64,000 nt of DNA from Flavitalea plasmicola. Lineage in GTDB: Bacteria; Bacteroidota; Bacteroidia; Chitinophagales; Chitinophagaceae. A program made the translations under genes and the position numbers. The DNA lies in contig NZ_JAUOTO010000001.1 in assembly GCF_030546645.1 (NCBI RefSeq), positions 682,001-746,000 on the forward strand, written 5' to 3'. This document shows positions 1 to 64,000 of this stretch, piece by piece. Each line of letters starts with the position of its first letter. The first letter of the stretch is position 1. A model generated the notes under the pieces. The model was not told where the DNA came from, did not search any database, and saw only the letters and a program-made list of their open reading frames with translations.

Positions 1-883
1 CGCCCGCCGTGCCGTTGAATTGCGCCGAGAAGACATGCTCTTTCCCATTCTTGGTACCCGGCTGAAAAGCGTCGGAAAATTTGACGAACAGATCATAGCC
101 ATAATTGCCCGAAGTGGCATCCGACAGGCCCGCCGTACCGGCTGTGATGACCTTCTTCAGCTCGGTGACCGCGTTGCTCCAGTCCCGCCGCGTTACGTAC
201 ACTTTAGCCAGCAAGGCATGCGCCGCACCGCTGGTGGCCCTTCCTACATTCACCCCTGTATAGCCGGCAGGCAGCGCAGTGGCCGAATCCAGGTCGACGA
301 TGATCTGCTGGTAGACGGAATCCCGGGAAGTCCGGCTTACCAGCTCCCCGGCGTTGGCCACCGTACCCTGGTCGTGTAACACAAGCGGCACGGGCCCAAA
401 AAGGCGGACAAGGTCGAAATACAGAAGCGCACGGATAAAACGGGCCTCCCTGACAAGGTTGGCGGCAGAATGGGAGGGATCCACAAACTGGGTGGCCGGT
501 ATGGCCGGGATCCTGTCGATGGCGATATTCGCCCGGTTGATGCCCCAGTACAGCTGTGCGTAGATCTTATGCACCCTGTCATTGGTGGCGACATACGTAG
601 CCGTACCCAATGCACGCACGTCCGGGTTGGTATTGGAAGGGCTATACACCTGGTTATCGCTGGTATTGTCCACGATCAGGTTGAGATTACGGCCATAAAC
701 AGGAAAATCATTGTTGATGTCCGTGGTCAAAGTGCTGTATACGGCCGTCACTGCGGCAACAGCGTCGCTTTGTGTCTGATAAAAGTTTTCAGGGGTAAGA
801 CTTCCTTGCGGATGCTCGCTCAGTTTCTTGCAGGAGAACAACAAGACCCCCAGGGAAAAGAAGAGTATTTTTTGCATGTTCAT
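1..883 (-). CDS. SusD/RagB-family starch-binding-like lipoprotein, 3' end beyond the window
   Basis: This is the surface-exposed lipoprotein partner of the SusC transporter. It captures an oligosaccharide or other large nutrient and hands it to the TonB-dependent channel. Reading the minus strand from 883 gives an open frame of about 294 codons that runs off the left edge. The N-terminus has a lipoprotein signal ending LLFSC-K (lipobox Cys near residue 18). It is followed by the family's typical start (KLSEHPQGSLTPENFYQT), an N-terminal helix with YWGINRAN and EARFIRALLYFDLVRLFG, and a TPR-like AHALLAKVYV segment. The start lies 11 bp after the SusC stop, so the two are cotranscribed. ATG at 877 is an alternative start. 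The substrate cannot be told from this fragment. The family call is firm. Confidence 0.93.
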   Translation of the reverse strand, partial: MNMQKILFFSLGVLLFSCKKLSEHPQGSLTPENFYQTQSDAVAAVTAVYSTLTTDINNDFPVYGRNLNLIVDNTSDNQVYSPSNTNPDVRALGTATYVATNDRVHKIYAQLYWGINRANIAIDRIPAIPATQFVDPSHSAANLVREARFIRALLYFDLVRLFGPVPLVLHDQGTVANAGELVSRTSRDSVYQQIIVDLDSATALPAGYTGVNVGRATSGAAHALLAKVYVTRRDWSNAVTELKKVITAGTAGLSDATSGNYGYDLFVKFSDAFQPGTKNGKEHVFSAQFNGTAG

Positions 884-894
884 ATCTTTAATGA

Positions 895-3800
895 TTAAAA
901 GGTCACATTGAGACCCACCGTATAGGTCCTGTAATTCGGATAAACTCCATAATCAATGCCTGGCTGCAGGTTGTTCTGATCATAGAAATTGGCCTCGGGG
1001 TCGAGCCCTTTGTATTGGGTGATGGTCAGAAGGTTTTGCGCCGATACATAGACCCTCACTTGTTTGGCGCGTATCCGGGCAGCGACGTCCTTTGAAAGGT
1101 TATAGCCCAGGGTGATATTCTTCAGCCGTATATAGGTGCCGTCCTCGATGTAGATGTCGGCCACCTGGACCACGGGCGCATTGACCACTTTGGGAGATCT
1201 GCCCCGGGGATTGGCAACGGAGTCCCACCTGTCCAGCAGTGCCGTGGAGACATTCTGGGTAGTGGTGGTTTTTTCCAGCTGCTGCTGCAGCAGGTTGAAC
1301 AGCTTATTGCCGAAAGACCCCTGGAAAAAGACCGAAAGATCAAAGTTCTTATACGTCAAGTTATTATTCAGGCTGGCCGTGAACTTGGGCTGGGCATTGC
1401 CCAGGGGGTGCTTGTCCGCCGTCGTCACCGCGCCATCACCCGTTATGTCCACATATTTCCTGTCACCCGTCACCTGCGAAACGCCCGAAAGCTTAGGCGC
1501 CGTCTTGGAACCATAGACATCGCTCGTGGTCAAAAGCCCTGCCGTGCTGTACCCCCAGAAAGTACCCACCGGCAATCCCACCTTCACGATCACGGGAGAC
1601 ACCTGACCGGTGGGAGCGACGGGGAAGAAAGCGTTGCTGGGCCCCAGGTTCAGGATCTTGTTGCGATTGGCGGCATAAATGAGCGAGGATTTCCAGGTGA
1701 AGTCCCGTGCCCGGATATTTTCCGTATTGATGGTGATCTCTACCCCTTTGTTTTCCAGGCTTCCGATGTTCTCCGAGGCGGATGCATAGCCGGAAGATAA
1801 GGGGATCAGCCCGGCCCCGCTGATAAATAAGCTGGTTGTTTTTTTATAGTATACGTCGGCAGTCAGCTGGATACGGCGGCCCAGCAGGCTGGCGTCGACC
1901 CCCGCATTGTATTGTGTCGTGGTCTCCCAGCTGAGATCAGGGTTGGATAGTTGAGTAGGCGCGAGTCCATTCGTGCCGGCCAGGGGACTGCCCAGGTAAT
2001 AGCCATAGGAAGTGATGGTGGCCAGGGAGCTGTAAGACGGGAAATTCGCGTTGCCCACGCTGCCCGCCGTCAGCCGCAGCTTCAGGCTGTTGATGGTCCT
2101 GCCAGCTTTTTCAAAGAATCCTTCATCCGATACGTTCCATGAAAGCCCGATGGAAGGAAAGAACCCCCATTTCTTGTTCGCACCGGCGGGGGATGCGCCA
2201 TCCGCCCTTCCGGCAAGGGTCAGATTGTATTTATGCTGGAAAGAATACGAGACCCTGCCGAGCCAGGAGTTCCTGGTTTGCTGGGCTTCACCCGACCCTG
2301 TCACTTTGTTGACGGACGCATTGTACAGATTGTTATAGGTGGTGGCATCCGAAGGGAAGGATTGTCCTGCCAGGAAGGTGTTCTCGGATTTTTGATATTG
2401 CGTGGTGTAGCCCGCCAGTACATCCAGGAAATGTTTTGACTGGAAAGCGTGGCTATAGGCGATGGTGTTCTCATTCAGCCAGCTGAGATAGTTTACGGTA
2501 CCTACAGATCCCGACCCCGTGATCGTACCGCCGTTATTGCCCAGGTTGGTGTAGGAAGGGGCATAATAGTTCAGCTTGGTATTCAGCTGATCCACACCAA
2601 AAGTGGATTTTAACGTCAGGTCGCTGGTGAGCTTATACTCGCCGGAGATATTTGCCAGCACGTGGGAGAGCTTTGACTGGTTGGTGGTGGATACGATGTC
2701 CAGGATGGAATTGTCGCCGAATTGCTGCCCGCTGATGGTATTCAGGGTGGAATTGATGGCCGGCTGCGGGGAAGTATTATAGGTGCCATCCGCATTTTTC
2801 ACCGTCTGCAGCGGATTGTTCATGTATAAAGAGGAGAAGGCGTTGCCAAAGCCGATGCCGTTGTAGGCGGCCCCCGTCAGCTTGTTCTCGATGGAATTGC
2901 TGCCGAAGATGCTGGTGGCGAGCTTAAAGTCCTTCGAGTAATTCTTCTCATAATTGAACCTTCCCGAATACCGGGTGAAATCGGAGGCCACCACGATGCC
3001 TTTTTGAGAGAAGTAGTTGCCCGAAAAGGAATACCTGGACTTTTCATCCCCTCCGTACACCGTCAGCTGGTGGTTTTGCTGCGTGCCGGTCCGGAGCGCG
3101 GCGTCTACCCAATTCCCGTTGACGCCGGCGGCGCCCAGGGAGTCGATGAATTTCTTGTTGGCGGCAAGCCCCGCCTGAATAGAAGGCGTTGCCTTATACA
3201 GGTCGTCAAATAGATGGGCCCACTGGCTGCCATTCAGGACCGATAAGGTCTTGCCGGCCCGCTGAAAACCATAGGTGCCGCTATAGGATATATTATTGCT
3301 GTTACGGGTGCCTCGCTTTGTGGTGATGATCACTACGCCATTGGCGCCCCGGGACCCGTAGATGGCCGTCGCGGACGCATCTTTCAATACATCGATGGTT
3401 TCTATGTCGGAAGGGTTGATAGTGGACAGGCCGTTGGAGGAGACGCCCGTTACGGATGGCACCGTTCCGGAGGTGGGGGTCAGGTTGGTAAGACTGTTGT
3501 CATTGTAATAAATAAAGCCGTCGATGACAAATAAAGGATCATTCCCAAAGCTTAATGAATTGCCGCCCCGGACCCTGATGGTGGCAGTGGCGCCGGGCTG
3601 GCCGGAGCTCTGGCTGACGACGACGCCGGCTACGGCTCCCTGCAGCAGGTTGTCAAAAGAGGAAGTAGGCCGGGCCAGGATGTCTTTCGGTACCGTGGCC
3701 ACCGCACCCGTGATATCGCTGCGCCGCTGTGTGCCATAGCCCACGACCACCGCTTCGGTGAGCGAGGCGTTGCCGCCTTTCAATTGAATGACCAGCTCTC

Positions 3801-4086
3801 CATAGCTGTTGACAGGCACTTCCCGCCCCTGGTAGCCCACATAGCTGATGATATAGGTCAGGGGAACACGTTGGCCCGTAATGAATTTGAACTCACCGGT
3901 GTTGTCGGTCAATACCTCGTGCGTGGTGCCCTTGATATGGACGGTGGCGCCTGCAAGAGGCTCCTTTGTTTTTTCATCGATCACCCTTCCCCAGAGGGAT
4001 ACATTGGTGGTTTGCGCCTGCGCGCGGGAAAATAGGAGCAAAAAGATCCAGGAGGTATATTTTATATACCTTTGAAATAGATTCAT
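895..4086 (-). CDS. SusC/RagA-family TonB-linked outer membrane transporter
   Basis: A 1063-residue outer membrane channel that imports a ligand delivered by the downstream SusD, energised by TonB. A signal peptide covers roughly residues 1-24 (ending AQAQ). A carboxypeptidase-D-like regulatory domain follows at about 30-110 (GRVIDEKTKEPLAGATVHIKG). Next come the TonB-box-like EAVVVGYGTQRRSDITGAV, a plug domain with SIETIDVLKDASATAIYGSRG-type signature around 225-250, and a 22-strand-type barrel ending in an aromatic (GLNVTF). Length fits the family. The susD start lies 11 bp downstream, so the pair forms an operon. It does not carry the tandem operator module found in most of the window. It has an ordinary promoter about 350 bp upstream, which implies a long leader. 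The substrate is unknown. Confidence 0.95.
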   Translation of the reverse strand: MNLFQRYIKYTSWIFLLLFSRAQAQTTNVSLWGRVIDEKTKEPLAGATVHIKGTTHEVLTDNTGEFKFITGQRVPLTYIISYVGYQGREVPVNSYGELVIQLKGGNASLTEAVVVGYGTQRRSDITGAVATVPKDILARPTSSFDNLLQGAVAGVVVSQSSGQPGATATIRVRGGNSLSFGNDPLFVIDGFIYYNDNSLTNLTPTSGTVPSVTGVSSNGLSTINPSDIETIDVLKDASATAIYGSRGANGVVIITTKRGTRNSNNISYSGTYGFQRAGKTLSVLNGSQWAHLFDDLYKATPSIQAGLAANKKFIDSLGAAGVNGNWVDAALRTGTQQNHQLTVYGGDEKSRYSFSGNYFSQKGIVVASDFTRYSGRFNYEKNYSKDFKLATSIFGSNSIENKLTGAAYNGIGFGNAFSSLYMNNPLQTVKNADGTYNTSPQPAINSTLNTISGQQFGDNSILDIVSTTNQSKLSHVLANISGEYKLTSDLTLKSTFGVDQLNTKLNYYAPSYTNLGNNGGTITGSGSVGTVNYLSWLNENTIAYSHAFQSKHFLDVLAGYTTQYQKSENTFLAGQSFPSDATTYNNLYNASVNKVTGSGEAQQTRNSWLGRVSYSFQHKYNLTLAGRADGASPAGANKKWGFFPSIGLSWNVSDEGFFEKAGRTINSLKLRLTAGSVGNANFPSYSSLATITSYGYYLGSPLAGTNGLAPTQLSNPDLSWETTTQYNAGVDASLLGRRIQLTADVYYKKTTSLFISGAGLIPLSSGYASASENIGSLENKGVEITINTENIRARDFTWKSSLIYAANRNKILNLGPSNAFFPVAPTGQVSPVIVKVGLPVGTFWGYSTAGLLTTSDVYGSKTAPKLSGVSQVTGDRKYVDITGDGAVTTADKHPLGNAQPKFTASLNNNLTYKNFDLSVFFQGSFGNKLFNLLQQQLEKTTTTQNVSTALLDRWDSVANPRGRSPKVVNAPVVQVADIYIEDGTYIRLKNITLGYNLSKDVAARIRAKQVRVYVSAQNLLTITQYKGLDPEANFYDQNNLQPGIDYGVYPNYRTYTVGLNVTF

Positions 4087-4515
4087 GTTAATGATATTTT
4101 GTCGTTAATGTTAATCCGATGCAGATCAGTAAGTGATTGGCGTTACGGACTGATCTCATCCCCTCACCCGGTAAGCAGCAATGCCTGCCGGGCTTTTTTA
4201 TGACCCTTCCACTCTCATAACTGGTATTTTAAGGTGAATAATGATGGCGCAATCCCTGGTGTACACAATGGACAAATAGGAAAGGAGAAGATCTGCTAAC
4301 AACAACAACAGCATATCTTCAGGAGAATGCCGCTATATAAACTTTTAAGAATGATAGCCTTAGAAGAGAAATCAATATGAGCAGTTGTCGGTGCCATAAA
4401 CAATGGGCATTGTTGGTACATATATGGTTCGGAACAAAGATAATAGAAAATCTATTAGTCTACAAAATTAGTAGGGAAATAAAATAAACCTTTGCCCGCC
4501 TGCCGAAGGTGGTCC
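4087..4515. other. 429-bp intergenic region upstream of susC
   Basis: No convincing coding frame is seen on either strand. The region is noticeably AT-richer than its surroundings. It holds the susC promoter at 4435-4467. On the plus strand it also has a bulged hairpin (CCCGG at 4167-4171 pairing with CCGGG at 4188-4192) followed by six T residues, which looks like a rho-independent terminator, although no plus-strand gene leads into it. The stretch between the promoter and susC would be a leader of about 340 nt. Confidence 0.6.
4435..4467 (-). promoter_or_regulatory. Bacteroidetes-type -33/-7 promoter for susC-susD
   Basis: Read on the minus strand, TTTTG (4463-4467) is followed after 20 bp by TATCTTTG (4435-4442), a perfect match to TAnnTTTG. 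This is the ordinary sigma-ABfr promoter. It has no TGAY-N4-RTCA operators and so serves as an internal contrast to the other promoters here. The predicted start site near 4430 leaves a leader of about 340 nt before susC. Confidence 0.65.
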
Positions 4516-5715
4516 TCAGGGAAACGTTACGACCGCATTGTTGAGGGGGAACATCCGCCTGTGAACGACGGACGTTGTCTGTGTTTTGGGCTGCCAGGGC
4601 TCACCGGTGTCAAGAAGTCCCGTGTCCTCTATCACACCCGACTGGGTAAAGCGCTCCAATACATAGGGTATGCCTTCCGAGGCCAGGGGCGAATTGCCAT
4701 CCGTCAGCTGAAAGTGCAGGTGCGGCGCATCGGAGTTGCCTGAATTGCCAAGGAGACCAAGCGCCTGGCCCGCCTTCACCCGCTGCCCCGGCTTGACTTT
4801 AAAGCTCCCTGGCTGCAGGTGGGCATAGAGGGCATACCGTCCCTGTCCCAGATCGAGGATCAGGTAGTTGCCGACAATATTGTCGAGCGTGATCTTACGG
4901 CCGTCACGCTCGCTGCTGCCAGTATTATCGGGAAGACTGTCTTTAAGCGCCGATACACGTCCGTCCGCCACCGCAAGCACCTCCGCTCCATAACAATAGA
5001 AATTCTTATTGGACATGGCATCGCCGTGAAATAAACGTTTATCGGGGCCAAGACACATCCAGTCGATGGCAAATCGCTCGGCGATTCGTTCTTTCCCGTC
5101 CACGGGGTTGTATGCACGCCGGTGGTCTTCACTGGAAAGTGCGTTGAATGCGACCCATGACGCTCCGCGAAGGGGAGCGTGCAGGACAATGGAAGGAGTG
5201 CGGTCAACAGCAACAACGGGGCCATTAATAATGTTCTGGATGGATCCGCCGCTTCTGAGGGGAATGGAGAGCAGGAGCCGGTGACGGAGCTCCGCCGGCG
5301 ATCGCATGCCGCTGTCCAATGTCAGATCCAGGAAGATCACCACACTGCGGCCACCGTTCACCGTACGCAGCCTGGCGGCGCTATCGGCAGGACCGATGGC
5401 CATCAACAGCTTGTCCAGCTCCTCATGGTGATAGCTGGCCAGGGGTCTGGTGCTGTCGCCGCCAAAGACGTCAAGGCCGAAAAATTCAATAGGGGCCGTA
5501 CTGAAATTAGTGATACGGAGCTCGTATACGAGGCGGATACGGCCTTCGGCCAGCACGGGCTGTGGTGCGGGACCGGAGGTTATGTCGACGGGAAAGGCCG
5601 AATGCGATTGTGAAAGGCCGCGGAGGTTACATACCAGGATAAGCGCTCCAGCGATAAACAGGCCCCTGATCCGCTGCGGATCCGGCCAGGACAGGTTGTG
5701 CATAGGTGCTTCCAT
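4516..5715 (-). CDS. M23-family (LytM-like) metallopeptidase homologue with altered zinc site
   Basis: A 399-residue exported protein. An N-terminal hydrophobic signal (about 15-36) is followed by an Ig-like region (RLVYELRITN) and a C-terminal peptidoglycan-peptidase (LytM/M23) fold at about 195-345. The HxH zinc motif is present in PHLHF (His332, His334), as is the YAH of the fold (His299) and the LGLLGNSGNSDAPHLHF tail. The first zinc ligand, normally HxxxD, reads RFAID (Arg214, Asp218). The canonical histidine is therefore replaced by arginine, so hydrolytic activity is doubtful or uses another ligand. The gene stands alone, divergent from the yceI operon. An in-frame ATG at codon 5 is an alternative start. 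No module-type promoter is seen for it. Confidence 0.8.
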   Translation of the reverse strand: MEAPMHNLSWPDPQRIRGLFIAGALILVCNLRGLSQSHSAFPVDITSGPAPQPVLAEGRIRLVYELRITNFSTAPIEFFGLDVFGGDSTRPLASYHHEELDKLLMAIGPADSAARLRTVNGGRSVVIFLDLTLDSGMRSPAELRHRLLLSIPLRSGGSIQNIINGPVVAVDRTPSIVLHAPLRGASWVAFNALSSEDHRRAYNPVDGKERIAERFAIDWMCLGPDKRLFHGDAMSNKNFYCYGAEVLAVADGRVSALKDSLPDNTGSSERDGRKITLDNIVGNYLILDLGQGRYALYAHLQPGSFKVKPGQRVKAGQALGLLGNSGNSDAPHLHFQLTDGNSPLASEGIPYVLERFTQSGVIEDTGLLDTGEPWQPKTQTTSVVHRRMFPLNNAVVTFP

Positions 5716-5774
5716 TTAATTATATGGGAATGTATGATTTTTTCCCCGGAATGACGTATACCCATCATCTACCC

Positions 5775-5839
5775 GTAGCAAAGTCATGAAGACTACTGAC
5801 CATGATCATGCATAGGCTATCCACGCACGACTACTTTTA
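5775..5839 (+). promoter_or_regulatory. Tandem-operator promoter of the yceI-adhP operon
   Basis: Proximal operator TGACCATGATCA (5797-5808) is a strict palindrome. The distal half-site GTCA lies in GTAGCAAAGTCA (5775-5786), centre exactly 22 bp upstream. The -7 box TACTTTTA (5832-5839) starts after 23 bp. The predicted start near 5844 leaves a leader of about 42 nt before yceI. Confidence 0.8.
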
Positions 5840-5885
5840 CACCACCAAACAACAAACGATCATTTAAATCAAAATCATTTCAATC

Positions 5886-6494
5886 ATGAACAGGATAACA
5901 CCTTCCACCGCCAAAATGATGCTGACCGCGGCATTGCTTTCGGCTTTGCTTCTCCTGCGCGCCCTCGCTTCGAATGCGCAGACCAATTATTCCAGCAGCA
6001 CCGTGGACCTGGTGATCAGCGGCACTTCCACGCTCCACAACTGGGACATGAAGTCCGTCAAAGCCAATTGTACGGCCTCTTTCAACCAGAACAGCGCAGG
6101 CCAGGTGACAGAACTTACGGCGCTAAGTTTCTCCACCCCCGCCACCGCCCTGAAAAGCGAGCATACCTCCATGGATAACAACGCTTACAAGGCCCTGAAA
6201 ACCGATAAGAACCCCGCCATCACCTATACGATGACCTCGGCTACGGTGACCAACGGGAATGGAGGAACCATCATTGTACAAAGCAAAGGCAAGCTGACCA
6301 TTGCCGGCGCCACCCGTGACGAAGAGATCGTCGCAACCGTGAAACCCAATGCCGATAATACGTTGACGGTATCGGGCAGCCGCACCATCAGTATGAAAGA
6401 CTTCAGTATGCAGCCGCCCACTTTTATGATGGGCACCATCAAGACCGGCAACGACGTCACCCTTAAATTCAGCCTGATCCTGAAAAAAATATAA
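5886..6494 (+). CDS. YceI-family periplasmic lipocalin-like protein
   Basis: A 202-residue exported protein of the YceI family, whose members bind isoprenoid or other amphiphilic lipids in a lipocalin-like barrel. A signal peptide covers about 1-31 (ends SNAQ). The body has the family features: VDLVISGTSTLHNWDMKS near the start, LKSEHTSMDNNAYKALK, GKLTIAGATRDEEIVA, and a terminal strand VTLKFSLILKKI. It is the first gene of an operon with a porin-like protein, a second YceI, a CoA transferase and an alcohol dehydrogenase, behind a tandem-operator promoter. YceI proteins have been linked to quinone or isoprenoid handling. That would fit a respiratory island, but the ligand is not shown here. 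Confidence 0.9.
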   Translation: MNRITPSTAKMMLTAALLSALLLLRALASNAQTNYSSSTVDLVISGTSTLHNWDMKSVKANCTASFNQNSAGQVTELTALSFSTPATALKSEHTSMDNNAYKALKTDKNPAITYTMTSATVTNGNGGTIIVQSKGKLTIAGATRDEEIVATVKPNADNTLTVSGSRTISMKDFSMQPPTFMMGTIKTGNDVTLKFSLILKKI

Positions 6495-6540
6495 ACAACC
6501 CTTCAAACAATTATTACAACATCTTTTTAAATCAAATTTT

Positions 6541-7875
6541 ATGACACACAATCTCCCAAAACAAATTGCACGTTGGATACTCTTCGCACTTACCCTGCTA
6601 CCCGTGGCCGCATTTGCCCAGCTTTTGCAGGGACAGGTTCCCAACATGCGCCCTTATGACAAGTCTGGCATCAATGTCTTCGAACCAGCAAAAGACAGCT
6701 CAGTTTTCACAGGTCCTACTTTACGTGTCGGCGCAGGCTTCACGCAGGAATTCCAGAACCTGAAACACGAGAATAATTCAGATAAAGTTCCAGGCAACGT
6801 CCTGTACAAGATCTCTCCGGGATTCAATACAGCGATGGCTAACCTGTATACGGACTTCCTCCTGGCTGACGGCATCCACCTGAATGTGACTTTGTATCTT
6901 TCTACCCGTCACCATAATGAGGCCTGGGTAAAAGGCGGATATATTCAATTCGACAAGCTGCCCTTTAAAGGCGAATTCTGGAGCGATGTGATGAAGAACA
7001 CGACCATTAAGATCGGGCATTTCGAGATCAACTACGGCGACGCGCACTTCCGCAGGACTGACGGCGGACATGCACTGTACAATCCCTTCATTGAAAGCTA
7101 TATCGTTGATGGCTATGGAACGGAGATTGGTGGCGAAGTGCTCTATCAACGCAACGGTCTGTTCGGAATGGTTGGATTGACCAATGGTATGATGAAAGGA
7201 AACGTGGACTCCGTCGCTGTGACTACGGCCAATGGCAATATCAAAAAGAACCCTGCCATCTATGGCAAGCTGGGGATCGACAAAAAACTGAATGACCTGG
7301 TCCGCGTGCGTTTGTCCGGCAGCTACTACCATATCAACAGCAGCCCTACGAATGACCTGTACAACGGGGACCGCGCTGGCTCCAACTACTTCATGGTGAT
7401 GGAAAAACCCTATGTCACACCTCCCAGTGGAACAGGCGCCTATGCGGGCGACGGCTTCAGCGGAAGGCTGAACCCCGGTTTCGGATATAAAGTGGACGCC
7501 TTTATGGTGAATGGATTTGCCAAAGTCTCCCACTTTGAAGTATTCGGTACCCTGGAACATGCTCAGGGAAGGGGCAGCACTGAAACGACCAACCGCCAGT
7601 TCACCCAATATGCAGTAGATGGCCTGTACAGGTTTGGAAGGTCCGAAAATCTCTTCATCGGCGCCCGGTACAACAATGTCCTGGCTGAGCTGAAAGGGCT
7701 TCCCGTTCCAGTGACCATTGACCGGCTGTCTTACTCCGCCGGCTGGTTCCTCACCAGCAATATTCTCCTGAAAGGCGAATATGTCACACAGAAGTACAAA
7801 GATTTCCCGACATCGGATGTTCGCAACAGCGGGAAATTTGACGGATATGTAATAGCAGCAACCATCGGATTCTAA
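6541..7875 (+). CDS. Porin-like outer membrane beta-barrel protein
   Basis: A 444-residue protein with a signal peptide (about 1-26, ending AFAQ). The body consists of alternating amphipathic strands rich in aromatic residues (IKIGHFEINYGDAHFRR, LYRFGRSENLFIGARY) and ends in phenylalanine (AATIGF), as outer membrane barrels do. It resembles phosphate-selective or general porin-like proteins of Bacteroidetes, but I do not recognise a specific substrate. It lies 46 bp after the first yceI and 24 bp before the second, so the three are cotranscribed. The pairing suggests passage or binding of the same small hydrophobic or anionic ligand; this is inference. Confidence 0.75.
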   Translation: MTHNLPKQIARWILFALTLLPVAAFAQLLQGQVPNMRPYDKSGINVFEPAKDSSVFTGPTLRVGAGFTQEFQNLKHENNSDKVPGNVLYKISPGFNTAMANLYTDFLLADGIHLNVTLYLSTRHHNEAWVKGGYIQFDKLPFKGEFWSDVMKNTTIKIGHFEINYGDAHFRRTDGGHALYNPFIESYIVDGYGTEIGGEVLYQRNGLFGMVGLTNGMMKGNVDSVAVTTANGNIKKNPAIYGKLGIDKKLNDLVRVRLSGSYYHINSSPTNDLYNGDRAGSNYFMVMEKPYVTPPSGTGAYAGDGFSGRLNPGFGYKVDAFMVNGFAKVSHFEVFGTLEHAQGRGSTETTNRQFTQYAVDGLYRFGRSENLFIGARYNNVLAELKGLPVPVTIDRLSYSAGWFLTSNILLKGEYVTQKYKDFPTSDVRNSGKFDGYVIAATIGF

Positions 7876-7899
7876 GTACCTCATCTGAAATCCACGAAA

Positions 7900-8499
7900 A
7901 TGTACCTTCTCCGGTTTATAGTTATCATCAGCGTGTATGTCTCGACAGGGGCATACACGCTCTATTCTTCCAACCCGGTGAAGAGCAAATGGCTGGTAGA
8001 TAGGACCAGTTCCATCAGCATCGCAGGCAGCACCAATGTCAACCGTTTTTGCTGCCAGGTGAATGAGTATACAGGTCCCGATACCATTACCCTGAACCCG
8101 GCCGGGGCGTCCTTCCTGGGGACGCTGTCGGTCAATATCGAAGACTTTAATTGCAACAACCGCATAATGACGGGAGAGTTCAAAAGAACCTTGAAATACC
8201 ATGATTATCCCCGCCTTACCATCCGGTTTATCAGCCTGGAGAAAATGCCATCCTTTGGCGTCGCAGCGGAATCTGTGAAAGGATCTGTCGAAGTGGAGCT
8301 GGCAGGGATTTCCCGGAAGTTTGAGGTTATGTACTCTGCCTGCAGGAAGAATGAAGGAAATGTGGAGCTCGTTGGCTACAGGGTATTTGGTTTTTCAGAT
8401 TTCGGGTTAGTGCCTCCCCATAAGATGGGCGGGCTTATCCGGGTCAATGACAAGCTGGACGTCCAGTTCCGGCTTCAACTACATCAAATTAATCAATAG
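7900..8499 (+). CDS. Second YceI-family protein, divergent
   Basis: A 199-residue YceI-like protein with an N-terminal hydrophobic signal (about 1-20). It has the family's SISIAGSTNVNRFCCQV opening, MTGEFKRTLKYHDYPRLTIRFISLEK in the middle, and SVEVELAGISRKFEVMY. It has three cysteines around residues 49-90 that the first YceI lacks. It is clearly a paralogue with low identity to the upstream copy, not a recent duplicate. It lies 24 bp after the porin-like gene and 6 bp before the CoA transferase, in the same operon. Confidence 0.75.
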   Translation: MYLLRFIVIISVYVSTGAYTLYSSNPVKSKWLVDRTSSISIAGSTNVNRFCCQVNEYTGPDTITLNPAGASFLGTLSVNIEDFNCNNRIMTGEFKRTLKYHDYPRLTIRFISLEKMPSFGVAAESVKGSVEVELAGISRKFEVMYSACRKNEGNVELVGYRVFGFSDFGLVPPHKMGGLIRVNDKLDVQFRLQLHQINQ

Positions 8500-8505
8500 A
8501 TCATC

Positions 8506-9801
8506 ATGTCAAAAGATCAATATATATCTGCTGAAGAAGCCCTCCGCCAGGTGCGGACCGGGGACAGGGTCTTTATCCATGGCAGCGCGGCTACTCCCGT
8601 ACACCTGGTAAAAGCCCTGCAGGCAAGGCACCACGAGCTGCATCACGTCGAGCTGGTAAGTATCACTACCCTGGGCGACCTGGATTTCGACAATCCGCTC
8701 TACAGGGGAAGCTTTTTTTATAATTCCCTTTTTGTCTCTGCCTGCACGCGGTCAGTCGTCAATAGCCTGGACGGTGATTATGTACCCATTTTTCTCAGCC
8801 AGATACCGCAGCTGTTTACAAAGAATATCCTTCCCCTGGACGTGGCCCTCATCCAGGTGTCCCCGCCTGATGAACATGGCTACTGTTCCCTGGGAACCTC
8901 GGTAGATGTTGCCCGGGCAGCCGTAGATGTGGCTCGTCATGTCATCGCACAGGTGAACCCCCGCATGCCTCGTACCCACGGGGATGGCTTTCTCCATGTC
9001 CGGGATATCGATGCCCTCGTTTGGCACCAGGCTGAGCTGCCCGAGACGGATTATTCCGGCAAGTCCAATATCATCGTTGAGAAGATAGGGGAGAACATCG
9101 CCTCCCTGATCGAGGACGGCGCCACCTTGCAGCTGGGCATCGGCAATATACCGGACCAGGTGCTGCGGAACCTCACAGGGCATAAAGACCTGGGGCTGCA
9201 TACCGAAATGCTGTCCGACGGCGTCATCCCCCTCATCGAACGCGGAGTGATCAACAATCGCCGGAAGAAGCTCAACCCCGGTTATTCCGTTACCAGCTTT
9301 ATCAACGGCACCCGCCGCATCTTCGACTTTGTCGATGACAATCCCGAAATGCGGGTGATGGATATCGCCTATGTGAATGATACCAGCATCATCCGGCAAA
9401 ATCCGAAAGCCACCGCCATCAACAGCGCGATCGAAATAGACCTGACTGGCCAGGTATGTGCCGATTCCATGGGTACTTATCAATATTCGGGCATTGGCGG
9501 CCAGATGGATTTTATCAGGGGAGCTTCCCTGTCGGAGAATGGGCTCCCGATCATAGCATTGCCCTCCGTGACCGCTTCCGGCATATCGCGCATCGTTCCC
9601 TTCCTGAAGGAAGGTGCCGGCGTAGTCACCACCCGGGGACATGTGCATTGGGTCGTCACGGAGTACGGGAAAGTCGATCTGTTCGGTAAGAACCTGAAGC
9701 AAAGAGCCCATGCGCTGATACAGATCGCGCACCCCGCGCATCGCGAATGGCTGGAAAAGGCTTTTTACCAACGTTATAAATCAACTACAATACACAATTA
9801 A
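8506..9801 (+). CDS. Acetyl-CoA hydrolase/CoA-transferase family protein
   Basis: A 431-residue enzyme of the family I CoA-transferases (acetyl-CoA hydrolase, 4-hydroxybutyrate or succinyl-CoA:acetate transferase group). It moves CoA between carboxylic acids through a glutamyl-CoA intermediate. Visible motifs are the N-terminal SAEEALRQVRTGDRVFIHG, the GIGNIPD loop (ATLQLGIGNIPDQVL), the catalytic-glutamate segment SAIEIDLTGQ (Glu310), and the glycine-rich GIGGQMDF. It lies 6 bp after yceI and 10 bp before an AdhP-type dehydrogenase. This neighbourhood suggests an acetate, butyrate or ethanol fermentation branch switched on with the oxidase genes. The exact acid substrate cannot be told from sequence. 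Confidence 0.9.
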   Translation: MSKDQYISAEEALRQVRTGDRVFIHGSAATPVHLVKALQARHHELHHVELVSITTLGDLDFDNPLYRGSFFYNSLFVSACTRSVVNSLDGDYVPIFLSQIPQLFTKNILPLDVALIQVSPPDEHGYCSLGTSVDVARAAVDVARHVIAQVNPRMPRTHGDGFLHVRDIDALVWHQAELPETDYSGKSNIIVEKIGENIASLIEDGATLQLGIGNIPDQVLRNLTGHKDLGLHTEMLSDGVIPLIERGVINNRRKKLNPGYSVTSFINGTRRIFDFVDDNPEMRVMDIAYVNDTSIIRQNPKATAINSAIEIDLTGQVCADSMGTYQYSGIGGQMDFIRGASLSENGLPIIALPSVTASGISRIVPFLKEGAGVVTTRGHVHWVVTEYGKVDLFGKNLKQRAHALIQIAHPAHREWLEKAFYQRYKSTTIHN

Positions 9802-9811
9802 AAATAATTAT

Positions 9812-10846
9812 ATGTTGCCAAAAACAATGAAAGCTGCCGTCGTTCGTGCATTCGGGCAGCCCCTGCAGATAGAGCAAAGACCCGTCCCCGAACCTAAGGC
9901 CCACCAGGTGCTGGTGAAAGTGATCGCCAGCGGCGTTTGTCACACCGACCTTCACGCCGCCAGCGGCGACTGGCCCGTCAAGCCTAAGCTGCCGCTGGTG
10001 CCCGGCCACGAAGCCATCGGCTATGTCGCGGCAGCCGGACCGGAAGTAACAAATGTAAAGGAAGGCGATATCGTAGGTGTGCCCTGGTTATACAGCGCCT
10101 GCGGATGCTGCGAATATTGCACGACGGGCTGGGAAACCTTATGCGAACAGCAGCAGAATGGTGGCTACAGCGTCGACGGAGGCTATGCCGAGTATGTCAT
10201 CGCAGATGCCCGCTATGTCGGCCGCTTCCCTTCCGGTATCAACTTTATCGAGATGGCGCCCATCATCTGTGCCGGCGTCACCGTGTATAAAGGCCTGAAA
10301 GAGACGGAAACAAAACCCGGGCAATGGGTAGCCATATCCGGTATCGGCGGCCTGGGGCACCTGGCTGTCCAATATGCCAGGGCCATGGGGCTGCGGGTCG
10401 CAGCCATCGACATCGACGACGACAAGCTGCAACTGGCAAAAGACCTCGGCGCCAGCCTGACGGTGAACGCCCTCAAAGAGGATCCGGGCGCCTTCCTGAA
10501 GAAAGAGACAGGCGGCATGCACGGGGTGCTGGTTACGGCCGTTTCACCCATCGCATTCCGGCAGGGACTGTCCGCATTAAGACGCAAAGGGACACTGTCA
10601 CTCAATGGTCTTCCCCCCGGGAGCTTCGACCTGCCTATTTTCGAGACTGTGCTCAACCGCCTGACGGTGAGGGGCTCTATTGTGGGCACCCGCCAGGACC
10701 TGCAGGAAGCCATCGACTTTGCCGTACAGGGAAAAGTTAAAGCTACGGTCCACACAGCCTCCCTGGAAGCCATCAATGGGGTCTTCGATGAAATGAGAGC
10801 CGGCGATATCCAGGGGCGCATCGTGATGAAGATCGCGGAACCCTGA
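9812..10846 (+). CDS. adhP: Zinc-dependent alcohol dehydrogenase, AdhP type
   Basis: A 344-residue medium-chain dehydrogenase that interconverts primary alcohols and aldehydes with NAD(H). The catalytic zinc site is seen in GVCHTDLH and PLVPGHEAIG. The structural zinc loop has its four cysteines in CGCCEYCTTGWETLC, and the NAD fold has GIGGLGHLAVQYA. It closes the yceI operon. Together with the CoA transferase it would let acetyl-CoA or aldehydes serve as electron sinks when oxygen is short. ATG at 9827 (MKAAVV) is a possible alternative start that fits the usual family N-terminus. Substrate specificity is inferred from family only. Confidence 0.92.
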   Translation: MLPKTMKAAVVRAFGQPLQIEQRPVPEPKAHQVLVKVIASGVCHTDLHAASGDWPVKPKLPLVPGHEAIGYVAAAGPEVTNVKEGDIVGVPWLYSACGCCEYCTTGWETLCEQQQNGGYSVDGGYAEYVIADARYVGRFPSGINFIEMAPIICAGVTVYKGLKETETKPGQWVAISGIGGLGHLAVQYARAMGLRVAAIDIDDDKLQLAKDLGASLTVNALKEDPGAFLKKETGGMHGVLVTAVSPIAFRQGLSALRRKGTLSLNGLPPGSFDLPIFETVLNRLTVRGSIVGTRQDLQEAIDFAVQGKVKATVHTASLEAINGVFDEMRAGDIQGRIVMKIAEP

Positions 10847-10853
10847 TAAGGCA

Positions 10854-10918
10854 TGACGAAGATCATATCCGCATAAAACAATGGTCATATTCCCGTTCAC
10901 GCTATGAAATTATTTTGC
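10854..10918 (+). promoter_or_regulatory. Tandem-operator promoter of the 10935 gene
   Basis: Distal operator TGACGAAGATCA (10854-10865) is strict. The proximal site AAACAATGGTCA (10876-10887) keeps only the promoter-side half GTCA. The centres are 22 bp apart. The -7 box TATTTTGC (10911-10918) begins after 23 bp. The predicted start near 10923 excludes the ATG at 10920 and supports translation from 10935. Confidence 0.7.
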
Positions 10919-10934
10919 CATGGGAGCACATACT

Positions 10935-11330
10935 ATGAAGTCAATAAATACCCGGCAGCTTCTGCTCAAAGAAGTGCAGGAGGAATTCAGCAGAAATTAT
11001 CCCTACCTGAAAATAGATTTTACCAGGGGGAAGGGAGAGAAACGGGTTGCTTCCATAAATGGCGCTGGCAAAACAGATGGCGCCAGCCAGCCGGACGACC
11101 AGGGCGAGTCAATAAGATCTGCCGCACAAAAGCTGCTGTGGACCGATTTCGGCGTTTCGGACAATATGAAGGTCAGTGAGTTGGAAGTGCTGCTACAGTA
11201 CGAGTTCGGCCTGCCTGCGCAAGTGCTGCGAAAGAGCGGCAACCTCTGGCTGGAAACTTCCATGACCGACCATTGGACCCTTCGCCAGCAAAACGATCGC
11301 GGTCAGGACATGGCATTGGGATTTGCATAA
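10935..11330 (+). CDS. Conserved small cytoplasmic protein of unknown function
   Basis: A 131-residue soluble protein with no signal or membrane segment. I do not recognise a named domain. The sequence has an N-terminal helical segment (INTRQLLLKEVQEEFSRNYPYLKIDF) and a polar, low-complexity middle (about 36-60). A compact C-terminal half follows with MKVSELEVLLQYEFGLPAQVLRKSGNLWLETSM-type alternation, ending MTDHWTLRQQNDRGQDMALG. The start is set at ATG 10935 because the predicted transcription start lies downstream of the longer ATG. It has its own tandem-operator promoter and stops 9 bp from the convergent regulator gene. It is probably a stress effector of the regulon; the function is open. 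Confidence 0.7.
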   Translation: MKSINTRQLLLKEVQEEFSRNYPYLKIDFTRGKGEKRVASINGAGKTDGASQPDDQGESIRSAAQKLLWTDFGVSDNMKVSELEVLLQYEFGLPAQVLRKSGNLWLETSMTDHWTLRQQNDRGQDMALGFA

Positions 11331-11339
11331 TACCCCTCC

Positions 11340-12407
11340 CTAATATAAGAGATTATTGAGACGGCTGAGGTCCGTGATCCGGATCTTGCCGTCCTTGATC
11401 TCGATGAGTTTTTCAGATTTGAAATCGCTGAGTGTTCGAATAAGCGACTCCGTCGCCGTACCGACATACTGCGCGATGTCCTCCCTGCTTATATCCAGCG
11501 CCTGCCCTGGCTTCGCCCCGCCTTCCTCCTTATTGAACTTGGCATGGATATCCACCAGCGCCTTGGCCACCCGCTTGCGCAGCGATCCATAGGCAAGGCT
11601 GAGTAGCCGCTCCTCCTTCTCCTGCACATTCTGGGCGATCAGGCGGATGAACTTCGTAGCCACCGTAATATCGTTAAAGACACCATTGACGAACTCGTCC
11701 CGGGGGACCATCACCACTTCGGCATCTTCCAGGACAACAGCCGTATCCTCATAGTTTTTACCTTCCAGCAATGGAAGATAGCCTATGAAGTCGCCCGCAG
11801 CATAAAAATTAGTAATATATTCTTTGCCGTCATCGTTCACCCTGGAGGCTTTTATCTTTCCTTTCTTCAGGTAATAGAGCACTTTGGGCCGCTTGCCTTC
11901 CGAATACAAAGTGAGCTTTTTGGCCAGGTCCTCCGTCTCATAGGTATCCAGCTGCATATTCAGGAGGCCGGAGCTGTTCAGGTCCTTGATCAGCTCGCTC
12001 ACGCCTTTCTCATCTGGCGCATATTTGGATTGAAGAACGTCATATTTCTTCAGGCGCACCTCTATGGCATTCAATAATTCGATGTCATCGAAAGGTTTGG
12101 TGATGTAATCGTCCGCGCCCATCTCCATGCCCTTCCTGAAATCGCCCCGCTCCGTCTTTGCCGTCAGGAAGATGAAGGGTATGTTTTCCGTTGCCGCATT
12201 CTTCCGCAGCAGATGCAATACGCCATAACCATCCAGCTCCGGCATCATAATGTCGCAGATGACCAGGTCGGGTTTTTCCCTGATCGCCGCTTCCACCCCC
12301 CGTTTGCCATTCTCCGCCGTAAAAGTCTCATATCCTGCCAGTGAAAGGATCTCGGCTATATTTTCACGAATGTCGTCATGGTCGTCGATCACGAGCAATC
12401 TGCGCAT
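11340..12407 (-). CDS. Receiver-CRP/FNR fusion response regulator (first copy)
   Basis: A 355-residue transcription factor that joins a two-component receiver to a CRP/FNR module. The receiver (1-120) has the acidic pocket Asp9/Asp11, phospho-acceptor Asp52 (CDIMMPELDG), Thr82 and Lys104. A cyclic-nucleotide-binding-like barrel follows (about 150-265), then a winged helix (about 275-355) with ISREDIAQYVGTATESLIRTL. The recognition helix keeps Glu320 and Arg324, the pair that reads TGA in FNR. The position that gives CRP its TGTGA preference is Thr. No FNR-type cysteine cluster is present. It is the best candidate, with its paralogue at 31237, to bind the TGAY-N4-RTCA operators. It lies divergent from ccoI. 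Confidence 0.93.
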   Translation of the reverse strand: MRRLLVIDDHDDIRENIAEILSLAGYETFTAENGKRGVEAAIREKPDLVICDIMMPELDGYGVLHLLRKNAATENIPFIFLTAKTERGDFRKGMEMGADDYITKPFDDIELLNAIEVRLKKYDVLQSKYAPDEKGVSELIKDLNSSGLLNMQLDTYETEDLAKKLTLYSEGKRPKVLYYLKKGKIKASRVNDDGKEYITNFYAAGDFIGYLPLLEGKNYEDTAVVLEDAEVVMVPRDEFVNGVFNDITVATKFIRLIAQNVQEKEERLLSLAYGSLRKRVAKALVDIHAKFNKEEGGAKPGQALDISREDIAQYVGTATESLIRTLSDFKSEKLIEIKDGKIRITDLSRLNNLLY

Positions 12408-12461
12408 GGATGATTTATTTTAAATTTCAGGCAGTAAGTTACTAAAAGGTAAAAATTTCCG

Positions 12462-12527
12462 CAATAATATAAATTAAAAAGAAAACCCCCGGCTGACCAG
12501 GATCAGTATTTACACTGATAACCGTCA
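12462..12527 (-). promoter_or_regulatory. Candidate autoregulatory promoter of the receiver-CRP gene
   Basis: Read leftwards, the two ccoI operators (12494-12505 and 12516-12527) are followed by TATTATTG (12462-12469). The spacing is one base longer than in the other modules (24 instead of 23 bp). The arrangement mimics the shared-operator divergent promoters elsewhere in the window. The off-by-one spacing keeps this tentative. Confidence 0.4.
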
Positions 12528-12558
12528 TATTCCCGGAAAACGCTCGATTTTATCTTGC
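12494..12558 (+). promoter_or_regulatory. Tandem-operator promoter of ccoI
   Basis: Two strict palindromes, TGACCAGGATCA (12494-12505) and TGATAACCGTCA (12516-12527), lie 22 bp apart. After 23 bp comes the -7 box TATCTTGC (12551-12558). The predicted start near 12563 is only about 3 nt from the ccoI ATG, so the transcript would be nearly leaderless. Confidence 0.85.
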
Positions 12559-12565
12559 CGTCCAT

Positions 12566-14986
12566 ATGGAAACCACCACCACCGGCATAAAGATCACCTG
12601 CTACCACTGTGGAGACCCTTGCTTATCTACCCCCGTTACCCTGGGCGAAAAAGCCTTTTGCTGTGAGGGCTGCAAGACCGTATACCAGCTGTTGGATCAT
12701 GGTGGTCTGTGCGAATATTACCGGCTGAATGACAAGCCAGGCGTCCCTCGCACGGATCCCGGCCATAAGGATAAATTCGCTTTCCTGGCCGATGAGAAAA
12801 TAGCAGGACGCTTTGTTATTTTTCGCGATGACCGCGAAACCCATGCCCGGTTCTATCTTCCGCAGATCCATTGCAGCTCCTGCCTCTTCCTCCTGGAGAA
12901 CCTGCATCGCCTGGATGCAGGAGTGATCTCCTCCCGTGTGGACTTTGCCGCCAGGGAGGTCGCCATTGTCTTCAACCACCATGAAATGAATATCCGGCAG
13001 CTGGCCGAGCTGCTATCCGCCACCGGGTATGAACCCTACATCAGCCTGCGCGACCTGGGACAGTCCCGGCCACCCGCTGCCAGGGGCAACGTATACAGAC
13101 TGGGCATCGCCGGTTTCTGCTTTGCCAACATCATGCTGATGAGCTTTCCCGAATACCTGGGGCTGGAAGGGTCCGAACCCTTGCTCCGGAGCTGGTTTCG
13201 TATGCTGAACCTGGCACTGGCCATACCCGTGTTCTTTTACAGCGCCCAGCCTTTTTACCGCAGTGCCTGGAAAGGCTTACGGAATAAATTTCTCAATATC
13301 GATGCCCCGATAGCCCTCGCCATCATCGTCACTTTCATACGCAGTGCATATGAGGTGCTGTCCGGTACAGGCGCCGGCTATTTCGACTCCATGACTGGCA
13401 TTGTTTTTTTTATGCTGGCAGGTCGTGCGCTCCAGGACAGGACCCAGCGACGATTGTCCTTCGAAAGGGACTATACTTCTTACTTTCCCATCGCCGTCAG
13501 CTTGCTCCAGGACGGTAAAGAGGTCCCCCGGACATTGCCGGAGATCCGCTGCGGCGATACGCTGGTCATCCACCATGGTGAGCTGATACCCGCCGATGGG
13601 ATCATTACCCGGGGACAAGCGCTTATTGATTACAGTTTTGTCACGGGGGAATCGCTGCCTGTGGCAAAAGAGCTGGGCGAGCTGGTGTATGCCGGCGGTC
13701 GCCAGACCGGACCCGCCCTGGAAATATTAGTGGTGAAAGAAGTAGCCCAGAGCTATCTCACCCAGCTATGGAACAGGCATGAAGAAAAGAAGGAAGAACA
13801 TTCCTATATTCATCTGCTCAGCCGCTGGTTCACCTATATAGTCCTGACCATCGCCACCGGCGCTGCCATCTACTGGTGGATCTTCGACCCCGCCCGGATC
13901 GCCGGCGCCGTTACTGCCGTGCTGATCGTAGCCTGCCCTTGCGCGTTGCTGCTGTCCAGCACCTTTACCAACGGTAATATCCTGCGGATCCTGGGCAACA
14001 ATGGCCTTTACCTGCGTAATGCCCGCGTCATCGAAAATATTGCCGCCACCACCCATATCGTGTTCGATAAGACGGGCACCCTGACGACGCCAGGGGACGA
14101 TGCCGTCACCTACGAAGGCAGCCCGCTTACTCCTGCGCAACTGGAGGCCATCGCCGTGCTGGCAGCCCAATCCACCCACCCGCTTAGCAAGGCGCTGACC
14201 CGGCACCTGGGTAGGGCAGAACGTCTTGCCATTGCCGGCTTCAGAGAGTCTCCGGGAAAAGGAGTAGAAGGCTGGATCGACGGACAAAAACTGTCCATCG
14301 GTAGCCGCCTGTTCGTGACGGGTCTGCCATCGGCAGGCACGGAAACCCGCGTGTACGTCGCCTGGAACAACCAGCTCATGGGACATTTCCGGTTCTCTAA
14401 CCATTACAGGGATGGGATTCCCGCACTGGTGCAAACGCTTGGCCGTCGTTTCCGCCTCTCCCTTCTCTCCGGCGACAACGACAGGGAAAGGAGCCGGCTG
14501 CAGGCCTTCATGGGAAGGAACGCCCGCATTTTTTTCAACCGGACACCCGAAAAAAAGGCGGCCTACATATCTCAATTGCAGCAGCTGGGGGAAAAGGTCA
14601 TGATGATCGGGGACGGCCTCAACGATGCCGGGGCCCTGCGACAAAGCGATACGGGTATCGCCCTGGCGGAAGACCACCATTCATTTACGCCTTCCAGCCA
14701 TGCCATCCTGGAAGCTTCCCGGCTCCAACGTCTTCCCCAATTCATCCGGTTCTGCCGCATGGCCGGGAGGATCATTCTCGCCAGCTTCATCCTTTCCATT
14801 CTCTATAATGTCATCGGCCTTTCATTTGCCGTGCGGGGTCAGCTTTCGCCGCTGATCGCGGCCATCCTCATGCCTTCCAGCTCGCTGAGCATACTCATCC
14901 TCACTTACAGCTCCGTCAATTGGGCCGCAAAATACCTGGGATTCAACCTTTCCCCTCCAGCTGAGAAGGATCATGCGTCCCGCTAA
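12566..14986 (+). CDS. ccoI: Copper-translocating P-type ATPase for cbb3 oxidase assembly (CcoI/FixI)
   Basis: An 806-residue P1B-type ATPase that supplies copper for the binuclear centre of cbb3 oxidase. The N-terminus has the cysteine-rich segment of FixI/CcoI (CYHCGDPC and CCEGC, about 12-35), then a heavy-metal domain with HCSSC. The membrane CPC motif is at 457-459 (VACPCALLLSS), the phosphorylation site DKTGTLT at Asp501, and the hinge GDGLNDAGAL near 680. It heads the oxidase cluster. Its last codons contain the operators of the next promoter. The ATG at 12566 sits almost at the predicted transcription start. The length is typical for the family. Confidence 0.95.
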   Translation: METTTTGIKITCYHCGDPCLSTPVTLGEKAFCCEGCKTVYQLLDHGGLCEYYRLNDKPGVPRTDPGHKDKFAFLADEKIAGRFVIFRDDRETHARFYLPQIHCSSCLFLLENLHRLDAGVISSRVDFAAREVAIVFNHHEMNIRQLAELLSATGYEPYISLRDLGQSRPPAARGNVYRLGIAGFCFANIMLMSFPEYLGLEGSEPLLRSWFRMLNLALAIPVFFYSAQPFYRSAWKGLRNKFLNIDAPIALAIIVTFIRSAYEVLSGTGAGYFDSMTGIVFFMLAGRALQDRTQRRLSFERDYTSYFPIAVSLLQDGKEVPRTLPEIRCGDTLVIHHGELIPADGIITRGQALIDYSFVTGESLPVAKELGELVYAGGRQTGPALEILVVKEVAQSYLTQLWNRHEEKKEEHSYIHLLSRWFTYIVLTIATGAAIYWWIFDPARIAGAVTAVLIVACPCALLLSSTFTNGNILRILGNNGLYLRNARVIENIAATTHIVFDKTGTLTTPGDDAVTYEGSPLTPAQLEAIAVLAAQSTHPLSKALTRHLGRAERLAIAGFRESPGKGVEGWIDGQKLSIGSRLFVTGLPSAGTETRVYVAWNNQLMGHFRFSNHYRDGIPALVQTLGRRFRLSLLSGDNDRERSRLQAFMGRNARIFFNRTPEKKAAYISQLQQLGEKVMMIGDGLNDAGALRQSDTGIALAEDHHSFTPSSHAILEASRLQRLPQFIRFCRMAGRIILASFILSILYNVIGLSFAVRGQLSPLIAAILMPSSSLSILILTYSSVNWAAKYLGFNLSPPAEKDHASR

Positions 14987-15026
14987 CAATCGTCATTAAG
15001 AAACTATGCGGTTAAAAATATTTTTG
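14962..15026 (+). promoter_or_regulatory. Tandem-operator promoter of ccoS-ccoNO, inside the ccoI 3' end
   Basis: Distal site TGAGAAGGATCA (14962-14973) lies within ccoI codons. Proximal site TAACAATCGTCA (14984-14995) starts on the ccoI stop codon. The centres are 22 bp apart. After 23 bp is TATTTTTG (15019-15026), a perfect -7 box. The predicted start is near 15031, 23 nt before ccoS. Confidence 0.75.
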
Positions 15027-15053
15027 CTGATAACAACTTTACAAATCTGAAGT

Positions 15054-15278
15054 ATGAGCGCCATTCTCCTGCTTTTAATAGTAAGCCTTTCGGTAGCCTC
15101 CCTGTTCCTGGGCGCCTTCATCTGGGGCGTAAAGCACCACCAGTTCGACGACGGGTATGCACCGCCCCGCCGCATATTATTCGATGACCAGCCTGTTGAA
15201 AATATTCCGGGTAACTCCGCCAACGAACATAAGATCCAATCGCGCTCAATCAATCAAAACAGATCACATGCAAATTGA
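15054..15278 (+). CDS. ccoS: CcoS, cbb3 oxidase maturation protein
   Basis: A 74-residue single-span membrane protein. CcoS is needed for cofactor insertion into cbb3 oxidase. The helix at about 4-26 (ILLLLIVSLSVASLFLGAFIWGV) is followed by the family hallmark KHHQFDD, then a short hydrophilic tail longer than usual. It lies between ccoI and ccoNO and overlaps the ccoNO start by 11 bp, which suggests translational coupling. The N-terminal motif and context make the call firm. Confidence 0.92.
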   Translation: MSAILLLLIVSLSVASLFLGAFIWGVKHHQFDDGYAPPRRILFDDQPVENIPGNSANEHKIQSRSINQNRSHAN

Positions 15279-17433
15279 AAAATTCTATTACGACAACAAG
15301 ACGGTGAAATGGTTCGGCTATGCCACCATGTTCTGGAGTATCGTGGGCATGCTGGCCGGTCTCTGGGCCGCCATCGCCCTCTACTACCCCGCTTTGAACC
15401 TGGGTATTCCGGCCACCACATTCGGCCGGATGCGCCCCGTCCATACCAATGCCGTCATCTTCGCTTTTGTGGGCAATGGTATTTTTATGGGCGTCTATTA
15501 TTCCCTGCAGCGTCTTTGTAAGACTAGGATGTTCAGCGACGTGCTGAGCAAAGTTCATTTCTGGGGCTGGCAGTTGATCATCGTCATCGGCGCCATCACC
15601 CTTTGGGCGGGAAAGACCACCGGTAAAGAATACGCGGAGCTGGAATGGCCCATCGATATCGCCATCGCCATCGTATGGATCATCTTTGGCATCAACATGT
15701 TCGGCACCATCATCCGGCGCCGGGAAAGCCATATCTACGTCGCTATCTGGTTCTACATCGCCACCTGGGTCACCGTAGCCATGCTGCACATCGTCAATTC
15801 CGTAGAGCTGCCCGTCAGCATGTGGAAGAGCTATAGCTGGTACGCCGGCGTTCAGGATGCGCTGGTGCAATGGTGGTATGGTCACAATGCCGTCGCCTTC
15901 TTCCTGACGACGCCTTATCTGGGGCTGATGTACTATTTTCTGCCCAAGGCCGCCAACAGACCCATCTATTCCTATCGTCTATCCATCATCCACTTCTGGG
16001 CGCTGATATTTATCTATATCTGGGCAGGCCCGCACCACCTGCTGTATACCGCACTTCCCGACTGGGCCCAATCGCTTGGAGTAGTCTTCTCCATAATGCT
16101 CATCGCACCCAGCTGGGGCGGCATGCTCAACGGCCTGTTCACCCTCCGGGGCGCCTGGGATAAAGTCAAGGAAGAGCCGGTGCTGAAGTTCCTGGTGGTT
16201 GCCATCACCTGTTATGGCATGGCCACCTTCGAAGGCCCCATGCTCAGCCTGAAGAACGTAAATGCGATCTCCCACTTCACGGACTGGACCATCGCCCACG
16301 TGCACATCGGTGCGCTGGGATGGAACGGTTTCCTCACCTTCGGTGTACTGTACTGGCTGATCCCCCGCATGTGGAACACAAGCCTGTATTCCAAAAAACT
16401 GGCAGGCACCCATTTCTGGATCGGCACCATTGGCATCGTCCTCTACGCCATCCCGCTTTATTGGGCCGGCTTTACGCAGAGCATGATGTGGAAATCCTTT
16501 ACGGATGAAGGGCAGCTGAAATTCCAGTTCCTGGAGACCGTCACCCATATCATTCCCATGTATGTCACCCGTAGCATCGGTGGCGCGCTGTATATCATCG
16601 GCGCTCTGATCATGATATACAACCTTCGTAAGACCATTAAGAAAGGGAGCTTCATCGCAGACGAAGCCGCAGAAGCCGCACCCCTTCCCGAAAAGATCCC
16701 CACGCACGGACGTACCTACTGGCACCGTTGGATCGAGAGAAGACCCATGCAGATGCTGGTGTTCAGCCTCATCGCCGTAGCCATCGGTGGCATGATCGAG
16801 CTGATCCCCACCTTCCTGGTAAAATCGAATATCCCCACCATCACCAGCGTGAAGCCTTATACACCCCTGGAACTGCACGGTCGCGATATCTATATCCGGG
16901 AAGGCTGCTATCTCTGCCACTCCCAGATGGTGCGGCCTTTCAGGGATGAAGTGGCCCGCTACGGGGAATACTCAAAAGCAGGTGAGTTCGTATACGATCA
17001 CCCTTTCCAGTGGGGTTCCAAGCGCACTGGCCCCGACCTGGCCCGGGAAGGCGGTAAGTATCCCGACAGCTGGCATTACAATCATATGATGGACCCTTCG
17101 TCCATGTCCCCGGGCTCTATTATGCCATCTTATGTCTGGCTGCTGGATAGGGAGCTGGATACCAGCAGGACGGAAAGCATGATCCGGGCCATGAGAAGAC
17201 TGGGCGTTCCTTACCCGGATGGATACGCGGTGTCGCAGGCGAATAAGGACCTGGCCGCCCAGGAGGTAGCCATCGACACAGCCCTGAAAGCCGACAAGAT
17301 CCACGCGGGCAGGAATAAAGAGATCGTGGCCCTCATCGCTTATCTGCAGCGCCTTGGTAAGGACATCAAGGCGGCGCCGAAAGAGCAAACGGCCATGAAA
17401 GATCCGGAAGGACGCGCTATCATGGGGAATTGA
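15268..17433 (+). CDS. ccoNO: Fused cbb3 cytochrome oxidase subunits I and II (CcoN-CcoO)
   Basis: A 721-residue fusion, the usual form in Bacteroidetes. Residues 1 to about 490 are the 12-helix CcoN core that binds heme b, heme b3 and CuB (histidines in WYGHNAV, GPHHLLY and IAHVHIG). The C-terminal part is CcoO, with a membrane anchor and a c-type heme site CYLCH (547-551) followed by SQMVRPF. The enzyme reduces oxygen with high affinity and pumps protons. The longest open frame starts at 15157, but ATG 15268 gives the conserved start MQIEKFYYDNKTVKWFG and follows the ccoS promoter. ccoP follows 37 bp later. Confidence 0.96.
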   Translation: MQIEKFYYDNKTVKWFGYATMFWSIVGMLAGLWAAIALYYPALNLGIPATTFGRMRPVHTNAVIFAFVGNGIFMGVYYSLQRLCKTRMFSDVLSKVHFWGWQLIIVIGAITLWAGKTTGKEYAELEWPIDIAIAIVWIIFGINMFGTIIRRRESHIYVAIWFYIATWVTVAMLHIVNSVELPVSMWKSYSWYAGVQDALVQWWYGHNAVAFFLTTPYLGLMYYFLPKAANRPIYSYRLSIIHFWALIFIYIWAGPHHLLYTALPDWAQSLGVVFSIMLIAPSWGGMLNGLFTLRGAWDKVKEEPVLKFLVVAITCYGMATFEGPMLSLKNVNAISHFTDWTIAHVHIGALGWNGFLTFGVLYWLIPRMWNTSLYSKKLAGTHFWIGTIGIVLYAIPLYWAGFTQSMMWKSFTDEGQLKFQFLETVTHIIPMYVTRSIGGALYIIGALIMIYNLRKTIKKGSFIADEAAEAAPLPEKIPTHGRTYWHRWIERRPMQMLVFSLIAVAIGGMIELIPTFLVKSNIPTITSVKPYTPLELHGRDIYIREGCYLCHSQMVRPFRDEVARYGEYSKAGEFVYDHPFQWGSKRTGPDLAREGGKYPDSWHYNHMMDPSSMSPGSIMPSYVWLLDRELDTSRTESMIRAMRRLGVPYPDGYAVSQANKDLAAQEVAIDTALKADKIHAGRNKEIVALIAYLQRLGKDIKAAPKEQTAMKDPEGRAIMGN

Positions 17434-17470
17434 TCATCATAAGAAACAAACGACAAAATATTCATAACAT

Positions 17471-18820
17471 ATGAAATTCATTCACTACCTGGAAAAGATC
17501 AGCGGCGTCAGCATCTATGGCCTGTCGTCATTGATCATATTCGGTCTCTTTTTTCTGGTGATGGTCATCTGGGCCATCCGCGCAGACAAAAATATGATCG
17601 AAGAGCTGCGACAGCTGCCCCTGGATAAATTAAAAGGCGGCGGAAAGATCATCCTTGTCCTGGCAGCCCTGGTATTACCGGGCGCGTCGACCCATGCGGC
17701 CGGCCCACCCGTGCCGTCTTCCGCCACCAGCCCTTTCGTTGTCGTGGCCATCATTATCATTATCATCCTGGCCCTCGCCATCGCCTTGCTGGCCAATGTA
17801 TTGCTCGGCGCGGCGCAGATACCCGTCAGGTCTGCCGCATCGGATGCACCCGATACCGCTGGCAACGGCGTCAGCAAAGAGCCGGAAGAGCTGACCTATG
17901 CAGGCGGCCTGGCCCGGACAGCTTCGCCGAGAAGCTCCGTTCCAATGACAGTGGTGGGTATGATACTGGCGGTCTCCATGTTCGCGTCTTCTCCGGTCTC
18001 GGCAGAAGGCTCCGACGTATCAGCTGCCAATGTCGCCGTAGTCGGAACCACGGCTATCAATGGGGTATCTGATACCGCTTTTTATATGATCTCCGGCGTC
18101 ATCCTCCTGGAAGTGCTGATCCTGTTCACGTTGCTGTACAATGTCCGGCTGGTTCTGTCCATCCATAAGAAAGGTCAGGCCACGGCGGGGGATGCTGCAA
18201 AGGCCGCCGCCAAACCCCGCATCTCCTGGTGGGAAAAGATCAATAGCTTCAAACCCCTTGAACAGGAAGTATCCCTCGACCTTGGACATGATTACGACGG
18301 CATTCGCGAGCTGGACAACCGCCTGCCGCCCTGGTGGCTTTATGGCTTCTATGGCTGTATCCTCTTCGCCTGTGTATACATGTGGCGGTACCATGTCGCA
18401 CATAGCGCGCCGCTCAGCGGAGAAGAATATACCATCTCTGTTCAGAAGGCTGAGCTGCAAAAAGCCGCCTTCTTGAAAAATGCGGCCAATCTCGTGGATG
18501 AGAACACAGTAAAACAGCTCACCGCCGCCCCGGACCTGGCAGCCGGCCAGAAAGTTTTTGAGACCACCTGCTTTGCCTGTCACGGCAAGGCCGGGGAGGG
18601 GGGCGTAGGTCCCAACCTCACCGACGAATACTGGCTGCATGGCGGCAGCGTCCAGGAAGTATTCAAATCCATCAAATACGGCTGGCCCGATAAAGGCATG
18701 AAGAGCTGGAAAGATGATTTTTCGCCTGTGCAGATCGCACAGATCACCAGCTATGTCAGATCATTACAGGGCACTCACCCGGCTAACGCAAAAGCGCCGC
18801 AGGGTACCCTGGCTAAATAA
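17471..18820 (+). CDS. ccoP: cbb3 oxidase cytochrome c subunit (CcoQ/CcoP-type, extended N-terminus)
   Basis: A 449-residue membrane cytochrome c that passes electrons to CcoNO. The first helix (about 15-38, YGLSSLIIFGLFFLVMVIWAI) with the adjacent RADKNM resembles CcoQ. Several more hydrophobic segments follow (about 60-75, 93-117, 157-177 and 198-225), then the CcoP helix at about 287-305 after the NRLPPWW motif. One c-type heme site, CFACH (367-371), sits in GQKVFETTCFACHGKAGEGGVGPNLTDEYWLHGG. Proteobacterial CcoP has two hemes; one is usual in this phylum. The long spacer between CcoQ-like and CcoP-like parts is low-complexity. ccoG starts 7 bp downstream. Confidence 0.92.
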   Translation: MKFIHYLEKISGVSIYGLSSLIIFGLFFLVMVIWAIRADKNMIEELRQLPLDKLKGGGKIILVLAALVLPGASTHAAGPPVPSSATSPFVVVAIIIIIILALAIALLANVLLGAAQIPVRSAASDAPDTAGNGVSKEPEELTYAGGLARTASPRSSVPMTVVGMILAVSMFASSPVSAEGSDVSAANVAVVGTTAINGVSDTAFYMISGVILLEVLILFTLLYNVRLVLSIHKKGQATAGDAAKAAAKPRISWWEKINSFKPLEQEVSLDLGHDYDGIRELDNRLPPWWLYGFYGCILFACVYMWRYHVAHSAPLSGEEYTISVQKAELQKAAFLKNAANLVDENTVKQLTAAPDLAAGQKVFETTCFACHGKAGEGGVGPNLTDEYWLHGGSVQEVFKSIKYGWPDKGMKSWKDDFSPVQIAQITSYVRSLQGTHPANAKAPQGTLAK

Positions 18821-18827
18821 AATAATA

Positions 18828-20282
18828 ATGGAATCCTCGCCCTCCATCCCGAAACAAACCGTACCGGGCCTGACCGGACCCGACCAATCCTTCCGCGACC
18901 ACCTGGCGACAGTAGATGCCAGAGGCCGGCGCAACTGGATCTTTGCCCAAAAACCGAAAGGGAAATGGTACACCCTCAGGAGCTACATCAGCTGGGGATT
19001 CTTCATCCTGTTCTTCACCCTGCCCTTCATCTATGTGGATGGGCGGCCCTTGTTCCTTTTCAATGTGCCGGCAGCACGTTTTATCCTGTTCGGGAAAGTT
19101 TTCTGGCCGCAGGACTTTTTCATCTTTGGCCTCACCATGGTGACCTTCGTCATTTTTGTCATCCTGTTCACCGCCGCCTTTGGCCGTCTTTTCTGCGGCT
19201 GGGTATGTCCCCAGACAATTTTTATGGAAATGCTGTTCCGTAAGGTGGAATACCTCATCGAAGGAGATGCTGCCCAGCAAAAGCTGCTGAAAAAGGCCCC
19301 CTGGACAGGGGGAAAGATATTTAAAAAGAGCGCCAAGCACCTGGCCTTCTTCCTGCTGGCCTTCATCATTGCCAATACTTTCCTATCCTATGTCATCGGG
19401 ATCAGGGATTTATGGAAGATCATCACCGAGCCCGTGAGTCAACACGTAGTGGGATTACTGTCCCTGCTGGTTTTTTCCGCCGTCTTTTATGCAGTCTACG
19501 CCTTTTTCCGGGAACAGGCCTGCACGGTGGTATGCCCCTACGGACGCCTGCAAAGCGTGCTGCTGGACCGCAATTCCATGATCGTGGCTTACGACTACAA
19601 ACGGGGTGAGCCAAGGGGAAAATACAAAAAGAATGCAGCCATTGAGTCCGGTGATTGCATCGACTGCTTTCAATGCGTTAAAGTATGTCCTACCGGCATC
19701 GATATCCGCAACGGCCTCCAGATGGAATGCGTAGGATGCACTGCCTGCATTGACGCCTGCAATCATATGATGGAAAAAACAGGGCGGCCGCTGAACCTCA
19801 TTCGCTATACATCAGAGAATGGCATCAGCAACAAGGAACCACTGCGGTATACCCTTCGCATGAAGCTGTATACAGGCCTGCTGTGCGTGCTCGTGGTCAT
19901 CCTCTCCGCCCTGCTGCTCAGCCGTAAGGATTTGGACGCCACCATCATGCGGGCGCCGGGGATGCTCTACCAGGAAAGAGGCACGGACAGCGTGTCAAAC
20001 CTGTATAACATCAAGGTCGCCAACAAGACGACCCGGAACCTGCCCTTGCACCTGCGCCTGGAAGACAACTCCGGCCGGATAGAGATCATTGGCGGGCAGG
20101 CTATCCCGCTGAAGAAGGAAGATGAAGGCGCCGGCACTTTCTTTGTGGTGCTGCCCTTGTCCTCCATCAGCGAGAGAAAGACGCTGCTGCACATCGGCCT
20201 TTATGAAGGGAATAAAAAGATCGACGAGATACGTACCAATTTCCTGGGACCCGTAAGGGACCAGGGCCACGACAAAAATTAA
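18828..20282 (+). CDS. ccoG: CcoG, membrane polyferredoxin for cbb3 assembly
   Basis: A 484-residue membrane iron-sulfur protein thought to reduce Cu(II) to Cu(I) for oxidase assembly. It has several membrane helices in the first half and the CGWVCPQTIF motif. Two 4Fe-4S cluster motifs follow in CIDCFQCVKVCPTGIDIR and CVGCTACIDACN. After a further helix comes a C-terminal Ig-like periplasmic domain (VANKTTRNLPLHLRL). The longest open frame starts at 18714 inside ccoP. ATG 18828 is preferred because it follows the ccoP stop by 7 bp and gives the usual N-terminal region. Four bases separate it from fixH. Confidence 0.95.
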   Translation: MESSPSIPKQTVPGLTGPDQSFRDHLATVDARGRRNWIFAQKPKGKWYTLRSYISWGFFILFFTLPFIYVDGRPLFLFNVPAARFILFGKVFWPQDFFIFGLTMVTFVIFVILFTAAFGRLFCGWVCPQTIFMEMLFRKVEYLIEGDAAQQKLLKKAPWTGGKIFKKSAKHLAFFLLAFIIANTFLSYVIGIRDLWKIITEPVSQHVVGLLSLLVFSAVFYAVYAFFREQACTVVCPYGRLQSVLLDRNSMIVAYDYKRGEPRGKYKKNAAIESGDCIDCFQCVKVCPTGIDIRNGLQMECVGCTACIDACNHMMEKTGRPLNLIRYTSENGISNKEPLRYTLRMKLYTGLLCVLVVILSALLLSRKDLDATIMRAPGMLYQERGTDSVSNLYNIKVANKTTRNLPLHLRLEDNSGRIEIIGGQAIPLKKEDEGAGTFFVVLPLSSISERKTLLHIGLYEGNKKIDEIRTNFLGPVRDQGHDKN

Positions 20283-20286
20283 TAAT

Positions 20287-20730
20287 ATGCGAATCAGTTG
20301 GGGAAATAAGCTATTGCTCGTGTTTGCTGCTTTCGGAGGCATGATCTCCTTCATGGTCTACCGCTGTATGCAAACACCCGTGGACCTGGTAGCCAAAGAG
20401 TACTATAAAGACGAGCTGAGCTATCAGCAGGTGATCGATGCCAGGCAAAAGACATTGGCGCTTTCCACGGGAGTGACGCTGCGCCAGGCGGCAGAGGCCA
20501 TCACCGTTACGTTGCCGCAGGAAATGAGGAATACAGGCGTGAAGGGAAGCATACAATTTTATTGCCCGGCCGATGCGGGCAGGGACCGCCGCTTTGCCTT
20601 GCAGACAGACTCCGCGGCCAGCCAGTACATCGCCGCCGGGATAATAAAGCCAGGCCGGTACACGGTACGGGTACAATGGGAAAGCAATGGCGTACGATAT
20701 TTTGAAGAGAAACCTTTTGTGGTACTGTAA
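20287..20730 (+). CDS. ccoH: FixH/CcoH family protein
   Basis: A 147-residue single-span protein of the FixH family, which stabilises cbb3 oxidase and may help copper delivery. One N-terminal helix (about 7-22, LLLVFAAFGGMISFMVY) precedes the conserved VDLVAKEYYKDELSYQQVIDARQ. A small beta domain ends YTVRVQWESNGVRYFEEKPF. It is four bases downstream of ccoG and 18 bp upstream of the TauE-like gene, in the oxidase operon. Confidence 0.93.
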   Translation: MRISWGNKLLLVFAAFGGMISFMVYRCMQTPVDLVAKEYYKDELSYQQVIDARQKTLALSTGVTLRQAAEAITVTLPQEMRNTGVKGSIQFYCPADAGRDRRFALQTDSAASQYIAAGIIKPGRYTVRVQWESNGVRYFEEKPFVVL

Positions 20731-20748
20731 CCATACAACACGAACATT

Positions 20749-21453
20749 ATGTGGGTCCTGTTTGCAACGGCAATATCCCTGGGGTTGGTAAGCAGCCTGC
20801 ATTGCGTAGGCATGTGCGGACCACTGGCCCTGGCGCTGCCCATCCGTCATTTGTCCCCTGCAGGTCGCACGGTAGCGTTGCTCACCTACCACGGCGGCAG
20901 GCTGATGATCTATGGAACTTTAGGGGCCATTACGGGTCTGGTGGGTAGGCATATTTATCTCGCCGGCTTTCAGCAGGCGTTTTCCATTATCATCGGGGCT
21001 TTGATGTTATTGTGGATAGCCGCCCGCCATTTATTTTCCATAGGCACGCCGCCCGCAATGGCGGGGAAATTATTCCGCCCTTTGGAGGCCTTCATTGGCC
21101 GGCTGTGGCAGTCGCCATCCAGACATAGTTTCTTCTTTCTTGGTATGGCCAACGGGCTGCTGCCCTGTGGCATGGTGTATCTCGCCGTGGCTGGCGCTTT
21201 CAGCTTTCCGCAGGTGTGGGAAAGTATTGCATTCATGTTTTTGTTTGGAGCAGGCACCCTGCCCGCGCTGTTGATCCTTAGCTTCTCCGGTCGCCTGATA
21301 GGCCCGGCGGCTCGGCTGTATATGAGAAAGGCCGTGCCTTACCTCGTCGCGACGATGGGCCTCCTGCTCATCCTGCGGGGCCTGGATCTCGGCATCCCAT
21401 TCGTCAGTCCCGTCCTGGCCCATGGTCAGCACCCTGCCATTTCCTGTCATTAA
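20749..21453 (+). CDS. Sulfite exporter TauE/SafE-family membrane protein of the cbb3 operon
   Basis: A 234-residue protein with about six membrane helices, of the TauE/SafE (DsbD-like) superfamily. The conserved GMCGPLALALP motif is near the N-terminus, and a related FLGMANGLLPCGMVYLA motif starts the second half, with cysteines in each. Members in this position close many Bacteroidetes cbb3 clusters and are suspected to act in copper or thiol handling for the oxidase. Transport of sulfite is not implied. Its stop overlaps the convergent kinase gene by four bases. Confidence 0.85.
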   Translation: MWVLFATAISLGLVSSLHCVGMCGPLALALPIRHLSPAGRTVALLTYHGGRLMIYGTLGAITGLVGRHIYLAGFQQAFSIIIGALMLLWIAARHLFSIGTPPAMAGKLFRPLEAFIGRLWQSPSRHSFFFLGMANGLLPCGMVYLAVAGAFSFPQVWESIAFMFLFGAGTLPALLILSFSGRLIGPAARLYMRKAVPYLVATMGLLLILRGLDLGIPFVSPVLAHGQHPAISCH

Positions 21454-23012
21454 TCCACCGTACCTTCCGGCACCTCCACAGTGATCGTGGTGCCCTTATC
21501 CAGTATGCTCTCAAGTCCGAGCGTGCCGCCCAGCAGGTCCACATAACGCCTGACGATGTGCAGCCCCAGGCCCGTGCCTTCAATATTCTGGGCATTGGCG
21601 CCGCGGAAAAAGGTGCTGAAAAGATGCTGCTGGTCCTCCGGGGAGATCCCGATGCCCTCATCCCTCACCGACAGGAACATGTTCCGCCCGGGATGATGCT
21701 GCACGTTCAGCCAGATGCCTGCTCCCTCCGGCGAGAACTTCGATGCGTTGCTGAGCAGGTTGATGAGAATATTCCTGAGCAGGCGTTTGTCGCTGACAAA
21801 AGAATGATCCCCCGGGCAGTCGCAGTGGATATCCTGCCCTGGCTTTGCCAATGGCCTCATCTCTTCTACGATCTCATCCAGGAACTCTTTGACGGGGAAC
21901 TTTGTCATTTCAGCCCGGATGATCCCTTCTTCCAGCTTGCCCAACGACAGGAAATCTTCCAGCAGGTCATTCAGGTGCTTGACGGAGTCCTTTATTTTTT
22001 TGATATGTTTGTCCCGTTTTTCCTGGTCCGCCGTCTGGGTATACCTGGACAGCAGGGCTGCCGAGGAAAGCACCGTGCTGAGCGGCGTCCGGAACTCATG
22101 CGAGGCCATCGAGACGAACCTTGATTTGATCTCATTCAGCTCTTTCTCCTTATTGAGCGCTTCGTTCAATTCCCCCTGCGAACGCTCCAGCTCCTGGAGC
22201 GCCTCCCGTAATATCAGGGTACGTTGCTCCACCTTGCTCTCCAGCTCCGCATTCAGCCGGCTGATGTCCTGGGTGATCTTTTCCAGCTCGGCCTTGCGGT
22301 CCAGCAGCTCCCGCTCCGCCTGCTTGCGCTGCGTGATATCCACCAGGAAGGCAATGACGAAGAACGTGTTCTTCTGACGGTAGTAACTGAGGCTCACTTC
22401 CACCGGGAATTCCCTGCCGTCCTTCTTGCGGGCGAAGAGATCCCGTCCATGGCCCATGGTCCTGTTGGAAGGATGTTGGTAGAACCCTTCGCGGTATTGG
22501 GTATGATGGGCATGAAATCGGCCGGGGATCAGTATCTCGATGGACTTGCCCAACAGTTCATCTTTTTCATATTCGAGCAGGTTGGAAGCCGCAGGGTTCA
22601 GCAGCACGATTTTACCTTTGTCATCCGTCAGGATGATCCCTTCCGTGGCATGTTCGAACAGCGCATTCACCTGCATCTGCTCGGATTCGATGCTGCGGTA
22701 TAATTTTTTGACATACAGGACGAAGATCATGGTCATCAGGACGATCATGAGGGAGAAGGCATGCTGTATCAGCACCTGGTCGCGTTCCATATGCTCGTGC
22801 TCGTAAAAAGACGAGACAATGATGAGGCCGGCGCCGATGCCGCCGAACAGCTTGGTATAAGCATCGTTCTTCAGGAAAATGGTCAGCAAGACAGCTGTGA
22901 TCAGTCCGCCATCAAAAATGCTGATGCCGGGATTCATGTATTGCAGCACCCCCGAGCTAACGGTTACGATGATGCAGAAAAGGAGGACATTGAACGACTT
23001 TTCTTTGAACAT
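21450..23012 (-). CDS. Membrane PAS sensor histidine kinase with a FixL-like PAS domain
   Basis: A 520-residue kinase. Four membrane helices (about 8-24, 36-48, 54-70 and 83-101) are followed by a PAS domain (about 113-225), a coiled coil (about 225-290), the DHp H-box MASHEFRTPLS (His305) and an ATPase domain with N, G1 and G2 boxes (NLLSNASKFSP, DEGIGIS, GTGLGLHI). The PAS aligns with the heme pocket of FixL: His170 sits where the proximal heme histidine lies, and Arg190 in MGHGRDLFARKKDG matches the ligand-sensing arginine. This PAS type also occurs without heme, so oxygen sensing is an inference. It is cotranscribed with an alcohol dehydrogenase from a tandem-operator promoter, which would give feedback. 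No receiver gene is adjacent; the two receiver-CRP proteins are the natural partners. Confidence 0.9.
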   Translation of the reverse strand: MFKEKSFNVLLFCIIVTVSSGVLQYMNPGISIFDGGLITAVLLTIFLKNDAYTKLFGGIGAGLIIVSSFYEHEHMERDQVLIQHAFSLMIVLMTMIFVLYVKKLYRSIESEQMQVNALFEHATEGIILTDDKGKIVLLNPAASNLLEYEKDELLGKSIEILIPGRFHAHHTQYREGFYQHPSNRTMGHGRDLFARKKDGREFPVEVSLSYYRQKNTFFVIAFLVDITQRKQAERELLDRKAELEKITQDISRLNAELESKVEQRTLILREALQELERSQGELNEALNKEKELNEIKSRFVSMASHEFRTPLSTVLSSAALLSRYTQTADQEKRDKHIKKIKDSVKHLNDLLEDFLSLGKLEEGIIRAEMTKFPVKEFLDEIVEEMRPLAKPGQDIHCDCPGDHSFVSDKRLLRNILINLLSNASKFSPEGAGIWLNVQHHPGRNMFLSVRDEGIGISPEDQQHLFSTFFRGANAQNIEGTGLGLHIVRRYVDLLGGTLGLESILDKGTTITVEVPEGTVD

Positions 23013-23045
23013 ATGGGCATTAACTGATATGTGCTAAATTATCAT

Positions 23046-24086
23046 TTATTCATTCACCAAAATTACTTTTAGGGTTTTTTCTTTGGCCGCATGTCCGAAT
23101 ACGTCGTATGCATGGACGATATCACTTAATGGGAAACGGTGAGTAATAAGCAGCGACGGGTTCAGCTTACCCGCCTTCACGGTCTTCAGCAGCATGGATG
23201 TGGTCACCGTATCCACCAGCCGGGTGGTGATGGTAATATTCCTGGCCCATAACGTTTCAAGATGGAGCTCAGCGCTCTTTCCGTGTACGCCGACATTGGC
23301 GATCCTGCCCCCGGGCGCAATGATGGATTCGCAAAGCTCGAAAGTGGCCGGCACCCCCACTGCCTCGATGGCCGTGTCAACGCCTTTTCCGGCTGTCAGC
23401 GTCATTATTTTTTCAACGACATTTTCGCGGCTGCTGTTAATCGTTTGCGTGGCTCCGAATTTGCGGGAGACCTCCAGGCGATTGTCATCCAGGTCCACCA
23501 TGATGACCTCGCCGGGTGAATAGAATTGCGCCGTCAGCAGGGCTGCCAGTCCTACGGGACCTGCCCCGACGATGGCCACCGTATTTCCCGGGCTCACCTG
23601 GCCGTTGAGCACCCCGCATTCAAAGCCCGTCGGCAGGATATCGCTCAGCATCACCAGCGCCTCTTCGTCCATGCCTTCGGGGATCTTGTACAGGCTGTTG
23701 TCCGCATAGGGTATCCGGACATATTCGGCCTGCGTGCCATCGATCAGGTGGCCAAGGATCCAGCCGCCGCGCAGGCAATGGGAGTACATCCCCTTCCTGC
23801 AATACTCGCAGGCGCCGCAGGAAGTAATACAGGAGATAAGCACATGGTCGCCCACTTTAAAGTTGTTCACCTGTCCGCCGGCCTCTTCGATCACCCCCAC
23901 TCCTTCATGACCCAGTATCCGGCCTTTTTCCACTTCCGGCACATCTCCTTTCAGGATGTGCAGGTCCGTACCGCAAATAGTGGTTCTCAGAATACGTACG
24001 ATGACGTCGGCCGGATGCAAAATGCCCGGTTGGGGTTTTTCTTCCCAGGACATTTGCGCGGGACCCTGGTATACTAATGCTTTCAT
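23046..24086 (-). CDS. Zinc-dependent alcohol dehydrogenase (second copy, sorbitol/threonine DH-like)
   Basis: A 346-residue medium-chain dehydrogenase. The catalytic zinc motif is CGTDLH with GHEGVGVIEE, the structural zinc loop CGACEYCRKGMYSHC, and the NAD fold AIVGAGPVGLAALL with a VDLDD acidic end typical of NAD specificity. The VMLSDILPTGFECG segment is typical of the class that includes isopropanol and short-chain alcohol dehydrogenases. It lies first in a minus-strand unit with the histidine kinase 33 bp downstream, behind a tandem-operator promoter shared with the divergent USP gene. The substrate is uncertain. Confidence 0.92.
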   Translation of the reverse strand: MKALVYQGPAQMSWEEKPQPGILHPADVIVRILRTTICGTDLHILKGDVPEVEKGRILGHEGVGVIEEAGGQVNNFKVGDHVLISCITSCGACEYCRKGMYSHCLRGGWILGHLIDGTQAEYVRIPYADNSLYKIPEGMDEEALVMLSDILPTGFECGVLNGQVSPGNTVAIVGAGPVGLAALLTAQFYSPGEVIMVDLDDNRLEVSRKFGATQTINSSRENVVEKIMTLTAGKGVDTAIEAVGVPATFELCESIIAPGGRIANVGVHGKSAELHLETLWARNITITTRLVDTVTTSMLLKTVKAGKLNPSLLITHRFPLSDIVHAYDVFGHAAKEKTLKVILVNE

Positions 24087-24105
24087 GATAGATAAATTGG
24101 TCTGT

Positions 24106-24170
24106 TAAAGCTACTTAAACACCCGCCGCCCAATCATGACCATTATCACCGTAACCATTGATCATCCTCA
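24106..24170 (-). promoter_or_regulatory. Tandem-operator promoter of the dehydrogenase-kinase unit
   Basis: On the minus strand the proximal operator is TGATAATGGTCA (24137-24148, strict). The distal one is TGAGGATGATCA (24159-24170), 22 bp away. The -7 box TAGCTTTA (24106-24113) follows after 23 bp. Both operators are shared with the plus-strand USP promoter. Confidence 0.8.
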
Positions 24171-24201
24171 TGGCCTGCCATTGCCATTTGTAATTACTTT
24201 A
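24137..24201 (+). promoter_or_regulatory. Tandem-operator promoter of the USP-ppsA unit
   Basis: The same two operators as the divergent promoter are read in the other direction. Here the proximal site is TGATCATCCTCA (24159-24170), followed after 23 bp by TTACTTTA (24194-24201). The predicted start near 24206 excludes the upstream ATG at 24136 and supports ATG 24217 for the USP. Confidence 0.7.
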
Positions 24202-24216
24202 TGGAAAAACTTACAT

Positions 24217-25056
24217 ATGGAAAAGATCTTACTGGCGCTTGACGCCCAAAATATAAGCACCGCTGCCATTGATTTTGCATGCTATCTGGCGAGATTGACC
24301 AATTCCCGGCTGACCGGCATCTTCCTGGAAGACGTGCTGTCCGATGAAAGGCCTGCTTTTCAGGGCTTTCAGACTATTGCCCAGATGCAGTCCGCTGCGA
24401 CTGTCGCCCCGGAACTGGCCGCCAGCAATGAAGCCAGCACCGAGCAGAATATAAAGCTGTTCAAACAGTCCTGCGAGTGCCGTGGCATCTCGGCCCATGT
24501 TCACCGGGATAGGGGGATCCCTTTACAGGAGATCATCGAAGAGAGCCGGTTTGCCGACCTCCTGGTCGTGGATGCGGAGACCTCCTTCGCACGGAAGAAA
24601 GAGTCGATCCCTGCAAAGTTCGTAAGAGATGTGCTGGCAGAGGCCGAATGCCCTGTCATCATCGCTCCGTATAGTTTTCATGCCATCGATGAGATCGTCT
24701 TCGCTTACAATGGGTCCGCGTCCTCCGTATTTGCGATCAAACAGTTCGCTTATCTCTTTCCGGAATGGAAACAGAAAAAAGCCACGATCATCAATGTAAA
24801 GGAAAAAGACGAGCCTGCTATTGAATCGCAATACAAAATGAAGGAATGGCTACAGCATCACTTTGCCAATACAGAGCTGAAAGTGCTGACCGGCGACGCG
24901 ACGGACGAGCTGTTCGGCTATCTCATCGATAAGAAGAATGCGATGGTTGTCATCGGCGCCTATGGACGCAGCATGCTTTCCCGTTTCTTCAAGCCGAGCC
25001 ATGCCCACCTCATCGTAAAGACGGTCAACCTGCCCATTTTTATCACCCATCATTGA
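24217..25056 (+). CDS. Universal stress protein, tandem-domain (USP 1)
   Basis: A 279-residue two-domain universal stress protein. It starts MEKILLALDAQNISTAAIDFACYLARL. A longer in-frame ATG at 24136 lies upstream of the predicted transcription start and is rejected. Domain 1 spans about 1-150, domain 2 about 155-279. The second domain has NGSASSVFAIKQFAYLFPEW and ends GAYGRSMLSRFFKPSHAHLI. The Gly-rich ATP loop of the family is thus reduced to GAYGRS and lacks the downstream Gly-Ser. It belongs with the USPs at 29360, 44824 and 54859. It leads an operon with ppsA and an L,D-transpeptidase. Confidence 0.9.
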   Translation: MEKILLALDAQNISTAAIDFACYLARLTNSRLTGIFLEDVLSDERPAFQGFQTIAQMQSAATVAPELAASNEASTEQNIKLFKQSCECRGISAHVHRDRGIPLQEIIEESRFADLLVVDAETSFARKKESIPAKFVRDVLAEAECPVIIAPYSFHAIDEIVFAYNGSASSVFAIKQFAYLFPEWKQKKATIINVKEKDEPAIESQYKMKEWLQHHFANTELKVLTGDATDELFGYLIDKKNAMVVIGAYGRSMLSRFFKPSHAHLIVKTVNLPIFITHH

Positions 25057-25063
25057 TAATACT

Positions 25064-27475
25064 ATGCAACCGTATATCAAAACATTCAGCGAGATCGGGA
25101 TCAGCGATGTTCCCGAAGTAGGGGGAAAGAATGCTTCCCTGGGAGAAATGTATTGTCGCCTTTCCAGCCATGGTATCCGGGTCCCGGATGGATTTGCCGT
25201 CACTGCGTCGGCATTCTGGCATTTTGTAGAGGACAACAAGCTGGGTGGCGCCATAGATCAACTGCTGAAGGAGCTGGACAAAGACAGGTGGACCAACCTG
25301 CCGTCTGTCGGAAGCCGGATCCGGCAGCTGATGCTGGCAGCCGAAATGCCGGCTGATCTTTGTGAAGCGGTTAAACAGGCATATGCGCGCCTTTCCGGTC
25401 CGGCAGATTGCGCCGTTGCCGTTCGCAGCAGCGCCACGGCAGAAGACCTGCCGGAAGCCAGCTTTGCCGGTCAGCATGAATCCTATCTTAATGTCATAGG
25501 CGAAGCTGCGCTGGTGCAGGCGGTACATAAGTGCTTTGCCTCCCTGTTCACCGACCGTGCCATCAAATACAGGGAGGACAATGGTTTCGGACAACGTAAA
25601 GTGGCGCTATCCGTAGGCGTTCAGAAAATGGTACGCTCCGACAAAGCCTGTTCAGGCATTGGCTTTACCCTGGAGCCCGAATCCGGGTTCAGGGATATCG
25701 TTCATCTTTCCGGCGTATGGGGAATGGGAGAGAATATCGTGCAGGGTGCGGTGACGCCGGATGAATTCTTCGTCTTCAAGCCTACCCTCAGCCAGGGGAA
25801 AAAAGCGGTCATCCGCAGGAAGCTGGGCAAAAAGGAAAAGATGCTCGTATACAGGGATGGAGCAAACGCGGGCTCCGGGCCCGCCAACGCCGGGGGTGCC
25901 GTCAATGTGGATACGCCCATCCTGCTTCAGGATGAGTATGTACTTTCGGAGCTGGAGGTATGTAAGCTTGCCCGCTGGGCGGTGGAGATCGAAAAACACT
26001 ATGGCCGGCCGATGGACATCGAATGGGCGAAGGATGGACTGACCGATGAGCTTTTTATCGTGCAGGCCCGGCCCGAGACAGTACAGGCGCATAAGGACCT
26101 TACAAAGATCCGGCAATATACCCTGACAGCAAAGGGCGCATGCCTGGTCAAAGGGCAGGCAGTAGGCGAGCGCATTGTCACCGGGACAGCCCGGTTGCTT
26201 GCTTCCCCTGAGGATAGCTCCCAGCTGGGTGACGGGGAGATCATCGTCACGGACGTTACCAGCCCCGATTGGGATCCCGTGCTGAAAAGAGCCGGCGCCA
26301 TCGTAACCAATAAAGGAGGCAGGACAAGCCATGCTTCCATCGTCGCCCGTGAGCTGGGAGTGCCGGCGATCGTCGGTGCTGCGGGCGCCACTGACAAGAT
26401 CAGGAACGGGGATACCATCACCGTCTCCTGTTGCGAGGGTAGGACCGGGTTCGTATATGAAGGGAAAGCTACATGGACAGAAGATGCCATCGACCTTAGC
26501 AAGATAAAGCTCCCTTTCACCACCCGGCCGATGCTTATCTTGGGCGACCCTGAAAAGGCTTTCGATCTTTCTTATTATCCCAGCGCAGGCGTGGGGCTCA
26601 TGCGGATGGAGTTCATCATCTCCAGCTTCATAAAGGTCCATCCAATGGCGCTTGTTAAATTCAACGAGCTGAAGGATAGCAACGTTAAACAACGTATCTC
26701 CGACCTGACAAGACGCTATGCCGACAAGACAAAATTTTTCATCGATGAGCTGGCGGCAGGAATAGCCATTGTCGCAGCCGCATTCTATCCCAGGGAGGTC
26801 ATCGTAAGGACCAGCGATTTCAAGACGAATGAATATGCCCACCTGCTGGGGGGAAGTGAATTCGAGCCCGTGGAGGAAAATCCAATGCTGGGTTTCCGGG
26901 GCGCCTCCCGGTATTACAGCGACCTCTATAAGGAGGGCTTCAGCCTGGAATGTGCGGCGATCCGGAAAGTGAGGGAAGCAATGGGATTGACGAATGTAAA
27001 GGTTATGATACCCTTCTGCCGTACGGTAGGAGAGGGCAAAAAGGTCATTAACCTCATGGAACAATATGGGCTCAGGAGACATAGCGATGGCCTCCAGATA
27101 TACGTAATGGCGGAGATCCCCAGCAATGTCCTGATGGCGGAGGAATTTGCAGCCATCTTCGACGGCTTCTCCATTGGCTCCAACGACCTGACCCAGCTGA
27201 CGCTGGGCATTGACAGGGATTCGACCCTGGTTGCAGGATTGTTTGACGAGCGGGATGAGGCGGCGCGCAAAATGATAGGCAATATGATTAAGGCAGCCCA
27301 GGCTGCCGGAGCAAAGATCGGGCTCTGCGGCCAGGCGCCCAGCGACTACCCCGAGTTCACGGAATTCCTGGTAAACCTTGGCATCGACAGCATCTCCTTC
27401 AACGAGGACGCACTATTAAAGGGAATTGCCAACATCAACCGGGCCGAAAAAAGATCAGGGATCTATATCCTATGA
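25064..27475 (+). CDS. ppsA: Phosphoenolpyruvate synthase
   Basis: An 803-residue enzyme that makes phosphoenolpyruvate from pyruvate and ATP, the first step back to sugars. The N-terminal ATP-grasp domain (about 10-340) has VGGKNASLGEM, VRSSATAEDLPEASFAGQ and the DIEWA substrate segment. The swivelling domain carries the phospho-histidine in GGRTSHASIVARELGVPA (His423). The C-terminal barrel has GLMRMEF, GFRGASRY and the catalytic cysteine in IGLCGQAPSDYPEF. It lies 7 bp after the USP. Low-oxygen growth on lactate, acetate or amino acids, or refilling of glycogen, would need it. Confidence 0.96.
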   Translation: MQPYIKTFSEIGISDVPEVGGKNASLGEMYCRLSSHGIRVPDGFAVTASAFWHFVEDNKLGGAIDQLLKELDKDRWTNLPSVGSRIRQLMLAAEMPADLCEAVKQAYARLSGPADCAVAVRSSATAEDLPEASFAGQHESYLNVIGEAALVQAVHKCFASLFTDRAIKYREDNGFGQRKVALSVGVQKMVRSDKACSGIGFTLEPESGFRDIVHLSGVWGMGENIVQGAVTPDEFFVFKPTLSQGKKAVIRRKLGKKEKMLVYRDGANAGSGPANAGGAVNVDTPILLQDEYVLSELEVCKLARWAVEIEKHYGRPMDIEWAKDGLTDELFIVQARPETVQAHKDLTKIRQYTLTAKGACLVKGQAVGERIVTGTARLLASPEDSSQLGDGEIIVTDVTSPDWDPVLKRAGAIVTNKGGRTSHASIVARELGVPAIVGAAGATDKIRNGDTITVSCCEGRTGFVYEGKATWTEDAIDLSKIKLPFTTRPMLILGDPEKAFDLSYYPSAGVGLMRMEFIISSFIKVHPMALVKFNELKDSNVKQRISDLTRRYADKTKFFIDELAAGIAIVAAAFYPREVIVRTSDFKTNEYAHLLGGSEFEPVEENPMLGFRGASRYYSDLYKEGFSLECAAIRKVREAMGLTNVKVMIPFCRTVGEGKKVINLMEQYGLRRHSDGLQIYVMAEIPSNVLMAEEFAAIFDGFSIGSNDLTQLTLGIDRDSTLVAGLFDERDEAARKMIGNMIKAAQAAGAKIGLCGQAPSDYPEFTEFLVNLGIDSISFNEDALLKGIANINRAEKRSGIYIL

Positions 27476-28749
27476 GGCGATGGCGGCTTTATATGATGAT
27501 CCCGTTGTTCCTTTTTGGATGGAATGCCATGGGGCAATCGTATCTTCAGGCCGGGCTGGTGAACCAGTTTTATAAGTCCAGGCAGCAGGCGCTTTTCTGG
27601 TTTGCATTGGATACAGACGCCGCGCCATTGAGGCAGGAACTATTGTCGCTGTTGGATAGCGCAGCTTTTCATGGATTGGACAGCGACCGTTATCACCTCA
27701 AAGAGATGAGGACCTGGCCTGCCTCACCGGGTGGGAGTAATGTCTCCTGGCAGCGGCAAAAGGACGAATGGCTGACCGATGCCGCCATCGCTTATCTCAA
27801 GTCCCTGCGGGAAGGTACGGGCATCTATGAACAGGTGAGCTACGATGGGGTATCCTCGTCTTACAATGTGGAGGAGGACAATCTGCTGCTGGAAGGGTTG
27901 TCCCGGGTGCGCACGGCAGACCAGCTGAGAGCGCTGGCAGCGACATTGATTCCCGCTTCAGCGGCCTATGATACGTTGCGGGCAGGGCTGCTCCAGGCTT
28001 TGACCGCGGGCGACCGCCAAAAGATCAGGCAGCTGTCACCGGCGCTCAATCTCTACCGCTGGATCCATCACCATCCTTTCCCCCGGTGTATCGTCGTGAA
28101 TATCGCTTCCGCCTCTCTCTCCTATTACGAACAGGACACCGTCAGGTTGCGGATGAAAGTAGTGGTAGGGAAACCTTCCACCCGCACGCCCCGGTTTGCT
28201 GCCTGGTGCGATCAGCTCATATTGTATCCCTATTGGAATGTACCCCATAAAATCGCCGTAAATGAATTCTTACCCGTGTTCAGGAAGTCGCCCTCCCTGG
28301 TGGATGTGATGAACATGCAGCTCCTGGATGGCAAGGGAAAGATCGTCGACCCGCTGAAGATCGACTGGTCCCGGCTCAATAAAGATAATTTCCCCTACGC
28401 GCTGCGCCAATCCACGGGATGCGACAATGCCCTGGGCGTATTGAAGTTCAATCTCACCAGCCCTTATGATGTGTATATGCATGACACCAATTTCAAGAAT
28501 GCTTTCCAGTCAGCCTACAGGTATTACAGCCACGGTTGCATACGCGTGGAAAAGCCCTTCGAGCTGGCAAACGCAATAATGGGAGAGAAGCTCGACACGA
28601 CGTTCCTTGCCGCAGGCCTGAAAGACCAGCAGCCTCGCCCGCTACGGCTGGAAAACCCCGTTCCCGTATTCGTGGTATACCTCAACGCCGACATCGATGC
28701 GGACGGCAAGCTGAGATCCTATAGAGATATATATCATTTACTGAAATGA
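27472..28749 (+). CDS. L,D-transpeptidase (YkuD/YcbB type)
   Basis: A 425-residue exported enzyme that forms 3-3 cross-links or anchors in peptidoglycan. A signal peptide covers about 1-22 (ends NAMGQ). A helical scaffold domain follows, then the catalytic YkuD domain (about 200-395) with HDTNFKNAF and YSHGCIRVEKP. Cys356 is the nucleophile in SHGCIRV. It overlaps ppsA by four bases (ATGA), so it is translationally coupled. Its stop codon is the first half of the operator of the next promoter. Stronger 3-3 cross-linking is a known feature of non-growing cell walls in other bacteria. Confidence 0.93.
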   Translation: MRRWRLYMMIPLFLFGWNAMGQSYLQAGLVNQFYKSRQQALFWFALDTDAAPLRQELLSLLDSAAFHGLDSDRYHLKEMRTWPASPGGSNVSWQRQKDEWLTDAAIAYLKSLREGTGIYEQVSYDGVSSSYNVEEDNLLLEGLSRVRTADQLRALAATLIPASAAYDTLRAGLLQALTAGDRQKIRQLSPALNLYRWIHHHPFPRCIVVNIASASLSYYEQDTVRLRMKVVVGKPSTRTPRFAAWCDQLILYPYWNVPHKIAVNEFLPVFRKSPSLVDVMNMQLLDGKGKIVDPLKIDWSRLNKDNFPYALRQSTGCDNALGVLKFNLTSPYDVYMHDTNFKNAFQSAYRYYSHGCIRVEKPFELANAIMGEKLDTTFLAAGLKDQQPRPLRLENPVPVFVVYLNADIDADGKLRSYRDIYHLLK

Positions 28750-28789
28750 TGTAAGTCATCTCGTCCGCCCGTGCCACATACTAGCTTTA
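28725..28789 (+). promoter_or_regulatory. Tandem-operator promoter of the holin-like/USP/pfkB unit
   Basis: Proximal operator TGATGTAAGTCA (28747-28758) is strict, and its TGA is the stop codon of the L,D-transpeptidase. The distal half-site lies in AGATATATATCA (28725-28736), 22 bp upstream. The -7 box TAGCTTTA (28782-28789) follows 23 bp after the proximal site. Confidence 0.8.
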
Positions 28790-28806
28790 TCTAAAAATAA
28801 ACAGTC

Positions 28807-29166
28807 ATGGAAGATCTGAAAAAAATAGAGAACCTGCTCGATCATGCCCGTGATTATATCAATATCAGGGTGGACGAAGCAAAGCTATCCGTAGCTGAAA
28901 AGACCTCTGGCGTCATTGCCATGGTGATAGCCACCACGGTGGTCAATATTATCTTTTTGCTGGCCCTGATCTTTGCAGGCGCAGCCGGCGCGGTGGCCAT
29001 CGGCCAATGGCTGAACAACTATTGGCTGGGCTTGCTGATGGTAGCCGGGCTGTATTTACTGGCCGGGCTCATCGTTTGGGCGGCTAAAGAGCGGCTGATC
29101 CGGATCCCCGTGATGAACGCCATCATTCGTCAACTTTTTAAAAACGACAACGATGAGAAAGATTAA
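28807..29166 (+). CDS. Holin-superfamily-like (YqjE/DUF1469) membrane protein
   Basis: A 119-residue protein with an amphipathic N-terminal helix (1-36) and two membrane helices (about 40-65 and 72-92), ending in a basic and acidic tail. This is the architecture of the phage_holin_3_6 / YqjE family, which in enterobacteria sits with YqjD-type ribosome or membrane-associated stress proteins. No phage genes are nearby, so lysis is not implied. It is the first gene of a unit with a small basic protein, a USP and pfkB. Confidence 0.8.
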   Translation: MEDLKKIENLLDHARDYINIRVDEAKLSVAEKTSGVIAMVIATTVVNIIFLLALIFAGAAGAVAIGQWLNNYWLGLLMVAGLYLLAGLIVWAAKERLIRIPVMNAIIRQLFKNDNDEKD

Positions 29167-29344
29167 ACATATCTCCCATTTGCAAAAGGAGAAGCAACGG
29201 CTTCGCCGGGAAGGCCGGGACATGGAGCGCACGATCCGCCGGGACTGGCAAACCCTTTACAAGGACCTGCAGCCGGCTACGCTCGCCAAAGAGGCCCTGT
29301 CCTCCTGCACGACATGGATCGGGAAAAAAATATTATCCAGGTAA
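29153..29344 (+). CDS. Small basic protein following the holin-like gene
   Basis: A 63-residue highly basic protein (rich in Arg and Lys, RRDWQTLYKDLQPATLAKEAL) that overlaps the holin-like gene by 14 bp. No membrane segment is present. Its position is like that of YqjK beside YqjE in enterobacteria, but the sequence is too short to claim homology. The end is 15 bp before the USP. Confidence 0.6.
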   Translation: MRKIKHISHLQKEKQRLRREGRDMERTIRRDWQTLYKDLQPATLAKEALSSCTTWIGKKILSR

Positions 29345-29359
29345 AAAAAATACTTCTTT

Positions 29360-30178
29360 ATGAAAAAGATCGCATTAACCTTCGAGGGTAATCATTTTCC
29401 GGAAGAGACACTTCAGCTGGTAAGGAAACTGAATGACATTTCACCGGTGTGGCTCACGGCAGTTTTTGTTCCCGAAGTGGATTATTCGGCGCTATGGTCC
29501 ATGGACGGAGGATTGGCAGGCGCTGTCTTTGTTCCTGAAGTGCAGGACGAGGATGAGATCATTGCGACCAATGGCGCAAAGCTGGAGGAGTTTTGCCGGC
29601 GGCATGCTATCAAGGTTTCCATTCATAAGGAAAGACTGGATTTTGCTATACCGCTCATCCAAAAAGAAGCCCGCTTCTCCGACCTGATGGTGCTCAGCAG
29701 CCAGCATTTTTTTGACAACATCGACAACCGTCAGCCCAATACTTATATGAAGGAGGTCCTTCATAAGGCCGAATGCCCCGTCCTCCTGCTGCCGGAGACT
29801 TTTTACCTGCCTGAAAATATCATCCTTGCCTATGACGGCACTCCCAGCTCAGTGTACGCGATCAAGCAGTTTGCCTATCTGTTCCCCGAATTTTCCGGCA
29901 GACCGACCACACTTGTTTATCTCTGTGGAGCGCAGGAGACACAGTTGCCTGATCAGCATGAGATACAAGAGCTGGCATCCAGCCATTTCACCAATCTCCA
30001 TATGACTAAGCTGGAGATAGATGCCCGGGAATTCTTTTCCGACTGGATCTCCCGATACGGTAAGGCCTGGCTGGTCGCCGGCGCTTATGGACGGTCCGAA
30101 ATATCCCAGCTGTTTGGTAAAAGCTTCATATCCGGACTGATCAGAGATCATCGGGTGCCCGTATTCGTCGCCCATTAA
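29360..30178 (+). CDS. Universal stress protein, tandem-domain (USP 2)
   Basis: A 272-residue two-domain USP. It has the subgroup marks seen at 24217: YDGTPSSVYAIKQFAYLFPEF opening domain 2 and VAGAYGRSEISQLFGKSF at the end. The first domain begins MKKIALTFEGNHFPEETLQLV. It lies between the holin-like pair and pfkB with gaps of 15 and 10 bp, in one operon. Confidence 0.9.
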   Translation: MKKIALTFEGNHFPEETLQLVRKLNDISPVWLTAVFVPEVDYSALWSMDGGLAGAVFVPEVQDEDEIIATNGAKLEEFCRRHAIKVSIHKERLDFAIPLIQKEARFSDLMVLSSQHFFDNIDNRQPNTYMKEVLHKAECPVLLLPETFYLPENIILAYDGTPSSVYAIKQFAYLFPEFSGRPTTLVYLCGAQETQLPDQHEIQELASSHFTNLHMTKLEIDAREFFSDWISRYGKAWLVAGAYGRSEISQLFGKSFISGLIRDHRVPVFVAH

Positions 30179-30188
30179 AAATGCCATT

Positions 30189-31157
30189 ATGCCTGTAATA
30201 TTCACTCTTACTTTCAATCCGTGCATCGACGTGAACACGAAAGTCGATGCAATGGCGCCCGAAATAAAGCTCCGCTGTACGGAACCGCTTATTCAGCCGG
30301 GTGGAGGCGGCATCAATGTGGCAAGGGCCATCACCATGCTGGGAGGCCATGCCGTGGCTTTGTTCCCCTGTGGCGGGGAAACAGGTAGTCAGTTGAAAGA
30401 TCTGCTCACCGGGGAGCGTGTATCCTTCATCTCCGAAGAGATCTCCGGCAGTACGCGCGAGAATCTCATCGTTACGGATACATCCACGGGCCTGCAATAC
30501 CGTTTTACCATGCCGGGACCAGTGCTGAACGAGGCTGCATGCAAAGGATTATTGTCTGTCCTGGATCATCAGCCGCAGTTGGATTACCTCGTCATCAGCG
30601 GCAGCCTGTCAAAGGGGGTGCCGCTGGATATATTCGGGCAGCTGACGGCAATAGCCTATCGCAAAAAAGCCATGCTGGTAGTGGACATCGCCGGCGAGGC
30701 ATTGAAAAAGGCTGTCGAATGCGGGGCGCATCTTATCAAAGTAAGCCGTCATGAGCTGGCATCCTTCGCCGGAGTAAAGGAACTCCCCTCTATGGAGGAG
30801 ATCGAGACTGCGGCAAACAGGCTGCTGGCGCATGGGTCGCGGGCCGTGATCGTGTCAATGGGCGCTTCCGGAGCGGTGTGCGTTTCGGACGGGTATAGCG
30901 TCCGGATCGATGCGCCGCCCACCCAACCTGTGAGTACCGTGGGTGCTGGCGACAGCATGGTTGCCGGTATAGTATGGCAGCTGGCGCAAGGCAGGCCCCT
31001 TTCCCAGGCCCTGGAATATGGAGTTGCCTGCGGCACGGCCGCTACGATGCATCCGGGCACCTCCCTTTGCAAAAAGGAAGACGTGGAAGAGCTGTTGGCA
31101 AAAATGAAGAATATATCGTCGGGCCATATTCACCAGAAAAGTTATGCTGAATTATGA
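30189..31157 (+). CDS. pfkB: PfkB-family 6-phosphofructokinase or 1-phosphofructokinase
   Basis: A 322-residue ribokinase-fold sugar-phosphate kinase. It has the N-terminal LTFNPCIDV motif of the 1-phosphofructokinase/PfkB branch and the glycine-rich PGGGGINVARA. The catalytic loop is TVGAGDSMVAGI with the general-base Asp in GAGD. It phosphorylates a hexose phosphate such as fructose 6-phosphate; which one cannot be decided here. It follows a USP by 10 bp. The PfkB-USP pairing recurs in the mycobacterial DosR regulon (Rv2029c with Rv2028c). The second regulator gene follows 79 bp downstream. Confidence 0.9.
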   Translation: MPVIFTLTFNPCIDVNTKVDAMAPEIKLRCTEPLIQPGGGGINVARAITMLGGHAVALFPCGGETGSQLKDLLTGERVSFISEEISGSTRENLIVTDTSTGLQYRFTMPGPVLNEAACKGLLSVLDHQPQLDYLVISGSLSKGVPLDIFGQLTAIAYRKKAMLVVDIAGEALKKAVECGAHLIKVSRHELASFAGVKELPSMEEIETAANRLLAHGSRAVIVSMGASGAVCVSDGYSVRIDAPPTQPVSTVGAGDSMVAGIVWQLAQGRPLSQALEYGVACGTAATMHPGTSLCKKEDVEELLAKMKNISSGHIHQKSYAEL

Positions 31158-31236
31158 AACCGAGCATTATATTTTATAACACACGGGAGGATGAACTGCG
31201 AGGTTCCATCCGACCATTAAAAGACATTTTGTACGG

Positions 31237-32295
31237 ATGAAAAAGATATTGGTTATAGAAGACGAAAATGATGTGAGGGACAATATAGCCGAGATCCTGC
31301 AATTGTCCGATTATGAGGTGCTGAAAGCCCCTGATGGCATGTCAGGTATCGACATGGCGATGAAGGATGCCCCCGATCTCATTATCTGCGATATCACCAT
31401 GCCCGGGTTGGACGGCTACGAAGTCCTGCACGCATTGCACCGGCATACGCCAACGGCGAATATCCCTTTTGTTTTTCTCACTGCGTCGACGGAAAAAGCA
31501 CAAATAAGAAAGGCAATGACGGCGGGAGCCGACGATTACCTCACAAAACCTTTTGAAGGCATCGAATTGCTGAGAGCCGTGGAGACCTGTCTGAGGAAAC
31601 GTCAGCTCAGGCTGGCCGCCAACGCCGCCCGCATAACTTCCGCCGCTCCTTCGCCGGGAGCAGGCACGATCCTTCAGCTGCTGCGACTGGATCCCGAGCA
31701 ACGGGACGTCCAGGCTTTTCGAAAAAGACAGATGGTCTACCAGGAAGGGCAGCGGCCCGGTTTTATCTACTACCTCCTCTCCGGAAAGATAAAGGTCTAC
31801 CGAACCCATTCGGACGGGAAAGAATTCATTACTACCATTGCAGGTCCCGGAGATTTCCTTGGATATGCGGCCCTCTTACAGGACTGCAATTACCAGGATA
31901 ATGCCCAGGTGCTGGAAGACGCAGGCATGCTGCTGATCTCAAGACAGGAATTCCTTGAGTCGATGGCCCATGACAGGAGCATTGCCCAGCACTTCATCGA
32001 GCTGCTGGCCAGGGATGTAAAAGCACAGGAACAGAACCTGATGAGCCTGGCCTACAACTCCCTGAGAAAAAGAGTCGCCAATGGACTCCTGCAGCTGACA
32101 GACAGGTTCCCGGAAAAAGAAGGAAAGGACACGTCCATCGGTATCTCGCGGGACAACCTTTCCCATTTCATCGGCTCGGCCACCGAGTCGCTGACCCGGA
32201 CGCTCAGTGACTTCCGCAATGAAAAGCTCATCGATATCCGGGATGGGAAGATCTACCTGCTGAACAAGGAAAAACTGAGCAATCTTGCAAATTGA
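31237..32295 (+). CDS. Receiver-CRP/FNR fusion response regulator (second copy)
   Basis: A 352-residue paralogue of the regulator at 11340. The receiver (1-120) has Glu8/Asp9, phospho-acceptor Asp52 in CDITMPGLDG, Thr82 and Lys104. A cNMP-like barrel (about 150-265) and a winged helix with ISRDNLSHFIGSATESLTRTL follow. Recognition-helix residues Glu317 and Arg321 are again present, so the two proteins should read the same TGA core. No cysteine cluster is seen. I find no clear tandem-operator module directly upstream, so it may be read from the pfkB unit or from a weak promoter in the 79-bp gap. Two copies suggest division of labour or heterodimers. Confidence 0.93.
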   Translation: MKKILVIEDENDVRDNIAEILQLSDYEVLKAPDGMSGIDMAMKDAPDLIICDITMPGLDGYEVLHALHRHTPTANIPFVFLTASTEKAQIRKAMTAGADDYLTKPFEGIELLRAVETCLRKRQLRLAANAARITSAAPSPGAGTILQLLRLDPEQRDVQAFRKRQMVYQEGQRPGFIYYLLSGKIKVYRTHSDGKEFITTIAGPGDFLGYAALLQDCNYQDNAQVLEDAGMLLISRQEFLESMAHDRSIAQHFIELLARDVKAQEQNLMSLAYNSLRKRVANGLLQLTDRFPEKEGKDTSIGISRDNLSHFIGSATESLTRTLSDFRNEKLIDIRDGKIYLLNKEKLSNLAN

Positions 32296-32364
32296 TATCC
32301 CCCTTTGATATTCCCAGCCAATGGATAAAACACCAGGCAGACATAAAAAACACCATGCAGGCAC

Positions 32365-32395
32365 AAAAAAAAACCCCGCCGTATGTACGACGGGG
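32365..32395 (-). terminator. Rho-independent terminator after hsp20
   Basis: On the minus strand CCCCGTCGT (32387-32395) pairs, with one mismatch, with ACGGCGGGG (32374-32382) around a four-base loop. A run of nine T follows. It lies 20 bp after the hsp20 stop. Confidence 0.85.
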
Positions 32396-32415
32396 TAGCG
32401 ACCCGTTGTCCTGCC

Positions 32416-32874
32416 TCATTTCACCGTAATATGTTTGGAAGACTGCTTTTTAGCTTCTTCGGTCTTTGGCAGGTAAACCTTCAGCAATCCATTTTCATAG
32501 GAGGCGTCGATCTTTTCCTTATTTACCCAGTCAGGTAGGGTAAAGCTCCGCGAAAAAGAAGTATAGTTGAATTCCTGGCGGCTGTAACGCTCGTCCTTTT
32601 CTTCTTTCTTTTCTTCCTTTTCGGCACTGATGGTAAGCATATTGCCTTCCACATCAATGTTGAAGTCATCCTTCTTCATGCCGGGAGCGGCAAGGCTCAC
32701 CTCATAATGATCCTTGTTCTCCACGATATTGGCCGCGGGAATATTCACTGTGGCGAGTTTTCCCAGCAAAGATGATCCCCCGCTGACGTCGAACAGGGAT
32801 TCCCAGGGCCTGAAAATGTCATTGAAGACAGAAGGGAGCGATTCACTTCTTTTGGCTAATGTTCTGAGCGACAT
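32416..32874 (-). CDS. Small heat-shock protein, Hsp20/alpha-crystallin family
   Basis: A 152-residue holdase chaperone. The alpha-crystallin domain (about 45-140) has VNIPAANIVENKDHYEVSLAAPGMKKDDFNIDVEGNML, the ERYSRQEFNYTSFSRSFTLP stretch and the conserved ASYENGLLKVYLPK before a C-terminal extension. The longest frame starts at 32979, but that ATG lies above the predicted transcription start. ATG 32874 has a near-perfect Shine-Dalgarno (AAGGAGG, 32878-32885 region), which is rare in this phylum and suggests strong expression. It is divergent from the baeRF3-type gene. It is a functional analogue of HspX in the DosR regulon. Confidence 0.95.
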   Translation of the reverse strand: MSLRTLAKRSESLPSVFNDIFRPWESLFDVSGGSSLLGKLATVNIPAANIVENKDHYEVSLAAPGMKKDDFNIDVEGNMLTISAEKEEKKEEKDERYSRQEFNYTSFSRSFTLPDWVNKEKIDASYENGLLKVYLPKTEEAKKQSSKHITVK

Positions 32875-32913
32875 ATATCCTCCTTTTTTTTGGTTAATGA
32901 AATAATTTCCAGA

Positions 32914-32978
32914 CAAAGTTATTCCGGCACAGGACCCGGACCTACGACCCTTGTCAGCGGCTTCCATGAAGCTGGTCA
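32914..32978 (-). promoter_or_regulatory. Tandem-operator promoter of hsp20
   Basis: On the minus strand the proximal operator is TGACAAGGGTCG (32945-32956) and the distal one TGACCAGCTTCA (32967-32978), 22 bp apart. The -7 box TAACTTTG (32914-32921) is a perfect TAnnTTTG after 23 bp. The predicted start near 32909 leaves a 35-nt leader containing the strong Shine-Dalgarno. Confidence 0.8.
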
Positions 32979-32979
32979 C

Positions 32980-33044
32980 TGATAAAAGTTCTCCTTGCAG
33001 ATGATGTTGATCATTGGCCCGGCATTCCGCCGGCCCTATCTTGC
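32980..33044 (+). promoter_or_regulatory. Tandem-operator promoter of the baeRF3-type gene
   Basis: Proximal operator TGATGTTGATCA (33002-33013) is strict. The distal TGATAAAAGTTC (32980-32991) keeps its left half, 22 bp upstream. The -7 box TATCTTGC (33037-33044) follows after 23 bp. The predicted start near 33049 excludes the ATG at 33045 and supports ATG 33060. Confidence 0.8.
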
Positions 33045-33059
33045 TTGAAAACAGGAACT

Positions 33060-34112
33060 ATGAACCTACTATTACAAGACCAGCAACAGCTGATCGACAC
33101 CGCTGCCCATCTCCCCGCTGTTTCGCTGATCATGCCTTTTCATCCCGTCATGTCTTCCAAAAAAGACCTGGAATATCAGCTGAAAAGAGGGGTGGAAAAG
33201 ATTGAGTCCAGCCTGATGCAGCGGTATCCCGTGGACCAGGCGTTCCTGGTGCTGGAGAAATTACGCGAGGTGATCCGCACATTGAATTACTACACCCATA
33301 AAAAAAGCGTGGCCATCTTCGTCAGTCCGCTGGTGGAGAAAGTATATTACCTGGATATTGCAGTAGAGGAGAAGATAGTCGTGGACGATTCCTTCGAGAT
33401 CAGGGACCTGATCTATTCAAAGAAGCAGGAGATCCGGTACCTCATCCTGCTGCTCAGCGCCAATGAATCAAGAATGTACCTGGGCAATTGCTCCTCATTT
33501 CTTTTGATCAAAAGCAACGTGCCGGCGAATGTGCATGCGTTTGAGAATGACGCCCCGGAAAAAGTGGGTAATTTTTCAGACCCGGTGGCTTACAGGGAAT
33601 TGCTGCTGGACAAGTTCCTGTTTCACATGGACCAGGGGTTGTCATGGATCCTGAAAGCGTATCCATTACCCATATTTGTAATGGGTGCCGAAAAAGTACT
33701 GGGTCATTTCAGGCAGATCACCCGTCACGAAAAAAATATTGTCGGATTTGTTCGTGGTAATTTCCTGGATGCAACGGAAAGCGAGATCCGCGCCGCCATG
33801 GAGCCCTACCTGGCCGATTGGCAGAAGGTCAGGCAAACACACCTGCTGAACAAGATCAGGGCCGCCGCCGATGAAAAGAAGCTGAGCGCGGGTATAAGGG
33901 AGGTTTCGAAAGCGTCTGCCTGCAGGAACAGCCGGTTGCTGCTGGTAGAAAAAGGATATACTGAAATGGCACATGGGAATAACCCCTTCTATATAAAGGA
34001 TGCAGTGGATGGTGTTATGGAAAAGGTGTTAGCTGGCGGAGGCGATGTGGAATTTGTGGAAGACGGTGCATTGAATGCGTACGACCACATAGCCCTGATC
34101 AGGTACTACTGA
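33060..34112 (+). CDS. Bacterial archaeo-eukaryotic release-factor-like protein (baeRF3 type)
   Basis: A 350-residue soluble protein that fits the baeRF family, predicted bacterial relatives of eRF1/Pelota domains found near hibernation and stress genes. Features are SLIMPFHPVMSSKKDLEYQLKRG near the start, the VAIFVSPLVEKVYYLDIAVEEKIVVDDSFEIRDLI segment, the KFLFHMDQGLSWILKAYPLPIFVMGAEK helix, and a C-terminal GGGDVEFVEDGALNAYDHIALIRYY. The start follows the predicted transcript. A ribosome-rescue or translation-control role in stressed cells is predicted for the family but not shown. The family call is from memory of such sequences, so moderate. Confidence 0.75.
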   Translation: MNLLLQDQQQLIDTAAHLPAVSLIMPFHPVMSSKKDLEYQLKRGVEKIESSLMQRYPVDQAFLVLEKLREVIRTLNYYTHKKSVAIFVSPLVEKVYYLDIAVEEKIVVDDSFEIRDLIYSKKQEIRYLILLLSANESRMYLGNCSSFLLIKSNVPANVHAFENDAPEKVGNFSDPVAYRELLLDKFLFHMDQGLSWILKAYPLPIFVMGAEKVLGHFRQITRHEKNIVGFVRGNFLDATESEIRAAMEPYLADWQKVRQTHLLNKIRAAADEKKLSAGIREVSKASACRNSRLLLVEKGYTEMAHGNNPFYIKDAVDGVMEKVLAGGGDVEFVEDGALNAYDHIALIRYY

Positions 34113-34137
34113 GCAGCAGGGTCAGATGACTGCAAAA

Positions 34138-34176
34138 GAAAAAGGGTGTCCGGAGTGAAGATCGGGACACCCTTTC
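34138..34176. terminator. Bidirectional terminator between convergent genes
   Basis: A perfect 11-bp stem, AAAGGGTGTCC (34141-34151) with GGACACCCTTT (34165-34175). It is flanked by A-rich sequence on the left and a short T run on the right, so it can end the baeRF3-type gene on the plus strand and the USP gene on the minus strand. Confidence 0.8.
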
Positions 34177-34184
34177 TCATTGAT

Positions 34185-34209
34185 GCCGGATCGACGAAGT
34201 CGATCCGGC
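34185..34209. repeat. Perfect 11-bp inverted repeat with three-base loop
   Basis: GCCGGATCGAC (34185-34195) and GTCGATCCGGC (34199-34209) form an uninterrupted stem around GAA. It has no T run, so it is not a classical terminator, and it lies between the bidirectional terminator and the USP stop. It may stabilise mRNA ends. A partial copy of its arm (GATCCGG) is seen at the stop codon of the USP. Confidence 0.6.
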
Positions 34210-34218
34210 ACCGGATGA

Positions 34219-35064
34219 TCAGATCCGGTTTCTTTTTTTGATCACCAGCAAGGGCACCTGCGTCCGGAAAGCGAGATTTTCCGCCTTGCTGGGGAAGAAT
34301 ATTTTTTGAAAGAGGGTCCGGTCCTGGTGAGTGAACAGCACGACCAGGGATGGTTTAAGCCCACGGATCTGCTGTTGCAGGTTCGTCACCGTCGACTTTG
34401 TCTCGTCCATGATGGGGAGATCCAGCTGCACTGGATAGCTGAATTCCTGTTTAAGCACCTTTTCAAATATCTTTTTATTAGGCTCCAGCTCATCCGGTCC
34501 GACCAGGTGCAAAATATGAAGCCCTGCCTTGAGGTCTTTTGCGAGCGCCGCCACCTTCTTCAGCTCTGCCTCATGATCGCAAAGATCACTGGCATATAGT
34601 ATCCGGGTGATCGGTCGCGCCCGGTAGCCTTTCGGCACCACCACCACAGGAATGGACGAATTCGTCAGCATGTTGCCCGCATGCGTGCCCAGGAGCTTTT
34701 GTAATCCGCCGGCGCCGTGCGTTCCCATGCAGACATAATCGATGTCCTTGTGCTGCCGGCAATAATCCAGCAGCGTGGGTTCCGGGCTGAGGCCTTCGAT
34801 GACGCGGCATTCATAGGCGCGGTGGCTGACACGCATGGAGGTGAAAACCTCCTCCACCAGTTCTCTCAGCTGGCGGCTCCGATCCTCTTTTAAGGATGTT
34901 GCAAATGTCTTGTATTGCTCGTCGCTCCACCGGGTAAGACGGGCGGCGTACAGCACATGGACGAACAGCAGCTTGGCGTCCTGCTGTTTAGACCATTGGA
35001 TGGCAAATCGTATACCTGCCCTGGAAAAGCGTCCCAGATCGACAGGAACTAATATTTGTATCAT
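34219..35064 (-). CDS. Universal stress protein, tandem-domain (USP 3)
   Basis: A 281-residue two-domain USP of the second subgroup. It opens MIQILVPVDLGRFSRAGIRFAIQWSKQQ. Domain 1 ends with the nucleotide-loop form GTHGAGGLQKLLGTHAGNML, close to the G-2x-G-9x-GS motif of ATP-binding USPs. Domain 2 starts ITRILYASDLCDHEAELKKVAALA. It stands alone behind its own tandem-operator promoter, divergent from a P-type ATPase. Confidence 0.88.
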   Translation of the reverse strand: MIQILVPVDLGRFSRAGIRFAIQWSKQQDAKLLFVHVLYAARLTRWSDEQYKTFATSLKEDRSRQLRELVEEVFTSMRVSHRAYECRVIEGLSPEPTLLDYCRQHKDIDYVCMGTHGAGGLQKLLGTHAGNMLTNSSIPVVVVPKGYRARPITRILYASDLCDHEAELKKVAALAKDLKAGLHILHLVGPDELEPNKKIFEKVLKQEFSYPVQLDLPIMDETKSTVTNLQQQIRGLKPSLVVLFTHQDRTLFQKIFFPSKAENLAFRTQVPLLVIKKRNRI

Positions 35065-35082
35065 AAAGGCGTGAGTTTACCC

Positions 35083-35147
35083 TAAAAGTATTCATGGTTC
35101 CGATGGCATTGTATGACAGGGATCATCGAAAGTCATGACAGCCCTCA
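35083..35147 (-). promoter_or_regulatory. Tandem-operator promoter of USP 3
   Basis: On the minus strand the proximal operator is TGATCCCTGTCA (35114-35125, strict) and the distal one TGAGGGCTGTCA (35136-35147), 22 bp apart. The -7 box TACTTTTA (35083-35090) follows after 23 bp. Both operators are shared with the divergent ATPase promoter. Confidence 0.82.
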
Positions 35148-35178
35148 GCTCCGCCGGACATCCGATGGAATAATTTTA
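35114..35178 (+). promoter_or_regulatory. Tandem-operator promoter of the two P-type ATPases
   Basis: The shared operators are read rightwards: distal TGACAGGGATCA (35114-35125), proximal TGACAGCCCTCA (35136-35147), then 23 bp and TAATTTTA (35171-35178). The predicted start near 35183 leaves a leader of about 13 nt. Confidence 0.8.
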
Positions 35179-35195
35179 AACTTCATCCGAAGATC

Positions 35196-37721
35196 ATGGA
35201 AAAGCAGATCCTGACACCATCACCACCTGCGCCGGAACTGTCCGGCCTCAGCGCGGCAGATGCGGCAAGGCTGCAGGCACTGTATGGGAAGAATATTTTG
35301 CAGTTGAAGTCCCGCTATGGATTGATATCCATTTTACTTGGAACTTTCAAAGAGCCTATGTTCATACTGCTGTCTGGGGCATGCCTCCTGTATTTTATCC
35401 TGGGGGAAATAGGGCAGGGGCTGTTGATGCTGGTAGCACTGGCACTGGTGGCCGCGATTTCCGTTTACCAGGAATTGCGATCATCCCGCGCCCTGGCTGC
35501 GTTGCGCAAATACACCGCGCCCCTGGCCACGGTGGTCCGGGATGGCCAGGTCCGGTCGATCCCGGCGGAAGACCTGGTGCCTGGCGATGTCATCATCGTC
35601 GAAGAAGGCGAACGGTTGCCCGCCGACGCCCGTATCATTCGCGCCAATGACCTGAGCATGAATGAATCCCTGGTGACCGGAGAATCGATGCCCGTCGATA
35701 AAGATGGCTCGGAGGGTAATAACGCGTTGTATCAGGGCACCACCGTCAACACCGGCAAAGGCTATGCAAAAGTGACGGCCACCGGCATGGATACTGTCCT
35801 GGGGCGCCTGGGACGGAGCATAGAAGACATCCCCGTGCCTCCTACACAGCTGCAGGCATGGATCGTCCGTTTTGTGCGGGCCATGGCTATTTTTGGCCTG
35901 TCGGCTTTTATACTTGTCTGGCTGATCAGCTATTCGCACACGGGCAATATGACCCTCAGTCTCCTGACGGGCCTTACCCTCGCCATGTCGGCCATACCTG
36001 AAGAGATACCCGTTGCATTCTCGTCCTTCATGGCCCTGGGCGCTTACCGGATGGCGGCGCTTGGCATTGTCGTCCGCCATCCCCGCATCATCGAGAACCT
36101 GGGCGCGCTCAGCGTCATCTGCCTGGATAAGACTGGCACGCTGACGGAGAACAGGATGCAGGTGAGAAGCCTGGATGACGCCACCACCGGCAGGAGAGAG
36201 GATTGGAAGGAGGGAACACCCTGGTCCGGCTCCCGCGTCCTTTGGTTCGCCCGCCTCGCCTGCGAAGCGGAGCCTTTCGACGCCATGGAGAAGGCCATCG
36301 TTGAAGCCCTGTCCACCGTGAAAGAGGGCCCCGACTACCATTCGCTGCGCATGGTGCACGAATACCCGCTCGGCGGGCGCCCTCCCATGATGACGCACGT
36401 ATATGAAAGCCCGGCAGGCAAAGTTGCAGCAGCCAAAGGGGCGCCGGAGAGAATCCTGCGCGTATGCAGGATGCCGGCAGCGCTTCGCGTCCAATGGCAG
36501 GACACGGTAGGTTCACTGGCCGCATCCGGGTACAGGGTGCTCGCCGTTTGTTCGGCTGAAAATATCACGGGTGACTATCCTTCGGAACAGGACGGATTTC
36601 AATGGCGGTTGGAAGGCCTGCTGGCGCTGTACGATCCCCCGAAAAGCAACCTGGAAAAAGTATTCGGCGAGTGGCAGACCGCAGGCATCACCGTGAAGAT
36701 CCTCTCCGGAGATTATCCCGGCACTGTGATGAATATTGCCCGCCAGGCGGGAATGACTGGCGGCACGCTGCTAATTACAGGCGATGAGGTGATGGGGTTG
36801 TCCGCACAGGAATTGCAGGACCGGGTGCGTGAAACACATCTCTTTGCGCGCATGTTCCCGGACGCCAAGAAGAAGGTGGTGGATGCCCTGAAAGCCAACG
36901 GAGAGATCGTAGCGATGAGTGGTGATGGGGTCAACGATGGACCAGCCCTGCGTTCTGCCCATGTCGGCATAGCCATGGGGAAAAAAGGCACGGAGATAGC
37001 CCGGGAAGCTGCCGATCTCATTATCTCCGACGACAACCTGGAAATGATCTCTGAATCCATCCGGCATGGCCGGTCCATCCGCAACAACCTGGGGAAGGCG
37101 GTCCGCTACCTGGTCTCTATTCATATTCCCATCATTCTAACAGCCTCGCTGCCCTTGCTGCTGGGCTGGCCATATCCCATTCTCTTTTCCCCCATCCATA
37201 TCATTTTTATAGAGCTTATCATGGGACCCACCTGCTCCATCTTTTATGAACGCGAGCCCATGGACAAGGACATCATGCAGCTATCGGGAAAACCCGCCGG
37301 GAAAAGCCTCCTGCAGGGCCGTGCGCTTCCCCTGACCCTGGCGCAAGGCATTGTTGGCGCCTGTGGCCTGCTGGCCTTATATTATTTTTTCATGCACCGG
37401 GGATATTCCCTGGAATATACCAGGACCATCGTATTCATTGCCCTCCTCATCGACAACGTCCTGCTGACATTTGCCGGAAGGTCATCCTATAATACGGCAG
37501 CTTTGACGATCCGTCGGTCCAATGCACTGACGCCCTTCATCCTCCTCTCTTCCGCTGCATTCATCTGTATTATCTATTTTATTCCCTTTGCCCGCCATTT
37601 GTTTGGTTTGTCTGATATTCGTCCGGTGCATGCCCTTGCCATGGCCGGGGTCAGCCTGATCAGCGCCGGCTGGTTCGGGCTTTATAAATTTCTAAGGGCA
37701 CGCCTCCATCAATTACCTTAA
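35196..37721 (+). CDS. P-type ATPase, cation-transporting (P2-like, PEEIP variant)
   Basis: An 841-residue P-type ATPase. It has a short N-terminal cation-ATPase domain, TGES in the actuator (LVTGESMPVDKDG), phospho-Asp311 in CLDKTGTLTEN, the KGAPE nucleotide motif, GDGVNDGPALRSAHVGIAMG, and about six C-terminal helices. In helix 4 the ion-site motif is AIPEEIPVAF, where calcium pumps usually read PEGLP, so the ion is uncertain. Helix 5-6 residues resemble no class I can name. It precedes a second ATPase by 5 bp. CtpF, also a P2-type pump, is in the DosR regulon. Confidence 0.85.
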   Translation: MEKQILTPSPPAPELSGLSAADAARLQALYGKNILQLKSRYGLISILLGTFKEPMFILLSGACLLYFILGEIGQGLLMLVALALVAAISVYQELRSSRALAALRKYTAPLATVVRDGQVRSIPAEDLVPGDVIIVEEGERLPADARIIRANDLSMNESLVTGESMPVDKDGSEGNNALYQGTTVNTGKGYAKVTATGMDTVLGRLGRSIEDIPVPPTQLQAWIVRFVRAMAIFGLSAFILVWLISYSHTGNMTLSLLTGLTLAMSAIPEEIPVAFSSFMALGAYRMAALGIVVRHPRIIENLGALSVICLDKTGTLTENRMQVRSLDDATTGRREDWKEGTPWSGSRVLWFARLACEAEPFDAMEKAIVEALSTVKEGPDYHSLRMVHEYPLGGRPPMMTHVYESPAGKVAAAKGAPERILRVCRMPAALRVQWQDTVGSLAASGYRVLAVCSAENITGDYPSEQDGFQWRLEGLLALYDPPKSNLEKVFGEWQTAGITVKILSGDYPGTVMNIARQAGMTGGTLLITGDEVMGLSAQELQDRVRETHLFARMFPDAKKKVVDALKANGEIVAMSGDGVNDGPALRSAHVGIAMGKKGTEIAREAADLIISDDNLEMISESIRHGRSIRNNLGKAVRYLVSIHIPIILTASLPLLLGWPYPILFSPIHIIFIELIMGPTCSIFYEREPMDKDIMQLSGKPAGKSLLQGRALPLTLAQGIVGACGLLALYYFFMHRGYSLEYTRTIVFIALLIDNVLLTFAGRSSYNTAALTIRRSNALTPFILLSSAAFICIIYFIPFARHLFGLSDIRPVHALAMAGVSLISAGWFGLYKFLRARLHQLP

Positions 37722-37726
37722 TAAAA

Positions 37727-40303
37727 ATGAACTGGCATAGACTGACGATAGAAGAAGTTTTCCAATTGCTGGGAACAGGCCCCGGGGGATTAGGCGCAAC
37801 GACGGCTGCCAACGAGCTGCAGAAATGCGGACCCAACGAATTGCAGGAAGGCCGGCGGAAAAGCATTCCCGGCATGCTGCTGTCGCAGTTCAGCGACCTG
37901 ATGATCATTATACTCCTGGCAGCAGCCGTCATCTCGCGGATCATCGGCGATCTTACGGATACCATCGTCATCCTCGTCATCGTCATATTGAATGCGTTGA
38001 TCGGCTTCCTGCAGGAATACCGGGCGGATAAAGCGATGCAGGCGCTGAAGAAAATGAGTGTCGTGCAGGCCAGCGTGCTCCGCGATGGAATAGTGTTGGA
38101 GCTGCCCGCTACCTTCCTGGTGCCAGGTGATATGGTGCAGCTGGAGGCGGGAGATGCCGTGCCGGCTGATCTTCGCATAGTGGAATCCTTTCATCTGAAG
38201 GTGGAGGAGGCGGCGCTGACCGGGGAGTCGTTTGCGGTGGATAAGCTCTCCCAGCCTATGCCGGTCGATAATATACCGATCTCGGACAGACGAAATATGG
38301 CGTTCAAGGGTACATTTGTCACGTCCGGCCGCGGCGCAGGCGTCGTCGTCGCCACAGGCATGCAGACGGAACTGGGCAGGATCGCCAGGATGTTGCAGGA
38401 AAAAGAAACGTTGACGCCTCTGCAGCAACGCATGACCGCCTTCGGAAAAAAACTTTCCGTCATTATTTTGTTCCTATGCGCTCTGTTCTTTGTCTCCGGG
38501 TGGCTGAGAGGGGAGGATACGGTGAAAATGCTGCTCACCAGCATTTCGTTAGCCGTGGCTGCCATTCCCGAAGCGCTTCCCGCCGTCATCACTATTTCTC
38601 TGGCGATGGCGGCAAAGAAGATGGTGCGTTTCCATTCCCTCATCCGGAAGCTGCCCGCGGTGGAGACATTAGGATCCGTCACCTATATCTGTACGGATAA
38701 GACAGGAACGCTTACGCGGAACAGGATGCAGGTGGAGGAAATATTCGCGGAAGGACATCTGTATGAACAGGATGCCTTGCTTCCTTTGAGAAATATTGGA
38801 GGCGGACTTTTACTAAAGGCCTTCATGCTCAACAACGATGCCGTGTCGGACGGCGGGAACAATTTTACGGGTGACAGCACCGAAGTGGCCCTGATGGAGA
38901 TGGCCAGGGAGCTGGGCATACAGAAGCCCGACTGGCCACGGAAAGCCGAGATCGTTTTTGATGCGGACCGTAAGCTGATGACCACCTTCCACAGGCAGGA
39001 TGGGAAAGTCCTGGCCATTACAAAAGGTGCGCCGGACATATTGCTGGAAAGGATCGTGGACCAGGACAAGGAGATGCTCCGTCAGCAGGTGGATGATATG
39101 GCGGCGCGGGGCCGGCGGGTACTGGGCTTTGCTTACCGCTACTGGGAGATGCTGCCCGTGGACCCGGATAGTGACAAATATGAATCGGGCCTGCATTTTC
39201 TGGGATTGGCCGGCATCACCGATCCGCCGCGGGAAGAAATTCTGGATGCAGTGGCGCAATGCCGCAGCGCGGGCATCGTTCCCGTGATCATCACCGGAGA
39301 CCATCCGCTGACGGCTAAGTCCATTGCTGTAAGGACTGGCATTATAAGTAATGAGCAGGAAAGGGTCGTGACGGGTGAAGCGCTCGCAGCCATGTCGCCC
39401 GAAGCGTTTGCTGCGCAAGTAGAGTCGATCCGCGTATACGCGCGGGTGTCGCCGGATCAAAAGCTGCAGATCGTAAAAATGTTGCAGCAAAAAGGTCATT
39501 TCGTCGCGATGACCGGGGACGGCGTAAACGATGCACCCTCCCTGAAGCGGGCCGATATCGGCATTGCCATGGGGATCACGGGAACCGATGTCGCCAAAGA
39601 AGCGGCGGACATGATCCTGCTGGATGATAATTTCTCCACTATCGTGACAGCGATCCGGGAGGGTAGAAGGATCTATGACAACATCCTGAAATTTATCAAG
39701 TACCTGATGACTTCCAACACGGGAGAGCTGGCTACCCTGCTGCTGGGTCCCATCTTCGGCCTGCCCGTGGCGCTGCTGCCCATCCATATCCTATGGATCA
39801 ACCTCGTCACCGACGGCTTGCCGGCCGTGTCATTGTCGTTTGAAAAGGCGGAAGGAGAGATCATGCGCCGGCCGCCCAGACCTCCGCAGGAAAGTGTTTT
39901 TGCCGGGGGGAAAGGCGTATATATGATCTGGGTCGGCCTGTTCATGGCCGCCGTGGCGCTAACCCTCCAGCATTGGGCCATCGCAAACGGCCTGCACTGG
40001 CAGACCATCGTATTCAATGTCGTCTGTCTCTGCCAGATGGGGCATGTCCTGGCTATCCGAAGCGAAAAACGGAGCCTGTTCGCCATCGGCATCTTCTCCA
40101 ACAGACCGCTGATCGCGTCCGTGATCATCGCTTTCCTGCTGCAATTTGCCATCACTTACGTGCCTTTCCTGCAACCTGTCTTCAGGACACAGGCATTGAG
40201 CTTCGGCGAATTCATCCTGGTGGGTGTCGCCTCATCGCTGGTGTTCATCGCGGTGGAATTGGAAAAAGCCGCCTCGAGAACGAGGCGGCGTAAGGTCCTG
40301 TAA
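37727..40303 (+). CDS. P-type ATPase, P2A-like (calcium or monovalent cation type)
   Basis: An 858-residue P-type ATPase with an N-terminal cation ATPase domain and the actuator loop AALTGESFAVDK. Phospho-Asp324 is in CTDKTGTLTRN, followed by the KGAPD motif and GDGVNDAPSLKRADIGIAMGITGTDVAKEAADMIL. Helix 4 reads AAIPEALPAVITISLAMAAKKM, close to the PEGLP of P2A pumps. Helix 6 has LWINLVTDGLPAVSLSFE, the NLVTDG motif of calcium ATPases. It is coupled to the upstream ATPase by a 5-bp gap. Its last codons include the terminator of the convergent USP unit. Confidence 0.9.
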   Translation: MNWHRLTIEEVFQLLGTGPGGLGATTAANELQKCGPNELQEGRRKSIPGMLLSQFSDLMIIILLAAAVISRIIGDLTDTIVILVIVILNALIGFLQEYRADKAMQALKKMSVVQASVLRDGIVLELPATFLVPGDMVQLEAGDAVPADLRIVESFHLKVEEAALTGESFAVDKLSQPMPVDNIPISDRRNMAFKGTFVTSGRGAGVVVATGMQTELGRIARMLQEKETLTPLQQRMTAFGKKLSVIILFLCALFFVSGWLRGEDTVKMLLTSISLAVAAIPEALPAVITISLAMAAKKMVRFHSLIRKLPAVETLGSVTYICTDKTGTLTRNRMQVEEIFAEGHLYEQDALLPLRNIGGGLLLKAFMLNNDAVSDGGNNFTGDSTEVALMEMARELGIQKPDWPRKAEIVFDADRKLMTTFHRQDGKVLAITKGAPDILLERIVDQDKEMLRQQVDDMAARGRRVLGFAYRYWEMLPVDPDSDKYESGLHFLGLAGITDPPREEILDAVAQCRSAGIVPVIITGDHPLTAKSIAVRTGIISNEQERVVTGEALAAMSPEAFAAQVESIRVYARVSPDQKLQIVKMLQQKGHFVAMTGDGVNDAPSLKRADIGIAMGITGTDVAKEAADMILLDDNFSTIVTAIREGRRIYDNILKFIKYLMTSNTGELATLLLGPIFGLPVALLPIHILWINLVTDGLPAVSLSFEKAEGEIMRRPPRPPQESVFAGGKGVYMIWVGLFMAAVALTLQHWAIANGLHWQTIVFNVVCLCQMGHVLAIRSEKRSLFAIGIFSNRPLIASVIIAFLLQFAITYVPFLQPVFRTQALSFGEFILVGVASSLVFIAVELEKAASRTRRRKVL
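40263..40289 (-). terminator. Terminator of the protease-USP unit, embedded in the ATPase coding end
   Basis: On the minus strand GCCGCCTCG (40281-40289) pairs perfectly with CGAGGCGGC (40268-40276) around a four-base loop, and TTTTT follows. It lies 19 bp after the stop of USP 4 but within the last codons (AASRTRRR) of the convergent ATPase. Confidence 0.78.
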
Positions 40304-40307
40304 AGGG

Positions 40308-41168
40308 TTAGGCATCCTTTCTTTCCTTGTCGGCCGGTATGGCCAGCAAGGGCACTTTTGTATGATAGCTCATTTTTTTTGTATGACTGGGGTGGAAGAA
40401 CCTTTCCCAGCATCCCCGTTTGTAGGTGATCATGACAAGCACATCGATCCCGTTATCCCGGATATGATCCTGCAAGGTTTTTTCGAGATTCTTTCCGGAC
40501 AGCTGCGCCGTGCTCAACGCCTCCTCACCATATCGCTGGCCCAACAACTGCTGGTACCACGGAGCATTGCGGGCATGTTCCAGGAAAGAGACGGCTTCAT
40601 CGTCCTCGTCCGTAAAAACGGCTACGTCCACATGAGCCATATAAAGCCCTGCCAATTCGAATACCTTGTTGAGCAAGGCCGGCGCCTTTTCAAAATTGCC
40701 GGTTGCCAGCAGGAATTTTTCCGGCTTCTTCCAGGTATATTCATGGGGTATGGCAAGCACAGGAACGTTAGACCTTTCTATGACGGCGGCAGTATTGCTT
40801 CCCCATAATTTTTCTTTCAGCCCACTGGCGCCCAGCGTCCCCATGATGACCATGTCGAAATTTCCGCTGGCTGTCGCTTCTTCGATCGCCTCCTTCAATG
40901 GAACGGCCGTGATCAAGGTCCTGACACGGACGTTATGCCGCTGCTCAATACTTTGCTTGAGGGCCGTGAGCTGACTCGCATTGTCCTTCAGCTGCTGGTC
41001 CCTGAAAGCCTTGTCGACGCCCGCATAATCCGTATGCAGCGTGCCTGGCAGCCCCGTGGTGTGCAACAAGGTGATCTCCGCCGGCAGCAGCTTGGCCGAT
41101 TGCACCGCAAAATTGATCGCATTGCCGGCGCAGGAGGAAAAATCAGTAGGTACCAATATCTGTTTCAT
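40308..41168 (-). CDS. Universal stress protein, tandem-domain (USP 4)
   Basis: A 286-residue two-domain USP of the second subgroup. It opens MKQILVPTDFSSCAGNAINFAVQSAKLL and has a complete nucleotide loop GTLGASGLKEKLWGSNTAAVIERSNVPVLAIP (G-2x-G-9x-GS) at the end of domain 1. Domain 2 begins EKFLLATGNFEKAPALL and ends SYHTKVPLLAIP. It follows the M50 protease gene by 35 bp and has no promoter of its own, so it is the second gene of that unit. Confidence 0.88.
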   Translation of the reverse strand: MKQILVPTDFSSCAGNAINFAVQSAKLLPAEITLLHTTGLPGTLHTDYAGVDKAFRDQQLKDNASQLTALKQSIEQRHNVRVRTLITAVPLKEAIEEATASGNFDMVIMGTLGASGLKEKLWGSNTAAVIERSNVPVLAIPHEYTWKKPEKFLLATGNFEKAPALLNKVFELAGLYMAHVDVAVFTDEDDEAVSFLEHARNAPWYQQLLGQRYGEEALSTAQLSGKNLEKTLQDHIRDNGIDVLVMITYKRGCWERFFHPSHTKKMSYHTKVPLLAIPADKERKDA

Positions 41169-41203
41169 TTTAATGAGTTTTTATGTCGATCTTTTTCTTA
41201 AGC

Positions 41204-42328
41204 TTATCGCATCAGGCCCACCAGCGATCTGAGCCTGCCGAACTCCTGGCTGCCGGCTTTGTGCAACAGCAGGTATTCAATAATATGGGTAAAGGTCACA
41301 ATGCCGGCGAATTTTCCCTCGTTCATCACCGGGAATACCCGCTCGTCGTCCCTTGCCAACTTCTCCAGCACCGCATCGACCTGCAGCTCGCCGTCCAGGC
41401 ACTCCAGCTCTTCTCTGACGAGGGTCCTCATCGTATTATTGTATTTCATCTCCGCAATGGCTTTTACGATCTCCAGTCTGTTGACGGCGCCGGCCGGAAG
41501 GTCTTTATCCATCAGTATAAAATATTTGCTGTGGTTGGTGGACAATATGGCTGCCGCCTCATGTATGGACATGTCCGCCTGCAGGCTGGTGAAATCATAC
41601 ATCACCGCTTCGCTCAACGTTACGCCCTTTGCCAGGGAACGCAGCCGCAAATAATATTCTTCCGTGCTGGCCGAAGACAAAATGAAGAGTCCGATGATGG
41701 CCAGCGGAGCGCTGAATGATATGACGCCAAGTCCGATAAAGGCCACCGCTATGATCTTTCCGACAATAGTCGCAATGTAAGTGGCCCTGACATAGTTGTA
41801 TCTGAAACCCAGCAACGCGCGAAGGATCCTGCCTCCATCCATGGGAAATGCCGGGATCAGGTTGAATCCGGCCAGCCCGATGTTGCCGATCCTGAGGATA
41901 TATAAGAACCCTTTGCCGGGAACATCGCCCATCTCCTGCGGCATAGTCCAGAAGGATTGGTGGGGCGCCGTACCCCACCAGAGGAGTAAGGCAACGACCA
42001 CATTCACCACCGGGCCCGCAATACTGATAGCCAGCTCCTGTGCGGGGTTGTCCGGAAATTTTTCAATGTCGGCAGTACCTCCGATGGGCAGCAGCACGAT
42101 GTTCTTCGCCTTTATCCCAAACAAACGGGCCACGATCGCATGTGCCGCCTCATGCACGGTGACCGAGGCAATGGCCGCCAGTATGAACAGGATCGACCAT
42201 GCCAGCTGCCTGATGTCATTGCCATAGCGAAAGCCCGCAATGATCAACCATCCCATCAGGAACAGGAAAGTCCAGTGGATAAAAATATGGATCCCCCGGA
42301 TATCGATGATTTTAATAGACCCTTTCAT
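41204..42328 (-). CDS. Site-2-protease-family (M50) membrane metalloprotease with CBS pair
   Basis: A 374-residue intramembrane protease. The zinc motif HEAAH (His59, Glu60, His63) sits in the third helix, and the third ligand is in NLIPAFPMDGGRILRA. About six helices fill residues 10-220. Two CBS repeats follow (about 240-360; MYDFTSLQADMSIHEAAAIL and ELECLDGELQVDAVLEKLA), which may sense adenine nucleotides. The architecture matches the Rip3-like Rv2625c product of the DosR regulon. The predicted transcript starts only about 5 nt above the ATG. Its target, perhaps an anti-sigma factor or membrane protein, is unknown. Confidence 0.93.
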   Translation of the reverse strand: MKGSIKIIDIRGIHIFIHWTFLFLMGWLIIAGFRYGNDIRQLAWSILFILAAIASVTVHEAAHAIVARLFGIKAKNIVLLPIGGTADIEKFPDNPAQELAISIAGPVVNVVVALLLWWGTAPHQSFWTMPQEMGDVPGKGFLYILRIGNIGLAGFNLIPAFPMDGGRILRALLGFRYNYVRATYIATIVGKIIAVAFIGLGVISFSAPLAIIGLFILSSASTEEYYLRLRSLAKGVTLSEAVMYDFTSLQADMSIHEAAAILSTNHSKYFILMDKDLPAGAVNRLEIVKAIAEMKYNNTMRTLVREELECLDGELQVDAVLEKLARDDERVFPVMNEGKFAGIVTFTHIIEYLLLHKAGSQEFGRLRSLVGLMR

Positions 42329-42337
42329 GTTTTTTTA

Positions 42338-42402
42338 TTAAGGTACCAAGTTTCAGCCGCTGATCCCATGACGGCTCTCATACCTTATTTTGACTATGCT
42401 CA
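42338..42402 (-). promoter_or_regulatory. Tandem-operator promoter of the protease-USP unit
   Basis: On the minus strand: distal TGAGCATAGTCA (42391-42402), proximal TGAGAGCCGTCA (42369-42380), 22 bp apart. After 23 bp is TACCTTAA (42338-42345). Both operators are shared with the divergent kinase promoter. Confidence 0.7.
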
Positions 42403-42433
42403 TATGTCCAGGCACGATATTGACATACCTTTC
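42369..42433 (+). promoter_or_regulatory. Tandem-operator promoter of the kinase pair
   Basis: Distal TGACGGCTCTCA (42369-42380), proximal TGACTATGCTCA (42391-42402), then 23 bp and TACCTTTC (42426-42433). The predicted start is near 42438. Confidence 0.72.
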
Positions 42434-42454
42434 ATTTAGCCAAACTATCATATT

Positions 42455-42970
42455 ATGATCATCGTAGTAATGGGCCTTCCGGGCAGCGGCAAGAGCTACT
42501 TCGCATCCCGGCTTGCAACGCTCATCGGCGCGGATTATATCAACAGCGACCGGGTGAGGACAGGGCTATTCTCCGGAACCACTTATTCCCAAAGGGAAAA
42601 ACTAATGGTCTATGAGGAGATGCTGACCCGGGCAGTCAGAGCCGCCCATGAGGATAAGCATGTGGTATTGGATGCGACATTTTATACCAACGAGATAAGA
42701 ACGATGTTTTCCACAGCATTACAGGACCTGGACGAACTGTCATTCATCGAGGTCGTGGCGGACGAAGGGCTGATAAGGGAAAGGCTAAGAACGCAAAGGG
42801 AGGACAGTGATGCGAACTATGCGGTATACATGGAAATAAAGGAGGAGTGGGACCCCTTCACCGGTGATCACCTGGTGTTAAGGTCCACCGACGACAACAT
42901 CGATAACATGCTGGATGAGGCGGTGAAGTATCTACAGGAGGGTATCAATGACACAACAACAGATCGATAA
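42455..42970 (+). CDS. AAA-family P-loop kinase (gluconokinase/zeta-like)
   Basis: A 171-residue P-loop protein with Walker A GLPGSGKSY (about 7-15) and the DSDRVR-like segment NSDRVRTGLFSG. A VVLDATFY motif and an arginine-rich lid (LIRERLRTQREDSDANYAVY) follow. It belongs to the small-molecule kinase type that forms the C-terminal half of two-domain proteins such as mycobacterial Rv2004c. Here it is a separate gene overlapping the APH-like gene by 23 bp. The substrate is unknown. Confidence 0.85.
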   Translation: MIIVVMGLPGSGKSYFASRLATLIGADYINSDRVRTGLFSGTTYSQREKLMVYEEMLTRAVRAAHEDKHVVLDATFYTNEIRTMFSTALQDLDELSFIEVVADEGLIRERLRTQREDSDANYAVYMEIKEEWDPFTGDHLVLRSTDDNIDNMLDEAVKYLQEGINDTTTDR

Positions 42971-43961
42971 GCTGCTGTGCTGCATGGGCGCAGAAAGCGA
43001 TGGCCGCCGCCCGGAGCTCATCGAGACGCACATCTCATGGGTGATATTATCCGATAAATACGTATACAAGATCAAGAAGCCGCTGACACTGCATTTCCTG
43101 GACTTTTCCACCCGGGACAAGCGCCGGTTCTACTGTGAAAGGGAACTGGTGCTGAACAGGAGGCTCACGGAGGACATGTATCTGGACGTTTTGCCTGTAA
43201 TAGAGAAGGCAGGCCGCCTGCTCATCGGACATCAATCCGGAGAGACGGTGGATCATGCAGTATGTATGCGGCGGATGGAGGACGGCCGTCGGATGGACCT
43301 GCTGGTAAGATCCGGTGGTGTCACCGAGGCGGACATACATCGGCTCGCTGAAAAGATAGCCGGATTTCATAACAGGACTGACAGGATCTTTGAGAAGGAC
43401 CTGCTGGATATTCCTGGAAAATTTGCAGACCTGGCTTCCGAAGAGAAACAGCTGCGGGAACACCCCGGCTGCTCTAATGCAGGGATCATCGGCCGCGCCA
43501 TCGCTATTTCGAATGATTTTATGAACAGGCACCGGGACAGGGTGGCAGCCAGGTTCAGGGCGGGATTGGTCAGGGACTGTCATGGCGATCTCCATACAAG
43601 GAACATCTTCATGCTCCCGGCCCCGCAACCTTTTGATTGTATCGAATTCAACGACGATCTCCGGCAGATAGACGTTTTGAACGAGGTGGCTTTCCTCTGC
43701 ATGGACCTGGATGCGCTGGGCAGAGAGGATCTGTCTGCGTCATTTCTCAAGGGTTACAATGCGCTGTTCCCTGCGATAACTACGGACGAGGACTACCAGC
43801 TCTTCATTTATTTTAAAAGCTACCGGGCCAATGTTCGCGCCAAGATCAACAGTCTCAGGGCGGGCAGCGCAGTCAACGAGGATGAAAAGACCGCCGCCCT
43901 GGCTGCATCTGATAAATACCTGGGATTGATGGACGCCTACCTCAATCAATTGTCGGAATGA
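42948..43961 (+). CDS. Aminoglycoside-phosphotransferase-like kinase (Rv2004c N-half type)
   Basis: A 337-residue protein-kinase-like phosphotransferase. It opens with ELIETHISWVILSDKYVYKIKKPLTLHFLDFST (the invariant lysine lies in VYKIKKP). The catalytic loop is VRDCHGDLHTRNIF and the metal site FDCIEFNDDLRQIDVLNEVAFL. In many bacteria this domain is fused upstream of the AAA kinase. Here the order is reversed and the genes are split, with a 23-bp overlap. Despite the name, resistance is unlikely. A role in stress under low oxygen is inferred from the operator and the DosR counterpart. Confidence 0.88.
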   Translation: MTQQQIDKLLCCMGAESDGRRPELIETHISWVILSDKYVYKIKKPLTLHFLDFSTRDKRRFYCERELVLNRRLTEDMYLDVLPVIEKAGRLLIGHQSGETVDHAVCMRRMEDGRRMDLLVRSGGVTEADIHRLAEKIAGFHNRTDRIFEKDLLDIPGKFADLASEEKQLREHPGCSNAGIIGRAIAISNDFMNRHRDRVAARFRAGLVRDCHGDLHTRNIFMLPAPQPFDCIEFNDDLRQIDVLNEVAFLCMDLDALGREDLSASFLKGYNALFPAITTDEDYQLFIYFKSYRANVRAKINSLRAGSAVNEDEKTAALAASDKYLGLMDAYLNQLSE

Positions 43962-43986
43962 TCGACGTCAACTAAACACTTAACAT

Positions 43987-44763
43987 ATGAACAAGACCCT
44001 TATTCTCTCTGCCGCTGTTGCCGGTGTGGCCACAGCCCTGCTGCTGAGCTCCTGCCATAAAACAGACCTGCCGGCATTCGACCCCAGAAATGGGAAGTTG
44101 GATTTCAAACAATGCGTGATCACGAAGCTGGAAGGTATCGGTCAGATCGGCGAATTTTCGTTCGATGTCCACCGGACAATAACGTACAATAACAGGAGGG
44201 ACCCCATTGCGGTGGAACCCGACTTTGTAGGAACGGGATCGCCCAGACTGAAATTCTATTATGACAACAATGGAAGGCTGATCTCCCTGGGAGGCGAATA
44301 CCTCAATGGTGGCTTCGAAACCTGGCATAACTATAAGTATGACAAGGCGGGCAGGATCACGGGTGATTCCGTCTATATATTCGGGACGGTGGGCGACCCG
44401 GGATCAGCCTATCTCAAACGTTATTCCAGGCTGTTCTATGATGACCTGAACCGCGTGATCATGGAGGTCAGGGACCAGCACGAGGCATATCCTTACCAGG
44501 ACACCACCCGCTACAGCTATGACGCCCGTGGCAATCTCTTCGGTAATGTCAAACCTTACGATGATAAAATTAACCCTTTATTGTCCAATAAGATCTGGCG
44601 GTTCCTGGCCAGGAACTACAGTGTCAACAATACAGGATCTCCCACAGCTTACAACGATCATGGCTTGCCGCTGCGCCTGGAAGGTAATGCGCTGGACAGC
44701 TGGTATTATGATATCTGGGGCGTCAGCGGGGATGTGGTCACGATTGACTATGATTGCAGATAA
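43987..44763 (+). CDS. Putative lipoprotein with RHS-like YD segments, unknown function
   Basis: A 258-residue secreted lipoprotein with a lipobox LLSSC at about 19-23. The body has YD-type stretches resembling RHS repeats (YDNNGRLISLGGEY, YDKAGRITGDS, YDARGNLFGN) and many aromatic residues. I do not recognise a specific family; similar small YD lipoproteins are common in this phylum. It lies 25 bp after the APH-like gene and ends at a strong terminator, so it probably shares that promoter. Confidence 0.7.
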   Translation: MNKTLILSAAVAGVATALLLSSCHKTDLPAFDPRNGKLDFKQCVITKLEGIGQIGEFSFDVHRTITYNNRRDPIAVEPDFVGTGSPRLKFYYDNNGRLISLGGEYLNGGFETWHNYKYDKAGRITGDSVYIFGTVGDPGSAYLKRYSRLFYDDLNRVIMEVRDQHEAYPYQDTTRYSYDARGNLFGNVKPYDDKINPLLSNKIWRFLARNYSVNNTGSPTAYNDHGLPLRLEGNALDSWYYDIWGVSGDVVTIDYDCR

Positions 44764-44795
44764 AAGCAAGGCAGGCGCTTCGCCTGCCTTGCTTT
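44763..44795. terminator. Strong hairpin terminator between convergent genes
   Basis: A perfect 12-bp stem GCAAGGCAGGCG (44766-44777) and CGCCTGCCTTGC (44781-44792) with a CTT loop. It is flanked by AAA and TTT, so it can act on both strands, between the lipoprotein gene and USP 5. Confidence 0.85.
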
Positions 44796-44823
44796 AGCCT
44801 TATCCTTCCCACACTTATCCTTC

Positions 44824-45660
44824 TCACATATGCGTGATGAACAAAGGCGCCTTTAACTGCCGCATCAGCTCATCGGCCAGGCTGGGATGCAGCCAGGTGG
44901 AGAGCTTGCTCCTTTCATAAGCCCCCGCGACGAGCAATATGTCCTGTCCCTCTTCCTTGCACAAGGCAACCAGTTGGGATTCGTCTCCTTGCACCACCTT
45001 GTAGTCGACGTTCTTATAATGCCTTTTCATCCATTCCTGTATCAGCTTGTTATCCGGCAGATGGAGGTTGAGCGTAGCGGATTTTACGGACAGCACCAGC
45101 ACTTCCTTTCCGGACATTTCCGGGAAAAGATAGGTGAACATTTTGATAGCTTGCATGGACGAAGGGGACCCGTCATACAAAAAGAGGAGTTTGCGGATCA
45201 TTCCCCTTTTGACGGGCGCCAGCCAGACGGGACAATGCGCCTCATGCAGCAGGCTCTTTACAAACCATCCCGGCATGCTCTCTTCCAGGTAGGAAAATGT
45301 CTCGCCAGGGTCGATGACCAGCAGGTCGGCAAAAACGCTTTCGTGCAGCAGCTCTTTCAGGGCGGACCTTTTGTCGCGGTGGATACTGTAATTAAGACCA
45401 TTTTCCTGGCATGCCGACTCGAAAGTGTCGACGGATGCATGATAAGTTGCCTGGTCGTCCTTTGCCAGCTCTTCGAACATCTCTTTGCCACTGCCGGATT
45501 GTCCCACCAGCGCTTCGTAGACAACAAATCCCCGCGCGGTGAATTCCGGGAGGAATACCCCTACCAGGTGCGCCTGGTGCTGTTTGGCCAGCCTGATGGC
45601 CTCTTCCAGGGTGCTTTCGGAGAACCTGAGCCCGTCGAAAGCGGCTATTATTTTCTTCAT
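44824..45660 (-). CDS. Universal stress protein, tandem-domain (USP 5)
   Basis: A 278-residue two-domain USP of the first subgroup. It opens MKKIIAAFDGLRFSESTLEEAIRLAK. Domain 2 starts with YDGSPSSMQAIKMFTYLFPEM, and the protein ends VAGAYERSKLSTWLHPSLADELM, where the usual GAYGRS has Glu for Gly. The longer frame from 45726 is rejected because it begins above the predicted transcription start at about 45678. It stands alone on the minus strand. Confidence 0.9.
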   Translation of the reverse strand: MKKIIAAFDGLRFSESTLEEAIRLAKQHQAHLVGVFLPEFTARGFVVYEALVGQSGSGKEMFEELAKDDQATYHASVDTFESACQENGLNYSIHRDKRSALKELLHESVFADLLVIDPGETFSYLEESMPGWFVKSLLHEAHCPVWLAPVKRGMIRKLLFLYDGSPSSMQAIKMFTYLFPEMSGKEVLVLSVKSATLNLHLPDNKLIQEWMKRHYKNVDYKVVQGDESQLVALCKEEGQDILLVAGAYERSKLSTWLHPSLADELMRQLKAPLFITHM

Positions 45661-45682
45661 ATGTATAAGTATTGATTTTACC

Positions 45683-45747
45683 CAAATCAACGGCATTCCC
45701 GGATGAAATACAATGATCCTGGTCAAAGCAGTCCATGAAGAAAGTCA
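45683..45747 (-). promoter_or_regulatory. Tandem-operator promoter of USP 5
   Basis: On the minus strand: distal TGACTTTCTTCA (45736-45747), proximal TGACCAGGATCA (45714-45725, strict), 22 bp apart. After 23 bp is TTGATTTG (45683-45690), a -7 box with A replaced by T at position 2. Confidence 0.75.
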
Positions 45748-45750
45748 ACC

Positions 45751-45815
45751 TGACGATTGTCAGGGAAGGGATTGACAGCGCTCAGGCAGAAGCCATATGT
45801 TTTGAGGTAGTATTG
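45751..45815 (+). promoter_or_regulatory. Tandem-operator promoter of the Mla-FtsH operon
   Basis: Distal TGACGATTGTCA (45751-45762, strict), proximal TGACAGCGCTCA (45773-45784), 22 bp apart. After 23 bp is TAGTATTG (45808-45815). The predicted start near 45820 leaves about 13 nt before mlaE. Confidence 0.78.
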
Positions 45816-45832
45816 CCCTATATACCACGCTT

Positions 45833-46603
45833 ATGGCCCTTCCTGCAAAATTCCGTCAATTCCTGGGTATGACAGGCGATCTGTCCCGGTTTACGGGGCG
45901 TTTTTTTGCTTACGGCATCAAGCCAAGATACGAGCTGGCCGAGTTCCTGCGTCAATGTTATATGATCGGCAACCGCAGCCTCCCGCTGGTAGGCCTTACC
46001 GGTTTTATCATGGGACTGGTGCTGACCATGCAGCTGCGTCCTTCCCTCGTGGATTATGGGGTGGAATCGCAATTGCCGGCCATGGTGGGCATTGCCATTG
46101 TACGGGAGATAGGCCCGGTGATCACCGCCCTGATCTTTGCAGGAAAGATTGGCAGCAGCATCGGCGCTGAGCTGGGGTCTATGAAGGTCACGGAGCAGAT
46201 TGACGCAATGGAGGTAAGTGGCACGAATCCATTCAAATACCTGGTCGTTACCCGGGTAATGGCCGCCACCCTCATGCTGCCCGTACTGGTGGTGCTCAGC
46301 GACGGCATTTCATTGCTGGGGGCCTTTTTGGGTGTCAATATCCGCAGCGTCACCAGCTTCACGCTCTTTTTCAGGCAGGTCATCGATAACCTGGCTTTCG
46401 GAGACGTGTTCCCCGCTTTTATCAAAACCTTTCTGTTCGGCTTTGCCGTGGGGATCATCGGGTGCCATAAAGGCTATTATTCCAGCAAGGGCACGGAAGG
46501 GGTGGGCAGGGCGGCTAATTCGGCTGTCGTCCTTTCCTCGATCGTGATCTTTATCATAGACCTCATCGTCGTCCAGGTAACGGACCTCATCGGGATAAAC
46601 TGA
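45833..46603 (+). CDS. mlaE: MlaE/YrbE-type permease of an MCE lipid transporter
   Basis: A 256-residue membrane protein with about five helices, the permease of an MCE (Mla-type) phospholipid transport system. Family marks are MGLVLTMQLRPSLVDYGVE, GPVITALIFAGKIGSSIGAELGSMKVTEQIDAMEVSGTNP and PVLVVLSDGISLLGAFLGV. It is followed by the ATPase (6 bp) and the MCE-domain protein. The operon continues into a tryptophan-rich protein and FtsH. Maintaining the outer membrane in non-growing cells is a plausible purpose. Confidence 0.93.
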   Translation: MALPAKFRQFLGMTGDLSRFTGRFFAYGIKPRYELAEFLRQCYMIGNRSLPLVGLTGFIMGLVLTMQLRPSLVDYGVESQLPAMVGIAIVREIGPVITALIFAGKIGSSIGAELGSMKVTEQIDAMEVSGTNPFKYLVVTRVMAATLMLPVLVVLSDGISLLGAFLGVNIRSVTSFTLFFRQVIDNLAFGDVFPAFIKTFLFGFAVGIIGCHKGYYSSKGTEGVGRAANSAVVLSSIVIFIIDLIVVQVTDLIGIN

Positions 46604-46609
46604 CAGGAA

Positions 46610-47386
46610 ATGGAAACTGCGACACAACATATAACGACCAAATCCGATCCGGCTGAGCAGACTCCCGTGATCTTTATCGAACATGTTTGTAAGCGGTTTG
46701 GCGACAACGTCGTTTTGAATGATTTCGGCATGACCGTGGAAAAAGGGGAGAACGTGGTCGTGCTGGGGCGCAGCGGCGTCGGTAAATCTGTGCTCATCAA
46801 ATGTATCGTGGGGCTGTTGAAGGCGGACAGCGGGAACATCGTGGTCCTGGATAAAGACATCACCAGCCTGGATCACGACGAAATGGACAAGATGAGGGCC
46901 CGCGTCGGCTTCCTTTTCCAGAGCAATGCGCTTTACGACTCCATGACCGTCAGGAAAAACCTTGAATTCCCGCTGCGCAGACACTGGATCGAAAGTTCGC
47001 GGGACGAGATAGACGCGATGGTGCTGGAAGCTTTGGAAAATGTAGGACTGGCCCATACCATCGACATGATGCCCGAAGAGCTTTCCGGAGGCATGAAAAA
47101 ACGCGTCGCCCTGGCGAGGACCCTGATCCTGAAGCCCGAGATCATCTTGTATGATGAACCTACCACAGGGCTCGACCCCGTGACGGGAAAGGAGATCAGC
47201 ATGCTGATAGTCGAGCTGCAGGCCAAATACCGTACTTCCTCCATCATTATTTCACATGATATGCATTGTGTGAAGCTGACAGCCAGTAAGATCGTATTGC
47301 TGATGGACGGAAAGAACTATTGTTCCGGGACCTATGAAGCGCTTAGCCGGAGCACCGATCCGGCGGTAAAACAATTTTTTGAATAA
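46610..47386 (+). CDS. mlaF: MlaF-type ATPase of an MCE lipid transporter
   Basis: A 258-residue ABC ATPase. Walker A GRSGVGKSVLIKC, signature LSGGMKKRVALARTL, Walker B ILYDEPTTGLDP and the switch histidine in IIISHDMH are all present. The KKRV form after LSGG and a target-permease MEVSGTNP motif upstream are typical of Mla systems. It pairs with MlaE on one side and the MCE protein on the other. Confidence 0.94.
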   Translation: METATQHITTKSDPAEQTPVIFIEHVCKRFGDNVVLNDFGMTVEKGENVVVLGRSGVGKSVLIKCIVGLLKADSGNIVVLDKDITSLDHDEMDKMRARVGFLFQSNALYDSMTVRKNLEFPLRRHWIESSRDEIDAMVLEALENVGLAHTIDMMPEELSGGMKKRVALARTLILKPEIILYDEPTTGLDPVTGKEISMLIVELQAKYRTSSIIISHDMHCVKLTASKIVLLMDGKNYCSGTYEALSRSTDPAVKQFFE

Positions 47387-47396
47387 TAATCTTATC

Positions 47397-48398
47397 ATGG
47401 AAGCGCAAACAAAAAATAATATCAAGCTGGGGTTCCTGGTGCTGGCGGGCTTACTGCTGCTGATATTGACGCTGTACGGCGTAGGCAAGAACCAGCATCT
47501 CTTCGGATCCAACTTTCGGCTGAAAGCAAGGTTCACCAATATCAGTGGACTGATGAAAGGCAACAATATCCGGTTCTCCGGCATACAGGTCGGCACAGTA
47601 AAGCAAATTGAAATATTAAACGACACCACGATCGAGGTCACCATGCTGATAGATGAAAAAGTAAAGCCCTTCATGCACCGCAATGCCATTGCCTCCATCG
47701 GCACCGAAGGGCTGATGGGCAATAAGATCATCAATATCATACCCTCGTCGTCGCCCGCCCCGGCAGTGGAGGAGGACGTCATGCTGGCTACCCAAAAAAA
47801 TGTCAATACGGATGAAATGCTGCAGACGCTCAGCCGTACCAATAAAAATATTGCCGATGTCTCCGAAGATCTGAAGAACGCCGCCCATAGGATCACCAAC
47901 AGCGCGGCGTTATGGTCCCTGTTGAATGACAGTGGTCTGTCTCTTAATGTCCGGACATCGCTGGCGCATATCAATCAGGCCGCCGCGAACACACAGACTT
48001 TCACCCGGGATATTCGGGAGATCATTGCCCAAACGAAAGAAGGAAGGGGGTCCATCGGTCAGCTGCTCAGGGACACGGGCTTCTACCGCGACCTGGACCG
48101 GGCCACCACGACCATCGACCAGGCGGGCCAGGGGGCGCGTGATCTTGTCAGCCATCTGGATGATCTGGTGCTGCAGCTGAAGGAGGACGTTGCCAACGGA
48201 AAAGGCACCGCCAATGCTTTGCTGCGGGATTCTCTCATCGTCATGAAGCTGAATGCCAGTCTCGACAATATCCAAAAAGGAACGGATGGCTTCAACCAGA
48301 ACATGGAGGCGTTGAAACATAATTTTCTTTTCCGGGGTTATTTCAGGCGACTGGAAAAGCAAAAGAAGAAACAGACCGTTAATACCGTTACGAGATGA
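47397..48398 (+). CDS. mlaD: MlaD/MCE-domain lipid-binding protein
   Basis: A 333-residue inner-membrane-anchored MCE protein. One N-terminal helix (about 10-28, LGFLVLAGLLLLILTLYGVG) precedes the MCE domain (about 35-115; GLMKGNNIRFSGIQVGTVKQIEI). A long helical tail follows with LNVRTSLAHINQAAANTQTF and repeated hydrophobic positions, which would form the periplasmic tunnel. The start is placed at ATG 47397 (MEAQTKNN) rather than 47379 because the latter overlaps the ATPase stop. Its end overlaps the next gene by four bases. Confidence 0.92.
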   Translation: MEAQTKNNIKLGFLVLAGLLLLILTLYGVGKNQHLFGSNFRLKARFTNISGLMKGNNIRFSGIQVGTVKQIEILNDTTIEVTMLIDEKVKPFMHRNAIASIGTEGLMGNKIINIIPSSSPAPAVEEDVMLATQKNVNTDEMLQTLSRTNKNIADVSEDLKNAAHRITNSAALWSLLNDSGLSLNVRTSLAHINQAAANTQTFTRDIREIIAQTKEGRGSIGQLLRDTGFYRDLDRATTTIDQAGQGARDLVSHLDDLVLQLKEDVANGKGTANALLRDSLIVMKLNASLDNIQKGTDGFNQNMEALKHNFLFRGYFRRLEKQKKKQTVNTVTR

Positions 48399-50395
48399 GA
48401 TACAGGAACGCTTGCTTCATCCATCATCGCTGGAAGACTATCCTGCTTGTCGCTGCCATGCTGGGAACAGCTACGGTGCTGCAAGCCCAGGGTGAATGGC
48501 CGCGCAGCATTGTCGGTGCGGACGGGGGGATTCTCTATATCTATCAGCCGCAGGCAGATTCATTTTCCGGGAATATCCTGCGCTTCAAAGCGGCTTTTAC
48601 TTACGTGGAAAAAGGAAAGGATTTGCCGGGTTATGGATCTTTCCAGGCCCTTACCATGGTGGATATCGACAAGGATCAGCGCCAGGTATTCGTGTTGGTG
48701 GCAAATGTCTTATCGCTGCGTATTTCCGGTCCTCCTGATTCGGCCAAAACGGAATACCTTAAAGAGACGATCGAGTGCGGGATCCCGGCGGCATCCATCG
48801 ATATTCCGCTGGATGAGCTGGTGAGCGCATTGCCATTACAGGAAGATGAAGAAGGCAGGCGGTTTGCCCGGCAGTACAGGAATGACCCGCCCCGCATCAT
48901 CGTCGCCACCCGCCCCTCGATCCTGGCGTTGATCGACGGCCTGCCCAAAATGAAGCGTCATCCCGTATGGGGGGTCAACATGATAATCAACACACCCAAT
49001 ATCATTATGGAATCCGAGGATGGGTGGTTCTATTTGTATGGGGCTCGTCATTGGTACATCGGCCCCGTCGGCACAGGACCATACAACTACACGGGCTATA
49101 TCGCTCCCGACATGCAGCGGGTGCAGGAAGCTTTCCGGCTGGCGATGGAGTCCGCTTCTGAACATACGGACACAATCCGCGAAGGAGCAGGCATCGTGGA
49201 GGACATTATTGTAAGCGCTCCGCCTGCCGAGCTCATCCAGACGAGGGGCGAGCCGGTTTTCACACGCATTGCCGGCACCAGCCTGCGGTACGTGTCGAAC
49301 ACCAATAACGACATCTTCCTGGACAGTGCACTCCATAAGTACTATGTTCTCCTTTCAGGTCGCTGGTTCACCGCCGCGGGCTTCAACGGACCCTGGCAGT
49401 TCGTTCCGGCCGATGCCCTGCCTGCTGATTTTGCCAGGATCCCGGAAGGCTCTCCCAAGGACAACGTGCTGGCCAGCGTGGCAGGAACAGATGCCGCCAG
49501 GGAAGCTATCGTAGATGCATTGCTTCCCCAGACCGCAGTGATATCCCGTGCTGAAGCCGCAACGTCCGTCAGCTATGACGGGCCGCCGAAATTCGCCGCT
49601 ATCGCCGGCACCCGGCTGCACTATGCCCTTAACACCGCTGCCGTTGTGCTAAAGGATCAGCATAACTATTACTGTGTGGACAAGGGCGTATGGTTCAGTG
49701 CCGGCAACCCGTCAGGACCCTGGACGCTTTGCACGGAAAGGCCAACACAGGTGGATCTCATTCCCCCCGATTGCCCAGTATATTTCTGTAAATACGCATA
49801 CATCTTCGGCTCCGACCCGAACTATGTCTATGCCGGCTATACTGCCGGCTACCTCAATGCCTATATCAGCGGGCCGACCCTGGTCTATGGCACGGGATGG
49901 TCCTATCCGGCCTGGTCGAAAAATGCCTGCTTTCCCAGACCATGGACCTGGGGGTTTGGTATGTCATACAACCCCTGGATCGGATGGTGCCTGGGCGCCA
50001 GCCTGGACCCCGAATGGTTCGGCAGCGCCGTGGGAAATAATGGATGGAGTACGGGCTGGTGGGGCTCTGCTGCCTATCAGCCGCCCTATATCTGGCATCA
50101 TTTCAGCGGCCATGGTCTGTACGAACAGGACATCCGGCGGGCGGAAAATATTACCTATGTCAATAACCTGTATCGCTACCGGCCTGACAGGATCAGCCGG
50201 CCGCCGGCCGCTCCTTTTTACACAGACACCATCGGAGATGTCTTTACGCATAGAGATGGCGGATGGTGGCGTCACGAAGAAGGTAAGTGGCAGCTGGCAA
50301 CAGATCCTCACCAGATCAGCACGTTAAATACCATTGAAATGCATCGTAAAAGAAGCGGGATGCGGATCAGGAATTTCCTGAGACAAAGAGGGTAA
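48395..50395 (+). CDS. Large exported tryptophan-rich repeat protein of unknown function
   Basis: A 666-residue secreted protein with an N-terminal signal (about 1-32, ending LQAQ). The middle carries repeats of a Trp-rich motif: GRWFTAAGFNGPWQFVPADALPADFARIP and KGVWFSAGNPSGPWTLCTERP, each preceded by a YVSNTNNDIF or LHYALNTAAVV strand. The C-terminal part has VYAGYTAGYLNAYISGPTLVYGTGW and many Trp, Gly and Tyr residues. Related proteins occur across Bacteroidetes and Proteobacteria, sometimes called carbohydrate-binding V/XII-like. No catalytic motif is visible. Its four-base overlap with mlaD suggests a link to envelope lipid transport. Confidence 0.75.
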   Translation: MRYRNACFIHHRWKTILLVAAMLGTATVLQAQGEWPRSIVGADGGILYIYQPQADSFSGNILRFKAAFTYVEKGKDLPGYGSFQALTMVDIDKDQRQVFVLVANVLSLRISGPPDSAKTEYLKETIECGIPAASIDIPLDELVSALPLQEDEEGRRFARQYRNDPPRIIVATRPSILALIDGLPKMKRHPVWGVNMIINTPNIIMESEDGWFYLYGARHWYIGPVGTGPYNYTGYIAPDMQRVQEAFRLAMESASEHTDTIREGAGIVEDIIVSAPPAELIQTRGEPVFTRIAGTSLRYVSNTNNDIFLDSALHKYYVLLSGRWFTAAGFNGPWQFVPADALPADFARIPEGSPKDNVLASVAGTDAAREAIVDALLPQTAVISRAEAATSVSYDGPPKFAAIAGTRLHYALNTAAVVLKDQHNYYCVDKGVWFSAGNPSGPWTLCTERPTQVDLIPPDCPVYFCKYAYIFGSDPNYVYAGYTAGYLNAYISGPTLVYGTGWSYPAWSKNACFPRPWTWGFGMSYNPWIGWCLGASLDPEWFGSAVGNNGWSTGWWGSAAYQPPYIWHHFSGHGLYEQDIRRAENITYVNNLYRYRPDRISRPPAAPFYTDTIGDVFTHRDGGWWRHEEGKWQLATDPHQISTLNTIEMHRKRSGMRIRNFLRQRG

Positions 50396-50411
50396 AGAAT
50401 AAAAATAGTAT

Positions 50412-52340
50412 ATGCAACAAGACAACGGAAGGAAAGAGAACGGCAAAGCTCCCAGGCGGAAATTCCGGGCAGGGTGGTGGTATGTGGCGGCTGCTTTAGT
50501 CGCCATGCTGCTGTATTTCCTGAAGGACTACCGCAGCAGTTCGCCCAGGCCCATCATCTGGAACGACTTCGAAAAGAATATCCTGGCCCGGCATGCCGCC
50601 GATAGCATCGACGTGATCAACGGAGAAGTGGCCGAAGTATATATTAAGAATGAATTGGCGGACGACCCCTTCTTCAGGCCCGTGATGAAGCCCCGGGGTG
50701 GCCAGCGCATCAATGCAGGGCCTCACTATTCGCTGGCCATCGGCTCTGTGGAATCTTTCGAAAGAAAGCTGGACGATGCCCAGAAAGGCCTGGCGCCTGA
50801 AAACAAAATAAAGCTGGGATATTCGAAGAGTACCCATCCATTTATCAATCTCATCAGCTGGCTGCTGCCGCTGGCCTTGCTTTTCTTTCTCTGGCGCCAG
50901 CTGACAAAGAGCTATGGTTCACCCGGCGGGGATAGCATGTCGCCATTCGGGTTCGGACGTTCCACTGCCACGCTTCAAAAAAAGGAAGATACCAGCAATG
51001 TCACCTTCAATGATGTGGCGGGCCTGGAAGAGGCGAAACAGGAGGTGAAGGAGATCGTCGATTTCCTGAAGGCGCCGGATATCTATACCAGCCTGGGAGC
51101 AAAGATACCCAGGGGAGTGATCATCGTCGGCCCCCCCGGAACAGGCAAGACCCTGCTGGCAAAAGCCGTGGCGGGGGAAGCGCGGGTGCCTTTCTTTTCT
51201 TTGTCCGGCTCCGAGTTCGTAGAAATGTTCGTAGGCGTGGGAGCGTCCCGGGTACGCGATCTTTTCCGCCGGGCAAAAGAGGAGGCGCCCTGTATCATTT
51301 TCATAGATGAGATCGATGCAGTAGGAAGGTCGCGGGGAAAAAATGCGTTCTTCTCAGGCGCAAATGACGAAAGAGAAAGCACCCTCAACCAGTTGCTGAC
51401 AGAAATGGACGGCTTTGGCACCAACAGCGGCGTCATCGTGCTGGCGGCCACCAACAGGGCGGACATGCTGGATCCTGCGCTCCTGCGCCCCGGCAGGTTC
51501 GACCGGCATATCTACCTGGAATTGCCGGACATCACGGAAAGAGCAGCTATTTTTAAAGTGCATCTCAAACCGCTGAAGCTGGGAGGCGAGATGATCGAAC
51601 CGTCATTCCTGGCTGCACAGACGCCTGGTTTCTCAGGGGCGGACATCGCCAACATCTGCAATGAAGCGGCTTTGTTTGCCGCCCGAAGGAAAAGCAGCAT
51701 AGTCGAAAAACGGGATTTCCTGGATGCCATCGACCGGGTGGTCGCGGGCCTGGAGAAAAAGAATAAGATCATATCTCCCGAGGAAAAAAAACGGGTCGCC
51801 TATCATGAAGCCGGCCATGCCATCGTAAGCTGGCTGCTCCGGCGGGTAGATCCGCTGGTGAAGGTATCCATCATCCCCCGGGGTAAGTCACTCGGGGCCG
51901 CCTGGTACCTGCCGGAGGAGCGGCAGCTCAGGACTGCGGAAACATTCACGGAAAACATGTGCGCGGCGCTGGGCGGCCGGGCAGCAGAAGAGATCGTCTT
52001 CGGCGAGGTGTCATCGGGTGCGCTGGATGACCTGGAAAAAGTGACGAAAGAAGCCTACAGGATGGTGGCTTATTATGGATTTGACAGGAAGATCGGGCCC
52101 ATCAGCTTTTATGACTCCGCCAGCAGTACGGAAAATGCGTTTCAAAAACCATATAGCGAGGATACAGGCAGGATGATCGACGAGGAGGTACGCAAAGTCA
52201 CCGGCGACGCTTACCAGCGTACGACCAGTATCCTGCAGCAGCACCGCCCCGAATTGGATGCACTTGCAAAGCAATTGCTGGAAAAGGAAACGGTCTACAA
52301 AGAGGACCTCGAATTGTTGCTGGGGCGTCGCGTTCTGTAA
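50412..52340 (+). CDS. ftsH: ATP-dependent zinc metalloprotease FtsH
   Basis: A 642-residue membrane AAA protease that removes damaged membrane proteins. Two helices flank a periplasmic domain (about 18-38 and 145-165). The AAA module has Walker A GPPGTGKT (Lys246), Walker [10 protein letters not shown] and the SRH with [17 protein letters not shown]. The zinc site is HEAGH (His465, His469). Gene order places it at the end of the Mla operon. The genome probably has another ftsH elsewhere, as this copy is under the stress promoter. Its last 46 bp overlap the convergent MgtA-type gene. Confidence 0.95.
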
Positions 52341-54847
52341 AAGAAACGCTTGGCTATCTCCGCCGTAGCTATATAGCATACCACAATGGCGCTCAGGGAA
52401 CCATAAAATTTCCACGGCAGGGTGGTGAAGCCCAGCAGGCCGGCCAGTGGTGTCAACGGTAACACCAGCGTAGTAACGACGACCAGGGTGGTGGAAAGCA
52501 TGAGCCATTTTCCAGGCCGTTGGCGGAAAAATACGCCGGAGGTGCGTACCACCAGGACGATCAGCGAGGCGGAAGTCACCGATTCTATAAACCACCCCGT
52601 CCTGAACTCCGCAGTTCCTGCCTTCAGCCAATACAAGAGCACCCCGAAAGTAATATAGTCGAAGATGGAGCTGATGATGCCAAAGAGCAGCATGAATTTC
52701 CGGATAAATGCAATATCCATGCGGTGGGGCTGTTGTACCATGGAAACGTCTACCGTATCGCCGGCGATGGTCATTTCGGGAATATCCGTCAAGAGGTTGG
52801 TAAGTAGCACCTGCTTGGGAAGCAAAGGCAGGAAAGGTAGGAACAGGCTGGCGCCCGCCATGCTGAACATATTTCCGAAATTGGCGCTGGCCGCCATGAA
52901 AATATATTTCTGCGTATTGGCAAAAGTCTTTCTGCCTTCTTTCACTCCCTGTACGAGCACTTCCAGGTCGTTACCCAGCAGCACGATGTCAGCAGCTTCT
53001 CGGGCAACATCCGCTGCTCCATGTACGGAAATGCCCACATCCGCACTGTGGAGCGCAGGCGCGTCGTTGATGCCGTCGCCCATATAACCCACTACATTAC
53101 CCGCTTTTTTAAGGGCAAGCAGGATCCTTTCCTTCTGGTTAGGCTCTACGGACGCGAAGATATTGACGCCCCCGGCTTGCCGGATCAGCGCTTCCGTGCT
53201 CATTTCCCTTATTTGGGGGCCTGTGAGGATCACGGGTTCCTCCAGCCCCACCTGCCGGCTTACCTGCCGCGCCACTAAAGCATTATCGCCTGTTATAACC
53301 TTAACCGAGATGCCCAGGGCGTGCAGTTCTGCTAATGTGGCCGAAATTCCTTCTTTCGGCGGATCTGTCAGCAGCAGCATGCCGGCAAAGACCATTTCCT
53401 TTTCATCATTTTTTTCCAGGGAACCTTCGTTGGCCCCGGGTCGTGAAAAGGCAATACCAAGCACCCGGTAGCCAGCTTCGCTGTGTAAGGTAAATTGATG
53501 CATAAGGGACGCTCTGACGGTCTCCACATTTACCAGATGTCCCCCCTCATCCTGCGCATGGCTGCAGACGTCCAGCACCTTGTCGAAAGCCCCTTTCGTT
53601 ATCAGCATGCGCGTGTCGTTTTCCAGTACGAGAATGCTGAGGCGCTTACGGATAAAGTCATACGGCAGCTCGTCCAGTTTGACGACGCCGGCTATATCGG
53701 GGCTCGCATAACTTTTAATGGCAAGGTCGATGGGATTGGAAAAACCCGATTCGAAGAATGCATTCAGGTAAGCCAGGCGGAATACTCCCTGGTCTTCAAC
53801 GCCTGCATAATTCAATGCTTTGTATACGACGATCTCTCCCTTTGTGATCGTCCCCGTCTTGTCGGTGCAGAGGATGTTCATGCTCCCGAAGTTCTCGATG
53901 GAGGAGAGCCTTTTTACGATGACGGCATGTTTCGCCATATCGGTGGCGCCTCTCGCCAGGTTGATGCTGATGATGGCAGGCAGCAGCTGCGGGGTCAGCC
54001 CCACGGCAATTGCCAGCGAAAAAAGAAAGGAGTCCAGCAATGGTTTGTGCAGGAAAATATTGAACGAGAAGATAATGACCACCAGCAATAAGGTGATTTC
54101 CATGAGCAGATAGCCAAATCGCCGGATGCCCTTTTCAAATTCCGTCTCTGGCTGCAGCCGCCTCAGATGCTGGGAAATGGCCCCGAATTCGGTGTCGGCG
54201 GCCGTATGCACTACCACCGCAGTTGCTGTTCCGCTGATGACATGGGTACCCATGAACAGGACATTGATCTTTTCCTGCAACCCCGCCGTGGAAGCCACCC
54301 GCCCGCATTTTTTTTCTGCCGGAAAGGTTTCTCCCGTTAGAGAAGCCTCATTGGCATAGAGATCTTTACTTTCCAGCAGCCGGCAATCGCCAGGCGCCGT
54401 CTGCCCGGCATTTAAATAAATGATATCCCCCGGAACAATCTCTTCCAGCGGGATGGAATGTTGAACGCCCTCCCGTAACACAAGGACTTTTACCTGGACC
54501 AGTTGCAGCAGCCGGCTCAATGACCGGGCTGCCCCTTTTTCCTGGTAATAGCCCAACACGGCCCCGGTGAAAATGATGGTGAGGATGATGAAAGCATCCG
54601 TCTTTTCTCCCAGGAAGAAAGACAGGATGGCCGCACCTATCAGGATCAGGGTGACGGGGCTTTTCAGCTGCCGGAGAAAAAGAAAGAAGCCACCGCTGCG
54701 GGTGGCTGCCTTTAAGGTATTGGGGCCCGTATCTTTCCTCCTGCGGACCACCTCTGCTGAACTGAGCCCCTCCCGGCCACAGCTTAGCCTCCCCAGAAGC
54801 TCCTCTTCCGTGCAGCTCCAGTAGTCGGCGATCTTCGGGCTTGCCAC
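52295..54847 (-). CDS. mgtA: Magnesium-translocating P-type ATPase (MgtA-like)
   Basis: An 850-residue P3B-type ATPase. The N-terminal cation domain, actuator ASLTGETFPAEK, the helix-4 AIAVGLTPQLLPAIISINLARGA typical of MgtA/MgtB, phosphorylation site CTDKTGTITKG and hinge GDGINDAPALHSADVGISVHGAADVAREAADIVL are all present. It would import Mg2+. It follows USP 6 by 11 bp in one unit. The final 15 codons overlap the convergent ftsH end by 46 bp. No Mg-sensing leader is visible. Confidence 0.92.
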   Translation of the reverse strand: MASPKIADYWSCTEEELLGRLSCGREGLSSAEVVRRRKDTGPNTLKAATRSGGFFLFLRQLKSPVTLILIGAAILSFFLGEKTDAFIILTIIFTGAVLGYYQEKGAARSLSRLLQLVQVKVLVLREGVQHSIPLEEIVPGDIIYLNAGQTAPGDCRLLESKDLYANEASLTGETFPAEKKCGRVASTAGLQEKINVLFMGTHVISGTATAVVVHTAADTEFGAISQHLRRLQPETEFEKGIRRFGYLLMEITLLLVVIIFSFNIFLHKPLLDSFLFSLAIAVGLTPQLLPAIISINLARGATDMAKHAVIVKRLSSIENFGSMNILCTDKTGTITKGEIVVYKALNYAGVEDQGVFRLAYLNAFFESGFSNPIDLAIKSYASPDIAGVVKLDELPYDFIRKRLSILVLENDTRMLITKGAFDKVLDVCSHAQDEGGHLVNVETVRASLMHQFTLHSEAGYRVLGIAFSRPGANEGSLEKNDEKEMVFAGMLLLTDPPKEGISATLAELHALGISVKVITGDNALVARQVSRQVGLEEPVILTGPQIREMSTEALIRQAGGVNIFASVEPNQKERILLALKKAGNVVGYMGDGINDAPALHSADVGISVHGAADVAREAADIVLLGNDLEVLVQGVKEGRKTFANTQKYIFMAASANFGNMFSMAGASLFLPFLPLLPKQVLLTNLLTDIPEMTIAGDTVDVSMVQQPHRMDIAFIRKFMLLFGIISSIFDYITFGVLLYWLKAGTAEFRTGWFIESVTSASLIVLVVRTSGVFFRQRPGKWLMLSTTLVVVTTLVLPLTPLAGLLGFTTLPWKFYGSLSAIVVCYIATAEIAKRFFYRTRRPSNNSRSSL

Positions 54848-54858
54848 AATGATGAAGT

Positions 54859-55680
54859 TTAGGTATGAGCAATAAAGACGGGCATACCATGATCTCCGAT
54901 CACCTGCCCGGCAAAGCTTTTCTTCGTCGCATAGGACAGGGATGACCTGCCGAAAGATCCGGTGATCAGCATGGATGACGGTTTCTCTCCTACCCAGCTG
55001 GCGAAATAATGGGCCGCATTGAAATGCAGCTTGGAGAATCCCATGCTGCTGAAGTGAAGCCGGGAGAAATGTTTGAGGTTGTCCAGGTCCGGGATATGTT
55101 CCGAAGCTTCGTTCTTTGCATAGACCATTTCGGTAGGCAGCTCGGTATATTGAGGAAAGAGGTAGCAGAACTGCTTGATTGCGAAGAGGCTATCCTTGCT
55201 GCCATCATAAGCGATGACAAGGCGCTGGATGGGCTCATATGATTCCGGAACGACGATGACCGGGCATTCCGTCGCATGCAGGGCTTCTTTCAGGAACAGG
55301 TTGGGCTGCCTGGCCTCCCAGTCTTCGCAGAAGAGCTCTCCGCTGAGGACCACCAGGTCCGAAAACCTGCTCTCCTTGGCGAATAAGGTCTTATCCCATC
55401 GTTCCGTATTCTCATGGATATGATGCTTGATGTGTTGTGCCACGCATTCCTGCGTAAACCGCTTTTTGTTCCTTTCCACTATTTCTTCTTCCTTTTCCCG
55501 TACATGAACATACGGTGCGCTGGTGGGAACATAACTGGCGGAAGCCAGGAGCGAATAGTCCAGCGGGCAGAAGAACAGTCCCGTCAGGCAGGCAGATTCC
55601 TGCTCTAAAAGGGTTTGGAGGAAAGTGAAGGCCCCTTTGGGAAAGCTTTCTCCCGTGCTTACGAATAGTATTCTTTTCAT
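54859..55680 (-). CDS. Universal stress protein, tandem-domain (USP 6)
   Basis: A 273-residue two-domain USP of the first subgroup. It opens MKRILFVSTGESFPKGAFTFLQTLLEQ. Domain 2 begins YDGSKDSLFAIKQFCYLFPQY, and the protein ends ITGSFGRSSLSYATKKSFAGQVI, a variant of the GAYGRS ending. It is first in the unit with mgtA. Confidence 0.9.
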   Translation of the reverse strand: MKRILFVSTGESFPKGAFTFLQTLLEQESACLTGLFFCPLDYSLLASASYVPTSAPYVHVREKEEEIVERNKKRFTQECVAQHIKHHIHENTERWDKTLFAKESRFSDLVVLSGELFCEDWEARQPNLFLKEALHATECPVIVVPESYEPIQRLVIAYDGSKDSLFAIKQFCYLFPQYTELPTEMVYAKNEASEHIPDLDNLKHFSRLHFSSMGFSKLHFNAAHYFASWVGEKPSSMLITGSFGRSSLSYATKKSFAGQVIGDHGMPVFIAHT

Positions 55681-55706
55681 AATTATAATATTTGAATGGT
55701 GTCCGG

Positions 55707-55771
55707 TAAAAGTAGTATCGATACCGCTTTCCGGTCCTGACCTGATGCAGGCTCATAAATGACTTTGATCA
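55707..55771 (-). promoter_or_regulatory. Tandem-operator promoter of USP 6-mgtA
   Basis: On the minus strand: distal TGATCAAAGTCA (55760-55771, strict), proximal TGCATCAGGTCA (55738-55749) keeping the promoter-side GTCA, 22 bp apart. After 23 bp is TACTTTTA (55707-55714). Confidence 0.72.
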
Positions 55772-55791
55772 GGAGGGGCCTGCCCCTGTCA

Positions 55792-55856
55792 TGACCATTC
55801 TCATGAACGGGGAACACCGGGGTCATTCATCCCCACCGGTCCGCGAGGTAACTTAG
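55792..55856 (+). promoter_or_regulatory. Tandem-operator promoter of USP 7
   Basis: Distal TGACCATTCTCA (55792-55803), proximal ACACCGGGGTCA (55814-55825) keeping only GTCA, 22 bp apart. After 23 bp is TAACTTAG (55849-55856). The predicted start is near 55861, 13 nt above the ATG. Confidence 0.65.
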
Positions 55857-55873
55857 CATAAAACAAACAACCT

Positions 55874-56695
55874 ATGCGTACCATTGTAGCCCCTGTCAAT
55901 TTTTCCCCTAATTCCAATAATGCAGCGCGCTATGCCGCGGACCTGGCATTGGCGGCCCAGGCAGACCTTCACCTGTATTATGTGCTCCAACTGCCCGTTA
56001 GCGTGGCTGAATTTCCGGTCAATGATTATGTATTCAACGAGATGCAGGAAGCCGGTGCCGTATCCCTGAAACAGCTGTGGGAAGAGCTGGTAAAAAGAAC
56101 GGATGCCAAAGTGAATATCTTCACCCATATGGAAGTGGGTTCCGTGGAATATAAGATAGAGGAATTCTGCCTGGAGAAAAAGCCATTCGTCGTGGTGATG
56201 GGCGCCTCCGGCAGCTCGCTGGAAAGAGCGTTGACGGGGAGCAATCTGGCGGCGGCCATCCGGCATCTGCCGTATCCCCTCATCGTCGTCCCGGAGAACG
56301 CGACATTCAAAAAGATCAGTAAGATCGTGCTGGCCTGTGATCTCGGTGACATGGCGGCAGGGATTCCCGTCAAACCATCTTTTCTGCGGGAACTGAAGGA
56401 TATTTTCAATTCCAGCTTTGAAGTGTTGAATATCAATTCGCGGGGACAGCAGGCGAATACCAATAGCATCATGGAGGTGGAAGCATGGAAGGAATGTGTC
56501 CGGGGCATCCTGCCGGAGGTCCATTTCGTGGAGACCGACAAGGTCGAGGAAGGGATCAGCAGCTACCTGGAAGAGCACCCGGCCGACATGCTGCTGGTGT
56601 TTCCAAAGAAGCATAATTTCTTCGAATTCCATCAAAGCCATGCCAAGAAGATAGCGCGTGCCAGCACCGTGCCCATCATGAGCATTCATGCCTGA
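55874..56695 (+). CDS. Universal stress protein, tandem-domain (USP 7)
   Basis: A 273-residue two-domain USP of the second subgroup. It opens MRTIVAPVNFSPNSNNAARYAADLALAAQ and has the nucleotide-loop form GASGSSLERALTGSNLAAAI in domain 1. Domain 2 starts ISKIVLACDLGDMAAG and ends HQSHAKKIARASTVPIMSIHA. It is a single-gene unit ending at a strong terminator, convergent with hemN. Confidence 0.88.
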   Translation: MRTIVAPVNFSPNSNNAARYAADLALAAQADLHLYYVLQLPVSVAEFPVNDYVFNEMQEAGAVSLKQLWEELVKRTDAKVNIFTHMEVGSVEYKIEEFCLEKKPFVVVMGASGSSLERALTGSNLAAAIRHLPYPLIVVPENATFKKISKIVLACDLGDMAAGIPVKPSFLRELKDIFNSSFEVLNINSRGQQANTNSIMEVEAWKECVRGILPEVHFVETDKVEEGISSYLEEHPADMLLVFPKKHNFFEFHQSHAKKIARASTVPIMSIHA

Positions 56696-56738
56696 CAAAT
56701 GGGACTTTTCATAAAATGGTAAATATTCGTACACTATG

Positions 56739-56770
56739 CCGGCCCGGGTCAACCCCGGGCCGGTTCTTTT
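56739..56770 (+). terminator. Rho-independent terminator after USP 7
   Basis: A perfect 10-bp GC stem, CCGGCCCGGG (56739-56748) and CCCGGGCCGG (56754-56763), followed by TTCTTTT. Confidence 0.88.
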
Positions 56771-56784
56771 ATAGATGCGCCAAA

Positions 56785-58170
56785 TTATATGGATGCGGCA
56801 AAGGCAGGTCTGCAAACGCCTGTAGCGTTGCCCCGGGCCCGTTCGCTTCTAAGCAGGTGAAGATCGAATGCCTTGCAAACGTGCCGGAGAAAAGGCCGGC
56901 CTGTTTCGGTCAGTTTTACTTCGTTTTCATGTAAGGAGACGAGGCCATCCCGCTCCAGCGCCCGCAGCTGCGGGATCGTCCATTCTTCCAGGAGGCTGGA
57001 CCAGGCCGGAAGGAGCGTGGTCTGCCCCATACACGCAATATCCAGGATATGCCGGCGAAAGACCTTGTCTTCCTCCTGTAGGAAATATCCTTTCCGTATG
57101 GCTGGCACGCCTGCTGATATAGCCCGGTAATAATCAGTAAGCGATTTACTGTTCTGTCCGTAAGCATCCCCGGTATCACTGATGGCCGACAGTCCCAGCC
57201 CCAGCAGCAAGCTGCTTTTCTGAACCGTGTATCCCATGAAGTTGCGGTGTAGGTCACCCGCTTTCCAGGCATGATAAAGCTCGTCTGTGGGTAGGGAAAA
57301 GTGATCCATGCCGATGTCGGTGTAACCATGGCCCATGAAAATTGCACGCCCTTTGTTGTAAAGGCTCAGCTTCTCCGGCGCCGATGGCAGGAGCTTTTCG
57401 TCGATGAGCCGTTGATTACAACTTACCTGCGGCACATGCGCGTAGCTATAGAAGGCCACCCGGTCGGGGCGAAGGGTCAGCGATTGCGCGATCGTCCGGT
57501 GTAACCTGTCGGGGCTTTGTCCGGGCAAACCATAGATGAGGTCGAAATTCACGGAAGTGAAGCCTGCTTCACGGGCATCCCCTGTGGCTCTTTGTACGTT
57601 CTCAAAAGGCTGGATACGATGGATCAGTCGTTGCACTTCTTCGTTCGTATCCTGCACGCCATAGCTGATCCGCCGGAAGCCAAGCGCATATAGAACATCC
57701 AGGTGTTCGCGGCAGGTGTTGTTCGGGTGGCCTTCCAGGCTGAAGCTATGTTGTGCGTGAAGGACAGCTCCTTTCAAAATGCCTTCGATCAGCCGGGACA
57801 GGTTGCCGGGTGAGAAGAAGGTCGGCGTCCCTCCGCCGAGGTGGAGTTCCCTGATCACCGGCGGCCCGGCCATCAGCGACCGGTATATTTCCCATTCCGC
57901 CAGGACTGCTTGGATGTACGTTTCTTCCACCGAATGGTTGGTGGTGATCCGTTTCGTGCAGCCACAGTAGATACAAAGTGATTCGCAAAAAGGAAGGTGA
58001 ACATACAGGCTGATCCCGTCGCTGGCATTTCCCGCGATGAATTGCCTGGAAAACCCCTCTTTCCAGGACGTTATATCGATGCCTTCCTTCCAGGACGGCA
58101 CGGTGGGATAGCTGGTATACCGGGGCACAGGGATATTATACTTGTCGGACAGGGAGTTTTCAGCCTGCAT
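56785..58170 (-). CDS. hemN: Oxygen-independent coproporphyrinogen III dehydrogenase
   Basis: A 461-residue radical-SAM enzyme that replaces HemF when oxygen is scarce, converting coproporphyrinogen III to protoporphyrinogen IX. It opens with the HemN signature PVPRYTSYPTVPSWKEG. The cluster motif CESLCIYC (with a further Cys, CGC) and the GGGTPTFFSPGNLSRLI region are present. The C-terminal HemN domain is typical. Full length suggests true HemN rather than an HemW-like homologue. It lies 28 bp after a HemG-like flavodoxin in one unit, so two oxygen-independent heme steps are switched together. The heme would serve the cbb3 oxidase. Confidence 0.95.
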   Translation of the reverse strand: MQAENSLSDKYNIPVPRYTSYPTVPSWKEGIDITSWKEGFSRQFIAGNASDGISLYVHLPFCESLCIYCGCTKRITTNHSVEETYIQAVLAEWEIYRSLMAGPPVIRELHLGGGTPTFFSPGNLSRLIEGILKGAVLHAQHSFSLEGHPNNTCREHLDVLYALGFRRISYGVQDTNEEVQRLIHRIQPFENVQRATGDAREAGFTSVNFDLIYGLPGQSPDRLHRTIAQSLTLRPDRVAFYSYAHVPQVSCNQRLIDEKLLPSAPEKLSLYNKGRAIFMGHGYTDIGMDHFSLPTDELYHAWKAGDLHRNFMGYTVQKSSLLLGLGLSAISDTGDAYGQNSKSLTDYYRAISAGVPAIRKGYFLQEEDKVFRRHILDIACMGQTTLLPAWSSLLEEWTIPQLRALERDGLVSLHENEVKLTETGRPFLRHVCKAFDLHLLRSERARGNATGVCRPAFAASI

Positions 58171-58198
58171 ATGGTATTTTTTGTAAAAATAGCAGCAG

Positions 58199-58753
58199 TT
58201 ACCCTACAGGAACATGACGGGAGTCAGCCCCGGACCTGACCATGGTTATCGCGCTGTTGACGACGCCGGTGATATTTTCTCTTTTTACCCCGTCGATATC
58301 ATGTAACATGGCAGCTTTTTTCTGCGGGTCTTTTTCCAGCCTTGCTCCCATTTTAAGCATCAGCCTGTCTTTCCAGGACAGTTCCCGGATGGTCAGCCTT
58401 CCGGACAGGAAAAAGATATTTTCCATAGGGATCAGATCTTCCGGAACATTGTCCCTGACGATCTGTTCCTGTTTTTGCCTTTCCGAGGACGAGGTGCCGC
58501 ATACGACAAAGAGCATTAATTGCTTCGTCTGCAATTTTGCCAGATGACGATGGAGCCAGCCCTTTATCAGCATTTTCCCTATATAGACGGGTGTGCCCAG
58601 CACCAGATAGTCGAATCCCTCCAATGCCGCGGGATAAAGCTCATCGACGTCCATCACCGGTATTTGCAGCTGTTGCCCGATCCATTCCGCGTATTGCCGG
58701 GTGGAGCCATACCGGCTGCTGAATATCACCGCTCCTTTCTTGTTCAACGACAT
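58199..58753 (-). CDS. hemG: Flavodoxin-domain protein, probably HemG-like protoporphyrinogen dehydrogenase
   Basis: A 184-residue flavodoxin-like protein. The FMN phosphate loop reads SSRYGSTRQYAEWIG, and VLGTPVYIGKMLIKGW forms the second loop. The C-terminal part (ELSWKDRLMLKMGARLEKDP) resembles the HemG tail. HemG oxidises protoporphyrinogen IX with menaquinone. The adjacent hemN supports this, but a plain flavodoxin remains possible. The frame from 58843 starts above the predicted transcript (about 58764), so ATG 58753 is used. Confidence 0.75.
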   Translation of the reverse strand: MSLNKKGAVIFSSRYGSTRQYAEWIGQQLQIPVMDVDELYPAALEGFDYLVLGTPVYIGKMLIKGWLHRHLAKLQTKQLMLFVVCGTSSSERQKQEQIVRDNVPEDLIPMENIFFLSGRLTIRELSWKDRLMLKMGARLEKDPQKKAAMLHDIDGVKRENITGVVNSAITMVRSGADSRHVPVG

Positions 58754-58768
58754 AATGAATATTTTGTA

Positions 58769-58833
58769 CGAATCTAGCCGACGCATTGCCGGGACACTAT
58801 GACCTGTGTCAGGCTGATGGCTGACTTTGATCT
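58769..58833 (-). promoter_or_regulatory. Tandem-operator promoter of hemG-hemN
   Basis: On the minus strand: distal AGATCAAAGTCA (58822-58833), proximal TGACACAGGTCA (58800-58811, strict), 22 bp apart. After 23 bp is TAGATTCG (58769-58776). Confidence 0.75.
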
Positions 58834-58868
58834 CCTGCTGCATACTCCTCCACTAACAGCATATACCC

Positions 58869-58933
58869 CGGCTTTTCTCATATCCCCGGATGATGAGGAT
58901 CATTTATTTTCTGAAGGATAATGTCAACCTTTA
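58869..58933 (+). promoter_or_regulatory. Tandem-operator promoter of the DUF2892-CHAD-dehydrogenase unit
   Basis: Distal half-site in CGGCTTTTCTCA (58869-58880), proximal TGATGAGGATCA (58891-58902, strict), 22 bp apart. After 23 bp is AACCTTTA (58926-58933). The predicted start near 58938 excludes the ATG at 58890. Confidence 0.7.
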
Positions 58934-58955
58934 TAAAAATGTAAAAAGACTCATT

Positions 58956-59165
58956 ATGAAAAAGAATATGGGCGATGTAGACAGGGCGCTCCGGATCGTC
59001 GCCGCCGGCTTGGCCGTTATCTTATATTCATTGGGCATCATCACTGGAACGATCGGCGCTGTCCTGCTGGTACTGGCAGGTATTTTCCTGATCACCAGCT
59101 TTGTCGGCTTTTGTCCCCTGTATAAGGTTTTTGGCATCAACACCTGCAAACTGAAAAAAGCATGA
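58956..59165 (+). CDS. Small membrane protein of the DUF2892 (YgaP C-terminal-like) family
   Basis: A 69-residue protein with two membrane helices (about 12-30 and 34-52). The family pattern NMGDVDRALRIVAAGLAVILY and the ending FCPLYKVFGINTC are clear. Proteins of this group are often found with rhodanese or stress genes, but the function is unknown. The start is set at ATG 58956 by the predicted transcript. A CHAD-domain gene follows 9 bp later. Confidence 0.85.
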   Translation: MKKNMGDVDRALRIVAAGLAVILYSLGIITGTIGAVLLVLAGIFLITSFVGFCPLYKVFGINTCKLKKA

Positions 59166-59174
59166 TATTTTAAT

Positions 59175-60104
59175 ATGGGACACTTACAACTGCATGTCGC
59201 TATCAGGCACCACTATCAAAAATGCGGAGAATTGGGCAAGGCCCTGGCCAGTGGTCCTGCTGAAGAGCCTGTTCACAGCTTCCGCCTGGAAGTGAAGAAG
59301 CTTCGGGCCTTGCTTCGTCTGGCTGCTTCGGTCAGCCATTCATCCGTTAAGGCAAAGCTGCCCCGGGAGCTGAAGACATTTTATGCGATGACGGGCGTTA
59401 TCCGCAACCTGCAGCTGCAGCGAAAGGCCCTGGAAAATGTTGCCGTGCAGGCGCATCTTGGCCTGCCGGCATCGTGCATTGCTTTATTGGACGATCGTAT
59501 CAATACGGCCGCTGACATGATGCTCCTCTTCCTGAAGAATCCCCGTCCTTTTGGAAAGAAAAGCAAGCAGTGGAGCGCACCTTCTCCTGCTGCTGCCACC
59601 GATGAGGCGGGAAAGAAATTCCTGCAGCAAAAAGCGAAAACTTTCCTGTCACCCGCGGCAGCAGATCTTCAGGACGAACAGCGCATCCATGCTATACGCA
59701 AAGAGCTGAAAGATATACTTTATGTCTGGCCTTATTTGTCGGAAAAAATTTTTAGACAGGCTCAATCCAACGGGCTGCCATCACAGGAGGAGCTATCTTC
59801 CCGGGGCCGCTTGCTGGGTGATTTCCACGATATATGCATTATACTGACCCTTTTGAAAGATAGAAGCTTCCTCCTTTCCGCGTGCCCTCAATCCGCGAAA
59901 TTCCTGGAGGTGGCCAGTGGTATCTGGCTCCATGACAAGCAGATCCTGCTGGAAAAGATCGAACAGGTTTTTGCAAACCCTCCGGAACCGGCTAACCTTC
60001 TGGAACCGGCCAACCTTCCTGGGCCGGTAAATCTCCCCGAACCTGTAACCTCTTCAGCTCCCATCAATCAAAACTTCGCGTCATATGAATTACATGTCGA
60101 CTGA
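59175..60104 (+). CDS. CHAD-domain protein
   Basis: A 309-residue protein with the histidine-rich helical CHAD domain (about 1-265), which binds polyphosphate in characterised members. The hallmark VHSFRLEVKKLRALLRL is present, with a second HAIRKELKDILYVWPYL further on. The C-terminal end (about 270-295) consists of a short proline repeat, PEPANLLEPANLPGPVNLPEPV, encoded by imperfect tandem DNA copies. The gene sits between DUF2892 and a dehydrogenase, whose start it overlaps by 20 bp. Polyphosphate storage would suit non-growing cells. Confidence 0.88.
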   Translation: MGHLQLHVAIRHHYQKCGELGKALASGPAEEPVHSFRLEVKKLRALLRLAASVSHSSVKAKLPRELKTFYAMTGVIRNLQLQRKALENVAVQAHLGLPASCIALLDDRINTAADMMLLFLKNPRPFGKKSKQWSAPSPAAATDEAGKKFLQQKAKTFLSPAAADLQDEQRIHAIRKELKDILYVWPYLSEKIFRQAQSNGLPSQEELSSRGRLLGDFHDICIILTLLKDRSFLLSACPQSAKFLEVASGIWLHDKQILLEKIEQVFANPPEPANLLEPANLPGPVNLPEPVTSSAPINQNFASYELHVD

Positions 60105-61122
60105 ACAGACGCAGACGGACATAATTCCTGCTGTCATGCAGGCAATGGTACTTGAAAAGGCAGGCGGCAGACTGGCAGCTTCAACGCTTGCCGTCCCCAA
60201 GCCCGGCCCGACACAAGTCCTGGTAAAGGTAATGGCCTGCGGCATCTGCCGCACCGACCTGCACGTGATTGATGGCGAGCTGCCTCATCCCAAGCTTCCG
60301 CTGGTCCCGGGACATGAGATCGTTGGAACCGTGGTGCGCACGGGCAGGAACATCACTACGCTGAAGGCCGGCGACATGGTGGGCATACCCTGGCTGGGAT
60401 ATACATGCGGCGCCTGCCGGTATTGCCTCCGGCAACAGGAGAACCTTTGCGAAAATGCGCTTTTCACAGGTTATACGATTGACGGCGGATATGCCGAATA
60501 CACCGTCGCCTATGAACAATATTGTTTTCAGATGGGAAGCCAGTATGCCTGCCCCGCCGGCGCGCCGCTGCTTTGCGCCGGCCTCATAGGCTACCGCTCC
60601 TACACAATGATCGGCCCACACGTAACGCGACTGGGTATTTATGGCTTTGGCGCTGCCGCCCATATTATCATACAGGTAGCCAGACACCAGCACATTGAAG
60701 TGTATGCCTTCACCCGGGACGGAGACCGCAGGGCACAGGAATTTGCACTGGCCCAGGGCGCAGTTTGGGCAGGAGGTGCTTCCGATGTTCCGCCTGCTTT
60801 GCTGGATGCCGCGATCATTTTCGCGCCGGCCGGCGAGTTGATCCCCCTGGCCCTGCGATCCATCGATAAAGGAGGCGTCGTCGTCTGCGGCGGCATCCAT
60901 ATGAGTAATATTCCCTCTTTCCCTTACCGCCTTCTTTGGGAGGAAAGGATCATCCGGTCCGTTGCGAATCTCTCCCGGAAAGATGGCCATGACTTTCTCG
61001 ACCTCGCCCCCCGGATACCCATCCGGACCGAAATACAACATTTTCCCCTTCTCCAGGCCAATGAGGCCCTGGAGGCATTCAGGAAAGGGGACGTCAGCGG
61101 GGCCGCCGTGCTCGTGATGTAA
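60085..61122 (+). CDS. Zinc-dependent alcohol dehydrogenase family protein (third copy)
   Basis: A 345-residue medium-chain dehydrogenase with catalytic zinc motif CGICRTDLH and GHEIVGTVV and a structural zinc loop CGACRYCLRQQENLC. The NAD fold reads IYGFGAAAHIIIQVA. A glycine in the usual GxGxxG is replaced (GFGAAAH), a known feature of the subgroup with this DGGYAEYTVAYE segment. It is the last gene of its unit, overlapping the CHAD gene by 20 bp, and ends before a terminator. Alternative ATGs occur at codons 4, 18 and 21. Confidence 0.88.
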   Translation: MNYMSTEQTQTDIIPAVMQAMVLEKAGGRLAASTLAVPKPGPTQVLVKVMACGICRTDLHVIDGELPHPKLPLVPGHEIVGTVVRTGRNITTLKAGDMVGIPWLGYTCGACRYCLRQQENLCENALFTGYTIDGGYAEYTVAYEQYCFQMGSQYACPAGAPLLCAGLIGYRSYTMIGPHVTRLGIYGFGAAAHIIIQVARHQHIEVYAFTRDGDRRAQEFALAQGAVWAGGASDVPPALLDAAIIFAPAGELIPLALRSIDKGGVVVCGGIHMSNIPSFPYRLLWEERIIRSVANLSRKDGHDFLDLAPRIPIRTEIQHFPLLQANEALEAFRKGDVSGAAVLVM

Positions 61123-61165
61123 TTTGGTTTTTTCAGAGGAATTTTAGTAAGCATTAGTAGCAAGC

Positions 61166-61193
61166 GGGGCCGGATATCTATCCGGCCCCTTTC
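61166..61193 (+). terminator. Rho-independent terminator after the third dehydrogenase
   Basis: Stem GGGGCCGGAT (61166-61175) and ATCCGGCCCC (61180-61189) with a four-base loop and a short T run. It lies 43 bp after the stop codon. Confidence 0.82.
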
Positions 61194-61232
61194 ATATTGC
61201 TGTCCCGACGGTTGCCAGACCTGTCGGCACTG

Positions 61233-62072
61233 TCAGGCGGATGCAATCTTAAAAATTACAGGCTGCCGCTTGTACGACTTGACCTTGCGTCCGTTCTGTA
61301 TGGCGGGGATCCACGTTCCGCTCTTGCGGATGACCCGGATGGCCTCCGCCCGAAGACCGCCTTCTTCCGGACCGCTGACTGCCTGTACGTCACTTACGTT
61401 CCCGTCTTTATCCACGATGAACTGTACCATCACTACTCCCTGGATCTCATTGGCCAGCGCATCGTCCGGATAGTGAAAATTCTTATTGAGGTATCGCAAC
61501 CATGCCGCCGGTCCGCCGGGATATTCAGACTCGATCTCCACCTTGGTAAAGGTCTTGTCATAATCTTCGACAACCTTTGCCTTGGGCGCTTCCACCACGC
61601 CCTTTCCTGCATCCGAGACAGGGGGGGCAGTGATCCCCTCATCCTTGATCCCTTCCTGGTTGATCGTCCCGATGCGGGTGTCTTCCAGCTTTTCCTGGAC
61701 AGGAGGTTTGTCCTCCTCTTTTACTTCATTGTCCTTTACGATCTTTGGAGGCGTAAATCGCGTGATCTCAATTTTTTGGAGGGGGACTTTCGGCGGCGGA
61801 GGCGGCGGTGGCAGGGGTTCGCTCTTCTTCTCTTCTACGACCTGCTCCAGCTGCACGTCCTTTACCATCATGACCTCTTTTTTCGTCCCGCCGTTGTTCT
61901 GAACGACGAAGAAGATGACGAAAAGGAGGCCCGTGACGCCCATCATTGCGCTAAGCGACGCCAACAGGCGTTTGTTATAATTCTTTCTCAGGTCATAGGC
62001 GCCATATTCCTTGTTCCTGCCATCAAATACGATGTCCAGGATACTGCTGTGTAGTACTTTATTGGCTTCCAT
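61233..62072 (-). CDS. tonB: Energy transducer TonB
   Basis: A 279-residue TonB-type protein. One N-terminal helix (about 32-52, SLSAMMGVTGLLFVIFFVV) precedes a proline-rich spacer with KSEPLPPPPPPPKVP. The C-terminal TonB domain (about 190-275) carries YPDDALANEIQGVVMVQFIVDKDGNVSDVQAVSG and the IPAIQNGRKVKSYKRQPVIFKI end. It couples the inner-membrane proton gradient to outer-membrane uptake. It is a single gene with a module-type promoter, not linked to exbB or exbD here. It could serve receptors such as the SusC at the left end. Confidence 0.93.
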   Translation of the reverse strand: MEANKVLHSSILDIVFDGRNKEYGAYDLRKNYNKRLLASLSAMMGVTGLLFVIFFVVQNNGGTKKEVMMVKDVQLEQVVEEKKSEPLPPPPPPPKVPLQKIEITRFTPPKIVKDNEVKEEDKPPVQEKLEDTRIGTINQEGIKDEGITAPPVSDAGKGVVEAPKAKVVEDYDKTFTKVEIESEYPGGPAAWLRYLNKNFHYPDDALANEIQGVVMVQFIVDKDGNVSDVQAVSGPEEGGLRAEAIRVIRKSGTWIPAIQNGRKVKSYKRQPVIFKIASA

Positions 62073-62110
62073 GATAATTATATTTCTTGATGAATAATAT
62101 CTCGTGATAT

Positions 62111-62175
62111 CAAAGCTAATGACAAGACGGTGCCGTTATTATGACCGCTGACCCCGCACGTAATGATCTCAATCA
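62111..62175 (-). promoter_or_regulatory. Tandem-operator promoter of tonB
   Basis: On the minus strand: distal TGATTGAGATCA (62164-62175, strict), proximal GGTCAGCGGTCA (62142-62153) keeping GTCA, 22 bp apart. After 23 bp is TAGCTTTG (62111-62118), a perfect -7 box. Confidence 0.72.
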
Positions 62176-62228
62176 ATACAATGACTGAGTTCCATCATCG
62201 CCCGGCATGGGCCAGACGTTTAACTTGG
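62164..62228 (+). promoter_or_regulatory. Tandem-operator promoter of the glucan phosphorylase
   Basis: Distal TGATCTCAATCA (62164-62175) is shared with the tonB promoter. The proximal TGAGTTCCATCA (62186-62197) is 22 bp further on. After 23 bp is TAACTTGG (62221-62228). The predicted start near 62233 falls on ATG 62234, so the mRNA is probably leaderless. Confidence 0.72.
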
Positions 62229-62233
62229 CAGGT

Positions 62234-63898
62234 ATGCCATTCACATTCAAACATCCATATACGCCCGCCCCCGGGTATTCCAGGCGGGTGGCCTATTTCT
62301 GCATGGAATATGCCATTCATCAGCCCTTGAAGATCTACGCCGGCGGACTGGGTTTCCTCGCAGGGTCTTACCTGCGCAGCGCCTTCGAACTAAAGCAAAA
62401 CCTGGTAGGCATCGGGATCTTATGGAAATACGGTTATTATGACCAGGTGCGTAAGAGCGATCAGACCATGGACATCCTTTTTGAGGAAAAGGTGTACGGT
62501 TTCCTGCAGCCGACGGATATCAAATTTGCCATCAGGATCTTCCAGCACGACGTTTGGGTCACCGCCTGGTACCTTCCACCTGAAGTTTTCAATACTGCCC
62601 CCCTTTTCCTGCTGAGCACCAACCTGCCGGAGAATGACTATCTCGCAAATACCATTTCACACAAGCTATACGATTTCAATCCCGAGACAAGGATCGCGGC
62701 TGCTATCTTGCTGGGAGTAGGAGGGGCCAGGCTGCTGGAAGAGCTGCAATGGCAGCCCGAGGTCTACCACCTCAATGAATCCCATGGCCTGCCGCTGGCA
62801 TTCTATTTATACAGCAAGCACAAGAACCTGGAAAAGGTGAAACAGCAGCTGGTATTCACCAATCATACCCCTGAAGAGGGAGGTAATCCAAAGAGCGATG
62901 TACGACTGCTGGAGAAAGCCAGTTTCTTCAGCGATATTCCCGTCACAGAGGTGAGGTCCATAACCCATATCGAAAATGGCGTCCTGGATCTTACAATGGC
63001 CGCTTTGCATATGTCGGGAGTGGCCAATGGCGTCTCCCGGCTTCATCAGCAGACCTTGCACAGGATGTGGAAGCAACATCCGGACATCTGTCCGATCCTG
63101 TCGATCACCAACGCGCAGAACTACACGTACTGGTCTGATAAGGAAATGTATAAGGCCTTGTCTGCCAATAATGATGAAGCATTGCAGAAAAGGAAGCTCG
63201 CTTGCAAGGAGCAGCTGTTTGAATTGGTGGCGGATCAGAATGGGGAGATCTTCAAAAAGGACGTGCTTACCCTCGTTTTTGCTAAGAGATATACGGGGTA
63301 TAAAAGGGCCGACCTCCTGCTGCGTGACATGGACAGGTTCGACAGGCTGGTGAACAACAGGGAAAGACCGGTGCAGATCATCTGGGCGGGCAAACCCTAT
63401 CCCATGGATTATACAGCGATCGGCGTATTTGATAAGATCGTCAACGCCTGTAAATCGTATGCCAACTGTTCGGTGATGGTGGGGTATGAGCTGAAGCTGT
63501 CTAAAATGTTGAAGCAGGGTGCTGATGTATGGTTAAACCTCCCGCGCATGGGGCATGAAGCCAGCGGGACCAGCGGCATGACGGCCGCCATGAATGGCGC
63601 CATCAACCTCTCCCTGCCGGATGGATGGTTCCCCGAATTTGCCAGGGACAAGCGCAATTGTTTTGTCATTCCGCCTTCGGATCCCTCGCTGCCGGAACAT
63701 CAGCAGGACGATGCAGATGCGATCAGCCTGTACAACCTCCTGGAAAAAGAGGTCATCCCCATGTATTATGACTACCCGGCCAGCTGGCGGGAGATCATAA
63801 AGAATGGCATGCGGGATATCGTGCCAACTTTTGACAGCGGTCGGATGGCGGCCGAATATTATAAGAAATTATACAATAGGGAAGACATACGTGAATAA
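62234..63898 (+). CDS. Short alpha-glucan phosphorylase-like protein (GT35) with altered PLP-lysine position
   Basis: A 554-residue glycogen/alpha-glucan phosphorylase-fold protein. It carries VAYFCMEYAIHQPLKIYAGGLGFLAGSYLRSA, the VYHLNESHGLP catalytic-site segment, TNHTPEEGGN, and the C-terminal HEASGTSGMTAAMNGAINLS. In canonical members the residue after Met is the pyridoxal-phosphate lysine (GMK); here it is Thr450. It would not form the usual Schiff base, so phosphorolysis is doubtful unless another lysine serves. The length is short for the family (about 800 for GlgP, less for the short class). ATG 62207 lies above the predicted transcript; ATG 62234 is used. It may still bind glycogen. 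Confidence 0.85.
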   Translation: MPFTFKHPYTPAPGYSRRVAYFCMEYAIHQPLKIYAGGLGFLAGSYLRSAFELKQNLVGIGILWKYGYYDQVRKSDQTMDILFEEKVYGFLQPTDIKFAIRIFQHDVWVTAWYLPPEVFNTAPLFLLSTNLPENDYLANTISHKLYDFNPETRIAAAILLGVGGARLLEELQWQPEVYHLNESHGLPLAFYLYSKHKNLEKVKQQLVFTNHTPEEGGNPKSDVRLLEKASFFSDIPVTEVRSITHIENGVLDLTMAALHMSGVANGVSRLHQQTLHRMWKQHPDICPILSITNAQNYTYWSDKEMYKALSANNDEALQKRKLACKEQLFELVADQNGEIFKKDVLTLVFAKRYTGYKRADLLLRDMDRFDRLVNNRERPVQIIWAGKPYPMDYTAIGVFDKIVNACKSYANCSVMVGYELKLSKMLKQGADVWLNLPRMGHEASGTSGMTAAMNGAINLSLPDGWFPEFARDKRNCFVIPPSDPSLPEHQQDDADAISLYNLLEKEVIPMYYDYPASWREIIKNGMRDIVPTFDSGRMAAEYYKKLYNREDIRE

Positions 63899-64000
63899 AG
63901 GCCCCGGGTGGTTAGGTGTTATTATTTAATTTCCAGTTCATTATTTTATAGTCTAATGCAACGGCATTATCTTTATGCTGGCAGAAAAGCGGGCTATGCC

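Follow-up and report, generated by a model that had tools for sequence, protein, structure and literature searches.

A recurrent tandem-palindrome promoter module with fixed 22/23-bp spacing in Flavitalea plasmicola and related Bacteroidota, and receiver-CRP fusions as its candidate readers at low oxygen

The window, that is, the whole 64-kb stretch of Flavitalea plasmicola DNA analyzed here, contains 22 copies of a 65-bp module, TGAY-N4-RTCA, N10, TGAY-N4-RTCA, N23, TAnnTTTR, located upstream of genes that encode, among other proteins, components of the cbb3 oxidase pathway, universal stress proteins (Usp) and Hsp20. The same window encodes two paralogous proteins that combine a receiver and a CRP-type helix-turn-helix (HTH) domain within one chain of 352-355 aa, the output part consisting of a cNMP-binding fold and HTH_Crp, along with a PAS histidine kinase. 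The list of modules comes from a relaxed scan (operator pair 12/16, box 4/6) that yielded 27 rows, of which 22 were kept and 5 (12364+, 22504+, 32945+, 55887+ and 60059-) were dropped as coding or as weak reverse readings of a better module.

11340..12407, minus strand: protein A (P0001), receiver, cNMP-binding fold and CRP-type HTH; proposed module reader
31237..32295, plus strand: protein B (P0002), receiver-CRP paralogue
21450..23012, minus strand: PAS histidine kinase (P0003) with a FixL/EcDos-like putative heme-PAS; proposed oxygen sensor
5775..5839, plus strand: module before YceI-like gene 5886-6494
10854..10918, plus strand: module before unknown gene 10920-11330
12494..12558, plus strand: module with 16/16 operator bases, before ccoI-type P-type ATPase gene 12566-14986
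14962..15026, plus strand: module before ccoNO fusion (cbb3 oxidase) 15157-17433
24137..24201, plus strand: module before Usp gene and PEP-synthase-like gene (24136-27475); operator pair shared with 24106..24170 (minus)
24106..24170, minus strand: module before zinc-dependent dehydrogenase gene 23046-24086; operator pair shared with 24137 (plus)
28725..28789, plus strand: module before small Holin-X-family gene 28807-29166
32914..32978, minus strand: module before Hsp20 gene 32416-32979, the start codon of which would be downstream of the mechanical ORF start
32980..33044, plus strand: module before baeRF3/ribosome-hibernation-factor-like gene 33045-34112
35114..35178, plus strand: module before P-type ATPase gene 35196-37721; operator pair shared with 35083..35147 (minus)
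35083..35147, minus strand: module before Usp gene 34219-35064; operator pair shared with 35114 (plus)
42369..42433, plus strand: module before AAA_33 gene 42455-42970; operator pair shared with 42338..42402 (minus)
42338..42402, minus strand: module before M50-CBS protease gene 41204-42328; operator pair shared with 42369 (plus)
45683..45747, minus strand: module before Usp gene 44824-45726
45751..45815, plus strand: module before mlaE gene cluster starting at 45833
55707..55771, minus strand: module before unknown gene 54859-55680
55792..55856, plus strand: module before Usp gene 55874-56695
58184..58248, minus strand: module before radical SAM gene 56785-58170
58769..58833, minus strand: module before flavodoxin-like gene 58199-58843, the start codon of which would be downstream of the mechanical ORF start
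58869..58933, plus strand: module with distal operator 5/8 and box 4/6, before YgaP-TM gene 58890-59165
62111..62175, minus strand: module before TonB gene 61233-62072; middle palindrome shared with 62164 (plus)
62164..62228, plus strand: module before glycogen-phosphorylase-like gene 62207-63898

The preliminary description of this DNA reported 21 copies of the module; the architecture holds, and the number becomes 22 by our count. Allowing at most 3 mismatches, the full 65-bp pattern is found 18 times in the window, compared to a mean of 0.05 in 20 shuffles, and once in 400 kb taken from elsewhere in the same genome. The strict TGAYNNNNRTCA occurs 21 times in the 64 kb vs 4.6 +/- 2.2 times in 60 Markov shuffles, and operator pairs with at least 14 of the 16 specified bases at spacing 22 number 18 (shuffle mean 0.13, maximum 1). 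Among pair spacings of 12-69, the next most frequent after 22 is 18, with 7 pairs, each of the others accounting for at most 4; following spacing-22 pairs, on both strands, the TAnnTTTG box (at least 5/6) lies at offset 23 in 14 of 36 cases and at any other offset in at most 2. The promoter-side TCA is retained in 21 of the 22 modules in both operators and the TGA in 17 of 22 in both, in line with the earlier counts (20/21, and 16 and 17 of 21, respectively). Three pairs (24137, 35114 and 42369), a feature that the preliminary description does not mention, are flanked by an N23 box on either side; another operator pair, at 43937, has no box.

The same arrangement was recovered among 80 other loci that encode receiver-CRP proteins (the best 80 among 551 confirmed places). 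With matrices derived from the window only, 150 operator-plus-box sites were detected in these best 80 loci; for 121 of the 150, another operator lies further upstream at a distance of exactly 22 bp, no other distance being seen more than 3 times. Across the best 80 of 551 loci, operator spacing 22 was observed 120 times (next, 8), with no peak at spacings one helical turn away from 22, either here or among the out-of-sample sites; the box was found at offset 23 in 155 of 350 cases (at most 9 for each other offset). The fixed spacing of the tandem operator given in the preliminary description holds up. The preliminary description proposed comparison with shuffled sequence and related genomes as a check: the best 80 loci hold 210 modules vs 0, 0 and 1 in shuffles, and the pattern occurs 853 times in 60 family genomes, compared to 80 for a control with the spacer extended by 3 and 224 with the box moved to N18. 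Within one class, the module extends across many families; of 186 genomes sampled outside it, 8 contain 1-2 matches, and the reversed pattern gives 6 there. A lone palindrome was rejected as the working unit, with the box at N23 in 0 of 10 strict lone copies in the window and in 11 of 257 (per strand) in the best 80 of 551 loci. In a logo of 190 modules, both operators have the same consensus, with the TGA/TCA bases conserved at 90-97% (the modules having been selected by these same bases), and there is almost no information in N10, N23 or the place of the -33 element, the T directly after the proximal TCA being the exception among the spacer positions.

The genes that follow these 190 modules include ccoNO (25), ccoI (23), Hsp20 (11), kinase (10) and the receiver-CRP itself (7). 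In 55 of the best 80 of 551 loci, a FixL-like kinase gene lies within 100 bp of the receiver-CRP gene on the same strand; in the window, the distance is 9 kb. The low-oxygen theme of the preliminary description holds up. The kinase PAS domain matches those of FixL and EcDos in sequence, with the ligand His aligned, and heme binding is predicted. His occupies the FixL/EcDos heme-ligand place in 57 of 58 aligned kinase rows (8 more rows are gapped there); Arg is found at the place of the conserved FixL Arg in only 28 of 66 kinases.

All 29 receiver-CRPs compared contain the two-component receiver residues D9, D52, T82 and K104 (acidic pocket, phospho-acceptor Asp, Thr and Lys, respectively) along with E320 and R324 at the recognition positions. 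The phosphate-binding cassette of cAMP-type CRP contains an Arg; no Arg is present in the cassette stretch GDFxGYxxLLExxxYxDxA in the 8 of 29 rows inspected. FNR, for its part, is characterized by an N-terminal cysteine cluster and a further Cys; an FNR-like cluster is found in 0 of 29 receiver-CRPs, each of which has 1 to 3 Cys, only the receiver C51 being common. The structure model of protein A includes the receiver, the cNMP-binding fold, a helix at 247-294 and an HTH with the second helix starting from E320 (mean pLDDT 77; pTM 0.39, so that the domain arrangement is too uncertain for use).

The number of modules follows the fusion. In the family, the median module count is 14 for genomes with a full-length receiver-CRP (n=47) vs 2 for those without it (n=13; Mann-Whitney p = 3e-7, uncorrected for kinship); in the class outside the family, at least one module was found in 24 of 33 genomes with a receiver-CRP vs 4 of 20 without (Fisher p = 2e-4, again uncorrected for kinship); and within one genus, the respective numbers are 3 of 4 vs 0 of 10 (likewise uncorrected for kinship). 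Candidates scored per genome were limited (to at most 8 in one set and at most 34 in another, with all candidates re-checked for 8 genomes), so single absences of receiver-CRP could be misses. Modules are found at 68 of the best 80 of 551 receiver-CRP loci, with none within the flanks of the remaining 12; the module-free loci include those of Runella limosa (L194), Dyadobacter (L210 and L211) and Chitinophaga skermanii (L176). The loci of Chitinophaga rupis (L191) and Chitinophaga filiformis (L199) contain 5 and 2 modules, respectively. The 9 of the 33 class genomes with a receiver-CRP in which no module was found at up to 2 mismatches all belong to one family (f5), loci L258 and L259 being among these. 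Outside the family, there is variation in the recognition helix (L251, L252, L256 and L257). In one 72% complete genome (G012), two modules match the pattern perfectly, and no HTH_Crp_2 match was obtained.

From the sequence, spacing, distribution and gene neighborhood of the module, all of which are observed, we infer binding, contact, phosphotransfer, heme, oxygen response and activation, and propose that the module is probably a tandem class II CRP/FNR-type promoter read by the receiver-CRP, under the control of a FixL-like heme-PAS kinase, at low oxygen. The operators are centered at -41.5 and -63.5 if the -7 box starts at -12, an assumed start; the F. psychrophilum start-site map places TAnnTTTG at -12 to -5 (PMC9723704), from which follow the same centers as given in the preliminary description, with +1 still assumed. 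Two CRP-fold activator dimers would bind the TGA-N6-TCA palindromes side by side on one DNA face, and neighboring dimers may contact each other, as suggested by the distance of exactly 22 bp and the lack of a peak one turn further out. The proximal dimer would overlap the place of the -33 element and touch the RNA polymerase held at the -7 box, and the distal one might strengthen or sharpen the response. The pair being symmetric, it could serve two diverging genes. In the source genome, the reader would most likely be the receiver-CRP fusion, to which the kinase would transfer phosphate at low oxygen and thereby activate it; the FixL-FixJ-FixK cascade would thus be shortened to two proteins. 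The fusion would turn on the genes for the cbb3 oxidase, universal stress proteins, Hsp20, ion pumps and ribosome-hibernation-like factors. In some of the related genomes, an FNR-like protein that has a cysteine cluster and a nearly equal recognition helix probably reads this operator, so that two kinds of oxygen sensor, the FNR-like protein and the receiver-CRP, may share it. The link to receiver-CRPs drawn in the preliminary description is retained; its restriction to these proteins is too narrow because cysteine-cluster FNR-like proteins appear to act at this operator, too.

An alternative that we consider unlikely is that the main reader is another, single-domain protein of the CRP/FNR family, the receiver-CRP being only a neighbor or modulator. 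The source genome has 12 HTH_Crp_2 matches (10 over the cut-off, two being the receiver-CRPs), so the module binder is not unique, and a module-like match lies just upstream of four other HTH_Crp_2 genes (L102, L105, L109 and L111). Further, in four genomes (L240-L243), module-bearing cbb3-oxidase genes lie next to the gene for an FNR-like protein that has a cysteine cluster in its N-terminal part; two of these genomes contain a full-length receiver-CRP and two, with modules present as well, do not (L240 in G205 and L243 in G052). The recognition helix of these proteins is GTATESxIRLLSEF in 3 of the 4 (GTSTES in L243) vs GTATESLIRTLSDF in the receiver-CRP, and all 10 single-domain relatives (L240-L249) have C-x2-C near the N-terminus and a later Cys, with iron-sulphur binding predicted. 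Against this alternative, the number of modules tracks the receiver-CRP, and the GTATES helix appears in none of 9 of the 10 single-domain CRP-type proteins of the source genome (L112 left out), those with a cysteine cluster (L103 and L107) having the helix GTTYETVF.

It is still less probable that a different protein binds at each palindrome, or that the module serves for repression, one of its sites having a tuning or blocking role. The rhizobial fnrN gene offers a precedent, a dual anaerobox in which, as reported in PMC7888657, the distal site activates and the proximal one represses, and the source genome encodes both paralogues A and B. However, the tandem is retained in genomes with a single receiver-CRP match (55 modules in G035, 27 in G005 and 22 in G020), which makes two operators for two paralogues unlikely, and in G205, which lacks a full-length receiver-CRP; moreover, the consensus is the same in both operators. 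Activation is favored over repression because there is no -33 element and the center of the proximal operator would lie at the class II position. We can practically dismiss an origin by chance, from base composition or as a dispersed repeat, despite the loose matches in a complete genome with no HTH_Crp_2 match (G010; 8 with no more than 3 mismatches, 6 having exactly 3) and the near-parity with the reversed pattern outside the class: chance is already refuted by the shuffle counts for the window and for the best 80 of 551 loci, and a copied repeat is rejected because the bases that separate the operators show no conservation.

A broader proposition, to which we give even chances, is that the module represents a rigid two-dimer low-oxygen promoter code in this Bacteroidota class, in which four half-sites at the 22/23 spacing would be read by a dimer of dimers, the sensor in front of the same DNA-reading head would be exchanged (iron-sulphur cluster in FNR-like proteins vs a receiver driven by a heme kinase), and a symmetric pair would fire two divergent genes. 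The open-licence literature offers few descriptions of oxygen-dependent gene control in these bacteria of soil and water. The pattern can be scanned across genomes of the class, giving access to a candidate low-oxygen regulon, and points to the likely sensor and regulator; it also provides natural tests of the strictness of spacing between two adjacent CRP-type dimers and of sensor exchange with unchanged operators. In the open-licence literature, we found no description of a receiver-CRP oxygen regulator or of a tandem FNR/CRP operator in Bacteroidota.

Among the known regulators, FNR of E. coli has a CRP fold, E-x-x-x-R in the recognition helix and a TGA-N6-TCA operator core, all of which are found in the receiver-CRP system; unlike FNR, the receiver-CRP lacks the cysteine cluster and contains a receiver domain. 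FixJ consists of a receiver with a LuxR/NarL-type HTH, in contrast to the cNMP-binding fold and HTH_Crp that form the output of the receiver-CRP. CRP/FNR-family regulators are known in related bacteria, namely, MalR and other homologues from Flavobacteriales and Saprospiraceae MAGs, which are implicated in carbon sensing with a Bacteroides motif (PMC8510549, the main text of which does not contain the words "tandem" or "receiver"); the system described in PMC8547461 is not a receiver-CRP system. Compared to class II FNR/CRP promoters, such as those of Sphingopyxis, where Fnr boxes at -41.5 are reported before ccoN and uspA (PMC7713065), the module similarly has TGA-N6-TCA where the upstream promoter element would be, with the center at -41.5 provided that the -7 box begins at -12, and shares cbb3 oxidase and usp genes as targets; unlike these promoters, it adds a second palindrome 22 bp upstream in most copies (121/150), and its -7 box is of the kind TAnnTTTG. 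Nor does the module conserve the outer T/A of the FNR box, given as TTGAT...ATCAA in PMC7888657. Closest in logic are the rhizobial FixL-FixJ-FixK and hFixL-FxkR-FixK systems with FnrN, as described in PMC7888657: these, too, include a FixL-type kinase, a receiver and a CRP-fold activator of cbb3 genes, along with an FNR protein that has a cysteine cluster and shares the operator with the activator, as the FNR-like proteins probably do here. Unlike in the rhizobial systems, the operators are tandem, and the receiver and the CRP-fold activator are one protein, so that the pathway would need neither a FixJ of its own nor a step at a fixK promoter.

The module is a real and rigid promoter module that occurs in many families of one class. 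In the window, strict TGAYNNNNRTCA palindromes number 21, compared with 4.6 in shuffled sequences, and the centre-to-centre distance within palindrome pairs (at least 14 of 16 bases) is most often 22, with 18 pairs versus 0.13 in shuffles. Among the 36 directional pairs, 14 are followed by a TAnnTTTG box at N23, with no other offset represented more than twice; the fixed 22-bp/N23 geometry claimed in the preliminary description is thus borne out. We counted 22 modules (22 of 27 scan rows kept) over the same span as in that description, which, however, had listed 21. Allowing up to three mismatches, the window contains 18 copies of the full 65-bp pattern, compared with 0.05 in shuffles; a 400-kb sample from elsewhere in the same genome contains one. 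The suggested genome-wide scan of the 8.73-Mb host genome (the window being G000:C11:682001-746000) yielded 46 matches within three mismatches, against none for the reversed pattern.

The same geometry is found outside the window. The scan covered 80 loci around relatives of protein A (the receiver-CRP encoded at 11340-12407, minus strand), the best of 551 confirmed places. Their titles give Chitinophagaceae or Chitinophaga in many cases and Runella, Dyadobacter or unplaced Bacteroidetes in others. At a threshold of at least 7/8 for each operator and 15/16 for the sum, spacing 22 accounts for 120 pairs, spacing 21 for 8, and every other spacing from 12 to 59 for at most 6; box offset 23 was observed in 155 of 350 directional pairs, with at most 9 for any other. 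Altogether, 190 modules are spread over 68 of these best 80 loci, and none was found in the other 12, for example, those of Runella limosa, two Dyadobacter and Chitinophaga skermanii. In an out-of-sample test, matrices trained on the window alone found 150 operator-plus-box anchors, of which 121 have a second operator exactly 22 bp upstream, with no other distance occurring more than three times. The 60 family genomes contain 853 pattern matches; control patterns gave 80 (spacer lengthened by three bases) and 224 (box moved to N18), some of which are true modules met through the allowed mismatches.

The four half-sites and the TAnnTTTG -7 box carry the information in the logo of the 190 modules; almost none is seen in N10, N23 (except for a T directly after the proximal TCA) or the -33 place. 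A start-site map of Flavobacterium psychrophilum places the TAnnTTTG box at -12 to -5 (PMC9723704), hence the predicted operator centres at -41.5 and -63.5. The spacing is strict to one base and there is no distance peak at 32-33 or 43-44, which argues for contact between adjacent dimers. Predicted leaders in the window are 13-17 nt long for 7 of the 22 modules and between 3 and 126 nt for 7 others; the remaining 8 either have no assigned ORF start or have a mechanical one upstream of the predicted +1. Good boxes flank the operator pair on both sides at three places in the window (24137, 35114, 42369); by a 4-of-6 rule, boxes are two-sided in 4 of 18 pairs in the window and 29 of 172 in the best 80 of 551 loci. 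Triple palindrome arrays number eight in the window and these loci combined, including the following:

62142/62164 (window 62142-62197), between two diverging promoters: chain of three palindromes at 22-bp steps, the middle one common to both modules

The genes downstream of the 190 modules in the best 80 of 551 loci were assigned as encoding CcoNO (25), CcoI (23), Hsp20 (11), relatives of gene 10920 (10), PAS kinases (10), receiver-CRPs (7), YgaP (5) and Usp proteins of several kinds; 57 are other genes, including ScdA/RIC-like, Rrf2 and PNPOx-like proteins (Pfam) and, judged by eye, c-type cytochrome-like proteins, and 18 modules have no gene. The downstream gene was examined for 15 of the 28 host-genome matches outside the window; these include a nitroreductase, a cytochrome c, a BON protein and a second baeRF3 protein, and two matches (L049, L057) are followed only by short reading frames. 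Modules precede the genes of both baeRF3-type proteins (window 33045-34112 and locus L050). Against the NCBIfam ribosome hibernation factor family, the first of these proteins scores 168 of 330 bits, below the cut-off; ribosome dormancy may be part of the regulon. Two proteins of 272-273 aa (29360-30178 and 54859-55680, the latter with its own module) lie amid universal stress genes and have no Pfam or NCBIfam match at E 0.001. The 449-aa CcoP-type protein (17471-18820) has an extra N-terminal half, as its FixP_N domain begins only at residue 271.

Two window proteins combine a receiver, a cNMP-binding fold and a CRP-type HTH. Across 29 relatives, D9, D52, T82 and K104 of the receiver and E320 and R324 of the recognition helix are invariant, and C51, also in the receiver, is the only cysteine they have in common; in protein A, Cys51, invariant in 29/29 receiver-CRPs, adjoins the phospho-acceptor Asp52, and a redox role for it is conceivable. 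Since no other cysteine is common to them, the receiver-CRP is neither an iron-sulphur FNR nor, judged by the cassette, a cAMP receptor, under the criteria customary for both. Module and regulator co-occur: in the related family genomes, the median is 14 modules with a full-length receiver-CRP (47 of 60) versus 2 without (13). In related genomes of the class outside the family, at least one module within two mismatches is present in 24 of 33 genomes with a receiver-CRP versus 4 of 20 without, and in one genus, in 3 of 4 versus 0 of 10. Counting against the proposed reader, nine class genomes with a receiver-CRP, all from one family (f5), have no module within two mismatches, and the recognition helix is variable outside the family (L251, L252, L256, L257). 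Of 247 genomes sampled across the phylum, 43 contain a module match and 38 a receiver-CRP. None of the 186 genomes sampled outside the class has a receiver-CRP, and 8 of them contain one or two matches, about as many as with the reversed pattern (6 genomes). Also on the contrary side, the complete genome G010 has 8 loose module matches, and G012 (72% complete) has 5, two of them perfect, neither with an HTH_Crp_2 match.

The PAS domain of the window's histidine kinase matches 10jx, a multi-sensor kinase, best (E 6e-12); it also matches solved heme-PAS structures from FixL and EcDos (E 3e-10 to 4e-9), whose heme-ligand histidine aligns with His170 of the kinase. Of 58 aligned kinase rows, 57 retain this putative ligand (8 further rows have a gap), and 65 of 66 kinases have His305 of the phosphorylation box. 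In 55 of the best 80 of 551 loci, a homologous kinase is encoded no more than 100 bp from the receiver-CRP and on the same strand; in the window, the two are 9 kb apart, with the kinase at the end of the cco cluster.

In four genomes (G205, G024, G052, G006; L240-L243), module-bearing cco genes stand next to the gene of a single-domain FNR-like protein that has cysteines near its N-terminus; a full-length receiver-CRP is absent from G205 and G052 and present in G024 and G006. These FNR-like proteins have the recognition helix GTATESxIRLLSEF (GTSTES in L243), which is nearly identical to that of the family receiver-CRPs, GTATESLIRTLSDF, so that two kinds of sensor may act on one operator. In the tree, receiver-CRPs form one clade (100/99) and FNR-like proteins another (96/91), both under a weaker fork (85/74) that includes the host's own CRP paralogues L102 (C12:274525) and L105 (C14:587423). 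Against an FNR-like second sensor, the FNR-like gene of five further genomes has no module within its 20-kb stretch (L244-L248), though elsewhere G132 has 5 modules, G166 has 4, and G249 and G031 have 2 each, and G055 has 23 matches within three mismatches. The helix of L102 and L105 reads GTAREN, and the matches upstream of these genes are of another flavour (TGATAAAAGTTA / TGATAAAATGCA in L102) with the 22/23 geometry unchanged, so the tandem architecture may be general in this CRP protein group.

As read from sequence, the module would be a class II CRP/FNR promoter in tandem form. Its input in many genomes would be FixL-FixJ-FixK-like, resembling that cascade in shortened form, and in some, FNR-like.
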